Below are positions 1 to 40,026 of a stretch of 40,026 bases of DNA, piece by piece. The translations under genes and the position numbers were made by a program. This DNA comes from a virus. Positions within the stretch are counted from its first letter, which is position 1, and the number at the start of each line of letters is the position of its first letter. Below the pieces are notes generated by a model that was given only the letters and a program-made list of their open reading frames with translations, was not told the DNA's origin and ran no database searches. The stretch is from the IMG/VR virus record IMGVR_UViG_3300028883_000083, positions 1 through 40,026 of that record, one strand, 5' to 3'.

Positions 1-140
1 CACTGGGCAAATGTGGTACGCCCCTCGGAAAATCCTCTCGCCGAGCTCCTGTCGCTGCAATAGCTGGTCAGCTAAAGCCTTCCAGGAGAACTTCACCAGG
101 TCGAGCCCGTTGGGCCACCACTCCTCGACAACCTGGGGCC
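1..140. repeat. Terminal direct repeat, left copy
   Basis: These 140 bases recur at 39887-40026 with a single difference (T at 14, C at 39900). The repeat lies inside one coding frame that continues across both contig ends, so the simplest reading is assembly overlap of a circular or circularly permuted genome of 39,886 bp, not a biological terminal repeat. The mismatch changes one codon (CAC His against CGC Arg on the minus strand), which looks like a population variant or a base error. Confidence 0.95.
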
Positions 141-390
141 CGTTGAAAAATCTGTAGGCGAGTACGTTGAACGCCAGCGAAGCAGCGGTCCAGCGGCGGC
201 GGCGAGTCTTCACCCAGGAGAGCAGGGCCATGGTGGTGCGGTCAGCCTCTCGGTAGTTATTACAAAAGTGATAATCACGGAAAATGTCGTTGACATCCCC
301 CCCGCTATAGAGCCGGTGCCCGCTGCAGTTCTGTGCCCACTGCAGCTGCCGCTTGATGACGTATTCCCAGAATGGTGAAGCATTTTTCAC
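1..390 (-). CDS. HMUDK-helical / thymine pyrophosphorylase family protein, N-terminal part
   Basis: This is the first 130 codons of a 311-residue protein that continues at 39886 and stops at 39341 once the circle is closed. The GTG start at 388-390 has AGGAG six bases upstream. Residues 35-51 read DIFRDYHFCNNYREADR, which matches the conserved core of the 5-hydroxymethyl-dUMP DNA kinase helical domain (HMUDK_hel, related to the alpha-glutamyl/putrescinyl-thymine pyrophosphorylases described in phages with hypermodified thymine). Those proteins are predicted to act on 5-hmdU in phage DNA, attaching or processing the side chain. No P-loop kinase domain is fused here. The gene follows a GC hairpin that separates it from the operon ending at 465, and it overlaps the next gene (nuclease, start 39351) by 11 bases. 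Confidence 0.82.
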   Translation of the reverse strand, partial: MKNASPFWEYVIKRQLQWAQNCSGHRLYSGGDVNDIFRDYHFCNNYREADRTTMALLSWVKTRRRRWTAASLAFNVLAYRFFNGPQVVEEWWPNGLDLVKFSWKALADQLLQRQELGERIFRGAYHICPV

Positions 391-417
391 AGCCGACTCC
401 TATGTGTAAAATGGCAA

Positions 418-443
418 GGGCGGGCCCGACTAAGAGCCCGCCC
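418..443 (-). terminator. Hairpin after the 2722-465 operon
   Basis: GGGCGGGC and GCCCGCCC form an 8-bp perfect stem around a 10-base loop, in the 74-base gap between the stop at 465 and the GTG start at 390. On the minus strand it is followed by TTGCCATTTT, a weak T-rich tract. It is a plausible terminator or attenuator between the small-gene operon and the HMUDK-like gene. Confidence 0.6.
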
Positions 444-464
444 GTTGGGGTGCTACCTGCTCCC

Positions 465-857
465 TCAGGCGGTGGCTTCGGCCTGCTTGGCTTTCCTTCC
501 CTTGGCCTTCGGCTTGGCTTTCGCCTTGGCTTTCGGCTTCGGCTTGGCTTTCGCCTTGGGCTTGGCGGTGGAGGGGGCGTCGACCGTCTCCGTGGTGAGT
601 TCGCCGTCAGCCGCTATTGACACGGTCTGCAGCAGCACAAAGAACAGCAGGGAGCGCTTGTTCCCGGTGCGGTAGATGACGTCCTTCTTGTGGCTGACTT
701 CGTACTGACCATCCTCGGCCTCGGTCACCTTGATGTCTGAGGCCTTCCCGACCTTGTTCATGGCGTCGAGGTTCTGGGTGTAGCGCTCGTAGTTGTGCCA
801 CATGGTGGTTGAAGCGTTGAGGCGCTTCAGGGTGGTGGTTTCTTCATTCGTCGGCAT
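465..857 (-). CDS. Internal in-frame start: short form with KPKAK tail
   Basis: The ATG at 855-857 opens a 130-residue protein in the same frame as the longer gene. GAAGGAGG with a five-base spacer is among the best ribosome sites in the operon, and a perfect GTGGGC/GCCCAC hairpin sits just upstream (887-901), as expected between genes. Either two products share a C-terminus, or two former genes fused when a stop was lost by mutation or base-call error. The body (NYERYTQNLDAMNKVGK and following) matches no family I recognise; the tail is a Lys/Pro/Ala repeat. Confidence 0.6.
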   Translation of the reverse strand: MPTNEETTTLKRLNASTTMWHNYERYTQNLDAMNKVGKASDIKVTEAEDGQYEVSHKKDVIYRTGNKRSLLFFVLLQTVSIAADGELTTETVDAPSTAKPKAKAKPKPKAKAKAKPKAKGRKAKQAEATA

Positions 858-1127
858 AACTGCCTCCTTCGGTTTTGGTTGATTGTGTGGGCTGAGCCCA
901 CGTTGCTTATTGTACTTCTGAATCTTCTTCTCGGCCCTTACGAACTTCAATCTGTAGGCGCACATGCCGCTGTGTGTGCGGGGCGGTGTGCGCCTCACCT
1001 TCTGGCCTCCCTTCATCGTGTATACGTCATATATGATGTCCTCACCGCAGACCACACACTTGGTACGGGCGGAGGGCCACCCTGGGAAATCGTGCGCCTT
1101 TATGCGGCGGGGCCTCTTCTTAGCCAC
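465..1127 (-). CDS. Zn-finger-like protein with histone-H1-like C-terminal tail
   Basis: A 220-residue basic protein of unknown function. The GTG start at 1125-1127 is chosen because GAGGAG lies just upstream; it overlaps the previous stop by 8 bases. The N-terminal part has CVVCG and a later Cys (HSGMC), suggesting a metal-binding knuckle. The last 30 or so residues are almost only Lys, Pro and Ala (KPKAKAKPKPKAK type), like a histone H1 tail, which suggests nucleic-acid binding. An internal ATG at 855-857 has a very strong Shine-Dalgarno (GAAGGAGG, five bases away), so a shorter in-frame product (130 residues, 465-857) is likely made as well. It is the last gene of the small operon and is followed by a GC hairpin. 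Confidence 0.7.
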   Translation of the reverse strand: MAKKRPRRIKAHDFPGWPSARTKCVVCGEDIIYDVYTMKGGQKVRRTPPRTHSGMCAYRLKFVRAEKKIQKYNKQRGLSPHNQPKPKEAVMPTNEETTTLKRLNASTTMWHNYERYTQNLDAMNKVGKASDIKVTEAEDGQYEVSHKKDVIYRTGNKRSLLFFVLLQTVSIAADGELTTETVDAPSTAKPKAKAKPKPKAKAKAKPKAKGRKAKQAEATA

Positions 1128-1833
1128 GGTTCTCCTCACTTAGTGCAGGGTTGATGCCTGTGCTCTTGCCGTGCTGATAGCCCCGGTGGAACGTGGCCGA
1201 GCCAGCATTGGCATGGCATCGGGGGCTCGGCGTCCTTGGCACTGCCGCGACCAGCTTGGCAAGGGCGTCAGGCTTGACGAGCACGAGCGCCTTGCAATCG
1301 GCCTCTGCCGCCTGTCGCTCAGCAAGCGCCTGTTCAAGCCCACTCATGAGGCCAGCGATGTAATTGCCGGTGTTTCTGCGAGACCGCCACAATTCGGGCT
1401 TGCAATTGTAGTGCTCAGCGTAACTTTTGCGGTAGCGAGCCTTCTCCTCGTCTATGCGTTTGTAGACCTGGGGGTAGAGAGCATCCCACAATAGCTTACA
1501 AACGGCGAGCTCAGTTGGGGCCCCGATGAACACCAGCCGCCTCCGTCTGCCGCCAGCCCTGTCGCAAAACGTCTCACATGCCGTAAATTCGCTCACCAGC
1601 TGAGCGAGCCTTACCTGCCACCTGCCGAACATGACATTCTCATCGAGCTCCTCACGCTCCAACTTCTGGGTGCGGGCCGGGGCGTCGAGCGCCTCAGCCA
1701 TGCTGAGCTGATTCCTGGCGAGCAGGTCGCGGGCCATATTCATGCAGGTCTTCGCCTCGCCTTCAAAGTCAGTGCCGTTGGCCCGCTCGACGAGCTTGCG
1801 CACCTTGTCCAGAATCTTCTTTCGTTCACTCAT
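1120..1833 (-). CDS. DUF2786 family protein
   Basis: A 237-residue protein. Residues 1-45 (SERKKILDKVRKLVERA, then EGEAKTCMNMARDLLARNQLS) match the N-terminal helical DUF2786 domain common in phages and plasmids; its biochemical role is unknown. The rest (CDRAGGRRRRLVFIG, then a region with ARYRKSYAEHYNCKPELWRSRRNTGNYIAGLMSGLE) resembles the second conserved domain that usually follows. The ATG at 1831-1833 overlaps the previous stop as ATGA, so it is preferred over an ATG seven codons upstream that lacks a ribosome site. Third gene of the 2722-465 operon. Confidence 0.78.
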   Translation of the reverse strand: MSERKKILDKVRKLVERANGTDFEGEAKTCMNMARDLLARNQLSMAEALDAPARTQKLEREELDENVMFGRWQVRLAQLVSEFTACETFCDRAGGRRRRLVFIGAPTELAVCKLLWDALYPQVYKRIDEEKARYRKSYAEHYNCKPELWRSRRNTGNYIAGLMSGLEQALAERQAAEADCKALVLVKPDALAKLVAAVPRTPSPRCHANAGSATFHRGYQHGKSTGINPALSEENRG

Positions 1834-2330
1834 GGGGTGGTGTCCTCCGGCCATGCGGCCACGATAATCGCCGTCCGGTTCATCAGGCGAATCAGGGTGG
1901 GCCGGTTATCGGGGCGGGGCTTCCCCGCCATCAGCACGTACTCGTTCGTGAGGATGAGCCTCAATGTTTCGGCGTCGGCCATGGTGCGCACCACAAAGCC
2001 ACAGATTTTGTGCATCGGCAAGCCCATACCGTCCTCAGGCGGTGTAAGCTCCCACCTGAGCTCCTTGGCTGTGCAGCCGGTGTCGCTGGGGTCGTGGAAG
2101 TGGTAGCCAAAAGCCTCCAAGGCGGACAAGCGAGTTATGATGCCAAACGGGCAACCGTTGTTGATGTCAAATGGTAGCCTCAGCGAAGTGGAGAAGCTCC
2201 CACCTTCTGACATCGAGCCTTCGGCGAGGATGCCAACGACGCCCTCAGCGTCAGTCCAGTGCACGGCGTGGTGCCCATCGACGAACTCGACAGGCACGCA
2301 GCCCCTGTTAAGTTCAGAGAGCCTGCTCAT
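1830..2330 (-). CDS. Hypothetical protein (166 aa)
   Basis: Start ATG at 2328-2330 overlaps the upstream stop as ATGA, and its own stop overlaps the DUF2786 gene the same way, so the genes are translationally coupled. The protein is compact and mixed in composition, with HHAVHWTDAEGVVGILAEGS near residues 20-40 and no signal peptide, membrane segment or metal site. I do not recognise the family. Its position suggests a small accessory, possibly early-expressed, phage protein. Confidence 0.75.
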   Translation of the reverse strand: MSRLSELNRGCVPVEFVDGHHAVHWTDAEGVVGILAEGSMSEGGSFSTSLRLPFDINNGCPFGIITRLSALEAFGYHFHDPSDTGCTAKELRWELTPPEDGMGLPMHKICGFVVRTMADAETLRLILTNEYVLMAGKPRPDNRPTLIRLMNRTAIIVAAWPEDTTP

Positions 2331-2722
2331 CCTACAAACCTCACGTCGTAGTGGCATTCCAGGCAGATGCGACAATAGGAATGGCCGGTTGGGATGTGGA
2401 CAAAAGTCTCCTCGCAGAGCTCCTCGCCACAGGTGTCACAAGCTGAGTCCTCGTAAACCAGCCACGTATCCCCATCCTGGTCGACGAACTCGTCCGACAG
2501 GGCTGTGCGGCCGAGTATCAAAACGTGGGAGCTCAGGGGGCGGGCACTCCGCCGGGCCTCAAACCGCTGTTGGGCCTTACGCCAGAAATGTGCTTTCGTC
2601 TCGTCGCCTGGGAGCGGGGGGCGGAGGCCCACCGCCACTTCGGCGATGTAATTCATTTCGCGCTGGCTGGGGCTGCTGCCTCCGCAAGCGTCTCCTGGGA
2701 ATTGTGTCAGTTCTGAGTTCAT
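2327..2722 (-). CDS. Small Cys-rich (Zn-ribbon-like) protein
   Basis: A 131-residue protein, first gene of the 2722-465 operon. ATG at 2720-2722 follows AAGGAGG. The C-terminal 40 residues carry CDTCGEELC and later CRICLEC, enough cysteines for one or two zinc sites, so nucleic-acid or protein binding is possible. The 5' leader contains the promoter-like motif shared with the operon starting at 29188. Confidence 0.75.
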   Translation of the reverse strand: MNSELTQFPGDACGGSSPSQREMNYIAEVAVGLRPPLPGDETKAHFWRKAQQRFEARRSARPLSSHVLILGRTALSDEFVDQDGDTWLVYEDSACDTCGEELCEETFVHIPTGHSYCRICLECHYDVRFVG

Positions 2723-2745
2723 TTGAGTCCTCCTTGGTTCGTGTC

Positions 2746-2767
2746 CTTGCTACACCCCCAATAACGG
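2746..2767 (-). promoter_or_regulatory. Conserved promoter/leader motif, copy A
   Basis: On the minus strand this reads CCGTTATT-GGGG-GTGTAGCAAG. It ends 23 bases before the start of the gene at 2722 and is followed by an AACCAAGGAG leader. A near-identical element sits at 29211-29232 at the same distance from the gene starting at 29188. TTATTG could be a -10 box with TTGGTC 17 bases upstream as a weak -35. It may drive both small-gene operons. Confidence 0.55.
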
Positions 2768-2838
2768 GCCAAAACACGAAAGACCAAAGAAAATATTGCT
2801 GTTTTTTCAGGTTATTTTCAAATGCCCACAGGGCAACG

Positions 2839-2859
2839 AGTTGCGAGAGCAACTTTTTT
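2839..2859 (+). terminator. Plus-strand hairpin with T tract
   Basis: AGTTGC-GAGA-GCAACT followed by TTTTT forms a textbook small intrinsic terminator for plus-strand transcription, although no plus-strand gene precedes it. It could stop antisense transcripts from running against the endolysin end. On the minus strand the T tract is at the wrong end. Confidence 0.4.
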
Positions 2860-3084
2860 ATCCATGCTGAGCCCCATTCTGGAAGATTTGGCGAAAAATT
2901 AAATTAACCGTCGTATCCTGATGTGTTGCAGGTGGTTACAAGAGGAGCGTCCAGGCCAGTTGCAGCCGGGGCGCTGTAGCCGACGCTGGAGGCCGGGGGC
3001 GGGCTGGTCGTCCGGTTGCACGGAGATGGGCACCGCGAGGACGTGGAGTCGCTTCCAGCGTCCTTCGCGGGCCGGCAGGGGGCC

Positions 3085-3531
3085 TTACGGGGCCATGCGC
3101 TCGTAGTGGGCAGGGTCGAACAGGGTGGGGAACTGCCCACCCCAGCGGATTGGGATTCCCAGGCGTTTGGCTGTGGAGAGGATGTGAGCCGCCACATCGA
3201 CGAACCGCTTGAGCTTGCGGGCGTACTCGTCTGCCGAGTCGGCCTTCTTGTCCGGCCACTCAACCGGATACGGCACGATGTCCATCGCATCACATCGCCG
3301 GTAATCGAACGTCCCATCAGGCCTGGTCGAGCGGTTGTGTCGGGAGTGGGGCCACCTGAGGGAGGAGTGTCCTTCCTCGAATGCCTTGTTCTGGTCTTCC
3401 TCAGTCCGAAGGCCACATATCACAGCGAAGTCCACCGGCGACGTCTGGATAGCCTCACACGCCAAGCGCCTCAGTTCGTTGTGGCAGGGGGCCAATCGTC
3501 GCATGGAGCTCTCGGACAGGTGGTACATCAT
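3085..3531 (-). CDS. Endolysin, M15 (VanY-like) peptidase
   Basis: A 148-residue peptidoglycan peptidase, probably a D-Ala-D-Ala carboxypeptidase or L-Ala-D-Glu endopeptidase. The M15 pattern is visible: VICGLRTEEDQ at 38-47, SRHN with His65, AMDIVPYP with Asp84, and DPAHYE with His142, which give the Zn-binding His/Asp/His set. There is no signal peptide, so export depends on the holin, whose stop overlaps this start by four bases. It closes the virion operon. Confidence 0.88.
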   Translation of the reverse strand: MMYHLSESSMRRLAPCHNELRRLACEAIQTSPVDFAVICGLRTEEDQNKAFEEGHSSLRWPHSRHNRSTRPDGTFDYRRCDAMDIVPYPVEWPDKKADSADEYARKLKRFVDVAAHILSTAKRLGIPIRWGGQFPTLFDPAHYERMAP

Positions 3532-3986
3532 TGCCCTCCCTTCTTGGCTTCGGTCCGCTTATCCCAGGAGCGGGCGCCAGAGTACAGTGCAAAGATGCTC
3601 CCCATCAGCCACGCCACTGTCTCCGGTATCTCCGGTAGCGTCATCACAACTGGGTCATGCCCGAAGTACGTGGCTATGGTGTTGAGCAGCGGGATGACCA
3701 CAAAGTGCAAGGCCAGCACCGCAAACACCAGCCACAGCCCAGCAGGGCGGGCCCGGCGTACAAATGGGTCAGTTGTTGACAGCTCCTTGGCGTACAGGGC
3801 GTGAGTGGTCCGGAGCTCCTCGAGGATTATCTTTTTCTCCTCAATCTCAAGTGCCTGCACTTTCTCCTGGGCGAGGGCGTTGGTGCTGATGATTTTCTTG
3901 ACCGTCTCGACGGCCCCTGCCGCCTCAGTCCCCGGAGCCACGATGCCCCCGATGACCTTGAGGGCCTTACCTAAGAATCCAAGCAT
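3528..3986 (-). CDS. Holin, 3TM/GTA type
   Basis: A 152-residue membrane protein. An N-terminal amphipathic segment (GFLGKALKVIGGIVAPG) is followed by a charged helix, then hydrophobic segments near residues 83-108 (GLWLVFAVLALHFVVIPLLN) and 125-137 (VAWLMGSIFALYSG). The end SGARSWDKRTEAKK matches the 3TM holin family seen in gene transfer agents and many siphoviruses. It overlaps the endolysin start and follows the last tail gene, the expected place for a lysis module. Confidence 0.8.
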   Translation of the reverse strand: MLGFLGKALKVIGGIVAPGTEAAGAVETVKKIISTNALAQEKVQALEIEEKKIILEELRTTHALYAKELSTTDPFVRRARPAGLWLVFAVLALHFVVIPLLNTIATYFGHDPVVMTLPEIPETVAWLMGSIFALYSGARSWDKRTEAKKGGQ

Positions 3987-3998
3987 GTCAGCCTCCTA

Positions 3999-6173
3999 TT
4001 AGTATAATGCCAATGCTTTGAATTGCATGTGTGTGCGCTTTATCTCCCGGCTCACCACAAGGAGCTTCTTTCCCGACCATGAGCTGGCTCGCATCAGTAG
4101 GTGGAAGTCCAGCTCAGTGCTCTCCAGCTCGACCCAGTCCCCAACCTCCACGTCAGCATGAATGTGCCCGACTGTGCTGAATGAAATGACGTCGTGCAGG
4201 TGCGACCATATGCCATCGCTGTCGGAGACAAGGTGTCCGGCGAGGTACGTGACAGCCGCCCCCCACAGCAAGTCCCACTTGGCCTCGTACTCCCACGTGC
4301 CGTAGTCCGTCTGGCTGGTTGAGTTCTCGATGACGGCGTTGTCCCGGTAATCCTGATACTCCTGCCAGTACCGCGACGCTACTATGAGCTTGTTTACAAG
4401 GAACTCCGTGTCCTCTACCTCAACATTGCCGTCGACGATGTGGGCGTACTTGATTGTTCTGTCGACACTCGCGGGCTCAGCGTCCAGGTTCACGAGGCGG
4501 GCCTTCCCGGCCAGTGACCACAGAAACGCAAAGGTAGACTGTTCGGCTATCTTACGGAACAGCGTGCTCGGTATTGCCTTGTTGCCGCTGTGTAAATTCA
4601 GGTGCATCGGCATGCTCGTGTTCTCGGCCTCTATGAATGACGCCAGGTCGATGTCGGCGGACGTCATCCCAAGCTCACTGCGCAAGATGTCCTCGATGAC
4701 ACCAGCCCCGTCAGTTATGACATCCCCACTGGAATACTCGCTGGAGCGTGAGTTAATCCAGGTGCCGTAGGTGCGCCCACTCCCAGCTACGTAGCCGACC
4801 GTCTTGTAGCCGTCGATAGCCACGGTGGGGTACTTCATTTTCAGCCTGACGTCGTGGATGTTCAGCATGGCTGAGTTGTTCAGTATGCCGTCCGGGGTCC
4901 AGTTGCTCCCGGTGTTCAAACGGTAAATCGCGAAGAACTCGGGCAGTGGGTCACCGTCCTCGGGGTCCCAGTACGTCAGCATGTCGGCGGGGCTGGTCTG
5001 CCACGTGGTTCCGTCATCCCTGCTCGGGAACAGGGGTGGCCCCGACTTTACTGTGTCCCCCGTTACTGAGCCGAACACACTATAGGTGTCAGGTGTGCCC
5101 GTATCCCCGGCTGGGTCAGTCGTCTTGAACTGGATGTGGCAATACGTGGGCTTCTCGTACGACGGCCACTCCACGATGTGGAACATGGCAAGCCCCTCCA
5201 CTTGACTCGCACTGTCATCCTGCACGTTGTCGTAAAGGACAGCGTATGTGGAGTCGTTGTGGTCGACGGCATTCTGGAAGTTTGCTATCGGCTCAGCGTC
5301 GGCCCATGTGCCCCAGTCTGCATCGCTTTTCGTCAGCCCATCAACGAGAGGGTCCACAGGGTACACATACCCCTCGACCTCGGCAGTAGCCGTGTACACC
5401 CCATAGCCCCCGCTATCAACATCAGCCGTGAGTGTGGTGTAGCGGACAGGGTCTGTCAGTTGTGGGTCGACGGTGTACACATCCGTAATCGTGTCCATGG
5501 CGTGGTCCGAAACAACAAACACCGGCATGCCGTCGGCGTTGGTTGGGACTGCAATCGCGAGCCCCTTGGCTGACGTGTTGTCCAGGTCAAAATCAAAGTC
5601 ACCATACGCCAGGGGCACAAGCTGGTCAGCGTACTCATCAGGGGTGTCCGTGAAGACGTCCCCCATGCGGTGCAGCGGCAGCATCTTCTCCTCTGTATAC
5701 GACCGCTCTATGACCATAAGCTCGAGGCGCTGCCGATTATACTTCGGGCGGGCGGACACATAGCCCGTAAAGATGCGCAGCGAATCAGTGTAGACGTCTG
5801 TGACCTCATCTGAGTTCACGAGGTATATCGCAACCGGGGCAAACTTAACATCGACGAGCAGCTCGCTTATGCGCACGGACATGTCGAAGTCGTGTGCCGT
5901 GCCAGCGGTGTCCCGCCTGAACGGCTCGTTCGCGAGCGTCACCTTTACGCTTGCAACATTCCACTTCTTAGTGAAGACATCCAAGGTGCGCTTCAGCCCC
6001 GAGACCCCAACCAGCAAGGGGCGCACCTCAAGCGCAACCGTATTGTGCGTCAGCTGCCCGCTCGCCTCGCTGAATCCGTACAGGACGCTGCCGACCTGAA
6101 TTACCACGACCATGTTGGCTTTGCTCGTAGTGTTGCGCCTCTGAGCCTCAAACTCCGTTGGGCAAGTTATCAT
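3999..6173 (-). CDS. Large tail-tip / minor tail protein
   Basis: A 724-residue protein rich in beta-strand sequence, Thr, Val, Asp and Tyr, downstream of the tape measure and distal-tail-like genes. Its order and size fit a tail-tip hub or minor tail protein. It begins ITCPTEFEAQRRNTTSKANMVVVIQVG and contains runs such as LRIFTGYVSARPKYNRQRLELMVIER, common in phage tail proteins that build a beta-rich hub. I see no enzymatic motif. It probably contacts the gp at 6173-6976, whose stop overlaps this start. Confidence 0.65.
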   Translation of the reverse strand: MITCPTEFEAQRRNTTSKANMVVVIQVGSVLYGFSEASGQLTHNTVALEVRPLLVGVSGLKRTLDVFTKKWNVASVKVTLANEPFRRDTAGTAHDFDMSVRISELLVDVKFAPVAIYLVNSDEVTDVYTDSLRIFTGYVSARPKYNRQRLELMVIERSYTEEKMLPLHRMGDVFTDTPDEYADQLVPLAYGDFDFDLDNTSAKGLAIAVPTNADGMPVFVVSDHAMDTITDVYTVDPQLTDPVRYTTLTADVDSGGYGVYTATAEVEGYVYPVDPLVDGLTKSDADWGTWADAEPIANFQNAVDHNDSTYAVLYDNVQDDSASQVEGLAMFHIVEWPSYEKPTYCHIQFKTTDPAGDTGTPDTYSVFGSVTGDTVKSGPPLFPSRDDGTTWQTSPADMLTYWDPEDGDPLPEFFAIYRLNTGSNWTPDGILNNSAMLNIHDVRLKMKYPTVAIDGYKTVGYVAGSGRTYGTWINSRSSEYSSGDVITDGAGVIEDILRSELGMTSADIDLASFIEAENTSMPMHLNLHSGNKAIPSTLFRKIAEQSTFAFLWSLAGKARLVNLDAEPASVDRTIKYAHIVDGNVEVEDTEFLVNKLIVASRYWQEYQDYRDNAVIENSTSQTDYGTWEYEAKWDLLWGAAVTYLAGHLVSDSDGIWSHLHDVISFSTVGHIHADVEVGDWVELESTELDFHLLMRASSWSGKKLLVVSREIKRTHMQFKALALY

Positions 6174-6976
6174 CAGAATACCTCTCCATCTGGCAGGTAC
6201 GGCACTTGCACAAAGTTAAGTGACAAGTCCCATACCTCATGTTCTCGGGGCACAAGGCTGAAGTCTGAGGAAGTTATGTACATCAGCATGTGCTCGCCGG
6301 TTGTCTCCTGATATATTATCGGGAAGCGGTCGCCGTAGCTACCATCGTAGGCAGCCTCCATGGTGTCAGCGTCCGCCGAAAGGAAGAGCGTCCACTTTCG
6401 CTGGTAGCTGCAGAATGGGATGCTGGAGCCGGCAGCCACGGAGCGCTCGTTAGTGTGTAGCCACGTTACAAGGTTCCCAAACGACTTTGGGCTCGCAGTC
6501 GGGTAGCTCGGGTTGACGGACACCGTGCGCCTCTGCATCAGCAGGAACTGAGATATCTCTATGGTCGTCGCCATGTTCTGGAATACAAACTTCCAGTACC
6601 GCCTGGTCTGGGCGCCGAAGCCTTCGAGCTTGACGAGCCCACCATTAGTTACGTGTGACGCACCCATGTCCTCGAATGTGCACGTGTCGAATCCTGTCCA
6701 GCTTACATTGTCGTCGCTCCACGACACCACTACCTCAGGCGATGACGTGGGGCCATGGTCGGTTTCGTAGTTGTGTATGAACAGCCCCCAGGCGTCTACC
6801 TTCTGCGCAACCTGCAGGTCAAAGACGATTGTCTGGTCGCCGGTTGTGGTCGGCTTCCAGTAAGTCTTCAAGCAAAAGTCGAGGGCGTTCTCGATGTCGT
6901 AGCCGGTAGCCTCAGACGTGACTGACTCTACCTCAACCCTGCGCATGGCCCCGGTGGCAAATAGCTTAACGGACAT
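6173..6976 (-). CDS. Distal tail / discoidin-like tail protein
   Basis: A 267-residue protein directly after the tape measure. The first 140 residues have the look of an F5/8 type C (discoidin-like) beta-sandwich: NALDFCLKTYWKPTTTGDQT, then FDLQVAQKVDAWGLFIHN and RRYWKFVFQN. Such domains bind carbohydrate or protein, and similar proteins occur at phage tail tips. The C-terminal half (QRKWTLFLSADADTMEAAY) could form the tail-tip ring. Start overlaps the tape-measure end by 11 bases. Confidence 0.65.
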   Translation of the reverse strand: MSVKLFATGAMRRVEVESVTSEATGYDIENALDFCLKTYWKPTTTGDQTIVFDLQVAQKVDAWGLFIHNYETDHGPTSSPEVVVSWSDDNVSWTGFDTCTFEDMGASHVTNGGLVKLEGFGAQTRRYWKFVFQNMATTIEISQFLLMQRRTVSVNPSYPTASPKSFGNLVTWLHTNERSVAAGSSIPFCSYQRKWTLFLSADADTMEAAYDGSYGDRFPIIYQETTGEHMLMYITSSDFSLVPREHEVWDLSLNFVQVPYLPDGEVF

Positions 6977-8885
6977 ATCGACCTCCTGATAATTCTGTGT
7001 CGTCTATCACGAGGCTCGACGCCCGCCTCCTGGCAGCAGCCTCTACTTGGGGCACAATCTCACGTTCGACGAACTCGGCCGACGTCACCGGCCCGTGGAA
7101 TTGCAGGCTTAGGCTCTGGTTGACGGTAGTCCCACCGCCAAGCCCCCCTCCAGCTGTGACGGCAAATGCGTTGCCGAGGTTTGCATAGTCCATGACACCC
7201 AGCGCCCCAGCCATAAAGTACCGACCAAAGTCAGCTCCCTGTTGGGCCGCCATCCTATCATTGGCGGGGGTGTCAAAAATCGAGGCGAGAAGAGACAGCA
7301 GCCTTGGGATTAATATGTTCGCAACCGCCGAAAGGATGCGATTAACAAACTCCCGCATGAAGTCTGCGGCCAACTGCTTGAATATGCCGTTGGACTCAGT
7401 CCTCAGGAAGCCGAGGCCATTGACGATGCTGCCAATTGCCCCATTCATCGAATATTGCATGCTGGCCCCGAGCTGTTTGAAGGCCTGCTTTTGCACAGTG
7501 GTAACGGCCCGAGTGGTGCGGACGGTCTTCCTGATTGCCGCATCTATCTCCGCCATATTCAGCTCATCGTCAGAGAGGGAATCGTCCCCGTAGAACACTG
7601 CCGGAGGAATACTGGCGACGGTGTCGACCATGTCCGTGACGGTAGCTGTGGTAAGGGCAAGGTTCTCGCGGGCCACTTCACCAAGGTCTCCAGTAAAGGC
7701 AGCCCCGAGATTCTGGGCTGCAGCGATGAGGTCCCAGAAGTCCTGCTTGCTCTCACCGAGCACGTCACCCCAGCCCTCCCAGATTGCGGGCAGCGCCTCC
7801 GCTGCTTTGCGGAAGTCGCCAGAAACCAAGGCCAAGAATCCCTTGCCGAGCCCTATGATGGCCTCACCTATCAAGCGGGCTGGTGTCATCAGGGTCCACA
7901 GGGCGTTCCAGATTATCTGGATGCCGCTCACCATCGCCACCACCACGGGGCGGACGTCGTCTGAGAGCCCCCTGAATTGCGCGCGCATATCCTTCACGCT
8001 GCCCGTGAAGCCCTCAGCCTCCGTCTGCGGGAACTGGACGTCGATTATGCGCATCAACTCTTCGATGACTTCCGTGGCCAGGCTCCCCAGCTCCGTCAGC
8101 ACCGGCAACACGAGCAAGCCTATCTTCTCTTGCAGGTCACCAAACGTCTGCCCCACCACCGCCATCTTCACGGCATAGGTGTCAGCCTTGTCAGCAGCCG
8201 CCCCGCCGAAGTTCTTGTTGAGCTGCGATATCGCCTGGTCAAGTTGAGTTGTGAAGCCGGCATTCTTGTCGACCTCGACTCCGTACTTCTCTAAGACCAG
8301 CAAGTCCTTACGGCCAATAATGTCAGCCATCTCATTCAAGACACGTGACATGTCCTTGTTCTTGCTGGCCGCGACATCGGCGGTTGCCCCCACCAGGTCG
8401 AACGCCTGCGACAGCGAGGCCCCCCGGTCGACCATCGTCTGCACGGCCCGGCCCCACTCTTCGTCGGCCACACCCGTAAGTGTCTGCATCTGGGAGGCGA
8501 ACTGCTTGACGACGGTTATGTTGTTCTCGGTGGCGAGCCCATGGCGCTCCAGGGCAGCAGTCACCATCGTCCATTGCGCCTGAGTATTTGCGGCAGCCTC
8601 GAGAGTGCCGAGAATGGCATTCTTCAGCCCCCGCATCAGTCCCATGGCAGCCTCAGCCGCTATGTTCCCGATAGCAATGCCGTTGGTGAACTTGGTGAAT
8701 ATCTTCGGGCCCTTTTTGGCCGTGCCCGACAAGAGATTTATCTCACGTTCGAGCTTGTTGACGGTGCGGTTCGCCTTCACCATCTCCGGCCCACCAAGGT
8801 CTGCGAGCCTCTTGGTGAGATTCTTTATCTTGGCGTCGGCCGTGATTTTCGCATCAACGAGTATATTATACTTGTCGTCGGCCAT
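6966..8885 (-). CDS. Tape measure protein
   Basis: A 639-residue protein with the low-complexity, helix-rich composition of siphoviral tape measures: Ala- and Gly-rich stretches, hydrophobic segments near 90-115 (AAEAAMGLMRGLKNAILGT) and around 330-360, and an N-terminal coiled-coil region. ATG follows GGAGG. It sits after two candidate tail-assembly genes and before tail-tip genes, as expected. It is short for a tape measure and so predicts a rather short tail, on the order of 100 nm by the usual 1.5 Å per residue rule. Confidence 0.85.
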   Translation of the reverse strand: MADDKYNILVDAKITADAKIKNLTKRLADLGGPEMVKANRTVNKLEREINLLSGTAKKGPKIFTKFTNGIAIGNIAAEAAMGLMRGLKNAILGTLEAAANTQAQWTMVTAALERHGLATENNITVVKQFASQMQTLTGVADEEWGRAVQTMVDRGASLSQAFDLVGATADVAASKNKDMSRVLNEMADIIGRKDLLVLEKYGVEVDKNAGFTTQLDQAISQLNKNFGGAAADKADTYAVKMAVVGQTFGDLQEKIGLLVLPVLTELGSLATEVIEELMRIIDVQFPQTEAEGFTGSVKDMRAQFRGLSDDVRPVVVAMVSGIQIIWNALWTLMTPARLIGEAIIGLGKGFLALVSGDFRKAAEALPAIWEGWGDVLGESKQDFWDLIAAAQNLGAAFTGDLGEVARENLALTTATVTDMVDTVASIPPAVFYGDDSLSDDELNMAEIDAAIRKTVRTTRAVTTVQKQAFKQLGASMQYSMNGAIGSIVNGLGFLRTESNGIFKQLAADFMREFVNRILSAVANILIPRLLSLLASIFDTPANDRMAAQQGADFGRYFMAGALGVMDYANLGNAFAVTAGGGLGGGTTVNQSLSLQFHGPVTSAEFVEREIVPQVEAAARRRASSLVIDDTELSGGRYVR

Positions 8886-9222
8886 TGGGGAGCCTCCTGT
8901 TCTTGCTTCTATTCTTGTCCCTGTTCTCCTGGGCCCGCTTGCGGATACGCTCTATCCTGTCAATCTCAGTGCGGAACACTTGGAATGCCTCGACCAGCCT
9001 TGTGGGTAGCTGAGAGATGCTCGCCACCGTCTCGTTGCGTAGATACCCACTCAGCGCATACAACTGCCACGCATAAGCGGCGAACGTGTCGACCACGGAA
9101 GGAATGCACACAGAATAGTATCCGGCCAAGCACTTCCACATCGGCACGTCCGTCCCGGCCCTTTCGCGCACCACGTCAACAAGGTGCGCCCAGTTGTCAC
9201 GGGTTAGCACCACAGGCTCCAT
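8866..9222 (-). CDS. Putative tail assembly protein (small, basic C-terminus)
   Basis: A 118-residue protein between the tail-chaperone-like gene and the tape measure. The body is hydrophobic and helical, and the end is strongly basic (RIRKRAQENRDKNRSKNRRLPNGRRQ). In many siphoviruses this slot holds the second tail assembly chaperone made by frameshift; here an in-frame TAA lies four codons upstream of the ATG, so it is a separate gene. Confidence 0.6.
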   Translation of the reverse strand: MEPVVLTRDNWAHLVDVVRERAGTDVPMWKCLAGYYSVCIPSVVDTFAAYAWQLYALSGYLRNETVASISQLPTRLVEAFQVFRTEIDRIERIRKRAQENRDKNRSKNRRLPNGRRQV

Positions 9223-9239
9223 CCCTTGCCCCTTAGCGA

Positions 9240-9671
9240 CTATGGTGCCGTCTTTTCTGGGATGGTTGAAACAGGCGCGACGACCTTCTCTACAGGCTTC
9301 TCCACAGGGCTCCCCGCCGAAGCCAGAATAGGCCGCCCCGGCGAGGAGAGTAAGTTTTTTCGTTCTGCCTCCGGGAGAGTCGTGAAGTCGACGAGACCTT
9401 TCATGATAGCATGCAAGTCCTCGTCATACTCCAGCGCCCCCAGTATTTCACGAGGCGTCCCCTCGTGCCCTTTTATCCAGACGACGTGCTTGCAAATCTC
9501 GTCAAGCACATCGCCTATAGGGTTTGTGGAATTTTCTTGTGCCGTCTGGCAGGTTGCTACCAGGGCGGCCCGGTCGTCCAGAGACATGCCGGAAATTCGG
9601 AACACTACCTCCTCGCCGGCAATCTCCATTGGCACGTCGTACGTGCGTTTGTCTCTTACTGTCCTTAACAT
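9240..9671 (-). CDS. Putative tail assembly chaperone
   Basis: A 143-residue protein upstream of the tape measure and downstream of the tail tube gene, the usual position of a tail assembly chaperone. The ATG at 9669-9671 follows CAGGAG and is preferred over an upstream start that overlaps the tail tube gene. The fold looks mostly helical after a short beta start (RTYDVPMEIAGEEVVFRISG). The last 40 residues are Pro/Val/Glu-rich and probably disordered. No sequence motif proves the call. Confidence 0.6.
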   Translation of the reverse strand: MLRTVRDKRTYDVPMEIAGEEVVFRISGMSLDDRAALVATCQTAQENSTNPIGDVLDEICKHVVWIKGHEGTPREILGALEYDEDLHAIMKGLVDFTTLPEAERKNLLSSPGRPILASAGSPVEKPVEKVVAPVSTIPEKTAP

Positions 9672-9693
9672 GAAAGGCTCCTGTTCTGGCGTG

Positions 9694-10746
9694 CTACCAC
9701 GCCCGGTCAATTGAGTTCGACATATTTACCTGCAGGGAGTAGTTACCAGCGCCCGCTGCCTTGCGGATGTCGCCTTGTATGATGGCCCCGATGAGGCCGT
9801 CCTCCTCCAGCTTTATGGATGTGGGCTTGAACACTGCTATGACCTCCAGCTCGCCGTCGGCGTTTGCGCCAGCCGAGCCCCACCGCAGGGTGAAGGTGCT
9901 GCTGGTGTCTACCGGCCAGTTCTCCAGCAGGTTCTCGACGGTCGTGTCCTTGAGTGCCTTTAGCTCGATGGTGCCCTCGCGGGAGTGGATGCCCCAGTTC
10001 TCGAATGAGCCAGAACCGTCTGGGCTGACCCCCTCGACCTCGTGCGCCATCTCAATGCTGAACGAGTACAGAGCCAGGCCGACTGCAGCGGTGTCCCCGA
10101 CACTTATCTGGCAGGTGTCGATGTCGTTGAAGAATAGGCAGCCATAAGCGCTGTCCTTGGCGTCACTGCCGCCCGGCCCATCCAGGCCCCGCTCCCACGT
10201 GCCTGACGGATTTGCATCATACTCCGGAGCGCCATGAGCGACCCACGAGGCGTCAAGCATCAGGGCGCCATCTCGCTCCCCGTAGAGCTTGAACGACTGC
10301 ACTATGCAGCCCTCAAATGCCCACGACGTAGAGGCTGCCGGGAATCGCTTCATCCATGTGACGTAGAATCCCTCGTCGGTGGCGGTGAAGTCAGGGTGCG
10401 TTGTGAGGGGCGTGAAGTTCTTGGTGTATGCAGGCGAGGAGTCCTCTGACACATTCTGGAACCACGCCTGGAGGAAGACATCACTCTCGTACAGGCAAAA
10501 CGGCCCCTGCGTTGTGAACTTGGGGATGCTTCCACTCGTGTTGTTTATGAGCTGGTCCAGCGTCCTCCCCTTCTCGCCACTGACCGTAGCGATTTCATGT
10601 GGCTTGACGTCGGGGTCTATGTCGACCGGAGCAGTCAATTTGATTTCGGTGAACGTGTCTCCGTCGACACGACGAGTCCCGAAGGTGTTTTGGGCCTGGA
10701 TTGAGTAGCCCATCCGTATTTCGCGGCCCTCGTAGATAGTGTCCAT
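9694..10746 (-). CDS. Major tail (tube) protein
   Basis: A 350-residue protein, ATG preceded by GCAGGAGTAACG. Composition and motifs (GYSIQAQNTFGT, SFSIEMAHEVEG, LRWGSAGANADGELEVIAVF) are typical of phage tail tube subunits, with beta-strand-rich body and a FTLRWGS-like edge. Position before the chaperone-like and tape-measure genes agrees. It should polymerise into the non-contractile tube around the tape measure protein. Confidence 0.72.
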   Translation of the reverse strand: MDTIYEGREIRMGYSIQAQNTFGTRRVDGDTFTEIKLTAPVDIDPDVKPHEIATVSGEKGRTLDQLINNTSGSIPKFTTQGPFCLYESDVFLQAWFQNVSEDSSPAYTKNFTPLTTHPDFTATDEGFYVTWMKRFPAASTSWAFEGCIVQSFKLYGERDGALMLDASWVAHGAPEYDANPSGTWERGLDGPGGSDAKDSAYGCLFFNDIDTCQISVGDTAAVGLALYSFSIEMAHEVEGVSPDGSGSFENWGIHSREGTIELKALKDTTVENLLENWPVDTSSTFTLRWGSAGANADGELEVIAVFKPTSIKLEEDGLIGAIIQGDIRKAAGAGNYSLQVNMSNSIDRAW

Positions 10747-10749
10747 TCG

Positions 10750-10986
10750 TTACTCCTGCTCTTCCTCGGTGGAAACCACCTGGGCGGTGGCATTCACCTG
10801 CGTTTGCGTTTTAGGCGTCTCGGCCCGGATGGCCCAGCCCCTCCTGTCAAGCTCGCTGAAGGCTTCCCTGCTGGCGACCACGACCTTGCCCCTCTTGAAG
10901 TCAAGGCATGACTCCCTCCTCAAGCCAACATTACGGAGCGCAAGGGGCGCTCGATTACGACCTGTCCTTGTCCCTACCACTTTCAT
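10750..10986 (-). CDS. Hypothetical protein (78 aa) in tail module
   Basis: A short basic protein ending in an acidic tail (STEEEQE). ATG follows AGGAGTAAGC. The KRGKVVVASREAFSELDRRGWAIRAE stretch resembles small head-tail joining proteins in composition only. I do not recognise it; its place before the tail tube gene suggests a minor structural or assembly part. Confidence 0.6.
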   Translation of the reverse strand: MKVVGTRTGRNRAPLALRNVGLRRESCLDFKRGKVVVASREAFSELDRRGWAIRAETPKTQTQVNATAQVVSTEEEQE

Positions 10987-10988
10987 GC

Positions 10989-11372
10989 TTACTCCTGTCG
11001 GTATTCAGCCAGCACATGCAGTTCGACATTTACCTGGCCACCTTGCGTACCGCTTTCCGGGAAGGACTCCCGGTAGTACGCTGCGGAAAAGCCCGCGATG
11101 AGGTAGTCGGTTGCCAGCCTCAGGTTACGTTTTAGTTTCGTTATCACAGCGTCCAGCACCGCCACCGTCTGAGCCTGGTTGTGGGGCTGGTTCGCGAATG
11201 CCGTGTGAACCCTGATGGAGAGCACGACCTTGTGGTTCACACAGTAATCTGTCGTGAATACAGCAGCGTCCCCAGCTATGCCGCTTGGGTCGTTGCTCTC
11301 GACACCTATCGTAACGGCGTCGAGTGTCAGGTCGGCCTGATTGTGCCCACCACTGTATACTGTCACTGCCAT
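10989..11372 (-). CDS. Putative tail terminator/completion-like protein
   Basis: A 127-residue protein with an alternating beta/alpha pattern (KVVLSIRVHTAFANQPHNQAQ, then AVLDAVITKLKRNLRLATDYL, then GGQVNVELHVLAEY), which resembles the small alpha/beta tail terminator fold. It sits two genes upstream of the tail tube gene. A second candidate with the same layout lies at 14611-15018, so the assignment between them is open. Confidence 0.5.
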   Translation of the reverse strand: MAVTVYSGGHNQADLTLDAVTIGVESNDPSGIAGDAAVFTTDYCVNHKVVLSIRVHTAFANQPHNQAQTVAVLDAVITKLKRNLRLATDYLIAGFSAAYYRESFPESGTQGGQVNVELHVLAEYRQE

Positions 11373-13027
11373 TATAATGCTCCATCCAATAGGGTGAACG
11401 TCTTGCTTACCGCCGTCTCCACAATACCACCCGTATCCCCGAGCGCTGCCGTGTCGCCATTCAGCAGGTTATACACCGCCGTTATGGCGTCCTCGACGAT
11501 TGCAGTCAGCGACACACCACCAGTCACATAGCCGGTGGCGCTGACAGTCGACGTGGCCGGGGCAAGCATGTGTCCGGTGGCTGTCTTGGTGGCTGAGTCG
11601 ACTACCGAGACCGCCCCGGTGGCGCTGACGGAGTCAGTCGCAGACGAGAGGACATGGCCGGTTGCGGTGGCAGTGGCCGTCTGGGTCGCTGATGCGACGT
11701 GGCCGGTGGCTGTAATTCCGTCGCTGGAGGACGCCAGGACGTGCCCTGTAGCCGTAACGGTATCGGTCTCGACCTTGGCTACCGCCCCGGTGGCGCTGAC
11801 TGTGCTTGTCTCGCCAGCAGCCTTTATGTGCCCGGTTGCGGACTTGGTCGAAGTCTGAGTGCCAGTCCCGACGTGGCCGGTGGCCGTTGCGCTGGAAGTC
11901 TCGCCGGTTCGCTTGACGTGCCCGGTCGCGGTGCTGGAGTCCGTCTGGGCTGACCTGACGTGTCCTGTGGCGGTCGCGGAGTCTGTTTGCGCAGCAACCT
12001 TTACGTGGCCGGTTGCGGACGCTGTGTCGGTCGCTGAAGTCCTTACATGCCCAGTCGCGGTTGCTGTGTCGGTGTCAGTTGACCTTACGTGCCCAGTCGC
12101 GGACTTGGTTGACGTTTCCGTTGAGCCTGCTGCTGCAACCTGGTCGGCGCCACAATCCCATGGGGTATCACGAGTGTCGCCGTCGATGTCGTCCTCAAAG
12201 GCCAGGGAGCCGTCGCTCGACAGGTCTGTGCCATATCCTTGTGCTCCGGCATCAGCCGAGTCGAGATGATAATCAGCGGCCCCTGCAAACGTGAAGGTCT
12301 GAGAGGATTCGTCGTGAGCCCCGCCAGTATCCTCTCCGTCATCAGAAACGTTGTAATCGGAATTACCATCGAAGGTGCCATAGTAGCTGTAGCTGCTGCA
12401 ATTGGCAGCAAGGTTATTCTTGGCAACCGTGGTGCCGGCTTGCGCATAAATGCCAACAGAACTTGTGCCATCGATTGTGTTGTTGTAAACATAAGCGGTG
12501 GCGTTGGCGTCATTGATAAGGATACCGCGAGTGCCGAGGTCATAAAGAATGTTGTTGTATATGTAGATTGTCGACGCTCCAGAGAGCGAAGACACTTCAA
12601 TGCCGTTTTCTCCTTCGTCGCTCTTAATGATGCAGTGGCTGATGACAACTCCGTTCGGCCCCTCCAGCAGCCACACTGCCCGGCTATCACCGGCAGAGTT
12701 ATCCATTTGCAGCCCGACTATCTCAGTGTATGGCTCCTTGCAGGCGATACATCGTGTCGATGATGGCACGAGCCGGTGAGCGGTTGTCGACCAGGCCCCA
12801 TCATGGCGAGCGTCAGCGTCCGTCTCGATGCGTATGTAATTGTCGGCATCACAAGTCCAGCCGTCGATGAGCACTGAGGTCGTATCGTCGACAGACCAGG
12901 TGCCCTCTAAGCTGGCGACAAAGGTATCGCCGGCAGTAACGAGATTCTGCTCGTTGGCATTCAGGCAGGACTCGAGTGATGAATAATCACCGCCCGATTG
13001 CTTGACTGTCTTGGTTACGGTAGCCAT
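11372..13027 (-). CDS. Beta-helix virion protein with ATGHV tandem repeats
   Basis: A 551-residue protein in three parts. Residues 1-300 look like a right-handed parallel beta-helix: repeating short strands with Asn ladders (GASTIYIYNNILYDLGTRG, NATAYVYNNTIDGTSS), closing with DTPWDCGADQ, a common end of such domains. Residues 302-504 are 14 imperfect repeats of 13-15 residues centred on ATGHV with Ser/Thr/Asp-rich linkers. The last 45 residues are hydrophobic and could anchor it. It is probably a tail fibre, spike or decoration protein that binds surface glycans. The Thr/Ser-rich repeats could be glycosylated by the enzyme at 16357-17379. Codon choice resembles its neighbours. Confidence 0.72.
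   Translation of the reverse strand: MATVTKTVKQSGGDYSSLESCLNANEQNLVTAGDTFVASLEGTWSVDDTTSVLIDGWTCDADNYIRIETDADARHDGAWSTTAHRLVPSSTRCIACKEPYTEIVGLQMDNSAGDSRAVWLLEGPNGVVISHCIIKSDEGENGIEVSSLSGASTIYIYNNILYDLGTRGILINDANATAYVYNNTIDGTSSVGIYAQAGTTVAKNNLAANCSSYSYYGTFDGNSDYNVSDDGEDTGGAHDESSQTFTFAGAADYHLDSADAGAQGYGTDLSSDGSLAFEDDIDGDTRDTPWDCGADQVAAAGSTETSTKSATGHVRSTDTDTATATGHVRTSATDTASATGHVKVAAQTDSATATGHVRSAQTDSSTATGHVKRTGETSSATATGHVGTGTQTSTKSATGHIKAAGETSTVSATGAVAKVETDTVTATGHVLASSSDGITATGHVASATQTATATATGHVLSSATDSVSATGAVSVVDSATKTATGHMLAPATSTVSATGYVTGGVSLTAIVEDAITAVYNLLNGDTAALGDTGGIVETAVSKTFTLLDGAL
11516..12124 (-). repeat. Tandem repeat of about 42-45 bp encoding ATGHV units
   Basis: Fourteen coding repeats share a GCGACCGGCCACGT-like core (minus strand) with variable linkers. 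Third codon positions differ between units, so the protein repeat is old and kept by selection on protein or by slow concerted change; variants ATGAV, ATGHI, ATGHM and ATGYV occur mainly near the C-terminal end. Confidence 0.9.
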
Positions 13028-13028
13028 C

Positions 13029-13400
13029 TTAGTCCGTCATCGGTTTTGCGCGCTTGTCGCGCAGGTTTTCCACCAGATACTTGACGTCGCATGAGAACGA
13101 GCCATCAATCGTGCTCGCATTCATGGCCGCCACAACTATCTTGTGAGCATTATACCTACGTCGCTGACCGTTGTCTCCTGGCTCCTCAAGGTGCTTGAGC
13201 GCCCCGCACGGTACGCCCGGCAAGCGGACGACCAAAAAGTCGGGCGGCCCCTCCAGCCGACCCCACTCCCAGTCGTCGGGGCGCACCAGGATGACATCCC
13301 CCACCCGAGGTCTGCCCGCCCGCTTCCTGCGAGTGTCGAGGTCGTCCATGGGGGTGAGCTCCGTCCAGTGCTGCTTTGTGATTATGAGCAGTTGTGCCAT
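13029..13400 (-). CDS. Hypothetical protein (123 aa)
   Basis: A basic, soluble protein whose start overlaps the upstream stop as TGATG. It contains RAGRPRVGDVILVRPDDWEWG and DFLVVRLPGVPC, a pattern resembling a small beta-barrel. No family recognised. It lies just upstream of the beta-helix repeat protein, so an assembly role for it is possible but not shown. Confidence 0.6.
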   Translation of the reverse strand: MAQLLIITKQHWTELTPMDDLDTRRKRAGRPRVGDVILVRPDDWEWGRLEGPPDFLVVRLPGVPCGALKHLEEPGDNGQRRRYNAHKIVVAAMNASTIDGSFSCDVKYLVENLRDKRAKPMTD

Positions 13401-13699
13401 CAGGGCGTCCCCCTATCTATCTCTCGGCTCAGGTGCTCATCGTATCGACAGCAGCAGTCCTCAAGTTTGCCTATGCGGGCTTCGAACTTTCCGTGGCTGA
13501 CGGCACACCCCACCTTGATGTTGCTGATTTCCTTGCGTATCTCCACGCCGAGCTCGTTGAGCTGTTGCTGGGTCGTCGCTGCTGTCTGGTAGTACAGGGC
13601 GGTCAGCCCCACGGCAAGCATTATCAGCTGGATGATAACCGTTACCGTGATGTGCCTTGTGAGCCCACCAGGACTATTCTCTGTCTTTTTGGCTGCCAT
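13400..13699 (-). CDS. Small single-span membrane protein
   Basis: A 99-residue protein with one clear membrane helix (ITVTVIIQLIMLAVGLTALYY, residues 17-37) and a soluble coiled-coil-like C-terminal part ending in a CCCR cluster. The ATG at 13697-13699 is chosen; a GTG twelve codons upstream is possible, since the only Shine-Dalgarno (AAGGAG) is 13 bases from the ATG. Orientation and size resemble Rz-like spanins or small tail membrane proteins, but there is no proof. Confidence 0.5.
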   Translation of the reverse strand: MAAKKTENSPGGLTRHITVTVIIQLIMLAVGLTALYYQTAATTQQQLNELGVEIRKEISNIKVGCAVSHGKFEARIGKLEDCCCRYDEHLSREIDRGTP

Positions 13700-14094
13700 A
13701 GTGCTCGTTTCACTCCTTTTTCGTGAAGCTCCCACCTACCGTCATGGTCGATGCTTAGCCACGCCTGCATATTCTGCTGGCGGCTGGTGAGGCCTTGCAC
13801 TCCGATACCACCGAAGGAGCATGTGATGTTTCTTCTGCTGTCGCTGGTGGAGATTTCAGCTGACAGTCGTCGGAAGCAAATCGGGCGTATGTCGTGTAAG
13901 TGTGCCAACGGAACCATAATGATGACCTGTCCGTTGATGCTCACCGCCCCGGAGCCGAAATCGACTTCAGCTATAGCGGGGCCATACTCCAGCGTCAGTT
14001 TGACAAGCTCGCTCAGCCGGGGCTGAATGGCCGCATAAATCTGTAAGTCACGCTGGAGTATAGCGCCGTCTGCAAAATGTGCTGTCCATCGCAC
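13642..14094 (-). CDS. Hypothetical protein (150 aa)
   Basis: GTG start at 14092-14094 preceded by GGAGGG at nine bases. Mixed alpha/beta protein (AIAEVDFGSGAVSINGQVIIMVPLAHLHD in the middle) without recognisable motif. Its 3' end overlaps the next gene by 58 bases. Located in the tail module between a structural candidate and a membrane protein; role unknown. Confidence 0.6.
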   Translation of the reverse strand: MRWTAHFADGAILQRDLQIYAAIQPRLSELVKLTLEYGPAIAEVDFGSGAVSINGQVIIMVPLAHLHDIRPICFRRLSAEISTSDSRRNITCSFGGIGVQGLTSRQQNMQAWLSIDHDGRWELHEKGVKRALWQPKRQRIVLVGSQGTSR

Positions 14095-14119
14095 GGGTTG
14101 TATCCCTCCTGTCTCGTGA

Positions 14120-14611
14120 CTATACCTGGTCCCACGTGACGGTGATGGTTTTGTTGTTCAGTGCACCGTTGGGGGTGCTGGAGCTGGTCTCTATCTGGAA
14201 AAGACCATAGTCGCTCTGCCCATCCGCCACCAGCACACCCGTGTCACTTCCGCCGAGCCCAAGGTTCTGTGCCCCAGGGGTCGACGTTGGAATAGCCGAG
14301 TTCCCGAGCGAATCCTGAGAGGGGGTGGCGTACGACACAGACAGGCCATCGAAGGTCATAACCTCGTCAGTGACGTAGGCTCCGGCCGACTTGTGTATCT
14401 TGGCCGTCTGTATTTCGGTCACGCCCTCCCCGGCCATGCCGGCGAAGTCGACCTTGACATACTTGCCGTAGCTGCAAAGGCCAGCCGTGATGGGGTAGTC
14501 CATGGGGGTGAAGTCAGCGCTGTCTGACGAGCCGAACACGAGGTTCGTCACGTTGTCGCTCTTGACCTCCCCTCCGCCATGGTACTCATCCCACGTGATA
14601 GTAAGTGCCAT
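14120..14611 (-). CDS. Putative virion protein (163 aa)
   Basis: Starts at an ATG overlapping the upstream stop as TAATG, with GGAGCC ahead. The sequence is beta-rich with many Thr, Ser, Gly and Asp (KYVKVDFAGMAGEG, ETSSSTPNGALNNKTITVTWDQV) and no charged helices, the usual look of a decoration or tail tube-like beta-sandwich protein. It could be a second tube or decoration protein. Confidence 0.55.
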   Translation of the reverse strand: MALTITWDEYHGGGEVKSDNVTNLVFGSSDSADFTPMDYPITAGLCSYGKYVKVDFAGMAGEGVTEIQTAKIHKSAGAYVTDEVMTFDGLSVSYATPSQDSLGNSAIPTSTPGAQNLGLGGSDTGVLVADGQSDYGLFQIETSSSTPNGALNNKTITVTWDQV

Positions 14612-15018
14612 TACGAGGCTCCTTTCGTACTTGTGTAGTATATTGTGGTCACCAGTCGTGTGGTGCTGTATGCATCGTTGTAGATGAGGTTCACATCCAT
14701 GACCTCGTCCACACTTATTGACTTAGCGCCAATGGCTGCGGCGGTGGTGGACGACTGGCAGTAGTCCCGCACGGCCGTGAGCAGATTCTCTATGTTGTTC
14801 CCCTCCTGCACCAGGATGAGGTCGACGCTGAGGTCGTATAGGGCCTTGGTGGCATCCTCCGCCATAAGGCGCTCCGTAGAGGCGAGGACGCCCACATATG
14901 GGGCGAACTGGCGCTGCTCTATCGGGGAGACAAGGTCCAGGGTCGCCTTGTTGACGCCTGTCAGCCCCTCCAGCGCCGTCGCCAGCGCCGTCAGCATAGT
15001 TACTCTCGTATTTGCCAT
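14611..15018 (-). CDS. Putative tail terminator / neck protein
   Basis: A 135-residue alpha/beta protein: an N-terminal helix (VTMLTALATALEGL), then strands around APYVGVLASTE and LYDLSVDLILVQEGNN, and a C-terminal strand (STTRLVTTIYYTS). This order fits the tail terminator or head-tail completion family placed after the HK97 gp10-like gene. The call rests on layout and position, not on a sequence motif. Confidence 0.55.
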   Translation of the reverse strand: MANTRVTMLTALATALEGLTGVNKATLDLVSPIEQRQFAPYVGVLASTERLMAEDATKALYDLSVDLILVQEGNNIENLLTAVRDYCQSSTTAAAIGAKSISVDEVMDVNLIYNDAYSTTRLVTTIYYTSTKGAS

Positions 15019-15020
15019 CG

Positions 15021-15434
15021 TCAGTACCTCACCAGGCTTGCGGCATAATGCTTCATGTAGGCCCTCACGGCAGTCTTGTTGTCCTTGAGCGCCCTACGGA
15101 AGACGCCTCGCTTTGGGATGTGCGTGGCGTGGTTCCGCCCGGCCTGCCCGCCGAGGTCATGAATGCGACCGTAAGGCACCTGAGCCAGGTCAACCTCAAC
15201 AACGCCCACCCAGCCGAGAGTGTGCTCCTCAAGGCGTCCGTGGATATGTGAGCGGTAGCGCCCTGAGCGCCCCACAAGAATCCCGCCAGACACATTGCGG
15301 CGAACCGCCTTCTCCAGCAGGTTCACCACCTTCTCCATCTCCAGGCCGAGCTTCCTCTTGCAGAGGAGGCCCATCCTCGCTATGTGGAGGGGCTGCTTCG
15401 GCTGCATACGAAGAGACATGTCAAAATCAGCCAT
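15021..15434 (-). CDS. HK97 gp10-like head-tail component
   Basis: A 137-residue basic protein; ATG at 15432-15434 with GGGAGG upstream. The pattern of an N-terminal helix (LEMEKVVNLLEKAVRRNVSGGILVGRSGRYRS) followed by strands and a basic C-terminus resembles HK97 gp10-like and minor capsid/tail-component proteins that sit at the neck. It overlaps the connector gene by eight bases. Confidence 0.6.
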   Translation of the reverse strand: MADFDMSLRMQPKQPLHIARMGLLCKRKLGLEMEKVVNLLEKAVRRNVSGGILVGRSGRYRSHIHGRLEEHTLGWVGVVEVDLAQVPYGRIHDLGGQAGRNHATHIPKRGVFRRALKDNKTAVRAYMKHYAASLVRY

Positions 15435-16038
15435 AGGTGTAGAACCTCCCATAACGTGCGAACACGTCGTCGACCTCCTTGGGGGGCTCACTGCTGCCCT
15501 TGAAGTACGAGAACGACTGCTCGCCGTCAGATTGCGATGCCAGCTGCTGCTGGGCCGGGGCCGAAGAGTTAAACTTCGCCAGGAGGCACAGGGCCCGCTT
15601 CAAGTCCTCCGGAAGGCGGGCATACCCGAACGTATACGTGACCCTCCACAGATTAATCTTAGACCGCGAGAACCTGAGCCCCTCACGGAAGGCGATGTAG
15701 TTGCCATCAGTGTAGGGGGTGTAGTTGCTGTCCACAGATTCCCAGTCGCTGCCATCCCAGTATTCGACTGCATCAACCGACACGACTGGGGCCTGTCGCG
15801 GGAAGTACCGGAGGCCCCCATCCCCGCGGAACTCCTCAACTGCCTGGGTGTACCGCCCAACAGAAAAGAAGCGCCCGGTCGTCTGCGCAAGGGCTGATGT
15901 GGCGTCCTTGATGGCCTGCTCAATCTGGGTGGCGTTGCTCGGGGCGCTTATGCCGGCGAACAGGTAGTACTCAGCCAGCGAAACGAGCATCGGTGCGGCC
16001 ACGACCGCTTTTGCAGTTTGAGTTGCTGTCTCAGCCAT
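15427..16038 (-). CDS. Head-tail connector protein (gp6-like)
   Basis: A 203-residue protein; ATG at 16036-16038 follows GGAGGG. Helix-rich N-terminal (VSLAEYYLFAGISAP, then ATQIEQAIKDATSALAQTTGR) leads to FRGDGG and PVVSVDAVEYWDGSDWE, then a terminal helix pair with ARLPEDLKRALCLLAKF. This layout is typical of gp6-like adaptor proteins that form the ring below the portal. The end is enriched in Gln and Ser. Confidence 0.72.
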   Translation of the reverse strand: MAETATQTAKAVVAAPMLVSLAEYYLFAGISAPSNATQIEQAIKDATSALAQTTGRFFSVGRYTQAVEEFRGDGGLRYFPRQAPVVSVDAVEYWDGSDWESVDSNYTPYTDGNYIAFREGLRFSRSKINLWRVTYTFGYARLPEDLKRALCLLAKFNSSAPAQQQLASQSDGEQSFSYFKGSSEPPKEVDDVFARYGRFYTYG

Positions 16039-16384
16039 GGAGCCCTCCATCGTCCTCGGACGCACCGTTGCACCCATCGTCCCCCGAACGTCCCTCCTGG
16101 TCGGCCTCAGAGTCCTTGCAGTCCTCGTAGGGGGACGTGGTCAGATGGTTTACAAACGGTTCCTCGCCAGTCCACTCGCCGCCCCCCATATTGACCGGAA
16201 CCGAATCGTCGTCCACTTCCTCGTACGGGCGGAAGGCTTCAGGGGTGCTGGGGGCCACGGTGATAATCTCACCGTCGAGCCCCGCTGACGATATGTCGCT
16301 CGTCATCTTGTTGGCCTCAGGCGACTCCACCCTGTAGCCTGCCTTTTGTAGGAGCTTTATTGCCCTGCTAATTCTGCTTTGCAT
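16031..16384 (-). CDS. Acidic hypothetical protein (117 aa)
   Basis: The first 35 residues are basic and helical (MQSRISRAIKLLQKAGYRVESPEANK); the rest is acidic and probably disordered (EEVDDDSVPVN, DCKDSEADQEG). No family recognised. It overlaps the glycosyltransferase upstream by 28 bases and the connector downstream by eight, so it is tightly embedded in the head operon. Confidence 0.6.
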   Translation of the reverse strand: MQSRISRAIKLLQKAGYRVESPEANKMTSDISSAGLDGEIITVAPSTPEAFRPYEEVDDDSVPVNMGGGEWTGEEPFVNHLTTSPYEDCKDSEADQEGRSGDDGCNGASEDDGGLHG

Positions 16385-17379
16385 GACTTGCTCTCCTCGT
16401 ATAGTTTGTGGATGGCCTCGTTGCCACGGAAGTTACGAGTCTTCTCCTGTAGCTCCTCGAGCAAACGCAAACGCCGATTGCTGAGGCCGTATGTGTTGAC
16501 ATGAGCCCTGGCATAATCAAGTGCCTCTTTCCTGAACTCCTCGTCCTCCATAACTCGCTCGATATGGCCCCTCATCATGCAGGTGTCGCCAGGGGCAGAG
16601 GTAAGCGACGGCCACAATGCCGCCTGAGTGTGGCAGGCCGAGGAGCCGACACATGGTGTCCCCAGCACAGCGCACTCAATCGGTAGCCGCCCCCACGAGT
16701 TGACCCAGTGATACGAGTCCACAATGCATTTCCGGGCCTTCACCCACCCGAGGAACTGTGGATAGGGCGCAATCTGGAACTTTATGTCAAAGAACGCCTT
16801 GCATTCATCCAGCAGGGCAGCATCCATCAGCCACGCACCGTACAGGTACGGCAAGTCCCTCAAGGCGGCATACGGACTGAACCAGTTGCCGTCATAGCGG
16901 TGCACTACCGCTCCTATGTCCAGCTCGATTGAAGACTGGCCGGGGCCCACCTTAGACAGGTTCTCCAGGTCAGCAGGATGCTGGATGAGCTTGCAGGTGT
17001 CACCGGGGGGCGTGAACCCATTGGTCTGGCGGACAATCATCGGCTCGGGGCCGAACACCATGTCGCAATAGGCAATGGCGTCCTCGAGGGCGTGGGGATT
17101 GTAGCCGGAGCGCCACAGCTGCACAGCGTAATCCATGACGCCAACGATGATAGTGCGGGGGGAAACCAGGTTCCGCAAGCGCTGCACTGTGCGGGCGTCG
17201 ACTTCGGGCTTGGCGAGCGTGACCATGATGATGTCAAACTGCTTAAGCCTCAACCTGAGCTGCTGCCACTGGCCAATGTGGCCCCTGAACGCTGCATGCC
17301 AACAAAAGTACCCTGTCTTCATTACGGGGGCGTCGTAAATCTCCCTGACGTCGCTGCTGATGATGTGTGCGAACTTCAT
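16357..17379 (-). CDS. GT-B glycosyltransferase within the head operon
   Basis: A 340-residue protein; ATG follows TTGGAGGAG. It has two Rossmann-like halves. The C-terminal half shows the donor-site pattern of GT-B enzymes: SYHWVNSWGRLPIECAVLGTPCVGS near residues 225-250, then a helix pair with GHIERVMEDEEFRKEALDYARAHV typical of family GT4-like ends. The N-terminal half has DIIMVTLAKPEVD and TIIVGVMDYAVQLWR strands. It lies between the capsid-adjacent gene and the connector genes, so it probably glycosylates a virion protein such as the Ser/Thr-rich repeat protein, though action on DNA or host surface is not excluded. Key acidic sugar-binding residues are only partly clear. Confidence 0.65.
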   Translation of the reverse strand: MKFAHIISSDVREIYDAPVMKTGYFCWHAAFRGHIGQWQQLRLRLKQFDIIMVTLAKPEVDARTVQRLRNLVSPRTIIVGVMDYAVQLWRSGYNPHALEDAIAYCDMVFGPEPMIVRQTNGFTPPGDTCKLIQHPADLENLSKVGPGQSSIELDIGAVVHRYDGNWFSPYAALRDLPYLYGAWLMDAALLDECKAFFDIKFQIAPYPQFLGWVKARKCIVDSYHWVNSWGRLPIECAVLGTPCVGSSACHTQAALWPSLTSAPGDTCMMRGHIERVMEDEEFRKEALDYARAHVNTYGLSNRRLRLLEELQEKTRNFRGNEAIHKLYEESKSCKAELAGQ

Positions 17380-17453
17380 AATAGTACTCCTCCAAGAGTG
17401 CTAAAAGAGCGGGGCCGGGCTAGCGACCCCACTCATGGTTAGGTTATGCCAGC

Positions 17454-17723
17454 TTACGCCGACGTATCGTGCCAGAGGACAAGCGCCAACTGACCGGACA
17501 GGTTATTCGTGGCCGTGAAGCCGCCGGCAACCACAGTGCAGTTGGTGGTGATATCCTCAATCATACCGATGGTGTCCTCGGATATCCTGATGATAGCGAA
17601 GACCTCATCAGTAGTGGCCATCCCCGTGATGGCGTTCGTGCCACCGACGGTAGCCCCCGTTACGACGTTCGTCTTGAACGCGATGGAGCTGACCGCCTGA
17701 GTCGGTTTTGAGATTACTGCCAC
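17454..17723 (-). CDS. Small capsid-associated (decoration-like) protein
   Basis: An 89-residue protein with GTG start (17721-17723) after AGGAG. It is rich in Thr, Val, Ala and Gly and almost lacks basic residues, consistent with a beta-sandwich decoration protein. It immediately follows the major capsid gene, where such proteins are usually found. I see no specific motif. Confidence 0.6.
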   Translation of the reverse strand: MAVISKPTQAVSSIAFKTNVVTGATVGGTNAITGMATTDEVFAIIRISEDTIGMIEDITTNCTVVAGGFTATNNLSGQLALVLWHDTSA

Positions 17724-17763
17724 TTCGGTATCTCCTATTCTACAAGGTCAAAGTACTGCTGTC

Positions 17764-19323
17764 TTATGCCGTGTGCTGCACGTTAATGCCGCACGTGACC
17801 GGGACGATGGCGTCAGCACTGATGGTGCCGAAGTCCCACCGGGCGGTAGCAACAAACTGGCGCTGCTGGGTCAGGATGTCCTTCGCCATTTCGAGCGTGA
17901 TGCCCCGGCGCTGTCCAATACGCCACGACGGAGCGTGGGTATAGGTGACAGACGTGTGCTTCTGAGAGCCGGAAGCATTGTGGAAGCCATCACTGTCCAG
18001 CGTCTCAAGGTACTGACCGGAGATGTGAGTCGGGGAGCCGAGGATGCTCGGCAGCTGCCCTGAGATGATGTACTGCAGAACTCCCAGAGCATCAGTGTCG
18101 TACAGAGCATGCAGCATCTGCATCCTGCCCTTGACGCCAGTCAGCCAGAAGCACTGGTCAGGTCGAGCACCAGCGACACCCTGCAGGCCCTGCTGATACT
18201 CGAGACATGCCAGCTCCAGCGCATTCACGCCAGTGCCGGACGACGGAGTCTCGATGTCGAAGGTCTTGCTATCGTCGTCGGCCCGAGCCCGTAGCCCGAT
18301 GAACGTGGTCTCCACATTGTACGTCTGCCACTTGGTCTCGTGGACGTTGTCAATGTGGGTGGCTGCGGTATCACCGTTGATGATGGCTGATTCCAGGCCC
18401 TCAAGCAGCGCCATGGAGAGCTCCTTGCGGATGAAATCAACCATGCTGATGATGCTGTCCTCCGTCAGCTCCTCACTCCCGATGAGTGCCCCGATGAACA
18501 CGGTCGGAGTGAACAGGTGCCGGTCGGTGGCGATGCTGGTCTTGCGGGCCTGCTCGGCGTTGTCGGTGGTAGACTCCCCGCCCTTGTAGACCGTGGCCCG
18601 GCCATTCTGGAAGGGATAGTACCCCGATGCGCCCTTGCCCATCTGCCACACCTGGAAGCGGTTGGCAAGGCTCGGCTGCAAACGCAACAGCTCGTTGAAC
18701 TGGGCGGACATCTCAGTCGGCACCCATTCAGCACCGTAGCCGGTGTTGCCCCCGGCCATGGCGTGGCCGAGTTTCTCGTCGAACTTCTTGGTCTCTTCGA
18801 CGAAAGCCTTCCACAGCGGCTGGTCTTCAAGGCGATAGCGCCCGCTCTTGCCGTGGGAGAACTGCTTGAATGCATCGACGCACAAGACGGCATCGTGCAT
18901 GTTCCGCAGGTTCCTCAGGTCGACGCCCCGGTCATGCTTGTCGTAATCGATGGGCATGTGGAACAGGGCGTGGGCCCGGTAGTCAACTTCGGAGTAAGGC
19001 TTGCCATCTTCGTGGGTCAGCCACTCCATCCCCGTCAGCATGTGACGGTAGTCTTCGAACTGAAAGCGCTCGCCAACAACGGTCGCGGCCTGTTCAGCTG
19101 TCTGCAACCGCTGCTCAACACCGGCGATGTCGTTCGCGATTTTCTCCATGCGGTTGGAGAACTCTTCCTTCGTAATCAGGTCACCCTTGAATTTTGTGAC
19201 CTCCTCGCGGAGGCTGTTGTGCATCCCGATGAGCTTTTCCTGCTCATCCTTGAGATTGACCTGCGTTGACTGGAGTACGTCAAGGTCGAACTCTTTCAGG
19301 TCCGGTACTTTCTTATCCGGCAT
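17764..19323 (-). CDS. Major capsid protein, HK97 fold
   Basis: A 519-residue protein. Residues 1-95 form a charged coiled-coil, the scaffold-like delta domain (LKDEQEKLIGMHNSLREEVTK, RMEKIANDIAGVEQRLQTAEQ). The mature part contains GAEWVPTEMSAQF, STTDNAEQARKTSIATDRHLFTP, ALLEGLESAIINGD and WLTGVKGRMQMLHALYD, patterns seen in HK97-type capsid subunits (N-arm, E-loop, P-domain spine helix, A-domain). It lies directly downstream of the protease that would remove the N-terminal domain. Confidence 0.88.
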   Translation of the reverse strand: MPDKKVPDLKEFDLDVLQSTQVNLKDEQEKLIGMHNSLREEVTKFKGDLITKEEFSNRMEKIANDIAGVEQRLQTAEQAATVVGERFQFEDYRHMLTGMEWLTHEDGKPYSEVDYRAHALFHMPIDYDKHDRGVDLRNLRNMHDAVLCVDAFKQFSHGKSGRYRLEDQPLWKAFVEETKKFDEKLGHAMAGGNTGYGAEWVPTEMSAQFNELLRLQPSLANRFQVWQMGKGASGYYPFQNGRATVYKGGESTTDNAEQARKTSIATDRHLFTPTVFIGALIGSEELTEDSIISMVDFIRKELSMALLEGLESAIINGDTAATHIDNVHETKWQTYNVETTFIGLRARADDDSKTFDIETPSSGTGVNALELACLEYQQGLQGVAGARPDQCFWLTGVKGRMQMLHALYDTDALGVLQYIISGQLPSILGSPTHISGQYLETLDSDGFHNASGSQKHTSVTYTHAPSWRIGQRRGITLEMAKDILTQQRQFVATARWDFGTISADAIVPVTCGINVQHTA

Positions 19324-19972
19324 CGTAAATCCTTCCCTCAGTCACGAGATACCTTCTGCCCTTGTGTATGAGGTAGAAGTGGTCTCGCGGTTTATGTTCA
19401 GTTGTCCTGTCTGGCTTAGCAAAGGCTGCCTGGTGGAATACCTCGAAAAGTGACTCGTCATTGGCCCCCACGTTCACAGTCGACACCTCAAGCAGGACGC
19501 CCTTGGAGATTGTTAGCAGCTTCTCCTTCTTGTCGTAGTCGAGGCCATCCTCCTCTGGGATGAAGCCGATTGAGAATGCGTTGGTGACCTTGTCGCGGAT
19601 GGCCCGCTTCAGGCGCTCGGGAGCCTCAGCCCAGATGTGGCCTGACCCCCACAAGCCCTTGCCCTTCACAAACTCATACCGTAGTATCTGGCCGACTGGC
19701 AGGTCTGAGCCCCCACCGAGCAGGAACCGACGTCCATGCTGGTCGAGCACTCGGCCATTCCAGCGAGACGTCCCACCAGACCAGTCAAAGGTCTCAGCCT
19801 TGACAATCTGACGGTACGAGTTTATCTTCTCCGTGGTGAGCCAGCCACGTATTTTGATGTCACCATCTGGGGTGTCCCCATCATGGAATGACTGGGCCGG
19901 GGCGCCACCGTCCAGCTGGCACACTCCCGCACAAGTCATGACAACAAAGTCTCCAGGCTCAGGTAATGTCAT
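19313..19972 (-). CDS. Prohead maturation protease (U35-like)
   Basis: A 219-residue protease. Expected elements are present: GDIKIRGWLTTEKINSYRQIV, RVLDQHGRRFLLGGGSDLPVG with the likely catalytic His, and NAFSIGFIPEED followed by LLEVSTVNVGAND with a candidate catalytic Ser. These match the herpesvirus-assemblin-like fold of phage prohead proteases. The ATG overlaps the portal stop as ATGA, and the 3' end overlaps the capsid start by 11 bases. Confidence 0.88.
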   Translation of the reverse strand: MTLPEPGDFVVMTCAGVCQLDGGAPAQSFHDGDTPDGDIKIRGWLTTEKINSYRQIVKAETFDWSGGTSRWNGRVLDQHGRRFLLGGGSDLPVGQILRYEFVKGKGLWGSGHIWAEAPERLKRAIRDKVTNAFSIGFIPEEDGLDYDKKEKLLTISKGVLLEVSTVNVGANDESLFEVFHQAAFAKPDRTTEHKPRDHFYLIHKGRRYLVTEGRIYDAG

Positions 19973-21825
19973 GCCGCAGCCTCCTTGCGTGTCTTGCTGT
20001 CTATGAGTGCCTGGCTCTCGACAGCTTCATGTTCGTAGTTGATGGTCGTGGCCTTACGCCAGACCAGTGACACTATGTCATGTGCGAGACGGCCCGCCCT
20101 CTCAGGCGAGAAGTGCCGCACCACATTCTTCGTCAGGGTGTCAAGGCTCCACCCGTAGGTGTCGCAATCTGACAGGGCGTTGGTTACCAGCTGACGAGTC
20201 TCCGTGTTGAAGTCATTCAGAGTCCTCTTCAGGAGACCCAGGGCAGCCGAAGTGGGCCCATCGGTGGAATCGGGTAGCCCCGGTAGCTCGGAGCCCTTGT
20301 GGAGCTCCACGACTCGGTCGTACAGCAACGCTCGGGCCGGGGGAAGCACCGCTACATGGAGTCCCCGGTTGGTGCGCTCATGGGGTAGCAAGGCTTGCAC
20401 ATCCTTCTCAGGAAAGCAGAACCGGGACATGAACGCACCATTGACCGAGAACTCCCTCATGGAGGAGACAATGCACCGACGCTGCCGCCGGAGTTCCTTC
20501 AGAATGACCAGGCCCATCGACTGCTCCTCCTTTTTGGGAGGTTTGGCCGTGGGCTTATCTTCATCATCGCCTTTGTCGGCCGGGCTCTTGGCCTCGTCCT
20601 CGTCGTCGTCCGGGGGCGTCGGGGGCGGGGCTGCTGGCTCGTCCAGCTCCTCACGTCCCAGCTCCTCCCGAACCTCATTCTTGGTGAGGATTCCTTCCCG
20701 GACATAAGCACAATGCACATCGGCTCGCTCCTTGGGGTCACCCTGCAAAGCCGGCACTCCACCGAAGTAGAACTTCAGCATGATGTCCTCACCGAAGTAA
20801 GGCCATATCAGCTGCGAGTTGATGTCATCGGCGAGCGTCGACGTTATCGGCATGACCGTATTGTTCCAGAAGTCCTTGTCCTGAGCCACGGCGTTGGCGT
20901 AATTGGCATACTCCATCACCCCTCCCCTGAAGGGGGGCAGCCCGAAGACACCGAATATCTTCTCCCGGATATGCTTCAGCAGCTCCAGGAATGCGATGTC
21001 CTTGTGCTTGAGCCCTGGATTCTCTATCTTGCCAGGGTACCGATTGATAAACGTGCCAAAGTAATTGTCCACGCCCTCAGTGTCAGCCTTGAGTTGCTCG
21101 AGGAGCTGCTCGTGCTGCTCTGGTGTGAGTTTGACATCGGGGGTGAACATCAGCCCAAGCGCCCCACCGTGCTCGAACCACGCCCGGTTGAACTGGTTCA
21201 CCTTGTAATCCATCTCAATCTCTACGCGAACCGACTCATGACGGGGCTTACCCCAGAGGGGGTCTTCGACCGTAACGTCACAGATGTGCAGCACGCGACT
21301 CGCTGGGTAACGCAGGGGGCCGTCCGGCAGCCCCTCAATCCGGTAGGCCCCCACGCGCACCCCCTGTCTTTCCGCCACCACGTTGCGGGGGTCTCTGGGC
21401 CAGAGCTCGAGCGTTGCGTTCGGCCCGGTCTGGCGCTCTATGGTGCATATCGCGTTGCCGTCACCAAGGTAGCTCATCACCATGTGCCGGACAATCTTCC
21501 GCAGCGTCATGGTTGGGTTCGGGTGCTTGAGCAAGGCATTGGCCGGATGGTCGGTGTCGACGTATGACGAGTCCGCCCCATCCGTCTCCTCTGTGCTCAC
21601 AATCTGCAAGGGGAGAGAACCGATGGCATCGCTCAGCGCACGGACACAGATGGCCACATTCGCATTGATGTTCCGGGCAAGGATGTCAAATGGCGCATTC
21701 GGGGAGCGCCTCATTACCTTCGCACCACCGTACTTCAGCCAGTACTCAGCGCCAGCCGCCCTGTCCTTGTGGACGTACTGTGCAGCCCGGTCGAGGAGGG
21801 CCGCTGCCTTTGCACGGAGCCCCAT
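19969..21825 (-). CDS. Portal protein with long C-terminal extension
   Basis: A 618-residue protein. Residues 1-400 match HK97-family portals: ANVAICVRALSDAIGSLPLQI, then HPANALLKHPNPTMT, LHICDVT, and REKIFGVFGLPPFRGG with ANYANAVAQDKDFWNNTVMP. Residues 400-450 are an acidic/Pro/Lys-rich linker (PPPTPPDDDEDEAKSPADKGD). Beyond it is a helical domain of about 170 residues (LVILKELRRQRRCIVSS, then YEHEAVESQALIDSK) not found in ordinary portals. The portal ring docks the terminase and tail; the extra domain is unidentified, perhaps a MuF-like or injected domain. Confidence 0.86.
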   Translation of the reverse strand: MGLRAKAAALLDRAAQYVHKDRAAGAEYWLKYGGAKVMRRSPNAPFDILARNINANVAICVRALSDAIGSLPLQIVSTEETDGADSSYVDTDHPANALLKHPNPTMTLRKIVRHMVMSYLGDGNAICTIERQTGPNATLELWPRDPRNVVAERQGVRVGAYRIEGLPDGPLRYPASRVLHICDVTVEDPLWGKPRHESVRVEIEMDYKVNQFNRAWFEHGGALGLMFTPDVKLTPEQHEQLLEQLKADTEGVDNYFGTFINRYPGKIENPGLKHKDIAFLELLKHIREKIFGVFGLPPFRGGVMEYANYANAVAQDKDFWNNTVMPITSTLADDINSQLIWPYFGEDIMLKFYFGGVPALQGDPKERADVHCAYVREGILTKNEVREELGREELDEPAAPPPTPPDDDEDEAKSPADKGDDEDKPTAKPPKKEEQSMGLVILKELRRQRRCIVSSMREFSVNGAFMSRFCFPEKDVQALLPHERTNRGLHVAVLPPARALLYDRVVELHKGSELPGLPDSTDGPTSAALGLLKRTLNDFNTETRQLVTNALSDCDTYGWSLDTLTKNVVRHFSPERAGRLAHDIVSLVWRKATTINYEHEAVESQALIDSKTRKEAAA

Positions 21826-21826
21826 G

Positions 21827-21970
21827 TCACCATCCTCTCAGCGTTGCATCAATGATGAGCACGATGACAGTGTACATGCACAGAAACAGCGTCTTCTTGG
21901 TGTGGTACACGGTTGCGAGCCAGCCCTTGTACTCAACCAGCTTGTATCCTTCGGTTTTCTTCTTAGCCAC
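21827..21970 (-). CDS. Small membrane protein (47 aa)
   Basis: GTG start at 21968-21970 after AGGAGG; the product begins VAKKKTEGYKLVEYKGWLAT and has one hydrophobic segment near residues 29-43 (LFLCMYTVIVLIIDA). The stop lies one base before the portal ATG. A tail-less, one-span protein between the Fn3-like and portal genes; role unknown. Start and stop fit neighbour spacing well, which supports it being a gene. Confidence 0.65.
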   Translation of the reverse strand: MAKKKTEGYKLVEYKGWLATVYHTKKTLFLCMYTVIVLIIDATLRGW

Positions 21971-21979
21971 GGTGGCCTC

Positions 21980-22420
21980 CTATTCGTAGTTGCGAGCATC
22001 CCAAACGGGAGCGGGCGGAATCTCGTCGTCCGTTTGCAGCACGGCCACATTTCCCATAGCCGCCACATTGCCCGCATCATCGTAAGGCTTGATGGAGACG
22101 TACACAGTGGCATTCCCAGGAAGGTCACTGAGCGTGTAATATTGAGTCGTCCCACAAGCCTCGGAAGTTATGTCGGTAATGATGGTCACGTCCGGCCCCG
22201 GTATCCACCCACTACTCGTATCGGCAGCCACCACAGCGGCGCTGTCGAGTGACCAAACGAGGTAGTGGCCCTGCGGAGGCCCCGTGAGGCAATCCTCCCC
22301 ATCGTCAGCAGTCACCGTCCACTTGACGGTCAGGTCAGCAGCCGTGCAAGCCTCTGCCAGGAACAGCAGCAGCAAAGCAAGGAAGGCGACCTTGAATAGC
22401 GTCTTCAGCGAACTCTCCAT
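21980..22420 (-). CDS. Secreted fibronectin-III-like protein
   Basis: A 146-residue protein with a signal peptide (KTLFKVAFLALLLLFLAEACTA) and a mature beta-sandwich with the features of an Fn3 domain: LTVKWT, then GHYLVWSLDSA, YYTLSDLPGNATVYVSIKPYDDAGNVA. Fn3 domains in phage virion proteins bind carbohydrate, but a signal peptide between terminase and portal is unusual: it should be exported to the periplasm or outer surface. It overlaps the terminase end by 16 bases. Possible roles are surface exclusion or receptor modification; neither is demonstrated. Confidence 0.72.
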   Translation of the reverse strand: MESSLKTLFKVAFLALLLLFLAEACTAADLTVKWTVTADDGEDCLTGPPQGHYLVWSLDSAAVVAADTSSGWIPGPDVTIITDITSEACGTTQYYTLSDLPGNATVYVSIKPYDDAGNVAAMGNVAVLQTDDEIPPAPVWDARNYE

Positions 22421-24096
22421 GATGTCTTCTCCTTTTGTGTTTTATGCCGGGGGACGCCAGACTCTCCCACCATGAGCATGGCGAGATAGGCGTATACCTC
22501 AGCGTGAAAGAAGTGGTCGTTTCCGCCAGTCCATATGGGATAGCCTCGGGCGTCGAGCATTCGGACAGGCATGAGCATCTGCTTCTTGTACTGACCATTG
22601 CAGGCGCTCTCCCAGTCCCCCGGTATGACCCTCGCCTGATTCTTGAACGAGGCCACCATACGGTCGATAATCTCAGTGCGGTTGCACTTGATGACGCCCT
22701 TTTCCTCGTCGAGGACGTATAGGGCTGTCACCTCATCCTTGGGTCGGTAGTAACACATCGCTGACCCCTCCAGTCGCTGAACGAACTCGCGAGTCTGGGC
22801 GTATGAGCCACCGCCGGCATCTATCACTACTCCGGAGCACTTATATGCCCGGATGTATACCTCTGCCTGGTCGAGGTCTTCGCAGATGTGAAGCGCCCTC
22901 GTGAACGTCTTCCCATCTATGACCTCGTTGATGGCAAGGTGGTTCCCCTTGCCCTGGTCGAGCCCGGCCACCATCACTCCCCGCAGCATCACCTGAGCCT
23001 CCCTGGAGAGGACAGAGAGGGGCGCTCGTGACGCTACTCGTGCAAGGTTATCCTCCGTCAGCTTATCGTCCTTGTGGACGTAGGGGACGCCCAGCCACTG
23101 ATTATGGAAATTGCTCAGCAAGGACTGGTCGTTCTGGGCCTCGAGGAACTTGTCCCATAGCTCGCGGATGTCAGTCGGCCGGACGTTCACGAACAGACGG
23201 CTCACAGCGTACCCAGAGCCGACGCCACGAGGATTGGTGGAGCGCCACCGACCATGGCCGCATCGGTCGAATGGCACCCCACACCTGGTACACACGGGCC
23301 TCGGCTCCCCCACTTCTGACATAGCCGTATCACGCAGCTCCCATTCGCCACCCCCCGGCGTCCTCTCCTGGACAAAGTGCTGATACCAGTCGAGCTCCTG
23401 ATGATGACCGCAGCCGGGGCACTGCACTTCCCATATCTTCGCATCGGTGCGGCTGTACTTCTTGGCTATGCCGGTGCCGTCAATCGATGGGTTGCCGAAT
23501 ACCCTGATGATTGGATTCTTCTCTGAGGCGAGCCGGTCATTGAACCATGCCAGCCTCTCCTTGATGTGCTCGTCATGCTCGTCAATCAGCAAGGCGCTGG
23601 CCTGAAACTCAAAGGCTGCCTTGGCCTTCTGCACTGACATCGTTGAGCCCTGTGATTTGGCGGTGGTGCCGGCGAACTTCCATGTGCTGCCGTATATTGA
23701 CTTCATGCGGCGAGAGTCAGTCTCCTTCTCGGCTGCCTTTGTCGCGGCCCGGTACTCCTCCACTCGGCTCAGCAGTCCGTCAAGCCGGTCACCGACGAAC
23801 GTAGAGCACCAGCTATCATCGGGCAGCAGGTACATGCCCCTCTTGCCTTGACGTGCCAGGTTGAACATCTCGCAGAGGGCCCACTCAGAGATTCCCACCT
23901 GTACACACTTCCTCACGACGATGTAGGGGTCATTGTCCTGATACAGAGCGAGGAGCCATGGGCGGTCGTCGAATGTCATCTCCTGCTTCTGTGTCGTGCG
24001 ATGATGCTTGAGGGCAAGGTAGAGCCGGGGCCAACGGGCCCGAATGTAGCCCATCCCCTGAGCCATGGCATCCTGGAGGTTGCGAGGTTCACTCAT
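22405..24096 (-). CDS. terL: Terminase large subunit, GpA-like
   Basis: A 563-residue packaging motor and nuclease. The ATPase has RKCVQVGISEW at 62-72 (the adapted Walker A of GpA-type terminases) and LLIDEHDE around 169-176 (Walker B with catalytic Glu). A zinc ribbon CPGCGHH...CTRCG follows, as in lambda gpA relatives. The nuclease half has AGLDQGKG, VVIDAGGG and NDHFFHAEVYAYLA, giving the acidic metal-binding residues. The ATG at 24094-24096 overlaps the upstream stop as ATGA and is preferred; a GTG 23 codons upstream lacks a ribosome site. Confidence 0.9.
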   Translation of the reverse strand: MSEPRNLQDAMAQGMGYIRARWPRLYLALKHHRTTQKQEMTFDDRPWLLALYQDNDPYIVVRKCVQVGISEWALCEMFNLARQGKRGMYLLPDDSWCSTFVGDRLDGLLSRVEEYRAATKAAEKETDSRRMKSIYGSTWKFAGTTAKSQGSTMSVQKAKAAFEFQASALLIDEHDEHIKERLAWFNDRLASEKNPIIRVFGNPSIDGTGIAKKYSRTDAKIWEVQCPGCGHHQELDWYQHFVQERTPGGGEWELRDTAMSEVGEPRPVCTRCGVPFDRCGHGRWRSTNPRGVGSGYAVSRLFVNVRPTDIRELWDKFLEAQNDQSLLSNFHNQWLGVPYVHKDDKLTEDNLARVASRAPLSVLSREAQVMLRGVMVAGLDQGKGNHLAINEVIDGKTFTRALHICEDLDQAEVYIRAYKCSGVVIDAGGGSYAQTREFVQRLEGSAMCYYRPKDEVTALYVLDEEKGVIKCNRTEIIDRMVASFKNQARVIPGDWESACNGQYKKQMLMPVRMLDARGYPIWTGGNDHFFHAEVYAYLAMLMVGESGVPRHKTQKEKTSWRVR

Positions 24097-24605
24097 GACA
24101 AGCCCCCATGTGCCCAGCTCCCCACCGCTCCCCACACCTGGGCGCTTCGACGTAGTGTCAGCCACTTACGGGAAAGAGCCCGTGTGACCATCACTGGGTG
24201 CCCATGCTGCTTTGAGGCCTTTGTTGCAGTGCAGCGACTTACGAAAAGTGTGCGGAGGATGACCAGCGGTGACCAGCTCCCCACGCCTGGCCACCGGGGG
24301 CACCCTGCTGCCGAGTGATGGGTGCTGCACCCCTGTGCATCCTCAACACTCCGAAATTTTCCAGTGTCCCACAATGACTTAGCTCGACGGAGTGAACATG
24401 CTGCACCCTTGTGCATCCTTTTTCGACGAGTAGCCAGACTATTTGGAATGGCACTTTTTCCCGCAAGCCCCTGCTCCTCATGGCGTTGTGGCATTTTCTC
24501 GGAGCGATGCATGCTGCACCCATGCTCATGGTTCACTCCGCAAAAACGGGCGTTGTCCCACAATGACTTAGTGAGAGGAGCGATGCATGCTGCACCCATG
24601 CTCAT
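24093..24605 (-). CDS. Possible gene (170 aa) spanning the terminase repeat region
   Basis: This frame starts at an ATG with AAGGAGGGG upstream, overlaps the small terminase stop as ATGA, and its own stop overlaps the terL ATG as ATGA, so it is bounded exactly like a coupled gene. The product is Cys/His-rich, with KSLWDNARFCGV and KSLWDTGKFRSV 63 residues apart because of a 189-bp duplication. Against coding: third codon positions lack the strong GC bias of the neighbours, and a 30-bp identical repeat inside it is read in two different frames. It may instead be non-coding, carrying the packaging site. No family recognised. Confidence 0.4.
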   Translation of the reverse strand: MSMGAACIAPLTKSLWDNARFCGVNHEHGCSMHRSEKMPQRHEEQGLAGKSAIPNSLATRRKRMHKGAACSLRRAKSLWDTGKFRSVEDAQGCSTHHSAAGCPRWPGVGSWSPLVILRTLFVSRCTATKASKQHGHPVMVTRALSRKWLTLRRSAQVWGAVGSWAHGGLS

Positions 24606-24606
24606 G
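24323..24606. repeat. Diverged 189-bp tandem duplication with four TGCTGCACCC iterons
   Basis: TGCTGCACCC occurs at 24323, 24399, 24512 and 24588, spaced 76, 113 and 76 bases. The block from 24323 thus recurs 189 bases later and aligns without gaps over about 100 bases; GTCCCACAATGACTTAG recurs at 24366 and 24555. GGAGCGATGCATGCTGCACC plus CATGCTCATG (30 bases) is identical at 24501-24530 and 24577-24606. Lying between the terminase genes, it is a candidate cos/pac or small-terminase binding site. Confidence 0.85.
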
Positions 24607-25354
24607 CTTCCCCTCCTTCCACTGACTCAACCGGGGGTGCCAAGGTGGGTGAGCTGGAGGACTCAAACGACATGAGGTCGCTACCCACCTCAGCATCCGG
24701 TTTTGTCACGACTGCCTCAACACCGCTCGCAGCTTGGGAGAGTACGAACGATACTTGTCTCAGGGTTGTCTGGTTGATGGCTACGGTGGCTGCGGCCTCC
24801 CCGGTGACCCCTCTTGAGGTGAGCGCCTCGATAAGCCTCTCCACGTCATCCCCCGCCTCGTCCTGTATCTGCCTGAGGATTGCCAGCTTCTGCCGGAGCT
24901 TGACTATGTCAGATATCTCATCGCCATTCTTGCCGACAAGCGAGTCGACTTTCTCGTAGAGGACGCTCAGCTCCTCAATGCGGTTCTTCTTGTGGGCAAG
25001 AGGCACTCGGGTAAAGTCCTGAAGAAAAGCTGCCTGCATCTGCGACAGAGTGATTGGAGGGATTGCATTGATGACCTTCCGGACACAGCCGGTGGTGACC
25101 TTGATTGGCGTGAAGCCGTACTCCTCGCCGTACTCCTTTGACTCGAGACGGTCTCTGATGGTGCTGGGTGAAAGTACGAATGCCCCTATCTGGGAGCGGA
25201 CGAAATGATGATGCTGCTCCTGCAACTTCCTCTTCCCCCTCGTCCATGTCACACTGGCCTTGGCCTTGGTTTTTGTGCTCTTGCGCGTTGCCACCTGTGA
25301 CACTCCCTTCAGGAACTGTATACTCTTAACCTCGAGAGAGGAGAGGGGTTCCAT
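24602..25354 (-). CDS. Putative terminase small subunit
   Basis: A 250-residue protein located one gene upstream of terL. Residues 20-100 are basic and helical with a possible helix-turn-helix (FVLSPSTIRDRLESKEYG); residues 120-185 form a coiled coil (RIEELSVLYEKVDSLVGKNGDEISDIVKLRQKLAILRQIQDE). This DNA-binding head plus oligomerisation helix plan is that of small terminases, which recognise the packaging site. The Ser/Pro/Glu tail is disordered. An alternative GTG start at 25292-25294, with AAGGGAG ahead, would remove 20 residues and has the better ribosome site. Confidence 0.6.
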   Translation of the reverse strand: MEPLSSLEVKSIQFLKGVSQVATRKSTKTKAKASVTWTRGKRKLQEQHHHFVRSQIGAFVLSPSTIRDRLESKEYGEEYGFTPIKVTTGCVRKVINAIPPITLSQMQAAFLQDFTRVPLAHKKNRIEELSVLYEKVDSLVGKNGDEISDIVKLRQKLAILRQIQDEAGDDVERLIEALTSRGVTGEAAATVAINQTTLRQVSFVLSQAASGVEAVVTKPDAEVGSDLMSFESSSSPTLAPPVESVEGGEA

Positions 25355-25416
25355 CAGAAAGATGCCTCTACATTGGAAGACTGCAAAGACTTTTAATTAA
25401 ATTTATTTTAGATTGA

Positions 25417-25430
25417 GCTTAATGTTAAGC
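25417..25430. promoter_or_regulatory. 14-bp perfect dyad, candidate operator
   Basis: GCTTAA and TTAAGC flank TG in a perfect inverted repeat. It overlaps the -35-like TTGCTT of the putative late promoter, so a regulator bound there would block or guide RNA polymerase. The wHTH protein at 36369-36749 is one possible ligand, by inference only. Confidence 0.45.
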
Positions 25431-25456
25431 AAGGCAAGGGATTAGAAGAGAGGGGT

Positions 25457-25491
25457 GGGAAGGTGACCTTTGGAGGTAAGACCACCTTCCC
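25457..25491 (-). terminator. Hairpin terminator after the TAGT-like gene
   Basis: GGGAAGGTG and CACCTTCCC form a 9-bp perfect stem with a 17-base loop that itself contains ACCT/AGGT. The minus-strand downstream sequence ACCCCTCTCTTCT is pyrimidine-rich but not a pure T tract. It lies 26 bases after the stop at 25517. Confidence 0.6.
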
Positions 25492-25516
25492 TGCGCTGCC
25501 GTGCCCCTAAACCAAG

Positions 25517-26359
25517 TCAGTCGAACAAGTTGCGCTGCTGGGCCTCGTACTTTTTGCGCTTGAGCGGCCACCGCATGACCAGCTGACCACCATGCGAATG
25601 CCCGGCATTCTCGCGGAAAACGCCCGGCCACTTGGCCATGAGCTGGGCGTTGGCGGAGCGCTCCTGGGCCTCTCCGCGCACGTTGTGGGCCTGGAGGCCC
25701 CCCTTGTTCTCCCACCGCAAGTACTCAGCGTACACCTGCTCAACTCGCACTACGGCCCCGTATTCCTCAAGGTGCTGGCACGAATAATCGTAGTCTTCCT
25801 TGAGCGTGAACGTGGGGTCAAAACGCAAGTGGGTTGGTCGGACTGCGATAAGCCGAGTGATTATGAAGCCGTGAGTGTGGTATACCTCGTTCTTGACAGC
25901 GGCCATCCAGCATGAGTGGTGCTTTGCGGGCAACCCTGCCAGGTGGGCCTCGGGTACGTTCTGGAATGCCGCCCAGAACTCGTTGATGACGTGCCCGAAC
26001 TCGAGCTTTATGCCCTCACACTGGGTCTCGCCTTTGCGCTTGCCCCGCTTTATGACCTTGTCGCGGGAGAAGGACTGCAAGTCGTCGTCGCACATCACGC
26101 ACACTGCATCGTGCCGGAAGGCGTGCTCCAATGCGATGTTCCGCACTCGGGGCAACCGCCCCTTGGGATTCCGGTCGTCCACGTGCACTATGGTGGGGGT
26201 GTGGGTCTTGAGCTTGCGGGCCTCGGCGAGGTACTCGGGAGCGTCGTCCTGCACGAACCACGTTGCCGGGCCAATCAGCGCTGTGAGGGGCGCTACGTTC
26301 TCGGGGCGTCCGGACGACACCACCGCCACGTACCAGTTGCGTAAGTCGCTACGTATCAT
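25517..26359 (-). CDS. TAGT-like GT-A glycosyltransferase, probable DNA base glycosyltransferase
   Basis: A 280-residue protein resembling the TET-associated glycosyltransferase (TAGT) family, predicted to glycosylate hydroxymethylated bases in phage DNA. Visible features: VAVVSSGRPENV at 11-22 (nucleotide-sugar strand and loop), LPRVRNIALEHA at 69-80, the metal-binding CDDDLQSF at 90-97 (DXD), and FDPTFTLKEDYDYS at 180-193, then GG at 220-221, the usual C-terminal acceptor/catalytic region. ATG overlaps the upstream stop as ATGA. It ends the 29188 operon. No TET/JBP dioxygenase is visible, so the hydroxymethylated base may come from the TS-like gene at 32588. A related GT-A sugar transferase for a protein is the alternative. 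Confidence 0.7.
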   Translation of the reverse strand: MIRSDLRNWYVAVVSSGRPENVAPLTALIGPATWFVQDDAPEYLAEARKLKTHTPTIVHVDDRNPKGRLPRVRNIALEHAFRHDAVCVMCDDDLQSFSRDKVIKRGKRKGETQCEGIKLEFGHVINEFWAAFQNVPEAHLAGLPAKHHSCWMAAVKNEVYHTHGFIITRLIAVRPTHLRFDPTFTLKEDYDYSCQHLEEYGAVVRVEQVYAEYLRWENKGGLQAHNVRGEAQERSANAQLMAKWPGVFRENAGHSHGGQLVMRWPLKRKKYEAQQRNLFD

Positions 26360-26727
26360 GCAACACCCCCCATCGGCGGATACCGCCTCTGCCGCTGGGA
26401 CGGCAATAACACTCGCTCACACCTTTCCCCGGAGAGCAGGGCTTCGGCCTGGGCTGCCGTTACCGGCTGAGCGCCGATGGACACAAGGCGCTTCCGCTCC
26501 TCGTCGGTCACCCAGATTACCGTCCGCCCGGACGGATGGTGCTGCTCGGTGGCCAGCCTTGCCTGGCGGGGCACCCCGGCCCCTACCGCAAGCAGCCGCA
26601 AGGCAGAGACCGCATCACACGTCGGCGGTGCGGCGAACAACCGCGACATCCGCGCAAAGCGCCCCCGCTCCGACGATGCCCTCCGCGAGTTGTCCACGAA
26701 CAGATTCCTGAAGTATACATAGTTCAT
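26356..26727 (-). CDS. Hypothetical protein (123 aa)
   Basis: Basic protein coupled by ATGA overlaps on both sides (stop over the glycosyltransferase start, start over the gene upstream). Contains TVIWVTDEERKRLVSIGAQPVTAAQAEALLSGERCERV, which reads like a short strand followed by a helix-turn-helix-like pair. I do not recognise it. Being fused translationally to the TAGT-like gene, it might assist that enzyme. Confidence 0.6.
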   Translation of the reverse strand: MNYVYFRNLFVDNSRRASSERGRFARMSRLFAAPPTCDAVSALRLLAVGAGVPRQARLATEQHHPSGRTVIWVTDEERKRLVSIGAQPVTAAQAEALLSGERCERVLLPSQRQRRYPPMGGVA

Positions 26728-26999
26728 TCTGGCACCCCCTCTCGGGCTATCACGGCCCGCATGACGTGCAGGGACATCTCGGAGTTGGCAACCGCCATAT
26801 TGTGCAAATCACACATGTGGGCAGCGATGGCGCACATGTTGGCAGCGATGGCGTCGGAGAACGTTACGCGGAAAAAGCCGTAGTCCTTGTCCTCCTCGTC
26901 GAAGATTATGAGCACCTGCGAAGCGTTCACGCGCTTCCACTCCCAGTAGCTGCCGTAGCACAACGCAGCGGCATGTTCGATTCTTTCCTTGTCATCCAT
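26724..26999 (-). CDS. Hypothetical protein (91 aa)
   Basis: ATG at 26997-26999 follows GCGAGGAG. The sequence mixes YGSYWEWKRVNASQVLIIFDEEDKDYGFFRVTF, a beta hairpin pattern, with an Ala/Met/His-rich helix (AIAANMCAIAAHMCDLHNM). No family recognised. Part of the accessory operon. Confidence 0.6.
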   Translation of the reverse strand: MDDKERIEHAAALCYGSYWEWKRVNASQVLIIFDEEDKDYGFFRVTFSDAIAANMCAIAAHMCDLHNMAVANSEMSLHVMRAVIAREGVPE

Positions 27000-27000
27000 C

Positions 27001-27594
27001 TCACTCCTCGCTTTCTTTCAGGGCGGCACGGGCCTTTTTGAGAGCAAACCTAACACTCGCCGCACATGGGCCACAAGTATGACACCCATCATTATCTTTG
27101 AGGAACCATTGACGTTGGGCTGAATCCATGATAGCTCCATAACCAACCCCCTCACAGAGTGGTCTTACAGCATCGTCTTCTGGTGCCCGGATGTTTTTTG
27201 CCCGGTCACCATCGCAATCGCATAACTGTAGGAGTTCGATGCATCTCTCCAACGCCCCCCTCATCTTGGCGGTACGCTGCTCGGCGTACTCCGTCAGCAG
27301 GGCGGCGAGGCGGGCGGTAATTCTCTCGGTTGCGGCTATGGCTTGGTCCGATTCGACCGCACGCTCGTATTGCATCATTGCTTCGGTCAATTCATCATCG
27401 CACCACATGTTGCCCGCCCACTCCTGCGCCGACTGCGGCGGGGCGGTGGTTACTTCTTCCCGCAGCCTCTCGCACTCGGCCTTGAGCGCGGCGATCTCAT
27501 CTTCTACCGCATTGCTGATAGCTTCGGTTAATCGGCGAACCCTGCTCGCTGCCAGTTCAGCCCTATTCACAAGAGGGTCATTACTTGTCGTCAT
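27001..27594 (-). CDS. Coiled-coil protein with Cys-rich end (197 aa)
   Basis: ATG at 27592-27594 follows GAAGGAGG. Residues 8-50 are a predicted coiled coil (RAELAASRVRRLTEAISNAVEDEIAALKAECERLREEV), a second helical segment follows, and the C-terminal third has CDCDG, then GCHTCGPC, a possible metal site. It contains the only GATC tetramer I found in the window (27493). Similar helical phage proteins of unknown function are common; I cannot assign a role. Confidence 0.65.
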   Translation of the reverse strand: MTTSNDPLVNRAELAASRVRRLTEAISNAVEDEIAALKAECERLREEVTTAPPQSAQEWAGNMWCDDELTEAMMQYERAVESDQAIAATERITARLAALLTEYAEQRTAKMRGALERCIELLQLCDCDGDRAKNIRAPEDDAVRPLCEGVGYGAIMDSAQRQWFLKDNDGCHTCGPCAASVRFALKKARAALKESEE

Positions 27595-27637
27595 CGGCGG
27601 CCTCCTTCGGCCTGACTCTAAATGTGTATTCACTCAT
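27581..27637 (-). CDS. Possible 18-residue leader peptide
   Basis: ATG at 27635-27637 is preceded by GGAGGT seven bases away, and MSEYTFRVRPKEAADDDK ends in TAA at 27581-27583, overlapping the next start by 14 bases. Its own codons contain the Shine-Dalgarno of the following gene (GAAGGAGG), so its translation could couple to or mask it. It is short, so it may be chance. Confidence 0.35.
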   Translation of the reverse strand: MSEYTFRVRPKEAADDDK

Positions 27638-27664
27638 TTCATCTACCTCCTGCCCTCGCGGGCG

Positions 27665-27868
27665 TTATTGGGCGAATGTGTTAGAGAGCAACCCATGCCA
27701 CTCGGTCATTCTGTCCTTGTGTCTACAGTCAAGGCAGGTAACAACCGCCTTGCGCTCATCGTAACTTCTATCGTCGGGGTGTCTTGGGTCTGGCTGTAGC
27801 TTTCCACGCCACAAGCGAGTATTGCGGCTTCCGCACTTTCGGCAACGACGTTTCTTTTGTGCTTTCAT
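27665..27868 (-). CDS. Zn-ribbon protein (67 aa)
   Basis: ATG at 27866-27868 with AAGGAGG upstream. CRKCGSRNTRLW and later CLDCRHKDRM give a four-cysteine zinc ribbon, typical of small nucleic-acid-binding or topoisomerase-like phage proteins. The Lys/Arg-rich start (MKAQKKRR) fits nucleic-acid binding. Function unknown. Confidence 0.7.
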   Translation of the reverse strand: MKAQKKRRCRKCGSRNTRLWRGKLQPDPRHPDDRSYDERKAVVTCLDCRHKDRMTEWHGLLSNTFAQ

Positions 27869-27939
27869 CTCTCCGCCTCCTTTGCCCTCGCGGGCGGTCG
27901 GGGTTAGTGCCAAGGGGCCTCTCGGCCCCTGGCGGTTGG

Positions 27940-28356
27940 TCACCTTGTCACCGTTACTCGCAGGTGGGACAGAACGTGTACAAGCAGCTGCTTTATGTCG
28001 TAGCCCCGCTCCTCCACCGGATTATGGCCGAATCCGCGCCACACCCATGTGCCCCGGCGACGCACCCACATAGCCGTCGCGGGCGGTGGCTTATAGCCGT
28101 CCCGAGCTATAGCACGACAAACAGCCCGAGCCGCCTTGTACATGAGCGCAAACGTGCCCGGCCGCAAGAACGCGTCCGTGCCCGGCCAACACCCCCCGCT
28201 GACGGCGTACTGTGCTGCTATTTCAGCTGTGACCTCGTCGTCCTTGCCGGTGCGGGGGAAGGAGGCAAAGACGCCCCCACCCCTCAGGCCCTCAACGTCG
28301 AAATGCCCGAACTCGTCGTCCGGCACAAACTGAGCGCGATACCTTACTTCTACCAT
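27940..28356 (-). CDS. Hypothetical protein (138 aa)
   Basis: ATG at 28354-28356 after TTAAGGAGG. Contains DDEFGHFDVEGLRGGGVFASF and later a Trp/Arg-rich patch (TAMWVRRRGTWVWRGFG). Some of the body (FALMYKAARAVCRAIARDG) is similar in layout to its neighbour at 28367 (QFELMYRLADAAAGACDD), which suggests the two genes are diverged relatives. No known family. Confidence 0.65.
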   Translation of the reverse strand: MVEVRYRAQFVPDDEFGHFDVEGLRGGGVFASFPRTGKDDEVTAEIAAQYAVSGGCWPGTDAFLRPGTFALMYKAARAVCRAIARDGYKPPPATAMWVRRRGTWVWRGFGHNPVEERGYDIKQLLVHVLSHLRVTVTR

Positions 28357-28366
28357 TGTGTCCTCC

Positions 28367-28843
28367 TTAACCCGTGAATCCAAGAAAGATGCTCGTGGCC
28401 CGGACCAGAAGCCGGTTCAGGTCGGTGTCGCAGATAGCGCCCTCCGAGCAGCCGAGCCAGCCCCAGCGGCGCTGTGCTCCCCGCCCGTTGCCGATACGGC
28501 CGTATTCGAAGAGTCGCTGACAGCCGGCAGGCGACTGCACTTCGGGGTCGTCGCAAGCGCCCGCAGCCGCATCGGCCAGCCGGTACATCAGTTCAAACTG
28601 TTCCGGCGTTACGTACTCGTAGAAACTGGACCGCCAGCAGCACTGCTGGTCGCTGTACAAATGTGCCATCCGCTCGACAAGCTGGAACTCCGGCTCGTCT
28701 CCGCTGTGCGGTGCGAACGTGGCAAGGTGGTGTGAGCCACGGTGGTCGCGGCCCCATACCTCAAAAGAGTTGGCACCGGGGCCCCGGCGAACCTGATACT
28801 CGTTCAGGGCGCTCGGGTCGAAGTTTCTGTCTTCTGTGTTCAT
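28367..28843 (-). CDS. Hypothetical protein (158 aa), diverged relative of the 27940 gene
   Basis: ATG at 28841-28843 follows GGAGG. It begins with a short beta region (YQVRRGPGANSFEVWG) and has FELMYRLADAAAGAC in the middle, matching the FALMYKAARAVCRAI of the next gene in order and spacing. This looks like a duplicated small accessory gene. Function unknown; no metal or catalytic motif. Confidence 0.65.
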   Translation of the reverse strand: MNTEDRNFDPSALNEYQVRRGPGANSFEVWGRDHRGSHHLATFAPHSGDEPEFQLVERMAHLYSDQQCCWRSSFYEYVTPEQFELMYRLADAAAGACDDPEVQSPAGCQRLFEYGRIGNGRGAQRRWGWLGCSEGAICDTDLNRLLVRATSIFLGFTG

Positions 28844-28873
28844 CGTAGAGTCCTCCAAAAACGTAAAAAAGGT

Positions 28874-29188
28874 TCAGACCTTGCGAACGCCACCGTCCGC
28901 CACCAAAAGCATCGCACGCATTTCGGAAAGGTCGCAATCGCTGCTGACGTCAAACTGGAAAGTCACAACTGCGCTCTCTCCCAGCCCGTGCCGGTCCCAC
29001 ACCATTCCTTCCGGGGCCCACAGCTGGAAAATCATGTCGTCCCCGGCCCGCGAAGCTGCCACAAAGCCACCGTGCCCGGCGACCGTTGCCACCAGAGAGC
29101 GGTAGTAGGCTTTGGCCTCGATGGCCTTGCTGGAGTTGCGGCGGAAGATTGTCCCCCGGAAGCGCTTGTCGGTGAAGTTGTAGTCCAT
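28874..29188 (-). CDS. Hypothetical protein (104 aa), first gene of the accessory operon
   Basis: ATG at 29186-29188 preceded by the leader AACCAAGGAG that also precedes the gene at 2722. The protein is beta-rich (GDDMIFQLWAPEGMVWDRHG, SAVVTFQFDV) with a basic N-terminal part. No family recognised. As the first gene behind the conserved motif it is likely expressed early and strongly. Confidence 0.65.
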   Translation of the reverse strand: MDYNFTDKRFRGTIFRRNSSKAIEAKAYYRSLVATVAGHGGFVAASRAGDDMIFQLWAPEGMVWDRHGLGESAVVTFQFDVSSDCDLSEMRAMLLVADGGVRKV

Positions 29189-29210
29189 TTGTGTCTCCTT
29201 GGTTTAGTTT

Positions 29211-29232
29211 CTTGCTACACGAGTAATATCGG
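29211..29232 (-). promoter_or_regulatory. Conserved promoter/leader motif, copy B
   Basis: On the minus strand it reads CCGATATT-ACTC-GTGTAGCAAG, matching copy A at 2746-2767 at 17 of 22 positions, 22 bases before the ATG at 29188. ATATTA could be a -10 box, with TTGTGT 18 bases upstream. The shared distance to the start codon suggests a common promoter plus 5' leader. Confidence 0.55.
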
Positions 29233-29543
29233 TGTTTTTGAAAGAAAACACAAGAGTTTTTTCACATTTTCCGTCGATTCCACAGAAGCCCGAGCAACAC
29301 AGAAGGTTGCGCGTGACGATTTTTTTGCGACGTTCCCGCTGGAACAAGAAATCTGTCCCATTTTTATTCTGCGTGGCGCCATCTTGCTCCCGCGCAATGC
29401 TTTGCGATGGGAATTTTGAGTCACGTTTTTGCGAGCGACCCAGCGCCGACCCTGCCGTCCGGACACTGACCTGACGATGCACCGCCCCCATCCGACGACG
29501 AACAGCGCTCCAGCGTCCTTGCAGCGTCCTGCAAATACGGCCA

Positions 29544-29565
29544 GGAGGGGCGTCCAGGCCCCTCC
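29544..29565 (-). terminator. GC hairpin after the replication/modification operon
   Basis: GGAGGGGC and GCCCCTCC form an 8-bp perfect stem with a 6-base loop 14 bases past the stop at 29580. There is no T tract, so it may stall or stabilise the transcript rather than terminate by itself. Confidence 0.45.
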
Positions 29566-29579
29566 AAGCCGGCAGTGGC

Positions 29580-29966
29580 TTACGAATCGGCACCTGCACC
29601 GTCCTCCGGCGGCAGGCCTTGGCAGGCGGCCTTTGTTTCGCGGATGATGGCAGCGGCTGCGGCCTCCGCCTTTGCATGGCAAGCAGCAAGGGCAGACTCG
29701 AGGGAAAAGTGGACTTCTTCGACGGAAGCCTCAAGTGCGTATTGCCCGGTTTCAGGCCTTTCCAATCGAATCTTCACCACCGCACCACACTCGCTGCCTC
29801 CGCTAGCGGCCAAGGCAACTATGCGGCCCTCTTTCGGCACATAGCGCCAAGGGCCACCGGGGGCACGCCCGGCCACCCACACCTGACGCCCGCCAAACAG
29901 CATCCCGGCAGCCAACTTCATAACGCCCAACTCCGGGGCTGTGCTCGTCTCAAATTTTGCTGGCAT
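29580..29966 (-). CDS. Hypothetical protein (128 aa)
   Basis: Last gene of the operon, overlapping the GT-B gene by 17 bases. The first half is beta-rich (MLFGGRQVWVAGRAPGGPWRYVPKEGRIVAL), the second half is an Ala/Glu helix (ESALAACHAKAEAAAAAII). No family recognised. Proximity to the glycosyltransferase makes a supporting role possible. Confidence 0.6.
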   Translation of the reverse strand: MPAKFETSTAPELGVMKLAAGMLFGGRQVWVAGRAPGGPWRYVPKEGRIVALAASGGSECGAVVKIRLERPETGQYALEASVEEVHFSLESALAACHAKAEAAAAAIIRETKAACQGLPPEDGAGADS

Positions 29967-30951
29967 TGTGTCGTTCCTCCATCTTGTCTATGAACTGTTC
30001 CAGTTTCGGTAGCTGAAATTCTGAATTGAAGTGCTGCATTGCCACGTCGCGAAGCGCCGTCGGCGTTTCAGTCGGCCAGATGCGCCCCGCCTTCTCCACA
30101 AACTCATCGACGGTGCCAAAGCACAAGTCGGCACCGAATAGGTCAGCAGCCCCCGGCCACGCGTGCACCAACACCCGACGCCCTGCAGCCATGGCCTCGA
30201 TTACTGCGTGCGGGCAGCCCTCCCAGGGAGACGTGGACACCACGAGGTCGGCGTCCTCCAGGTGCCCCGCCATCTCCTCGGGGGTGCACCACCCGTGGAA
30301 CTTGACGACACCCCCACGGCTGGCAACCGGGGCACTCACTATGGCCTCGAAGTACTGCTCAAAACGGGCACTTTGCCACTCCCCACACAAGTGCAATTCC
30401 GTGCCTGCCTGATAGCGCATCAGCAGGGCCATGTAGCACTGGAGTAGGAGCGGAATGCCCTTTTTGTGGTTCAGGTAGCCGAAGTGATACAACCGCCTTG
30501 GGGGCACGTCGGCTATTCGCCTCACGATGGGGGTGGCCGCGACCGGCACCGAATTGTGAATCACGGTTGTTTCAGGCACAATCGACCTGAACACCTGCGG
30601 ATGTGCCTTGTTCGCATACTCCCGCACGTGCTCCGCCACAAACACAACGCCGTCCACACGACGCCAGTCCACCATGTGCAGAAGCCGGGGCTCGAATACC
30701 TCGTACGACCGCAGGTGGGTGACTATGCAGGGGCTGTCAGGCAGCATCGCTTTTGTGACAACGGCAAGGCTCGGGTCAGCCCAGGTGCTGAGGATTATGT
30801 CGGCATCATGTGCCGCCATCGTAATCTCAGCCGCAGAGGGGCCACCCAGCATAAGGCGGACGGTGTTCCCTCGGCTCTTGAAATAATCCGCATACATGGC
30901 CGCGAACTTATTATTGAACCGATTCAGAATAAGTAGTCGTTTTCCCTTCAT
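29950..30951 (-). CDS. GT-B glycosyltransferase (GT4-like)
   Basis: A 333-residue enzyme. N-terminal Rossmann strand MKGKRLLILNRFNN, then VIHNSVP at 130-136 (typical linker between domains), FGYLNHKKGIPLLL at 157-170 (donor phosphate-binding loop) and STSPWEGCPHAVIEAMAAGRRVLV at 239-262, which carries the E-x7-E motif of GT4 enzymes. It likely transfers a nucleotide-activated sugar, perhaps onto a modified base or a sugar already attached. ATG overlaps the upstream stop as ATGA, linking it to the methyltransferase operon. Confidence 0.8.
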   Translation of the reverse strand: MKGKRLLILNRFNNKFAAMYADYFKSRGNTVRLMLGGPSAAEITMAAHDADIILSTWADPSLAVVTKAMLPDSPCIVTHLRSYEVFEPRLLHMVDWRRVDGVVFVAEHVREYANKAHPQVFRSIVPETTVIHNSVPVAATPIVRRIADVPPRRLYHFGYLNHKKGIPLLLQCYMALLMRYQAGTELHLCGEWQSARFEQYFEAIVSAPVASRGGVVKFHGWCTPEEMAGHLEDADLVVSTSPWEGCPHAVIEAMAAGRRVLVHAWPGAADLFGADLCFGTVDEFVEKAGRIWPTETPTALRDVAMQHFNSEFQLPKLEQFIDKMEERHNASKI

Positions 30952-31436
30952 TGGCGCACTCCTTTCAGGTACTCCAGGGCCTGGTGGGCGGCGTCAGCCA
31001 AAGCCGTCCCCTTCGGCAAGTTTTCAGCCAGGTACTCCACACGGGGGGTGACGAGCTTCACCACAGCTGCCAATCCGTGAATCGTCTTCATCATTGAGTA
31101 TGACTGCAAGTTCAGCACATCCATCAGCCACAGCGCCCCGGCGACATGTGGCCCGTGCTCCTCCTCTGCGGAATGCACTGTCATGCTCGGTGGCAAAAGT
31201 GCAGGCTCATTCACATCGACGTCTGAGCGTATGTATACTTCCAGGCTGGGCTGGCTGTCGTCAGTTGGATTAAACTCCAAGTGGAAGTATGCATGGGATT
31301 TGCCGGCCTCGTCGAACAGAGCAATCTTTTTCGGCAGTCGCCTGTCAGCCGAGGATGCAGCAATCTCCCCGTAGTCCAGGTGTCGCACCCCCAGCTCCAG
31401 GGCAACCAGGCGGCTTCGTCCTTCCACGCGCCCCAT
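30948..31436 (-). CDS. Hypothetical protein (162 aa) in the glycosyltransferase cluster
   Basis: Start ATG at 31434-31436 overlaps the methyltransferase stop as TGATG, and the stop overlaps the GT-B start. Contains RLPKKIALFDEAGKSHAYFHLEFNPTDD, a beta-rich stretch, and a helical end. I do not recognise it. Its strict coupling to the two enzymes suggests a part in the same pathway. Confidence 0.65.
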   Translation of the reverse strand: MGRVEGRSRLVALELGVRHLDYGEIAASSADRRLPKKIALFDEAGKSHAYFHLEFNPTDDSQPSLEVYIRSDVDVNEPALLPPSMTVHSAEEEHGPHVAGALWLMDVLNLQSYSMMKTIHGLAAVVKLVTPRVEYLAENLPKGTALADAAHQALEYLKGVRQ

Positions 31437-32128
31437 CAGAGGGCCTCCGCATGCAGCAGGCCATCGCAAGTGGCTACCGCCAGTATGCCGTCAGCGAAGA
31501 ATGGCCACCCCGACTCAATGCCGGTCGGCGAGAATATCGTGTCTGATTGCTTCGGCCACTGGTAGTACAATAACTCACGGACCACAAATCCGTGGCGAGC
31601 CAGCAAGGTTGTGAGCGTCGTCGGGGAGTACCACGCCACATGGTCTTCGTGCACAAGCTCCTCATGCGCCAGCCCGAGCGATAGCCGGGCGTACAGGCTG
31701 AAGGCATTCGGAACACTGACCACCAGCCGCCCCCGATAACTTGTGCCGCGGATTGTGTCGAGCAGAATGCCCGGATTAGACAGGTGCTCCAGCACTTCCG
31801 GAAGCATGAGCACTTCGCAGGTGCGGCAGGCCCCGATAATCTCCGGATGGTTGGGGTCTTCAAAATCGGCGTACACCACATCATGACCCATGCTGACCAG
31901 CTCCGCAATCCACTCGTCGTTGTTGTCCAGCCCCCGTAGATTCGCAGCCACTTGGGACAAGCGCTCGTGTAGGTTACCACCGGCCCCCCTGTTCTCTTTC
32001 GGTGGGGTGCTGCCACAACAACCGAAGTGGGCCACCGCCTGGCCCCGTGCAATCTCAACCATCCAGGCCTTGCGGTCGGGCACCACCTTTGCCCTTGTGT
32101 CCAGCTTATGTGTGTATTTCGGGTGCAT
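31436..32128 (-). CDS. Class I SAM-dependent methyltransferase
   Basis: A 230-residue protein. VAHFGCCGSTP at 32-42 is the glycine-rich SAM loop (motif I), DVVYADFEDPN at 83-93 gives the acidic motif II, and VLMLPEVLEHLSNPGILL at 106-123 matches motif IV of the UbiE/Methyltransf_11-23 type. The end has HVAWYSPTTLTTLLARHGF, usual for sugar or small-molecule methyltransferases. No DNA-specific DPPY/NPPY motif, so methylation of a sugar or base side chain is more likely than classical adenine or cytosine methylation. ATG follows ATAGGAG. Confidence 0.75.
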   Translation of the reverse strand: MHPKYTHKLDTRAKVVPDRKAWMVEIARGQAVAHFGCCGSTPPKENRGAGGNLHERLSQVAANLRGLDNNDEWIAELVSMGHDVVYADFEDPNHPEIIGACRTCEVLMLPEVLEHLSNPGILLDTIRGTSYRGRLVVSVPNAFSLYARLSLGLAHEELVHEDHVAWYSPTTLTTLLARHGFVVRELLYYQWPKQSDTIFSPTGIESGWPFFADGILAVATCDGLLHAEAL

Positions 32129-32591
32129 CGATTTCTCCTATCGTGTCAAGTGCTTTGTTTGCCAGCGCATCAGCCATCTGCTGCCCTGTCGTATCTCGAG
32201 GTAGCCACAGCACGGACACTGACGCTTCATGAGCCGCACACAATGCCTGTATGCGGTCGACCAGTGGCTTCAGGTGTTCTGCCCGGCAACGCCAGTGCCC
32301 CCGCACGGTCTCCACCACCAGCTTGCTGTCGCTGTAAACCAAGACCCTGAGGTTCGGATATTTTCCCGTGGCAATCTCAATCCCACGGGTAACGGCGTGG
32401 TACTCACCGATGTTGTTTGTGGCTGGGTCAGGCAGTGTCTCAAAGAACTCCTCAACCTCGCCACCGGGCGGGCGGACGACGACCCCGAGGCCAACTCTGC
32501 CGGACCGACCCCCCAGGTGGTTGCCACGGCAAGCAGCGTCCACGTGCACTCTCACTGTGTCGCCGTTCAGGCCTGCTTCTGATAATCTCAT
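32106..32591 (-). CDS. Ribonuclease HI
   Basis: A 161-residue RNase H fold. The four acidic residues are visible: VHVDAACRGN (Asp18), NNIGEYHAV (Glu63), VYSDSKLVVE (Asp88) and TTGQQMADALANKA (Asp141). It degrades RNA in RNA-DNA hybrids, most likely Okazaki primers or R-loops near the origin. The ATG at 32589-32591 (GGAGG ahead) overlaps the TS-like stop as ATGA. Length is normal for type I. Confidence 0.9.
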   Translation of the reverse strand: MRLSEAGLNGDTVRVHVDAACRGNHLGGRSGRVGLGVVVRPPGGEVEEFFETLPDPATNNIGEYHAVTRGIEIATGKYPNLRVLVYSDSKLVVETVRGHWRCRAEHLKPLVDRIQALCAAHEASVSVLWLPRDTTGQQMADALANKALDTIGEIDAPEIHT

Positions 32592-33727
32592 AACTTCCTC
32601 CATGGTTTGAATGGGCTATGATTTAGTGCAGCCCAAAAATCAGGGGCAACACACGCCAGCGCCCCCCGTGCAAACGCCCCAGGGACACACTGTGCCTTGT
32701 AGGCCATGTAATAAGCAGCGGCATACGCATAGTCAGCGAGGGCGTTGGCCGCGAGGGGCACCCCATGATTGATGAACGCCCAGCGGATTGTGGTCAATGG
32801 AGTGGCCGTCCTGCCCTCCGCACATTCGGCTATGCCACAATATACGTCCTTGGCGAACATCCTGAACTCTTTAGCGCTCATCCCTACCGGCAGGTGAACC
32901 GCGAACGTCGGGTAATGCTTGCTCGGCGGATTAGCATGTGCCATGCTGTTCACCTGGGATTCACACGCCCCATAACCGTGCACACTCAATGCACTATGGG
33001 TGTATTGCCCAAGGGAAACACGCTCGTCCAGCATTCCGGTGAGCAAGACCTGCACAATCTCCTGGACTACTGTCCATGCGAACATGTTCACGTGGCTCAG
33101 CCCCCAGAGCAGGTCGGCACTACGTTGGGTGACGTGGCAATGCAGCTCGTGCAACCCATCGCGGTTTGGGCGGACGTAGAAGTAGAGCATGTTGTTGCAC
33201 GGGATGGCCGCCCGGCTGCTTTTGCTGTAGCGCCGTTCAAATGCACTTATGGTGTCCGTGGCTTGGTTCCACAGCCCCACCACTCCGCGACGTGTCCACA
33301 GCCCCTCCTGCCGGAACGTGCGCATCAGCTCGTCAAACGGAGATGGTGCGCCCTCGTCGACCGGCAGGCCCTCCTCAGGCAACGGCCCCATAAGACGAGG
33401 GCCGTAGGCGTCGTGCCACCTTAGCCCATCGTCGCTGAAGTCATAGGCCCGCTTGAGTGCCTTAGCCATAACGGGCTCCAGGCTATCTTTGCCAGCCAGT
33501 ATCCACCATAGCTCACAGCAAGCAGCGAATGGGTCGTTCTTGCGCCCCTTGAGGTAGACGTGACGATGCCGTGGGGAGCGCACCAGCACATTTACATTGT
33601 GCAGCTCGCGCACGGTACCAGCCCGGCTCGGGACTTCGGGGGCGGACTGGTTGGCCAGCTTTCGAGCCAGCTTGTATATGACGCCATTGATAGAGTGGGC
33701 CACCACAGGTTGCATCTCACGCTTCAC
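32588..33727 (-). CDS. Thymidylate synthase-like; probable deoxynucleotide hydroxymethylase
   Basis: A 379-residue member of the TS/dCMP-hydroxymethylase fold. GTG start at 33725-33727 overlaps the upstream stop as GTGA and follows AAAGGAGG. Motifs: GLRWHDAYGPRL at 101-112 (folate/dNMP region), AAIPCNNMLYFYVR at 173-186 with catalytic Cys177 followed by Asn rather than His, QRSADLLWGLSHVNMF at 201-216 (phosphate-binding Arg, active-site Asp), and LGQYTHSALSVHGYG at 239-253, the LGxYxHxxxSLHxYE signature of phage hydroxymethylase-like enzymes. The position that is Asn in TS and Asp in cytosine enzymes aligns near Val213-Asn214, so uracil or cytosine specificity cannot be read. With the HMUDK-like gene, dUMP hydroxymethylation is favoured. 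The protein carries about 90 extra C-terminal residues. Confidence 0.78.
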   Translation of the reverse strand: MKREMQPVVAHSINGVIYKLARKLANQSAPEVPSRAGTVRELHNVNVLVRSPRHRHVYLKGRKNDPFAACCELWWILAGKDSLEPVMAKALKRAYDFSDDGLRWHDAYGPRLMGPLPEEGLPVDEGAPSPFDELMRTFRQEGLWTRRGVVGLWNQATDTISAFERRYSKSSRAAIPCNNMLYFYVRPNRDGLHELHCHVTQRSADLLWGLSHVNMFAWTVVQEIVQVLLTGMLDERVSLGQYTHSALSVHGYGACESQVNSMAHANPPSKHYPTFAVHLPVGMSAKEFRMFAKDVYCGIAECAEGRTATPLTTIRWAFINHGVPLAANALADYAYAAAYYMAYKAQCVPGAFARGALACVAPDFWAALNHSPFKPWRKL

Positions 33728-34092
33728 GTCTTCCTCCTTTTCTCCTGCCACTCGCCACCTATCTCATCCAGGTCGAACTCCTCAGCTGGGATGGACTCGC
33801 CGCCCTCTGGCACGATGTAGCCTTGCGGCCCCCGGCGCTTTAGCGGGGGCACCGTTATGCTGATGTTGTGCTTCTCGCTCACCTTCTCAGCCTCGCTGAG
33901 TATCACGTTGTATACCCCACCGGAGTAAGTCATGTGCCCGTACAGGCAGCCATTCAGCTTCGATTCAACTACGAGCTTGTGGCGGCGCACCCACCAGTTG
34001 CGGATGTTGCCGAGCATCAGCGTGAGTGCGGCCCCTACGATGAGCCACCACGCAGCATGCAAAAAATACGGAGCCCAGATGTGGTTGTACAT
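33724..34092 (-). CDS. Single-span membrane protein (122 aa)
   Basis: ATG at 34090-34092 with GGAGGG upstream. Residues 9-28 (FLHAAWWLIVGAALTLMLGN) form a membrane helix; the remainder is soluble and charged, with LKRRGPQGYIVPEGGESI near the end. The family is unknown. It is coupled to the TS-like gene by a GTGA overlap, so it may be part of the same unit or merely co-transcribed. Confidence 0.65.
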   Translation of the reverse strand: MYNHIWAPYFLHAAWWLIVGAALTLMLGNIRNWWVRRHKLVVESKLNGCLYGHMTYSGGVYNVILSEAEKVSEKHNISITVPPLKRRGPQGYIVPEGGESIPAEEFDLDEIGGEWQEKRRKT

Positions 34093-34289
34093 CACTCCCT
34101 CCTTCCACGTTTCCGCTGCCATGGCTTCAGCTTTGTCGGGCTGTAGCCATCACGCAGCATGTTGCTGTTCTTACCAACCGCCTTGCACAAGCGACATGGT
34201 ATCTCGTTGGGAATCTCCGCCCCCGCCTCAGCCTGCTGCCGAGTCGTGGCCCCACACCGATGGCAACGGTATCTTATAAGCGCTGCCAT
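34092..34289 (-). CDS. Zn-ribbon protein (65 aa)
   Basis: ATG at 34287-34289 preceded by AGGAG. CHRCGATTRQ and later CRLCKAV supply four cysteines for a zinc ribbon, followed by a very basic end (PTKLKPWQRKRGRRE). It probably binds nucleic acid. It overlaps the MazG-like gene and the membrane protein gene. Confidence 0.65.
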   Translation of the reverse strand: MAALIRYRCHRCGATTRQQAEAGAEIPNEIPCRLCKAVGKNSNMLRDGYSPTKLKPWQRKRGRRE

Positions 34290-34675
34290 ATCGGCTCCTG
34301 ATTCTCCAGCAGAAGCTTGATGCCGGGCTCTGGCGGAATGAATTCCTTGTCCTTGAGAACTTTCCCGCCCATGTCCTTGCCACCGCTCTTCTGCATATTG
34401 CAGTGGTGCACCAAGTTCCACACCGGGCGGATGTCAATACCATAAGCAACCGCCGTGCCCTGGACCACATAGGTCAGGTCGGCTATGGCGTCGGCAATCG
34501 CCACCAAGTCGCCACTCGCCATCGCCTCCACGAGTTCTCCGTACTCCTGGGCCATCAGGCGCAACCGCAGCATGACGGTTGCATAGTCCGGGAGCTTCGG
34601 GGCCGGAGTCCCCACCTGGTCGTTCTTTACCATGAACTCAAGCACGTCTCCAAACATGTCAATGCTCCGTTTCAT
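34274..34675 (-). CDS. MazG-like nucleotide pyrophosphohydrolase
   Basis: A 133-residue protein with the metal-binding signature of the MazG/PRA-PH all-alpha superfamily: EYGELVEAMASGDLVAIADAIADLTYVVQGTAVAYGID at about 39-76, giving ExxE ... AxADxxxD. Such enzymes cleave NTPs or dNTPs to NMP and pyrophosphate. In a phage with altered thymine, a pyrophosphohydrolase could remove dUTP or dTTP to favour the modified nucleotide, but here that is inference. It overlaps both neighbours. Confidence 0.78.
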   Translation of the reverse strand: MKRSIDMFGDVLEFMVKNDQVGTPAPKLPDYATVMLRLRLMAQEYGELVEAMASGDLVAIADAIADLTYVVQGTAVAYGIDIRPVWNLVHHCNMQKSGGKDMGGKVLKDKEFIPPEPGIKLLLENQEPIWQRL

Positions 34676-34859
34676 CGAAGTCCTTTCTGGCGTTCCAACA
34701 AACGTTCGTCAGAACCTTACCATACACATGAGGGTTAGCAATCAAGCGCTGATATATGCGCCACGTCTGGGCCTTTGTGTAACCGGCCATCACTGACGAC
34801 GGCTCTTCTGTCGCAAGGTGGCTCCGGTCGCTGAGCCAACGTAGCGCACGTTCACGCAT
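34659..34859 (-). CDS. Hypothetical protein (66 aa)
   Basis: ATG at 34857-34859, one base after the upstream stop. Short, basic, helical (SVMAGYTKAQTWRIYQRLIANPHVYGKVLTNVCW). An upstream start is possible but would overlap the DnaC-like gene. No family recognised; ribosome site weak. Confidence 0.5.
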   Translation of the reverse strand: MRERALRWLSDRSHLATEEPSSVMAGYTKAQTWRIYQRLIANPHVYGKVLTNVCWNARKDFDETEH

Positions 34860-34860
34860 T

Positions 34861-35589
34861 TCATTTTCGTTGACTTGGGCCACCGATTGTCCACGCCTCC
34901 ATCCAAGCAGGGTCAGCAATCCTATCAACAATCGCATCCCACTCCCGCCCCATGCTTCGCATTCCCTCGGGGGTGAGGTTCGTTGTCACGTACGTTGGGT
35001 GGCCGCACCGCCACCGCAGGTCGAACAGTGAATCCTGCAAGGACACATTCCACCCACGAGAGTCGGCATAAGAGCGCCCGAAGTCATCAATCAACAATGG
35101 CCGGGCGTTGTTGAGGGTACTGCCTATTTGGTTGGTGCCATCACGCAGCCCCTCTACGAGCTCTGAGTGAGTTTGCTTTGTACAGCCGAACGTTCTCAAT
35201 AGGGAGTGTGTCTGCTTCTGTAGGATGAGCCAGTGCGATGGGGTGGTGCTTCCATTTTTGTGCACCTTCAGCCCCCCGTGGAGCTTGTGCCACATCACGA
35301 GCTTCATGGCCCCAAGCTTCATCAGGCGTCGCCAGATTATAAACAACAGCGATGTCTTCCCGACACCAACGTCACCCATCAGCAACAGCCCCCTCGGCTT
35401 CCCTGAGATAACGGACGCCACACTGTCAGTTATGGCTCCCCTCAGCTCATCGCTGATGTTTGGGTGGTGTATTGTGGCCCTGGCGTGCCTCGGGTTGCTT
35501 GCGGCTATTGGGTGCCAATAATCCTCAAACAGTCGTCTTGCCAGTTTTCTCTCTGGCTCGCCGGGACGCAGTGCGCTGGTCTTTTGCAT
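34861..35589 (-). CDS. DnaC-like replicative helicase loader (AAA+ ATPase)
   Basis: A 242-residue ATPase: Walker A GDVGVGKTS at 72-80, Walker B PLLIDDFG at 163-170, then RGWNVSLQDSLFDLRWRCGHPTYVTTNLTPEGM with a sensor-1-like strand, and a C-terminal arginine (DRIADPAW). Size and order match DnaC/IstB-type loaders that bring the host DnaB helicase to the phage origin. ATG follows GGAGGG and overlaps the initiator gene by 65 bases. Confidence 0.85.
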   Translation of the reverse strand: MQKTSALRPGEPERKLARRLFEDYWHPIAASNPRHARATIHHPNISDELRGAITDSVASVISGKPRGLLLMGDVGVGKTSLLFIIWRRLMKLGAMKLVMWHKLHGGLKVHKNGSTTPSHWLILQKQTHSLLRTFGCTKQTHSELVEGLRDGTNQIGSTLNNARPLLIDDFGRSYADSRGWNVSLQDSLFDLRWRCGHPTYVTTNLTPEGMRSMGREWDAIVDRIADPAWMEAWTIGGPSQRK

Positions 35590-36367
35590 AATGGCCCTCC
35601 AGAACCTTCAGCATGTTAGTTGGGTTGAGCACCCAGTCTATTGTCGCGGCCCAGTTCGTCTTTCGGCCGGACAGGAATTCATTGTCAGCAATGGACTGAA
35701 AGTACGCCCCGATGTTTGACTCGAGTTTCTCAAGCTCCTTGACTCTCTTGAGAATCTTGCGTACTCGGGCGGGCGGCAAGTGCAGTGTGCCATCCTTGTA
35801 ATGCTTTACGCTCGGCAAGTGGGGGCATATGCTCTCCCATTCGCGGATGACGCTGGTGGCAATCTCAATCTCTTCCTTTGTTAATTTACAATTCCCCTTC
35901 TTACTCTTTAGATTAGTATTAATTCCATTACCTCTACCTCTACCTATACCTACTTGGCAAGACCCTCTTGCAAGAGTCTTGCAAGAGTCTTGCAAGGGGC
36001 TTGCAAGAGGCTTACAAGACGAAGCTGTTGCAGGACAAGGATATATGGAAGCAGCCTCATGCCAATGTATCGGCTGGTGGTCGGTGAAGTGTCGTATCTG
36101 GATGAGTTGCCGCTCGGAACCGGCATCGCCATCCAAGCTGGCCGTGTAGCGGACGATGAATGGGTCATCCCCCTCAGCCAGCAGCCGCAAGCAGGCCTCA
36201 ACATCCATGTCTTCGTCATATGGAAAAAGCACCGCCTTGAGGCGGACTGGCCTATCCTCGAGCCTCCCCTCCCTGTCAGCAACACACCACAGAGCAATCA
36301 GGCAAAGCCGGGCCCTGTATGGTAGGGTCGCGAGGGATTCGTTCTGGAAGAATCCAGGTTTCACCAT
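35525..36367 (-). CDS. Replication initiator / replisome organizer
   Basis: A 280-residue protein; ATG at 36365-36367 after AAGGAG. The N-terminal winged-helix domain MVKPGFFQNESLATLPYRARLCLIALWCVADREGRLEDRP and PYDEDMDVEACLRLL is a common phage replisome-organizer start. The middle is encoded by 11-bp tandem repeats (LASPLQDSCKTLARGS), and the C-terminal part (LPPARVRKILKRVKELEKLESNIGAYFQSI) is a DnaD-like helical domain. It should bind the iterons inside its own gene and recruit the DnaC-like loader next to it, as lambda O does. Confidence 0.85.
   Translation of the reverse strand: MVKPGFFQNESLATLPYRARLCLIALWCVADREGRLEDRPVRLKAVLFPYDEDMDVEACLRLLAEGDDPFIVRYTASLDGDAGSERQLIQIRHFTDHQPIHWHEAASIYPCPATASSCKPLASPLQDSCKTLARGSCQVGIGRGRGNGINTNLKSKKGNCKLTKEEIEIATSVIREWESICPHLPSVKHYKDGTLHLPPARVRKILKRVKELEKLESNIGAYFQSIADNEFLSGRKTNWAATIDWVLNPTNMLKVLEGHYAKDQRTASRRAREKTGKTTV
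35875..36018. other. Candidate replication origin (iterons plus AT-rich DNA)
   Basis: Five tandem 11-bp units begin at 35967, 35978, 35989, 36000 and 36011, each starting with the dyad CTTGCAAG (last copy CTTACAAG); a weaker CTTGGCAAG is at 35953. Immediately beside them, 35875-35935 is AT-rich (GTTAATTTACAATTCC and TAGATTAGTATTAATTCC), unlike the surrounding GC-rich gene. Iterons plus an AT-rich unwinding element inside an initiator gene is the lambda ori design. Helical phasing (11 bp) puts all sites on nearly one face. Confidence 0.72.
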
Positions 36368-36368
36368 C

Positions 36369-36749
36369 CTACTCCTTAGATGCATGGGGTGTACCTCTGA
36401 GCTGCATCTGGTTTCTCCTTAGTTCTTGTAGTATCGACTGGCACCACCGCAGGTTTGTCTCGGCAGCCTGTGCTCGCTGCCTGGTGTGTGCAATCGTGTC
36501 TTCGAAATCATCGGGGGAAAAGGCAAAGTAGTACCCCTTTCCACAGCTTCCGATGGGTATCCCACGGGCCCAAGCAAGACGCCTGAGAGCGGCCACGTTC
36601 TGCTGAGTTATACTCAGGGCTCGTGCTATTGCTGCCCCCTTGGCTGGATTGCCCCGACCATGGTGTGCCCTGAGTCGGTTTGCCATCAAATCAAGCAAGG
36701 CCTCAGCGCTAACCGGGAGCCCATCAATGTCAAACGTCTGTAAGGTCAT
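36369..36749 (-). CDS. wHTH DNA-binding protein (126 aa)
   Basis: ATG at 36747-36749 follows AAGGAGGG. GNPAKGAAIARALSITQQNVAALRRLAWARGIPIGSCGKGYYFAFSPDDFEDTI is the layout of a winged helix: a recognition helix (SITQQNVAALRRLA) and a wing (GSCGKGYYFA). A helix-rich end (HTRQRAQAAETNLRWCQSILQEL) can dimerise. Such proteins often precede replication genes and act as regulators. It could bind the dyad at 25417, but this is untested. The stop is one base before the initiator ATG. Confidence 0.7.
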   Translation of the reverse strand: MTLQTFDIDGLPVSAEALLDLMANRLRAHHGRGNPAKGAAIARALSITQQNVAALRRLAWARGIPIGSCGKGYYFAFSPDDFEDTIAHTRQRAQAAETNLRWCQSILQELRRNQMQLRGTPHASKE

Positions 36750-37098
36750 CGATATTGACCCTCCTTTTTGGCTTTGCCCTTGGCTTTGGCTTGCGCTTTG
36801 AGTGTGGCTCAGCCTTTGGCTTTGGCTTTGCCCTGGGCTTTGGCTTTGGGGTGGCCCCGCTCTCTTCCCTGTAAGCAGCGTTGGCCGCCCGGAAGCGATT
36901 CCACGTCCCAGGCTTTGTCTTGGTGTCAACGGCATACGTCGCTCGACAGTCCTTGTTGGTGCAACGACCAGAAGGTACGCCGTCCCTTTTGTTGGGGTAA
37001 AGCTCAGCTACCCCCTTGGCGCCACAGAATGGGCAGTCGTTACATTCAACGTCAGGCACAGGAGTGCCGACCGGGCTCTTCTGTTTAGCTCTTACCAT
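36730..37098 (-). CDS. Zn-finger protein with H1-like basic tail (122 aa)
   Basis: ATG at 37096-37098 after GGGAGAG. CNDCPFCGAKGVAEL and CTNKDCRATYAVDTK supply a zinc ribbon with a Trp after it (TWNRFRAAN), the arrangement of small Lar-like restriction alleviation proteins. The last 50 residues are Lys/Arg/Pro-rich (KPKPRAKPKPKAEPHSKRKP). It resembles Lar and similar proteins only loosely, and may bind DNA in the modified genome. Confidence 0.65.
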   Translation of the reverse strand: MVRAKQKSPVGTPVPDVECNDCPFCGAKGVAELYPNKRDGVPSGRCTNKDCRATYAVDTKTKPGTWNRFRAANAAYREESGATPKPKPRAKPKPKAEPHSKRKPKPRAKPKRRVNIDDLTDV

Positions 37099-37134
37099 CC
37101 TACTCTCCCTTAGTGTTGTGGCTTTACTGGGGTG

Positions 37135-37161
37135 GGGGGCGGCCAAGGAGGCACCGCCCCC
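37135..37161 (-). terminator. GC-rich hairpin after the annealing-protein gene
   Basis: GGGGGCGG and CCGCCCCC form an 8-bp stem with an 11-base loop in the 104-base gap between genes. No clear T run follows, so it is a weak terminator or a translation-separating hairpin. Confidence 0.45.
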
Positions 37162-37202
37162 AACTCGTTGTAGCAAGTCACACCCCAGCTCTCTGCTGTC
37201 CG

Positions 37203-38111
37203 CTATTTCTTTTTGCCCTTAGCCTTCGGCTTGGCTTTCGCCTTCTTAGGGCCGGGCTCCATGTCCTGTACCGATATGGGGTCGCCTGCAGCCGACGCTG
37301 CGGGGGCTTCTGCCTCCTCTTCGGCGGTTGGCTCTGGCTTGCTGAAGAGCGTCTCCACGGTCTCCTTACGGGACTTGAGTGCCTTGAGGTCTCCGAGCAT
37401 CATGACGAGCTCCTCCACTTGCCACGTATCGCGAGGCTTGGCGTACGCCTCTGCGAGCATCTCATCGCTGACCCCGTATTCGGCGAACTGCTCCATCATC
37501 GGCTCTATGAGCGCCTCTATGTCCCCGCCCGCCTCCTTGAGCTTTGCGACTACACGGTTGCGGACGCTATTCATGGCAGCCTCGAGCATGGCGTCGATGA
37601 GATGCTGGGGCATAAAGTTGAGGATGGCATTCCGGGCTGCCTTGCTGACGCCAATCTGGAAGCGGATATCATCCTTCCGAAACTTGTCCATCCTGCCGTA
37701 AATCTCAAACTGCCTGTCCATGCGGTAGGGGCGCTCGTAGGTGCTGCCGGTCTCGAGGTCTGTGATTGCGGCTGTGAATATCCACTCAAAGCGAGTGCTC
37801 TGGATTGGCCGGTGGACTACCGTGCAGTTGCCAAACAGCCGGAATGCCTCAAGCGCCAATTGAACGCTCGCTCCCTGGACGTAGTCTTTTGTGCCGTCCT
37901 TGTTCTTGACGAGCCACCGATAATAGAAGTCCTCACCGGCGAGGCCAGAAATCTGGACGGCCTTGCGCGTGACGACCGCCAAGTCGCGGGGGAACTGGCG
38001 GGCCAGCACCATGGCTTCCCTGGTCTGCACCTGCAGCACCCCATCCCCGCTTGCAATTATGTCGCCGGCAGAGGGCGGCATGGCCTGCTGGTTATTGTTG
38101 ACGTCTGACAT
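37203..38111 (-). CDS. Putative single-strand annealing recombinase with H1-like tail
   Basis: A 302-residue protein. The body (REAMVLARQFPRDLAVVTRKAVQISG, DYVQGASVQLALEAFRLFGNC, FQIGVSKAARNAILNFMPQHL) matches a common phage family annotated as RecT-like or Rad52-like annealing proteins, with a conserved Arg-Asn-Ala-Ile-Leu motif and the GPS-like loop of the family. A C-terminal Lys/Pro/Ala tail (GPKKAKAKPKAKGKKK) suggests DNA binding. The paired nuclease at 38500-39351 would make the 3' ends it anneals, as in Red-type recombination. The exact superfamily needs HMM confirmation. Confidence 0.6.
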   Translation of the reverse strand: MSDVNNNQQAMPPSAGDIIASGDGVLQVQTREAMVLARQFPRDLAVVTRKAVQISGLAGEDFYYRWLVKNKDGTKDYVQGASVQLALEAFRLFGNCTVVHRPIQSTRFEWIFTAAITDLETGSTYERPYRMDRQFEIYGRMDKFRKDDIRFQIGVSKAARNAILNFMPQHLIDAMLEAAMNSVRNRVVAKLKEAGGDIEALIEPMMEQFAEYGVSDEMLAEAYAKPRDTWQVEELVMMLGDLKALKSRKETVETLFSKPEPTAEEEAEAPAASAAGDPISVQDMEPGPKKAKAKPKAKGKKK

Positions 38112-38127
38112 AGATTCCTCCTGGGGC

Positions 38128-38319
38128 TCAGCCCCATGTGTACTTGTTTATTTGTTCCGCACTCCACTTGTACCCAAAGCGCCGAATGATGCGCCTCACC
38201 GCTGCGTGCCAGCTGCGGTCAGAAAGGTTCCGCTGCCCTGCATAGTATGCTGAGCGGGCCAGTTCTCCGAGCATATGGCCGAGCTGCTCCTCTGTTGGTA
38301 CCGCTACTCCCTTCTTCAT
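38128..38319 (-). CDS. Hypothetical protein (63 aa)
   Basis: ATG at 38317-38319 with AAGGAGG five bases upstream. A helical, Arg-rich protein (TEEQLGHMLGELARSAYYAGQRN, AAVRRIIRRFGYKWSAEQINKY) without motif. It overlaps the longer gene at 38219 by 101 bases in another frame, so one of them may be spurious; the strong ribosome site supports this one. Confidence 0.55.
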   Translation of the reverse strand: MKKGVAVPTEEQLGHMLGELARSAYYAGQRNLSDRSWHAAVRRIIRRFGYKWSAEQINKYTWG

Positions 38320-38503
38320 CGTCTCCTCCTTCATCGTGTAAGCTCCTGCGTAAGCGAGCCTCCATCTGACACAGAAGGCAGGGCCCACCCGTGTTCGGCT
38401 CTGCTGTCATGTTGCCACAGGTCTTACAACGGGTGGGCCTGCGCCCTGCTGCCCGGAGTTCCCGCTGTAGTTGCCTGATGGTGGCTGCCGCGAACTTTAT
38501 CAT
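38219..38503 (-). CDS. Zn-ribbon protein (94 aa)
   Basis: ATG at 38501-38503 overlaps the nuclease stop as ATGA. CKTCGNMTAEP and CLLCQ supply a zinc ribbon after a short helix (FAAATIRQLQRELRA). The 3' third overlaps the next gene and is low-complexity and basic, which weakens the case for the C-terminal end. Coupled translation and the four-Cys motif still favour a real protein. Confidence 0.5.
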   Translation of the reverse strand: MIKFAAATIRQLQRELRAAGRRPTRCKTCGNMTAEPNTGGPCLLCQMEARLRRSLHDEGGDDEEGSSGTNRGAARPYARRTGPLSILCRAAEPF

Positions 38504-39351
38504 CGCCCGGTGTACCCCGGACACATCTTGTGGTAACCGCAATACTTCCGTGTACACACCCAGTGGTCAGGGTTGGCGTATGCGGCCCGGATTTTCCCCT
38601 CCCTTATTGACTCAACCGTCTCCATCATGAGGCGTATCCGCTCTAAGAGGCGGTCGACCATCACTTTCTGGAATCTCACCTTGACCGTCCGCACTCCGAC
38701 CGCCCCCCACTCCTGCTTGGCCTTCGACCACCGGGGCTTGACTAACACATCATTGTACATGTACGATGGATAGCGCTTCAGGTTCACCTTCATTCCGAGC
38801 GAGTAATGTGCGTTCTGCAGGTTGTTGGCATAGTCGGCTGCCGGCCATGAGCTGGCTGTCTTGGTGTCGCGCAGAACGTTCTTCTCGCGGATGTCCAGAC
38901 GCCCCCCCAGGTCGAAGGACTCCTTCGGGAGCAGGACTGTGAACTCCTCCTCCACAGCCAGGGGATTGAGGGTCGGGGCCACCTTGTCGTAGTGAGCAGC
39001 CGCACACAGTACTGAAACGTCTATCAGGTTGCCCTTGGTGACTGCCTGGTTTGCGGCCTCCTCTTCGGTCAGCAGCACTTCCCCCGCTGCCCACCGGGCG
39101 TTCGCCGCATCGCGGGCCACGTCCAGGGCCTCGTCCGGGAGCAGGGGCACCCCATCGTTCGCTATCTTGTGCTTGAGGTTCTCGTCGATGCTGGCGTGAG
39201 TGGCAGTGCCTATGAGGGCGGCCACCCCCGGTGGGATTATGATGTTGTCGGCGCCGATTCCATATGTCTTCCCATAACGGAACTGGAACTGCCGCTGGCA
39301 CCTGTGAAACATCCCAAGGTGGGACTGGTGCACTTCTGGTCTATCTGACAT
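38500..39351 (-). CDS. PD-(D/E)XK exonuclease with Fe-S cluster (Cas4/RecB-like)
   Basis: A 283-residue nuclease, ATG at 39349-39351 after GGAGGAG. H52 (GTATHASI), Asp153 (LGGRLDI), Asp162 and Lys164 (RDTKT) form the PD-(D/E)XK active site, and QNAHY at 179-183 is the QxxxY motif. Cys18 (FHRCQRQF) with Cys266, Cys271 and Cys277 (WVCTRKYCGYHKMC) matches the four-cysteine Fe-S cluster of Cas4 and AddB. It should resect DNA ends for the annealing protein at 37203. It overlaps the HMUDK-like gene by 11 bases. Confidence 0.85.
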   Translation of the reverse strand: MSDRPEVHQSHLGMFHRCQRQFQFRYGKTYGIGADNIIIPPGVAALIGTATHASIDENLKHKIANDGVPLLPDEALDVARDAANARWAAGEVLLTEEEAANQAVTKGNLIDVSVLCAAAHYDKVAPTLNPLAVEEEFTVLLPKESFDLGGRLDIREKNVLRDTKTASSWPAADYANNLQNAHYSLGMKVNLKRYPSYMYNDVLVKPRWSKAKQEWGAVGVRTVKVRFQKVMVDRLLERIRLMMETVESIREGKIRAAYANPDHWVCTRKYCGYHKMCPGYTGR

Positions 39352-40026
39352 GCTTTCTCCTCCTGCGGCGTCCACGGACAAGTCCGCGAGCCACGTTGTA
39401 TTTGTGGAACTCACACAGTGCGAACTCCACATTATTCATGCTCAGGGTGAGCGGTGCGTGCTGGCGGCGTGGGTAGGCGAGCTCAGGCCACGCAACGCCA
39501 GCATATCTGTGCGCCATCTGGTCGAGGAAGCCTTCCTCAAACTGCTCGTCGTAAAGCCTTAGGAAGAATCGGTCGGGGAGCAATCGCCCCCTCTTCCTAA
39601 GGTCGCTCACCCCCGCTATCGCTCCGGGGCCGAGGATGTAGAATGAGTCGTCGTGTATGCGGTGCCCCCAGAACGCAAGGTACGCCAAGTCGAGGACGAC
39701 CTGGTATGCAAGGAACTCGCCGACCTTCGGCAGCCCCGCCCCCTTGGAGAGGTAGTGGACTGCCTCGTGCCCGGTGGAGCAGCCACTCAGGACTCGCACC
39801 CAGTGCTTTGCTGTCTTGGCTGCCTGAGCCAGCGCCAGACAAGTCTGCACGACGCCCGACTCTGGCCGGTAGGAACTGTCCACCGCCACTGGGCAAATGC
39901 GGTACGCCCCTCGGAAAATCCTCTCGCCGAGCTCCTGTCGCTGCAATAGCTGGTCAGCTAAAGCCTTCCAGGAGAACTTCACCAGGTCGAGCCCGTTGGG
40001 CCACCACTCCTCGACAACCTGGGGCC
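39341..40026 (-). CDS. HMUDK-helical / thymine pyrophosphorylase family protein, C-terminal part
   Basis: Continuation of the gene at 1-390; full length 311 residues on the circle. The C-terminal landmarks of the family are clear: KVGEFLAYQVVLDLAYL at 184-200, ILGPGAIAGV at 214-223, and NVEFALCEFHKYNV at 282-295, matching the GxGxFxAYQ..DL, GPGA..G and ExxLCEF.KY blocks of the 5-hmdU DNA kinase helical domain. It ends in a very basic run (RGRRRRRKHVR), suggesting DNA contact. Residue 126 is His in the left repeat and Arg in the right. The enzyme may transfer or process a group on 5-hydroxymethyl-dU in phage DNA. Confidence 0.82.
   Translation of the reverse strand, partial: PQVVEEWWPNGLDLVKFSWKALADQLLQRQELGERIFRGAYRICPVAVDSSYRPESGVVQTCLALAQAAKTAKHWVRVLSGCSTGHEAVHYLSKGAGLPKVGEFLAYQVVLDLAYLAFWGHRIHDDSFYILGPGAIAGVSDLRKRGRLLPDRFFLRLYDEQFEEGFLDQMAHRYAGVAWPELAYPRRQHAPLTLSMNNVEFALCEFHKYNVARGLVRGRRRRRKHVR
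39887..40026. repeat. Terminal direct repeat, right copy
   Basis: Same 140 bases as positions 1-140, with C at 39900 instead of T at 14. The 126 bases after the mismatch are perfect. Confidence 0.95.

Follow-up and report, generated by a model that had tools for sequence, protein, structure and literature searches.

An HMUDK_hel gene with a glycosyltransferase and no kinase: a candidate thymine hypermodification system in an uncultured phage

The window analysed here, 40,026 bp in length, is the whole of virus record IMGVR_UViG_3300028883_000083. It appears to encode a thymine hypermodification system that lacks the kinase and most likely ends in glycosylated 5-hydroxymethyl-dU, a reading to which we assign a probability of about 0.55, with homology and gene context as the basis for the chemistry. 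The system fits best as a very divergent member, with its genes dispersed, of a class that recurs in many uncultured phages and combines HMUDK_hel with a glycosyltransferase. Among the HMUDK_hel relatives sampled, carriers of a glycosyltransferase outnumber carriers of a kinase, and one enzyme takes the place of the other, which corrects the reading of a family that was named for the kinase. No earlier statement of this replacement was found in the literature covered, which did not include the founding papers (Iyer 2013, Lee 2018, Lee 2021).

The virus record and its modification genes

When the 140 bp terminal repeat, which contains one mismatch, is counted once, the unit is 39,886 bp and the two halves of HMUDK_hel are joined in frame. 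The genome is therefore considered essentially complete. Almost all likely genes are on the minus strand, and the phage genes recognised encode a portal, major head protein, protease, terminase, replication initiator, DnaC-like loader and PD-(D/E)XK exonuclease; no DNA polymerase was recognised among the genes of the window. A nucleotide search against cultured phages returned no match, and no modification gene was seen in the DNA compared from relatives of the terminase (L192-L199, ~40 % identity).

The features relevant to modification are listed in Table 1. The gene families had been named in a preliminary description, which proposed a profile search against Pfam as a check. Every named protein exceeded the cut-off for its family, including the TS-like, TAGT, GT4 and class I methyltransferase proteins, with the one called MazG-like doing so as PRA-PH.

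Table 1. Terminal repeats and predicted modification-related genes in the 40,026 bp window
Feature	Position	Strand	Evidence
HMUDK_hel / aGPT-Pplase1, N-terminal part	1..390	-	GTG start at 390; PF18723 2.0e-13; contains FCN..RE.D motif
HMUDK_hel / aGPT-Pplase1, C-terminal part	39341..40026	-	PF18723 9.1e-20; read on from position 1
TAGT-family GT-A glycosyltransferase	25517..26359	-	PF20691 1.4e-8, above cut-off
GT4 (GT-B) glycosyltransferase, role uncertain	29950..30951	-	PF13692 (Glyco_trans_1_4) 4e-14
Class I methyltransferase, role uncertain	31436..32128	-	PF13489 (Methyltransf_23) 4.2e-8
TS-superfamily enzyme, predicted dUMP hydroxymethylase	32588..33751	-	PF00303 (Thymidylat_synt) 4.9e-8; phrog_3676 4e-46
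All-alpha NTP pyrophosphohydrolase (PRA-PH/MazG type)	34274..34675	-	PF01503 4.6e-12
Terminal repeat copy 1	1..140	no strand	139/140 bases identical to 39887-40026
Terminal repeat copy 2	39887..40026	no strand	139/140 bases identical to 1-140

An HMUDK_hel-family gene spanning the contig ends had been proposed, and this was confirmed with one correction, namely that the reading frame is unbroken only when the repeat is counted once. It then runs from 390 to 1 and from 39886 to 39341 on the minus strand and encodes a protein of 311 aa that matched PF18723 across residues 7-294 (Pfam profile search; 3.4e-30, 105.8 bits with a cut-off of 25). Taken singly, each half also exceeds the Pfam cut-off. 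Across 68 relatives 14 columns are invariant, and the window protein retains all 14. A single-protein scan found no close relatives, and the nearest cultured ones (24-27 % identity) are in M6-like Pseudomonas phages, Sphaerotilus phage SN1, Pseudanabaena phage Pam3 and two Acinetobacter phages. In a quick tree of 99 non-redundant proteins the window branch was very long (5.3 changes per column), and the function of this copy may thus have shifted.

HMUDK_hel is the aGPT-Pplase1 family and not the kinase itself, and the homologues in SN1 and Pam3 are annotated as aGPT-Pplase1. The kinase is encoded separately, as a P-loop protein (PF18748) whose gene adjoins HMUDK_hel in SN1 and TS in ViI; in ViI, HMUDK_hel is a gene of its own at a distance. 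The Pfam name hence reflects that the family accompanies the kinase pathway and does not mean that a kinase domain is present. There is no Walker motif in HMUDK_hel. A confident model of a relative (pLDDT 92.6) is all-helical and had no significant fold match in the PDB. A DNA-glycosylase (HhH-GPD) fold was considered, as OGG1-type enzymes recur among the matches, but was not accepted (TM ~0.3, E >1). Profile comparison with the amino acid:DNA transferase family gave a weak signal (P = 0.019).

The start of the TS-like gene is ambiguous. It may be at 33751 as in Table 1, at 33727 as in the preliminary description, or at an ATG 12 codons into the frame, which aligns with the start in relatives. 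The protein retains C185, R210, N222, H258 and Y260, and so includes both the catalytic Cys (C185) and the uracil-type Asn (N222) of a dUMP hydroxymethylase; Asn at this TS position goes with uracil substrates and Asp with cytosine substrates (PMC5175136; PMC6400193). It scores far under the cut-offs of the NCBI models for true thymidylate synthases. The best relatives are in large Acinetobacter, Serratia, Aeromonas and Vibrio phages, with ViI-like phages lower in the list, and a single-protein scan found no close ones. The earlier proposal that this enzyme is the source of 5-hmdU is likely to be right, given the dUMP-type residues Asn222 and Cys185, with the note that sequence alone fits hydroxymethylase and TS activity alike.

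The TAGT protein retains an acidic catalytic motif (DDD at 91-93, plus ED at 188-189). It was matched by an HMM of the HMUDK_hel-linked TAGTs (5e-10), and its model, which is of moderate confidence, matches GT-A enzymes in the PDB (best 6e-6). However, it shares only 15-23 % identity with the operon TAGTs, and no close relatives were found in a single-protein scan. Among cultured phages, its closest relatives are proteins of Arthrobacter phages, the nearest of which sits beside a TET-like oxygenase. A DNA-sugar role has been assigned to TAGT in T-even-like phages (PMC13390438). In the window, ~13 kb separate this gene from HMUDK_hel and 6 kb separate it from TS, whereas the TAGT of relatives is adjacent. 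HMUDK_hel, TAGT and TS are thus all present and the kinase is absent, which places the window in the class, though not in its one-operon form, as the three genes are 6-13 kb apart on the same strand.

The absence of a P-loop kinase and of a TET enzyme, reported earlier, was borne out by a six-frame search of the whole record, in which PF18748 (5-hmdU DNA kinase), PF12851 (Tet_JBP) and PF18724 (amino acid:DNA transferase) found no match even at E = 10. The sole credible Walker-A protein in the window is the DnaC-like loader (34861-35589). The window has neither the P-loop kinase nor the amino acid:DNA transferase that define the M6/ViI type, nor the TET/JBP oxygenase that defines TET-TAGT clusters.

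Exchange of kinase and glycosyltransferase across HMUDK_hel loci

A total of 165 loci, made up of 160 from two IMG/VR scans with HMUDK_hel alignments (some on the same contig) and five from cultured phages, were scored with HMMs built for the analysis. In this sample, which consists of the loci most similar to two query sequences and includes many contig fragments, a kinase was found in 49 loci and a glycosyltransferase in 83 (TAGT in 74 and a GT-B family in 10, with both in one). A kinase together with TAGT or GT-B was found in none of the 165. The distance to HMUDK_hel was no more than 300 bp for TAGT in 69 of its 74 loci and for the kinase in 42 of 49. TAGT loci typically have the order HMUDK_hel-TAGT-TS with overlapping ends, as in L015 (8245-9114, 9102-9896 and 9878-10930), or have TAGT immediately preceding HMUDK_hel. 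With the curated Pfam profiles, PF18748 was found in none of 31 whole records of the glycosyltransferase class, and PF20691 in none of 22 whole records of the kinase class, ViI among them.

One further family, U1 (L126 9015-10001), was examined as a possible GT-B. It has no Pfam match and no profile link to GT-Bs, and it co-occurs with a divergent, non-adjacent kinase in five loci. For these reasons it was rejected and excluded from the exclusivity count.

The raw Fisher value for exclusivity (1.4e-13) ignores kinship and should not stand alone. A careful tree, from which the three longest branches were left out, contained 96 rows (30 with a kinase, 50 with a glycosyltransferase, 16 with neither and none with both) and required at least 14 changes of partner. 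Twelve independent pairs on supported branches differ in the kinase; in 8-9 of them the glycosyltransferase differed in the opposite direction, and in none in the same direction (sign test, p ~0.004). In the quick tree of 99 proteins, where long branches were kept, only 7 pairs were supported and the test was not significant.

The gene combination had been described as new. This cannot be maintained, as HMUDK_hel, TAGT and TS without a kinase form a widespread phage operon, part of which is known from pelagiphages (PMC9599517).

Known systems, proposed route and alternatives

In pelagiphages, TS, aGPT-Pplase1 and a putative glucosyltransferase have been reported in the same region and read as M6-like thymidine hypermodification (PMC9599517). 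The HTVC023P-type regions in that study resemble the window in having a TS-like gene, an HMUDK_hel family member and a TAGT/PHROG 842-type glycosyltransferase in one genomic region, and a 'beta-glucosyl-HMC-alpha-glucosyltransferase' is reported there for another clade. However, the window adds GT4 and methyltransferase genes, and its genes are scattered and very divergent. The M6 / Yuavirus 5-NedU pathway (SN1, Pam3, Ab18) shares the TS-like hydroxymethylase and HMUDK_hel (aGPT-Pplase1) with the window, but the M6 type has a P-loop kinase and an amino acid:DNA transferase, and SN1 and Pam3 have PLP and radical SAM enzymes, none of which the window contains. The TET and TAGT clusters, such as gp65-gp66 of Arthrobacter phage Bolt007, include the nearest cultured relative of the window TAGT. 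There, a TET-like oxygenase that acts on DNA supplies the hydroxymethyl group, whereas in the window, which has no TET, this group would be made at the nucleotide level.

As HMUDK_hel travels with a glycosyltransferase instead of a kinase, this phage probably adds sugars, not phosphates, to modified thymine. The TS-like enzyme would convert dUMP into 5-hmdUMP, and 5-hmdU would enter DNA via host kinases and the polymerase. The all-helical HMUDK_hel may then bind 5-hmdU in DNA or present it to a transferase, with the P-loop kinase as its partner in M6/ViI-type phages and the TAGT glycosyltransferase in the window phage, where TAGT would place a sugar on the hydroxymethyl group. With a kinase as transferase, phosphorylated hmdU leads to the amine-type bases of M6, ViI and phiW-14 (PMC6449724; PMC5977210); with TAGT or GT-B, the product should be glycosylated hmdU.

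Tentatively, and at slightly less than even odds, HMUDK_hel is a general 5-hmdU-DNA adaptor with interchangeable transferases, namely a kinase in the M6 type and TAGT or GT-B in a larger uncultured set that includes the window. If so, glycosylated hmdU (base-J-like) DNA would be widespread among phages, with the modified base built from a nucleotide precursor instead of through oxidation by TET/JBP. That HMUDK_hel acts only on pyrophosphorylated hmdU, which is what its older name suggests, is argued against, since that substrate needs the kinase, which is replaced in many relatives. The replacement pattern opens the role of HMUDK_hel to direct testing and predicts a phage class with sugar-decorated thymine. 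A modification of this kind would influence how the DNA is restricted, targeted by CRISPR and sequenced, and would provide new DNA-labelling enzymes.

Three alternatives to a glycosylated product were considered. In SPO1/SP8, phages that contain 5-hmdU, the hydroxymethyl group comes from a TS-superfamily dUMP hydroxymethylase like that predicted here, but no HMUDK_hel-glycosyltransferase step has been described. An SPO1-like phage would replace thymine with 5-hmdU only, and its glycosyltransferases and methyltransferase would act on host surface glycans. The GT4 protein, nearest to polysaccharide enzymes and with no phage relative in DNA modification loci, is consistent with this, but the TAGT family is tied to glycosylation of DNA bases and, in relatives, goes together with HMUDK_hel and TS, and HMUDK_hel would be left with no task. 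We regard this alternative as unlikely. It is quite unlikely that the route is M6/ViI-like with the kinase missing or supplied by the host, such that 5-hmdU in DNA is phosphorylated by HMUDK_hel itself or by a kinase of the host, with a product of the phosphate or amine type. The name of the Pfam family and the adjacency of HMUDK_hel to the kinase in M6-type phages point that way; the missing Walker motif, the fact that the window has neither a kinase nor an amino acid:DNA transferase, and the dozens of kinase-less relatives with a glycosyltransferase in its place argue against it. Finally, a plain thymidylate synthase in a phage with unmodified DNA and HMUDK_hel as a relic would suit the dUMP-type Asn, which is compatible with both activities, and the long HMUDK_hel branch, but is very unlikely given the intact invariant residues of HMUDK_hel, the many best TS relatives that are large phages (ViI relatives among them) and the score far below true-TS cut-offs.

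GT4, methyltransferase and pyrophosphohydrolase genes

The preliminary description listed the GT4 and methyltransferase genes as well, and suggested that the phage may glycosylate and methylate the product. No phage relative of the GT4 protein was found by tblastn, the methyltransferase has a single distant phage/virus match, and neither gene was found in the other HMUDK_hel loci or in comparable phages. They are not counted here as part of the modification system; that they might extend or methylate the sugar is a guess, as they have no relatives in other hypermodification phages.

The 'MazG-like' pyrophosphohydrolase is retained as PRA-PH but not as MazG, as the MazG profile itself gave 0.0098, which is under its cut-off. 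It may provide dUMP or drain competing nucleotides. The HMUDK_hel loci hold 11 proteins similar to it.

A family of about 330 aa beside HMUDK_hel

In some loci that lack the P-loop 5-hmdU DNA kinase, HMUDK_hel has a gene of an unnamed family (~330 aa) immediately upstream or nearby. Besides L126, these loci are L118, L124, L125, L132, L138, L147 and L156. L172, L178 and L180-182 contain both a family member and a divergent kinase. The L126 member had no match in Pfam. A NRFYEMLSAGLP-like motif at the C-terminal end suggests a GT-B identity for this family.

Features in the window and the compared loci
Feature	Location	Remark
Unnamed family (~330 aa) member	L126 9015-10001	Kinase-less locus; adjoining/near HMUDK_hel
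SPASM radical SAM enzyme	L073 10699-11736	Adjoins HMUDK_hel
SPASM radical SAM enzyme	L183 247-1170	Adjoins HMUDK_hel
Sulfotransferase-like gene	L138 10813-11628	Weak Pfam match, below cut-off
Thymidylate-kinase-like gene	L209 9366-9977	Assigned by eye
DUF2786/DUF7168 protein	Window 1120-1854	Near HMUDK_hel

Loci in which TS, kinase and TAGT are missing beside HMUDK_hel

In the locus DNA examined, TS, kinase and TAGT were all absent beside HMUDK_hel in L014, L016, L035, L042, L048, L051, L055 and L067, most of which form a separate clade in the HMUDK_hel protein tree. A DUF5131 (Gp37/Gp68-type) gene is close to HMUDK_hel in L014 and, apparently, in L051.

Other neighbouring genes

The thymidylate-kinase-like gene directly precedes the window-like TS of L209 and is a candidate hmdUMP kinase; the window has no such gene. 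The sulfotransferase-like gene, flanked by the HMUDK_hel and TS of L138, possibly represents a different chemistry on 5-hmdU. Among HMUDK_hel loci, five proteins resemble the DUF2786/DUF7168 protein of the window. Both SPASM radical SAM loci include a TAGT-like glycosyltransferase and lack the kinase.
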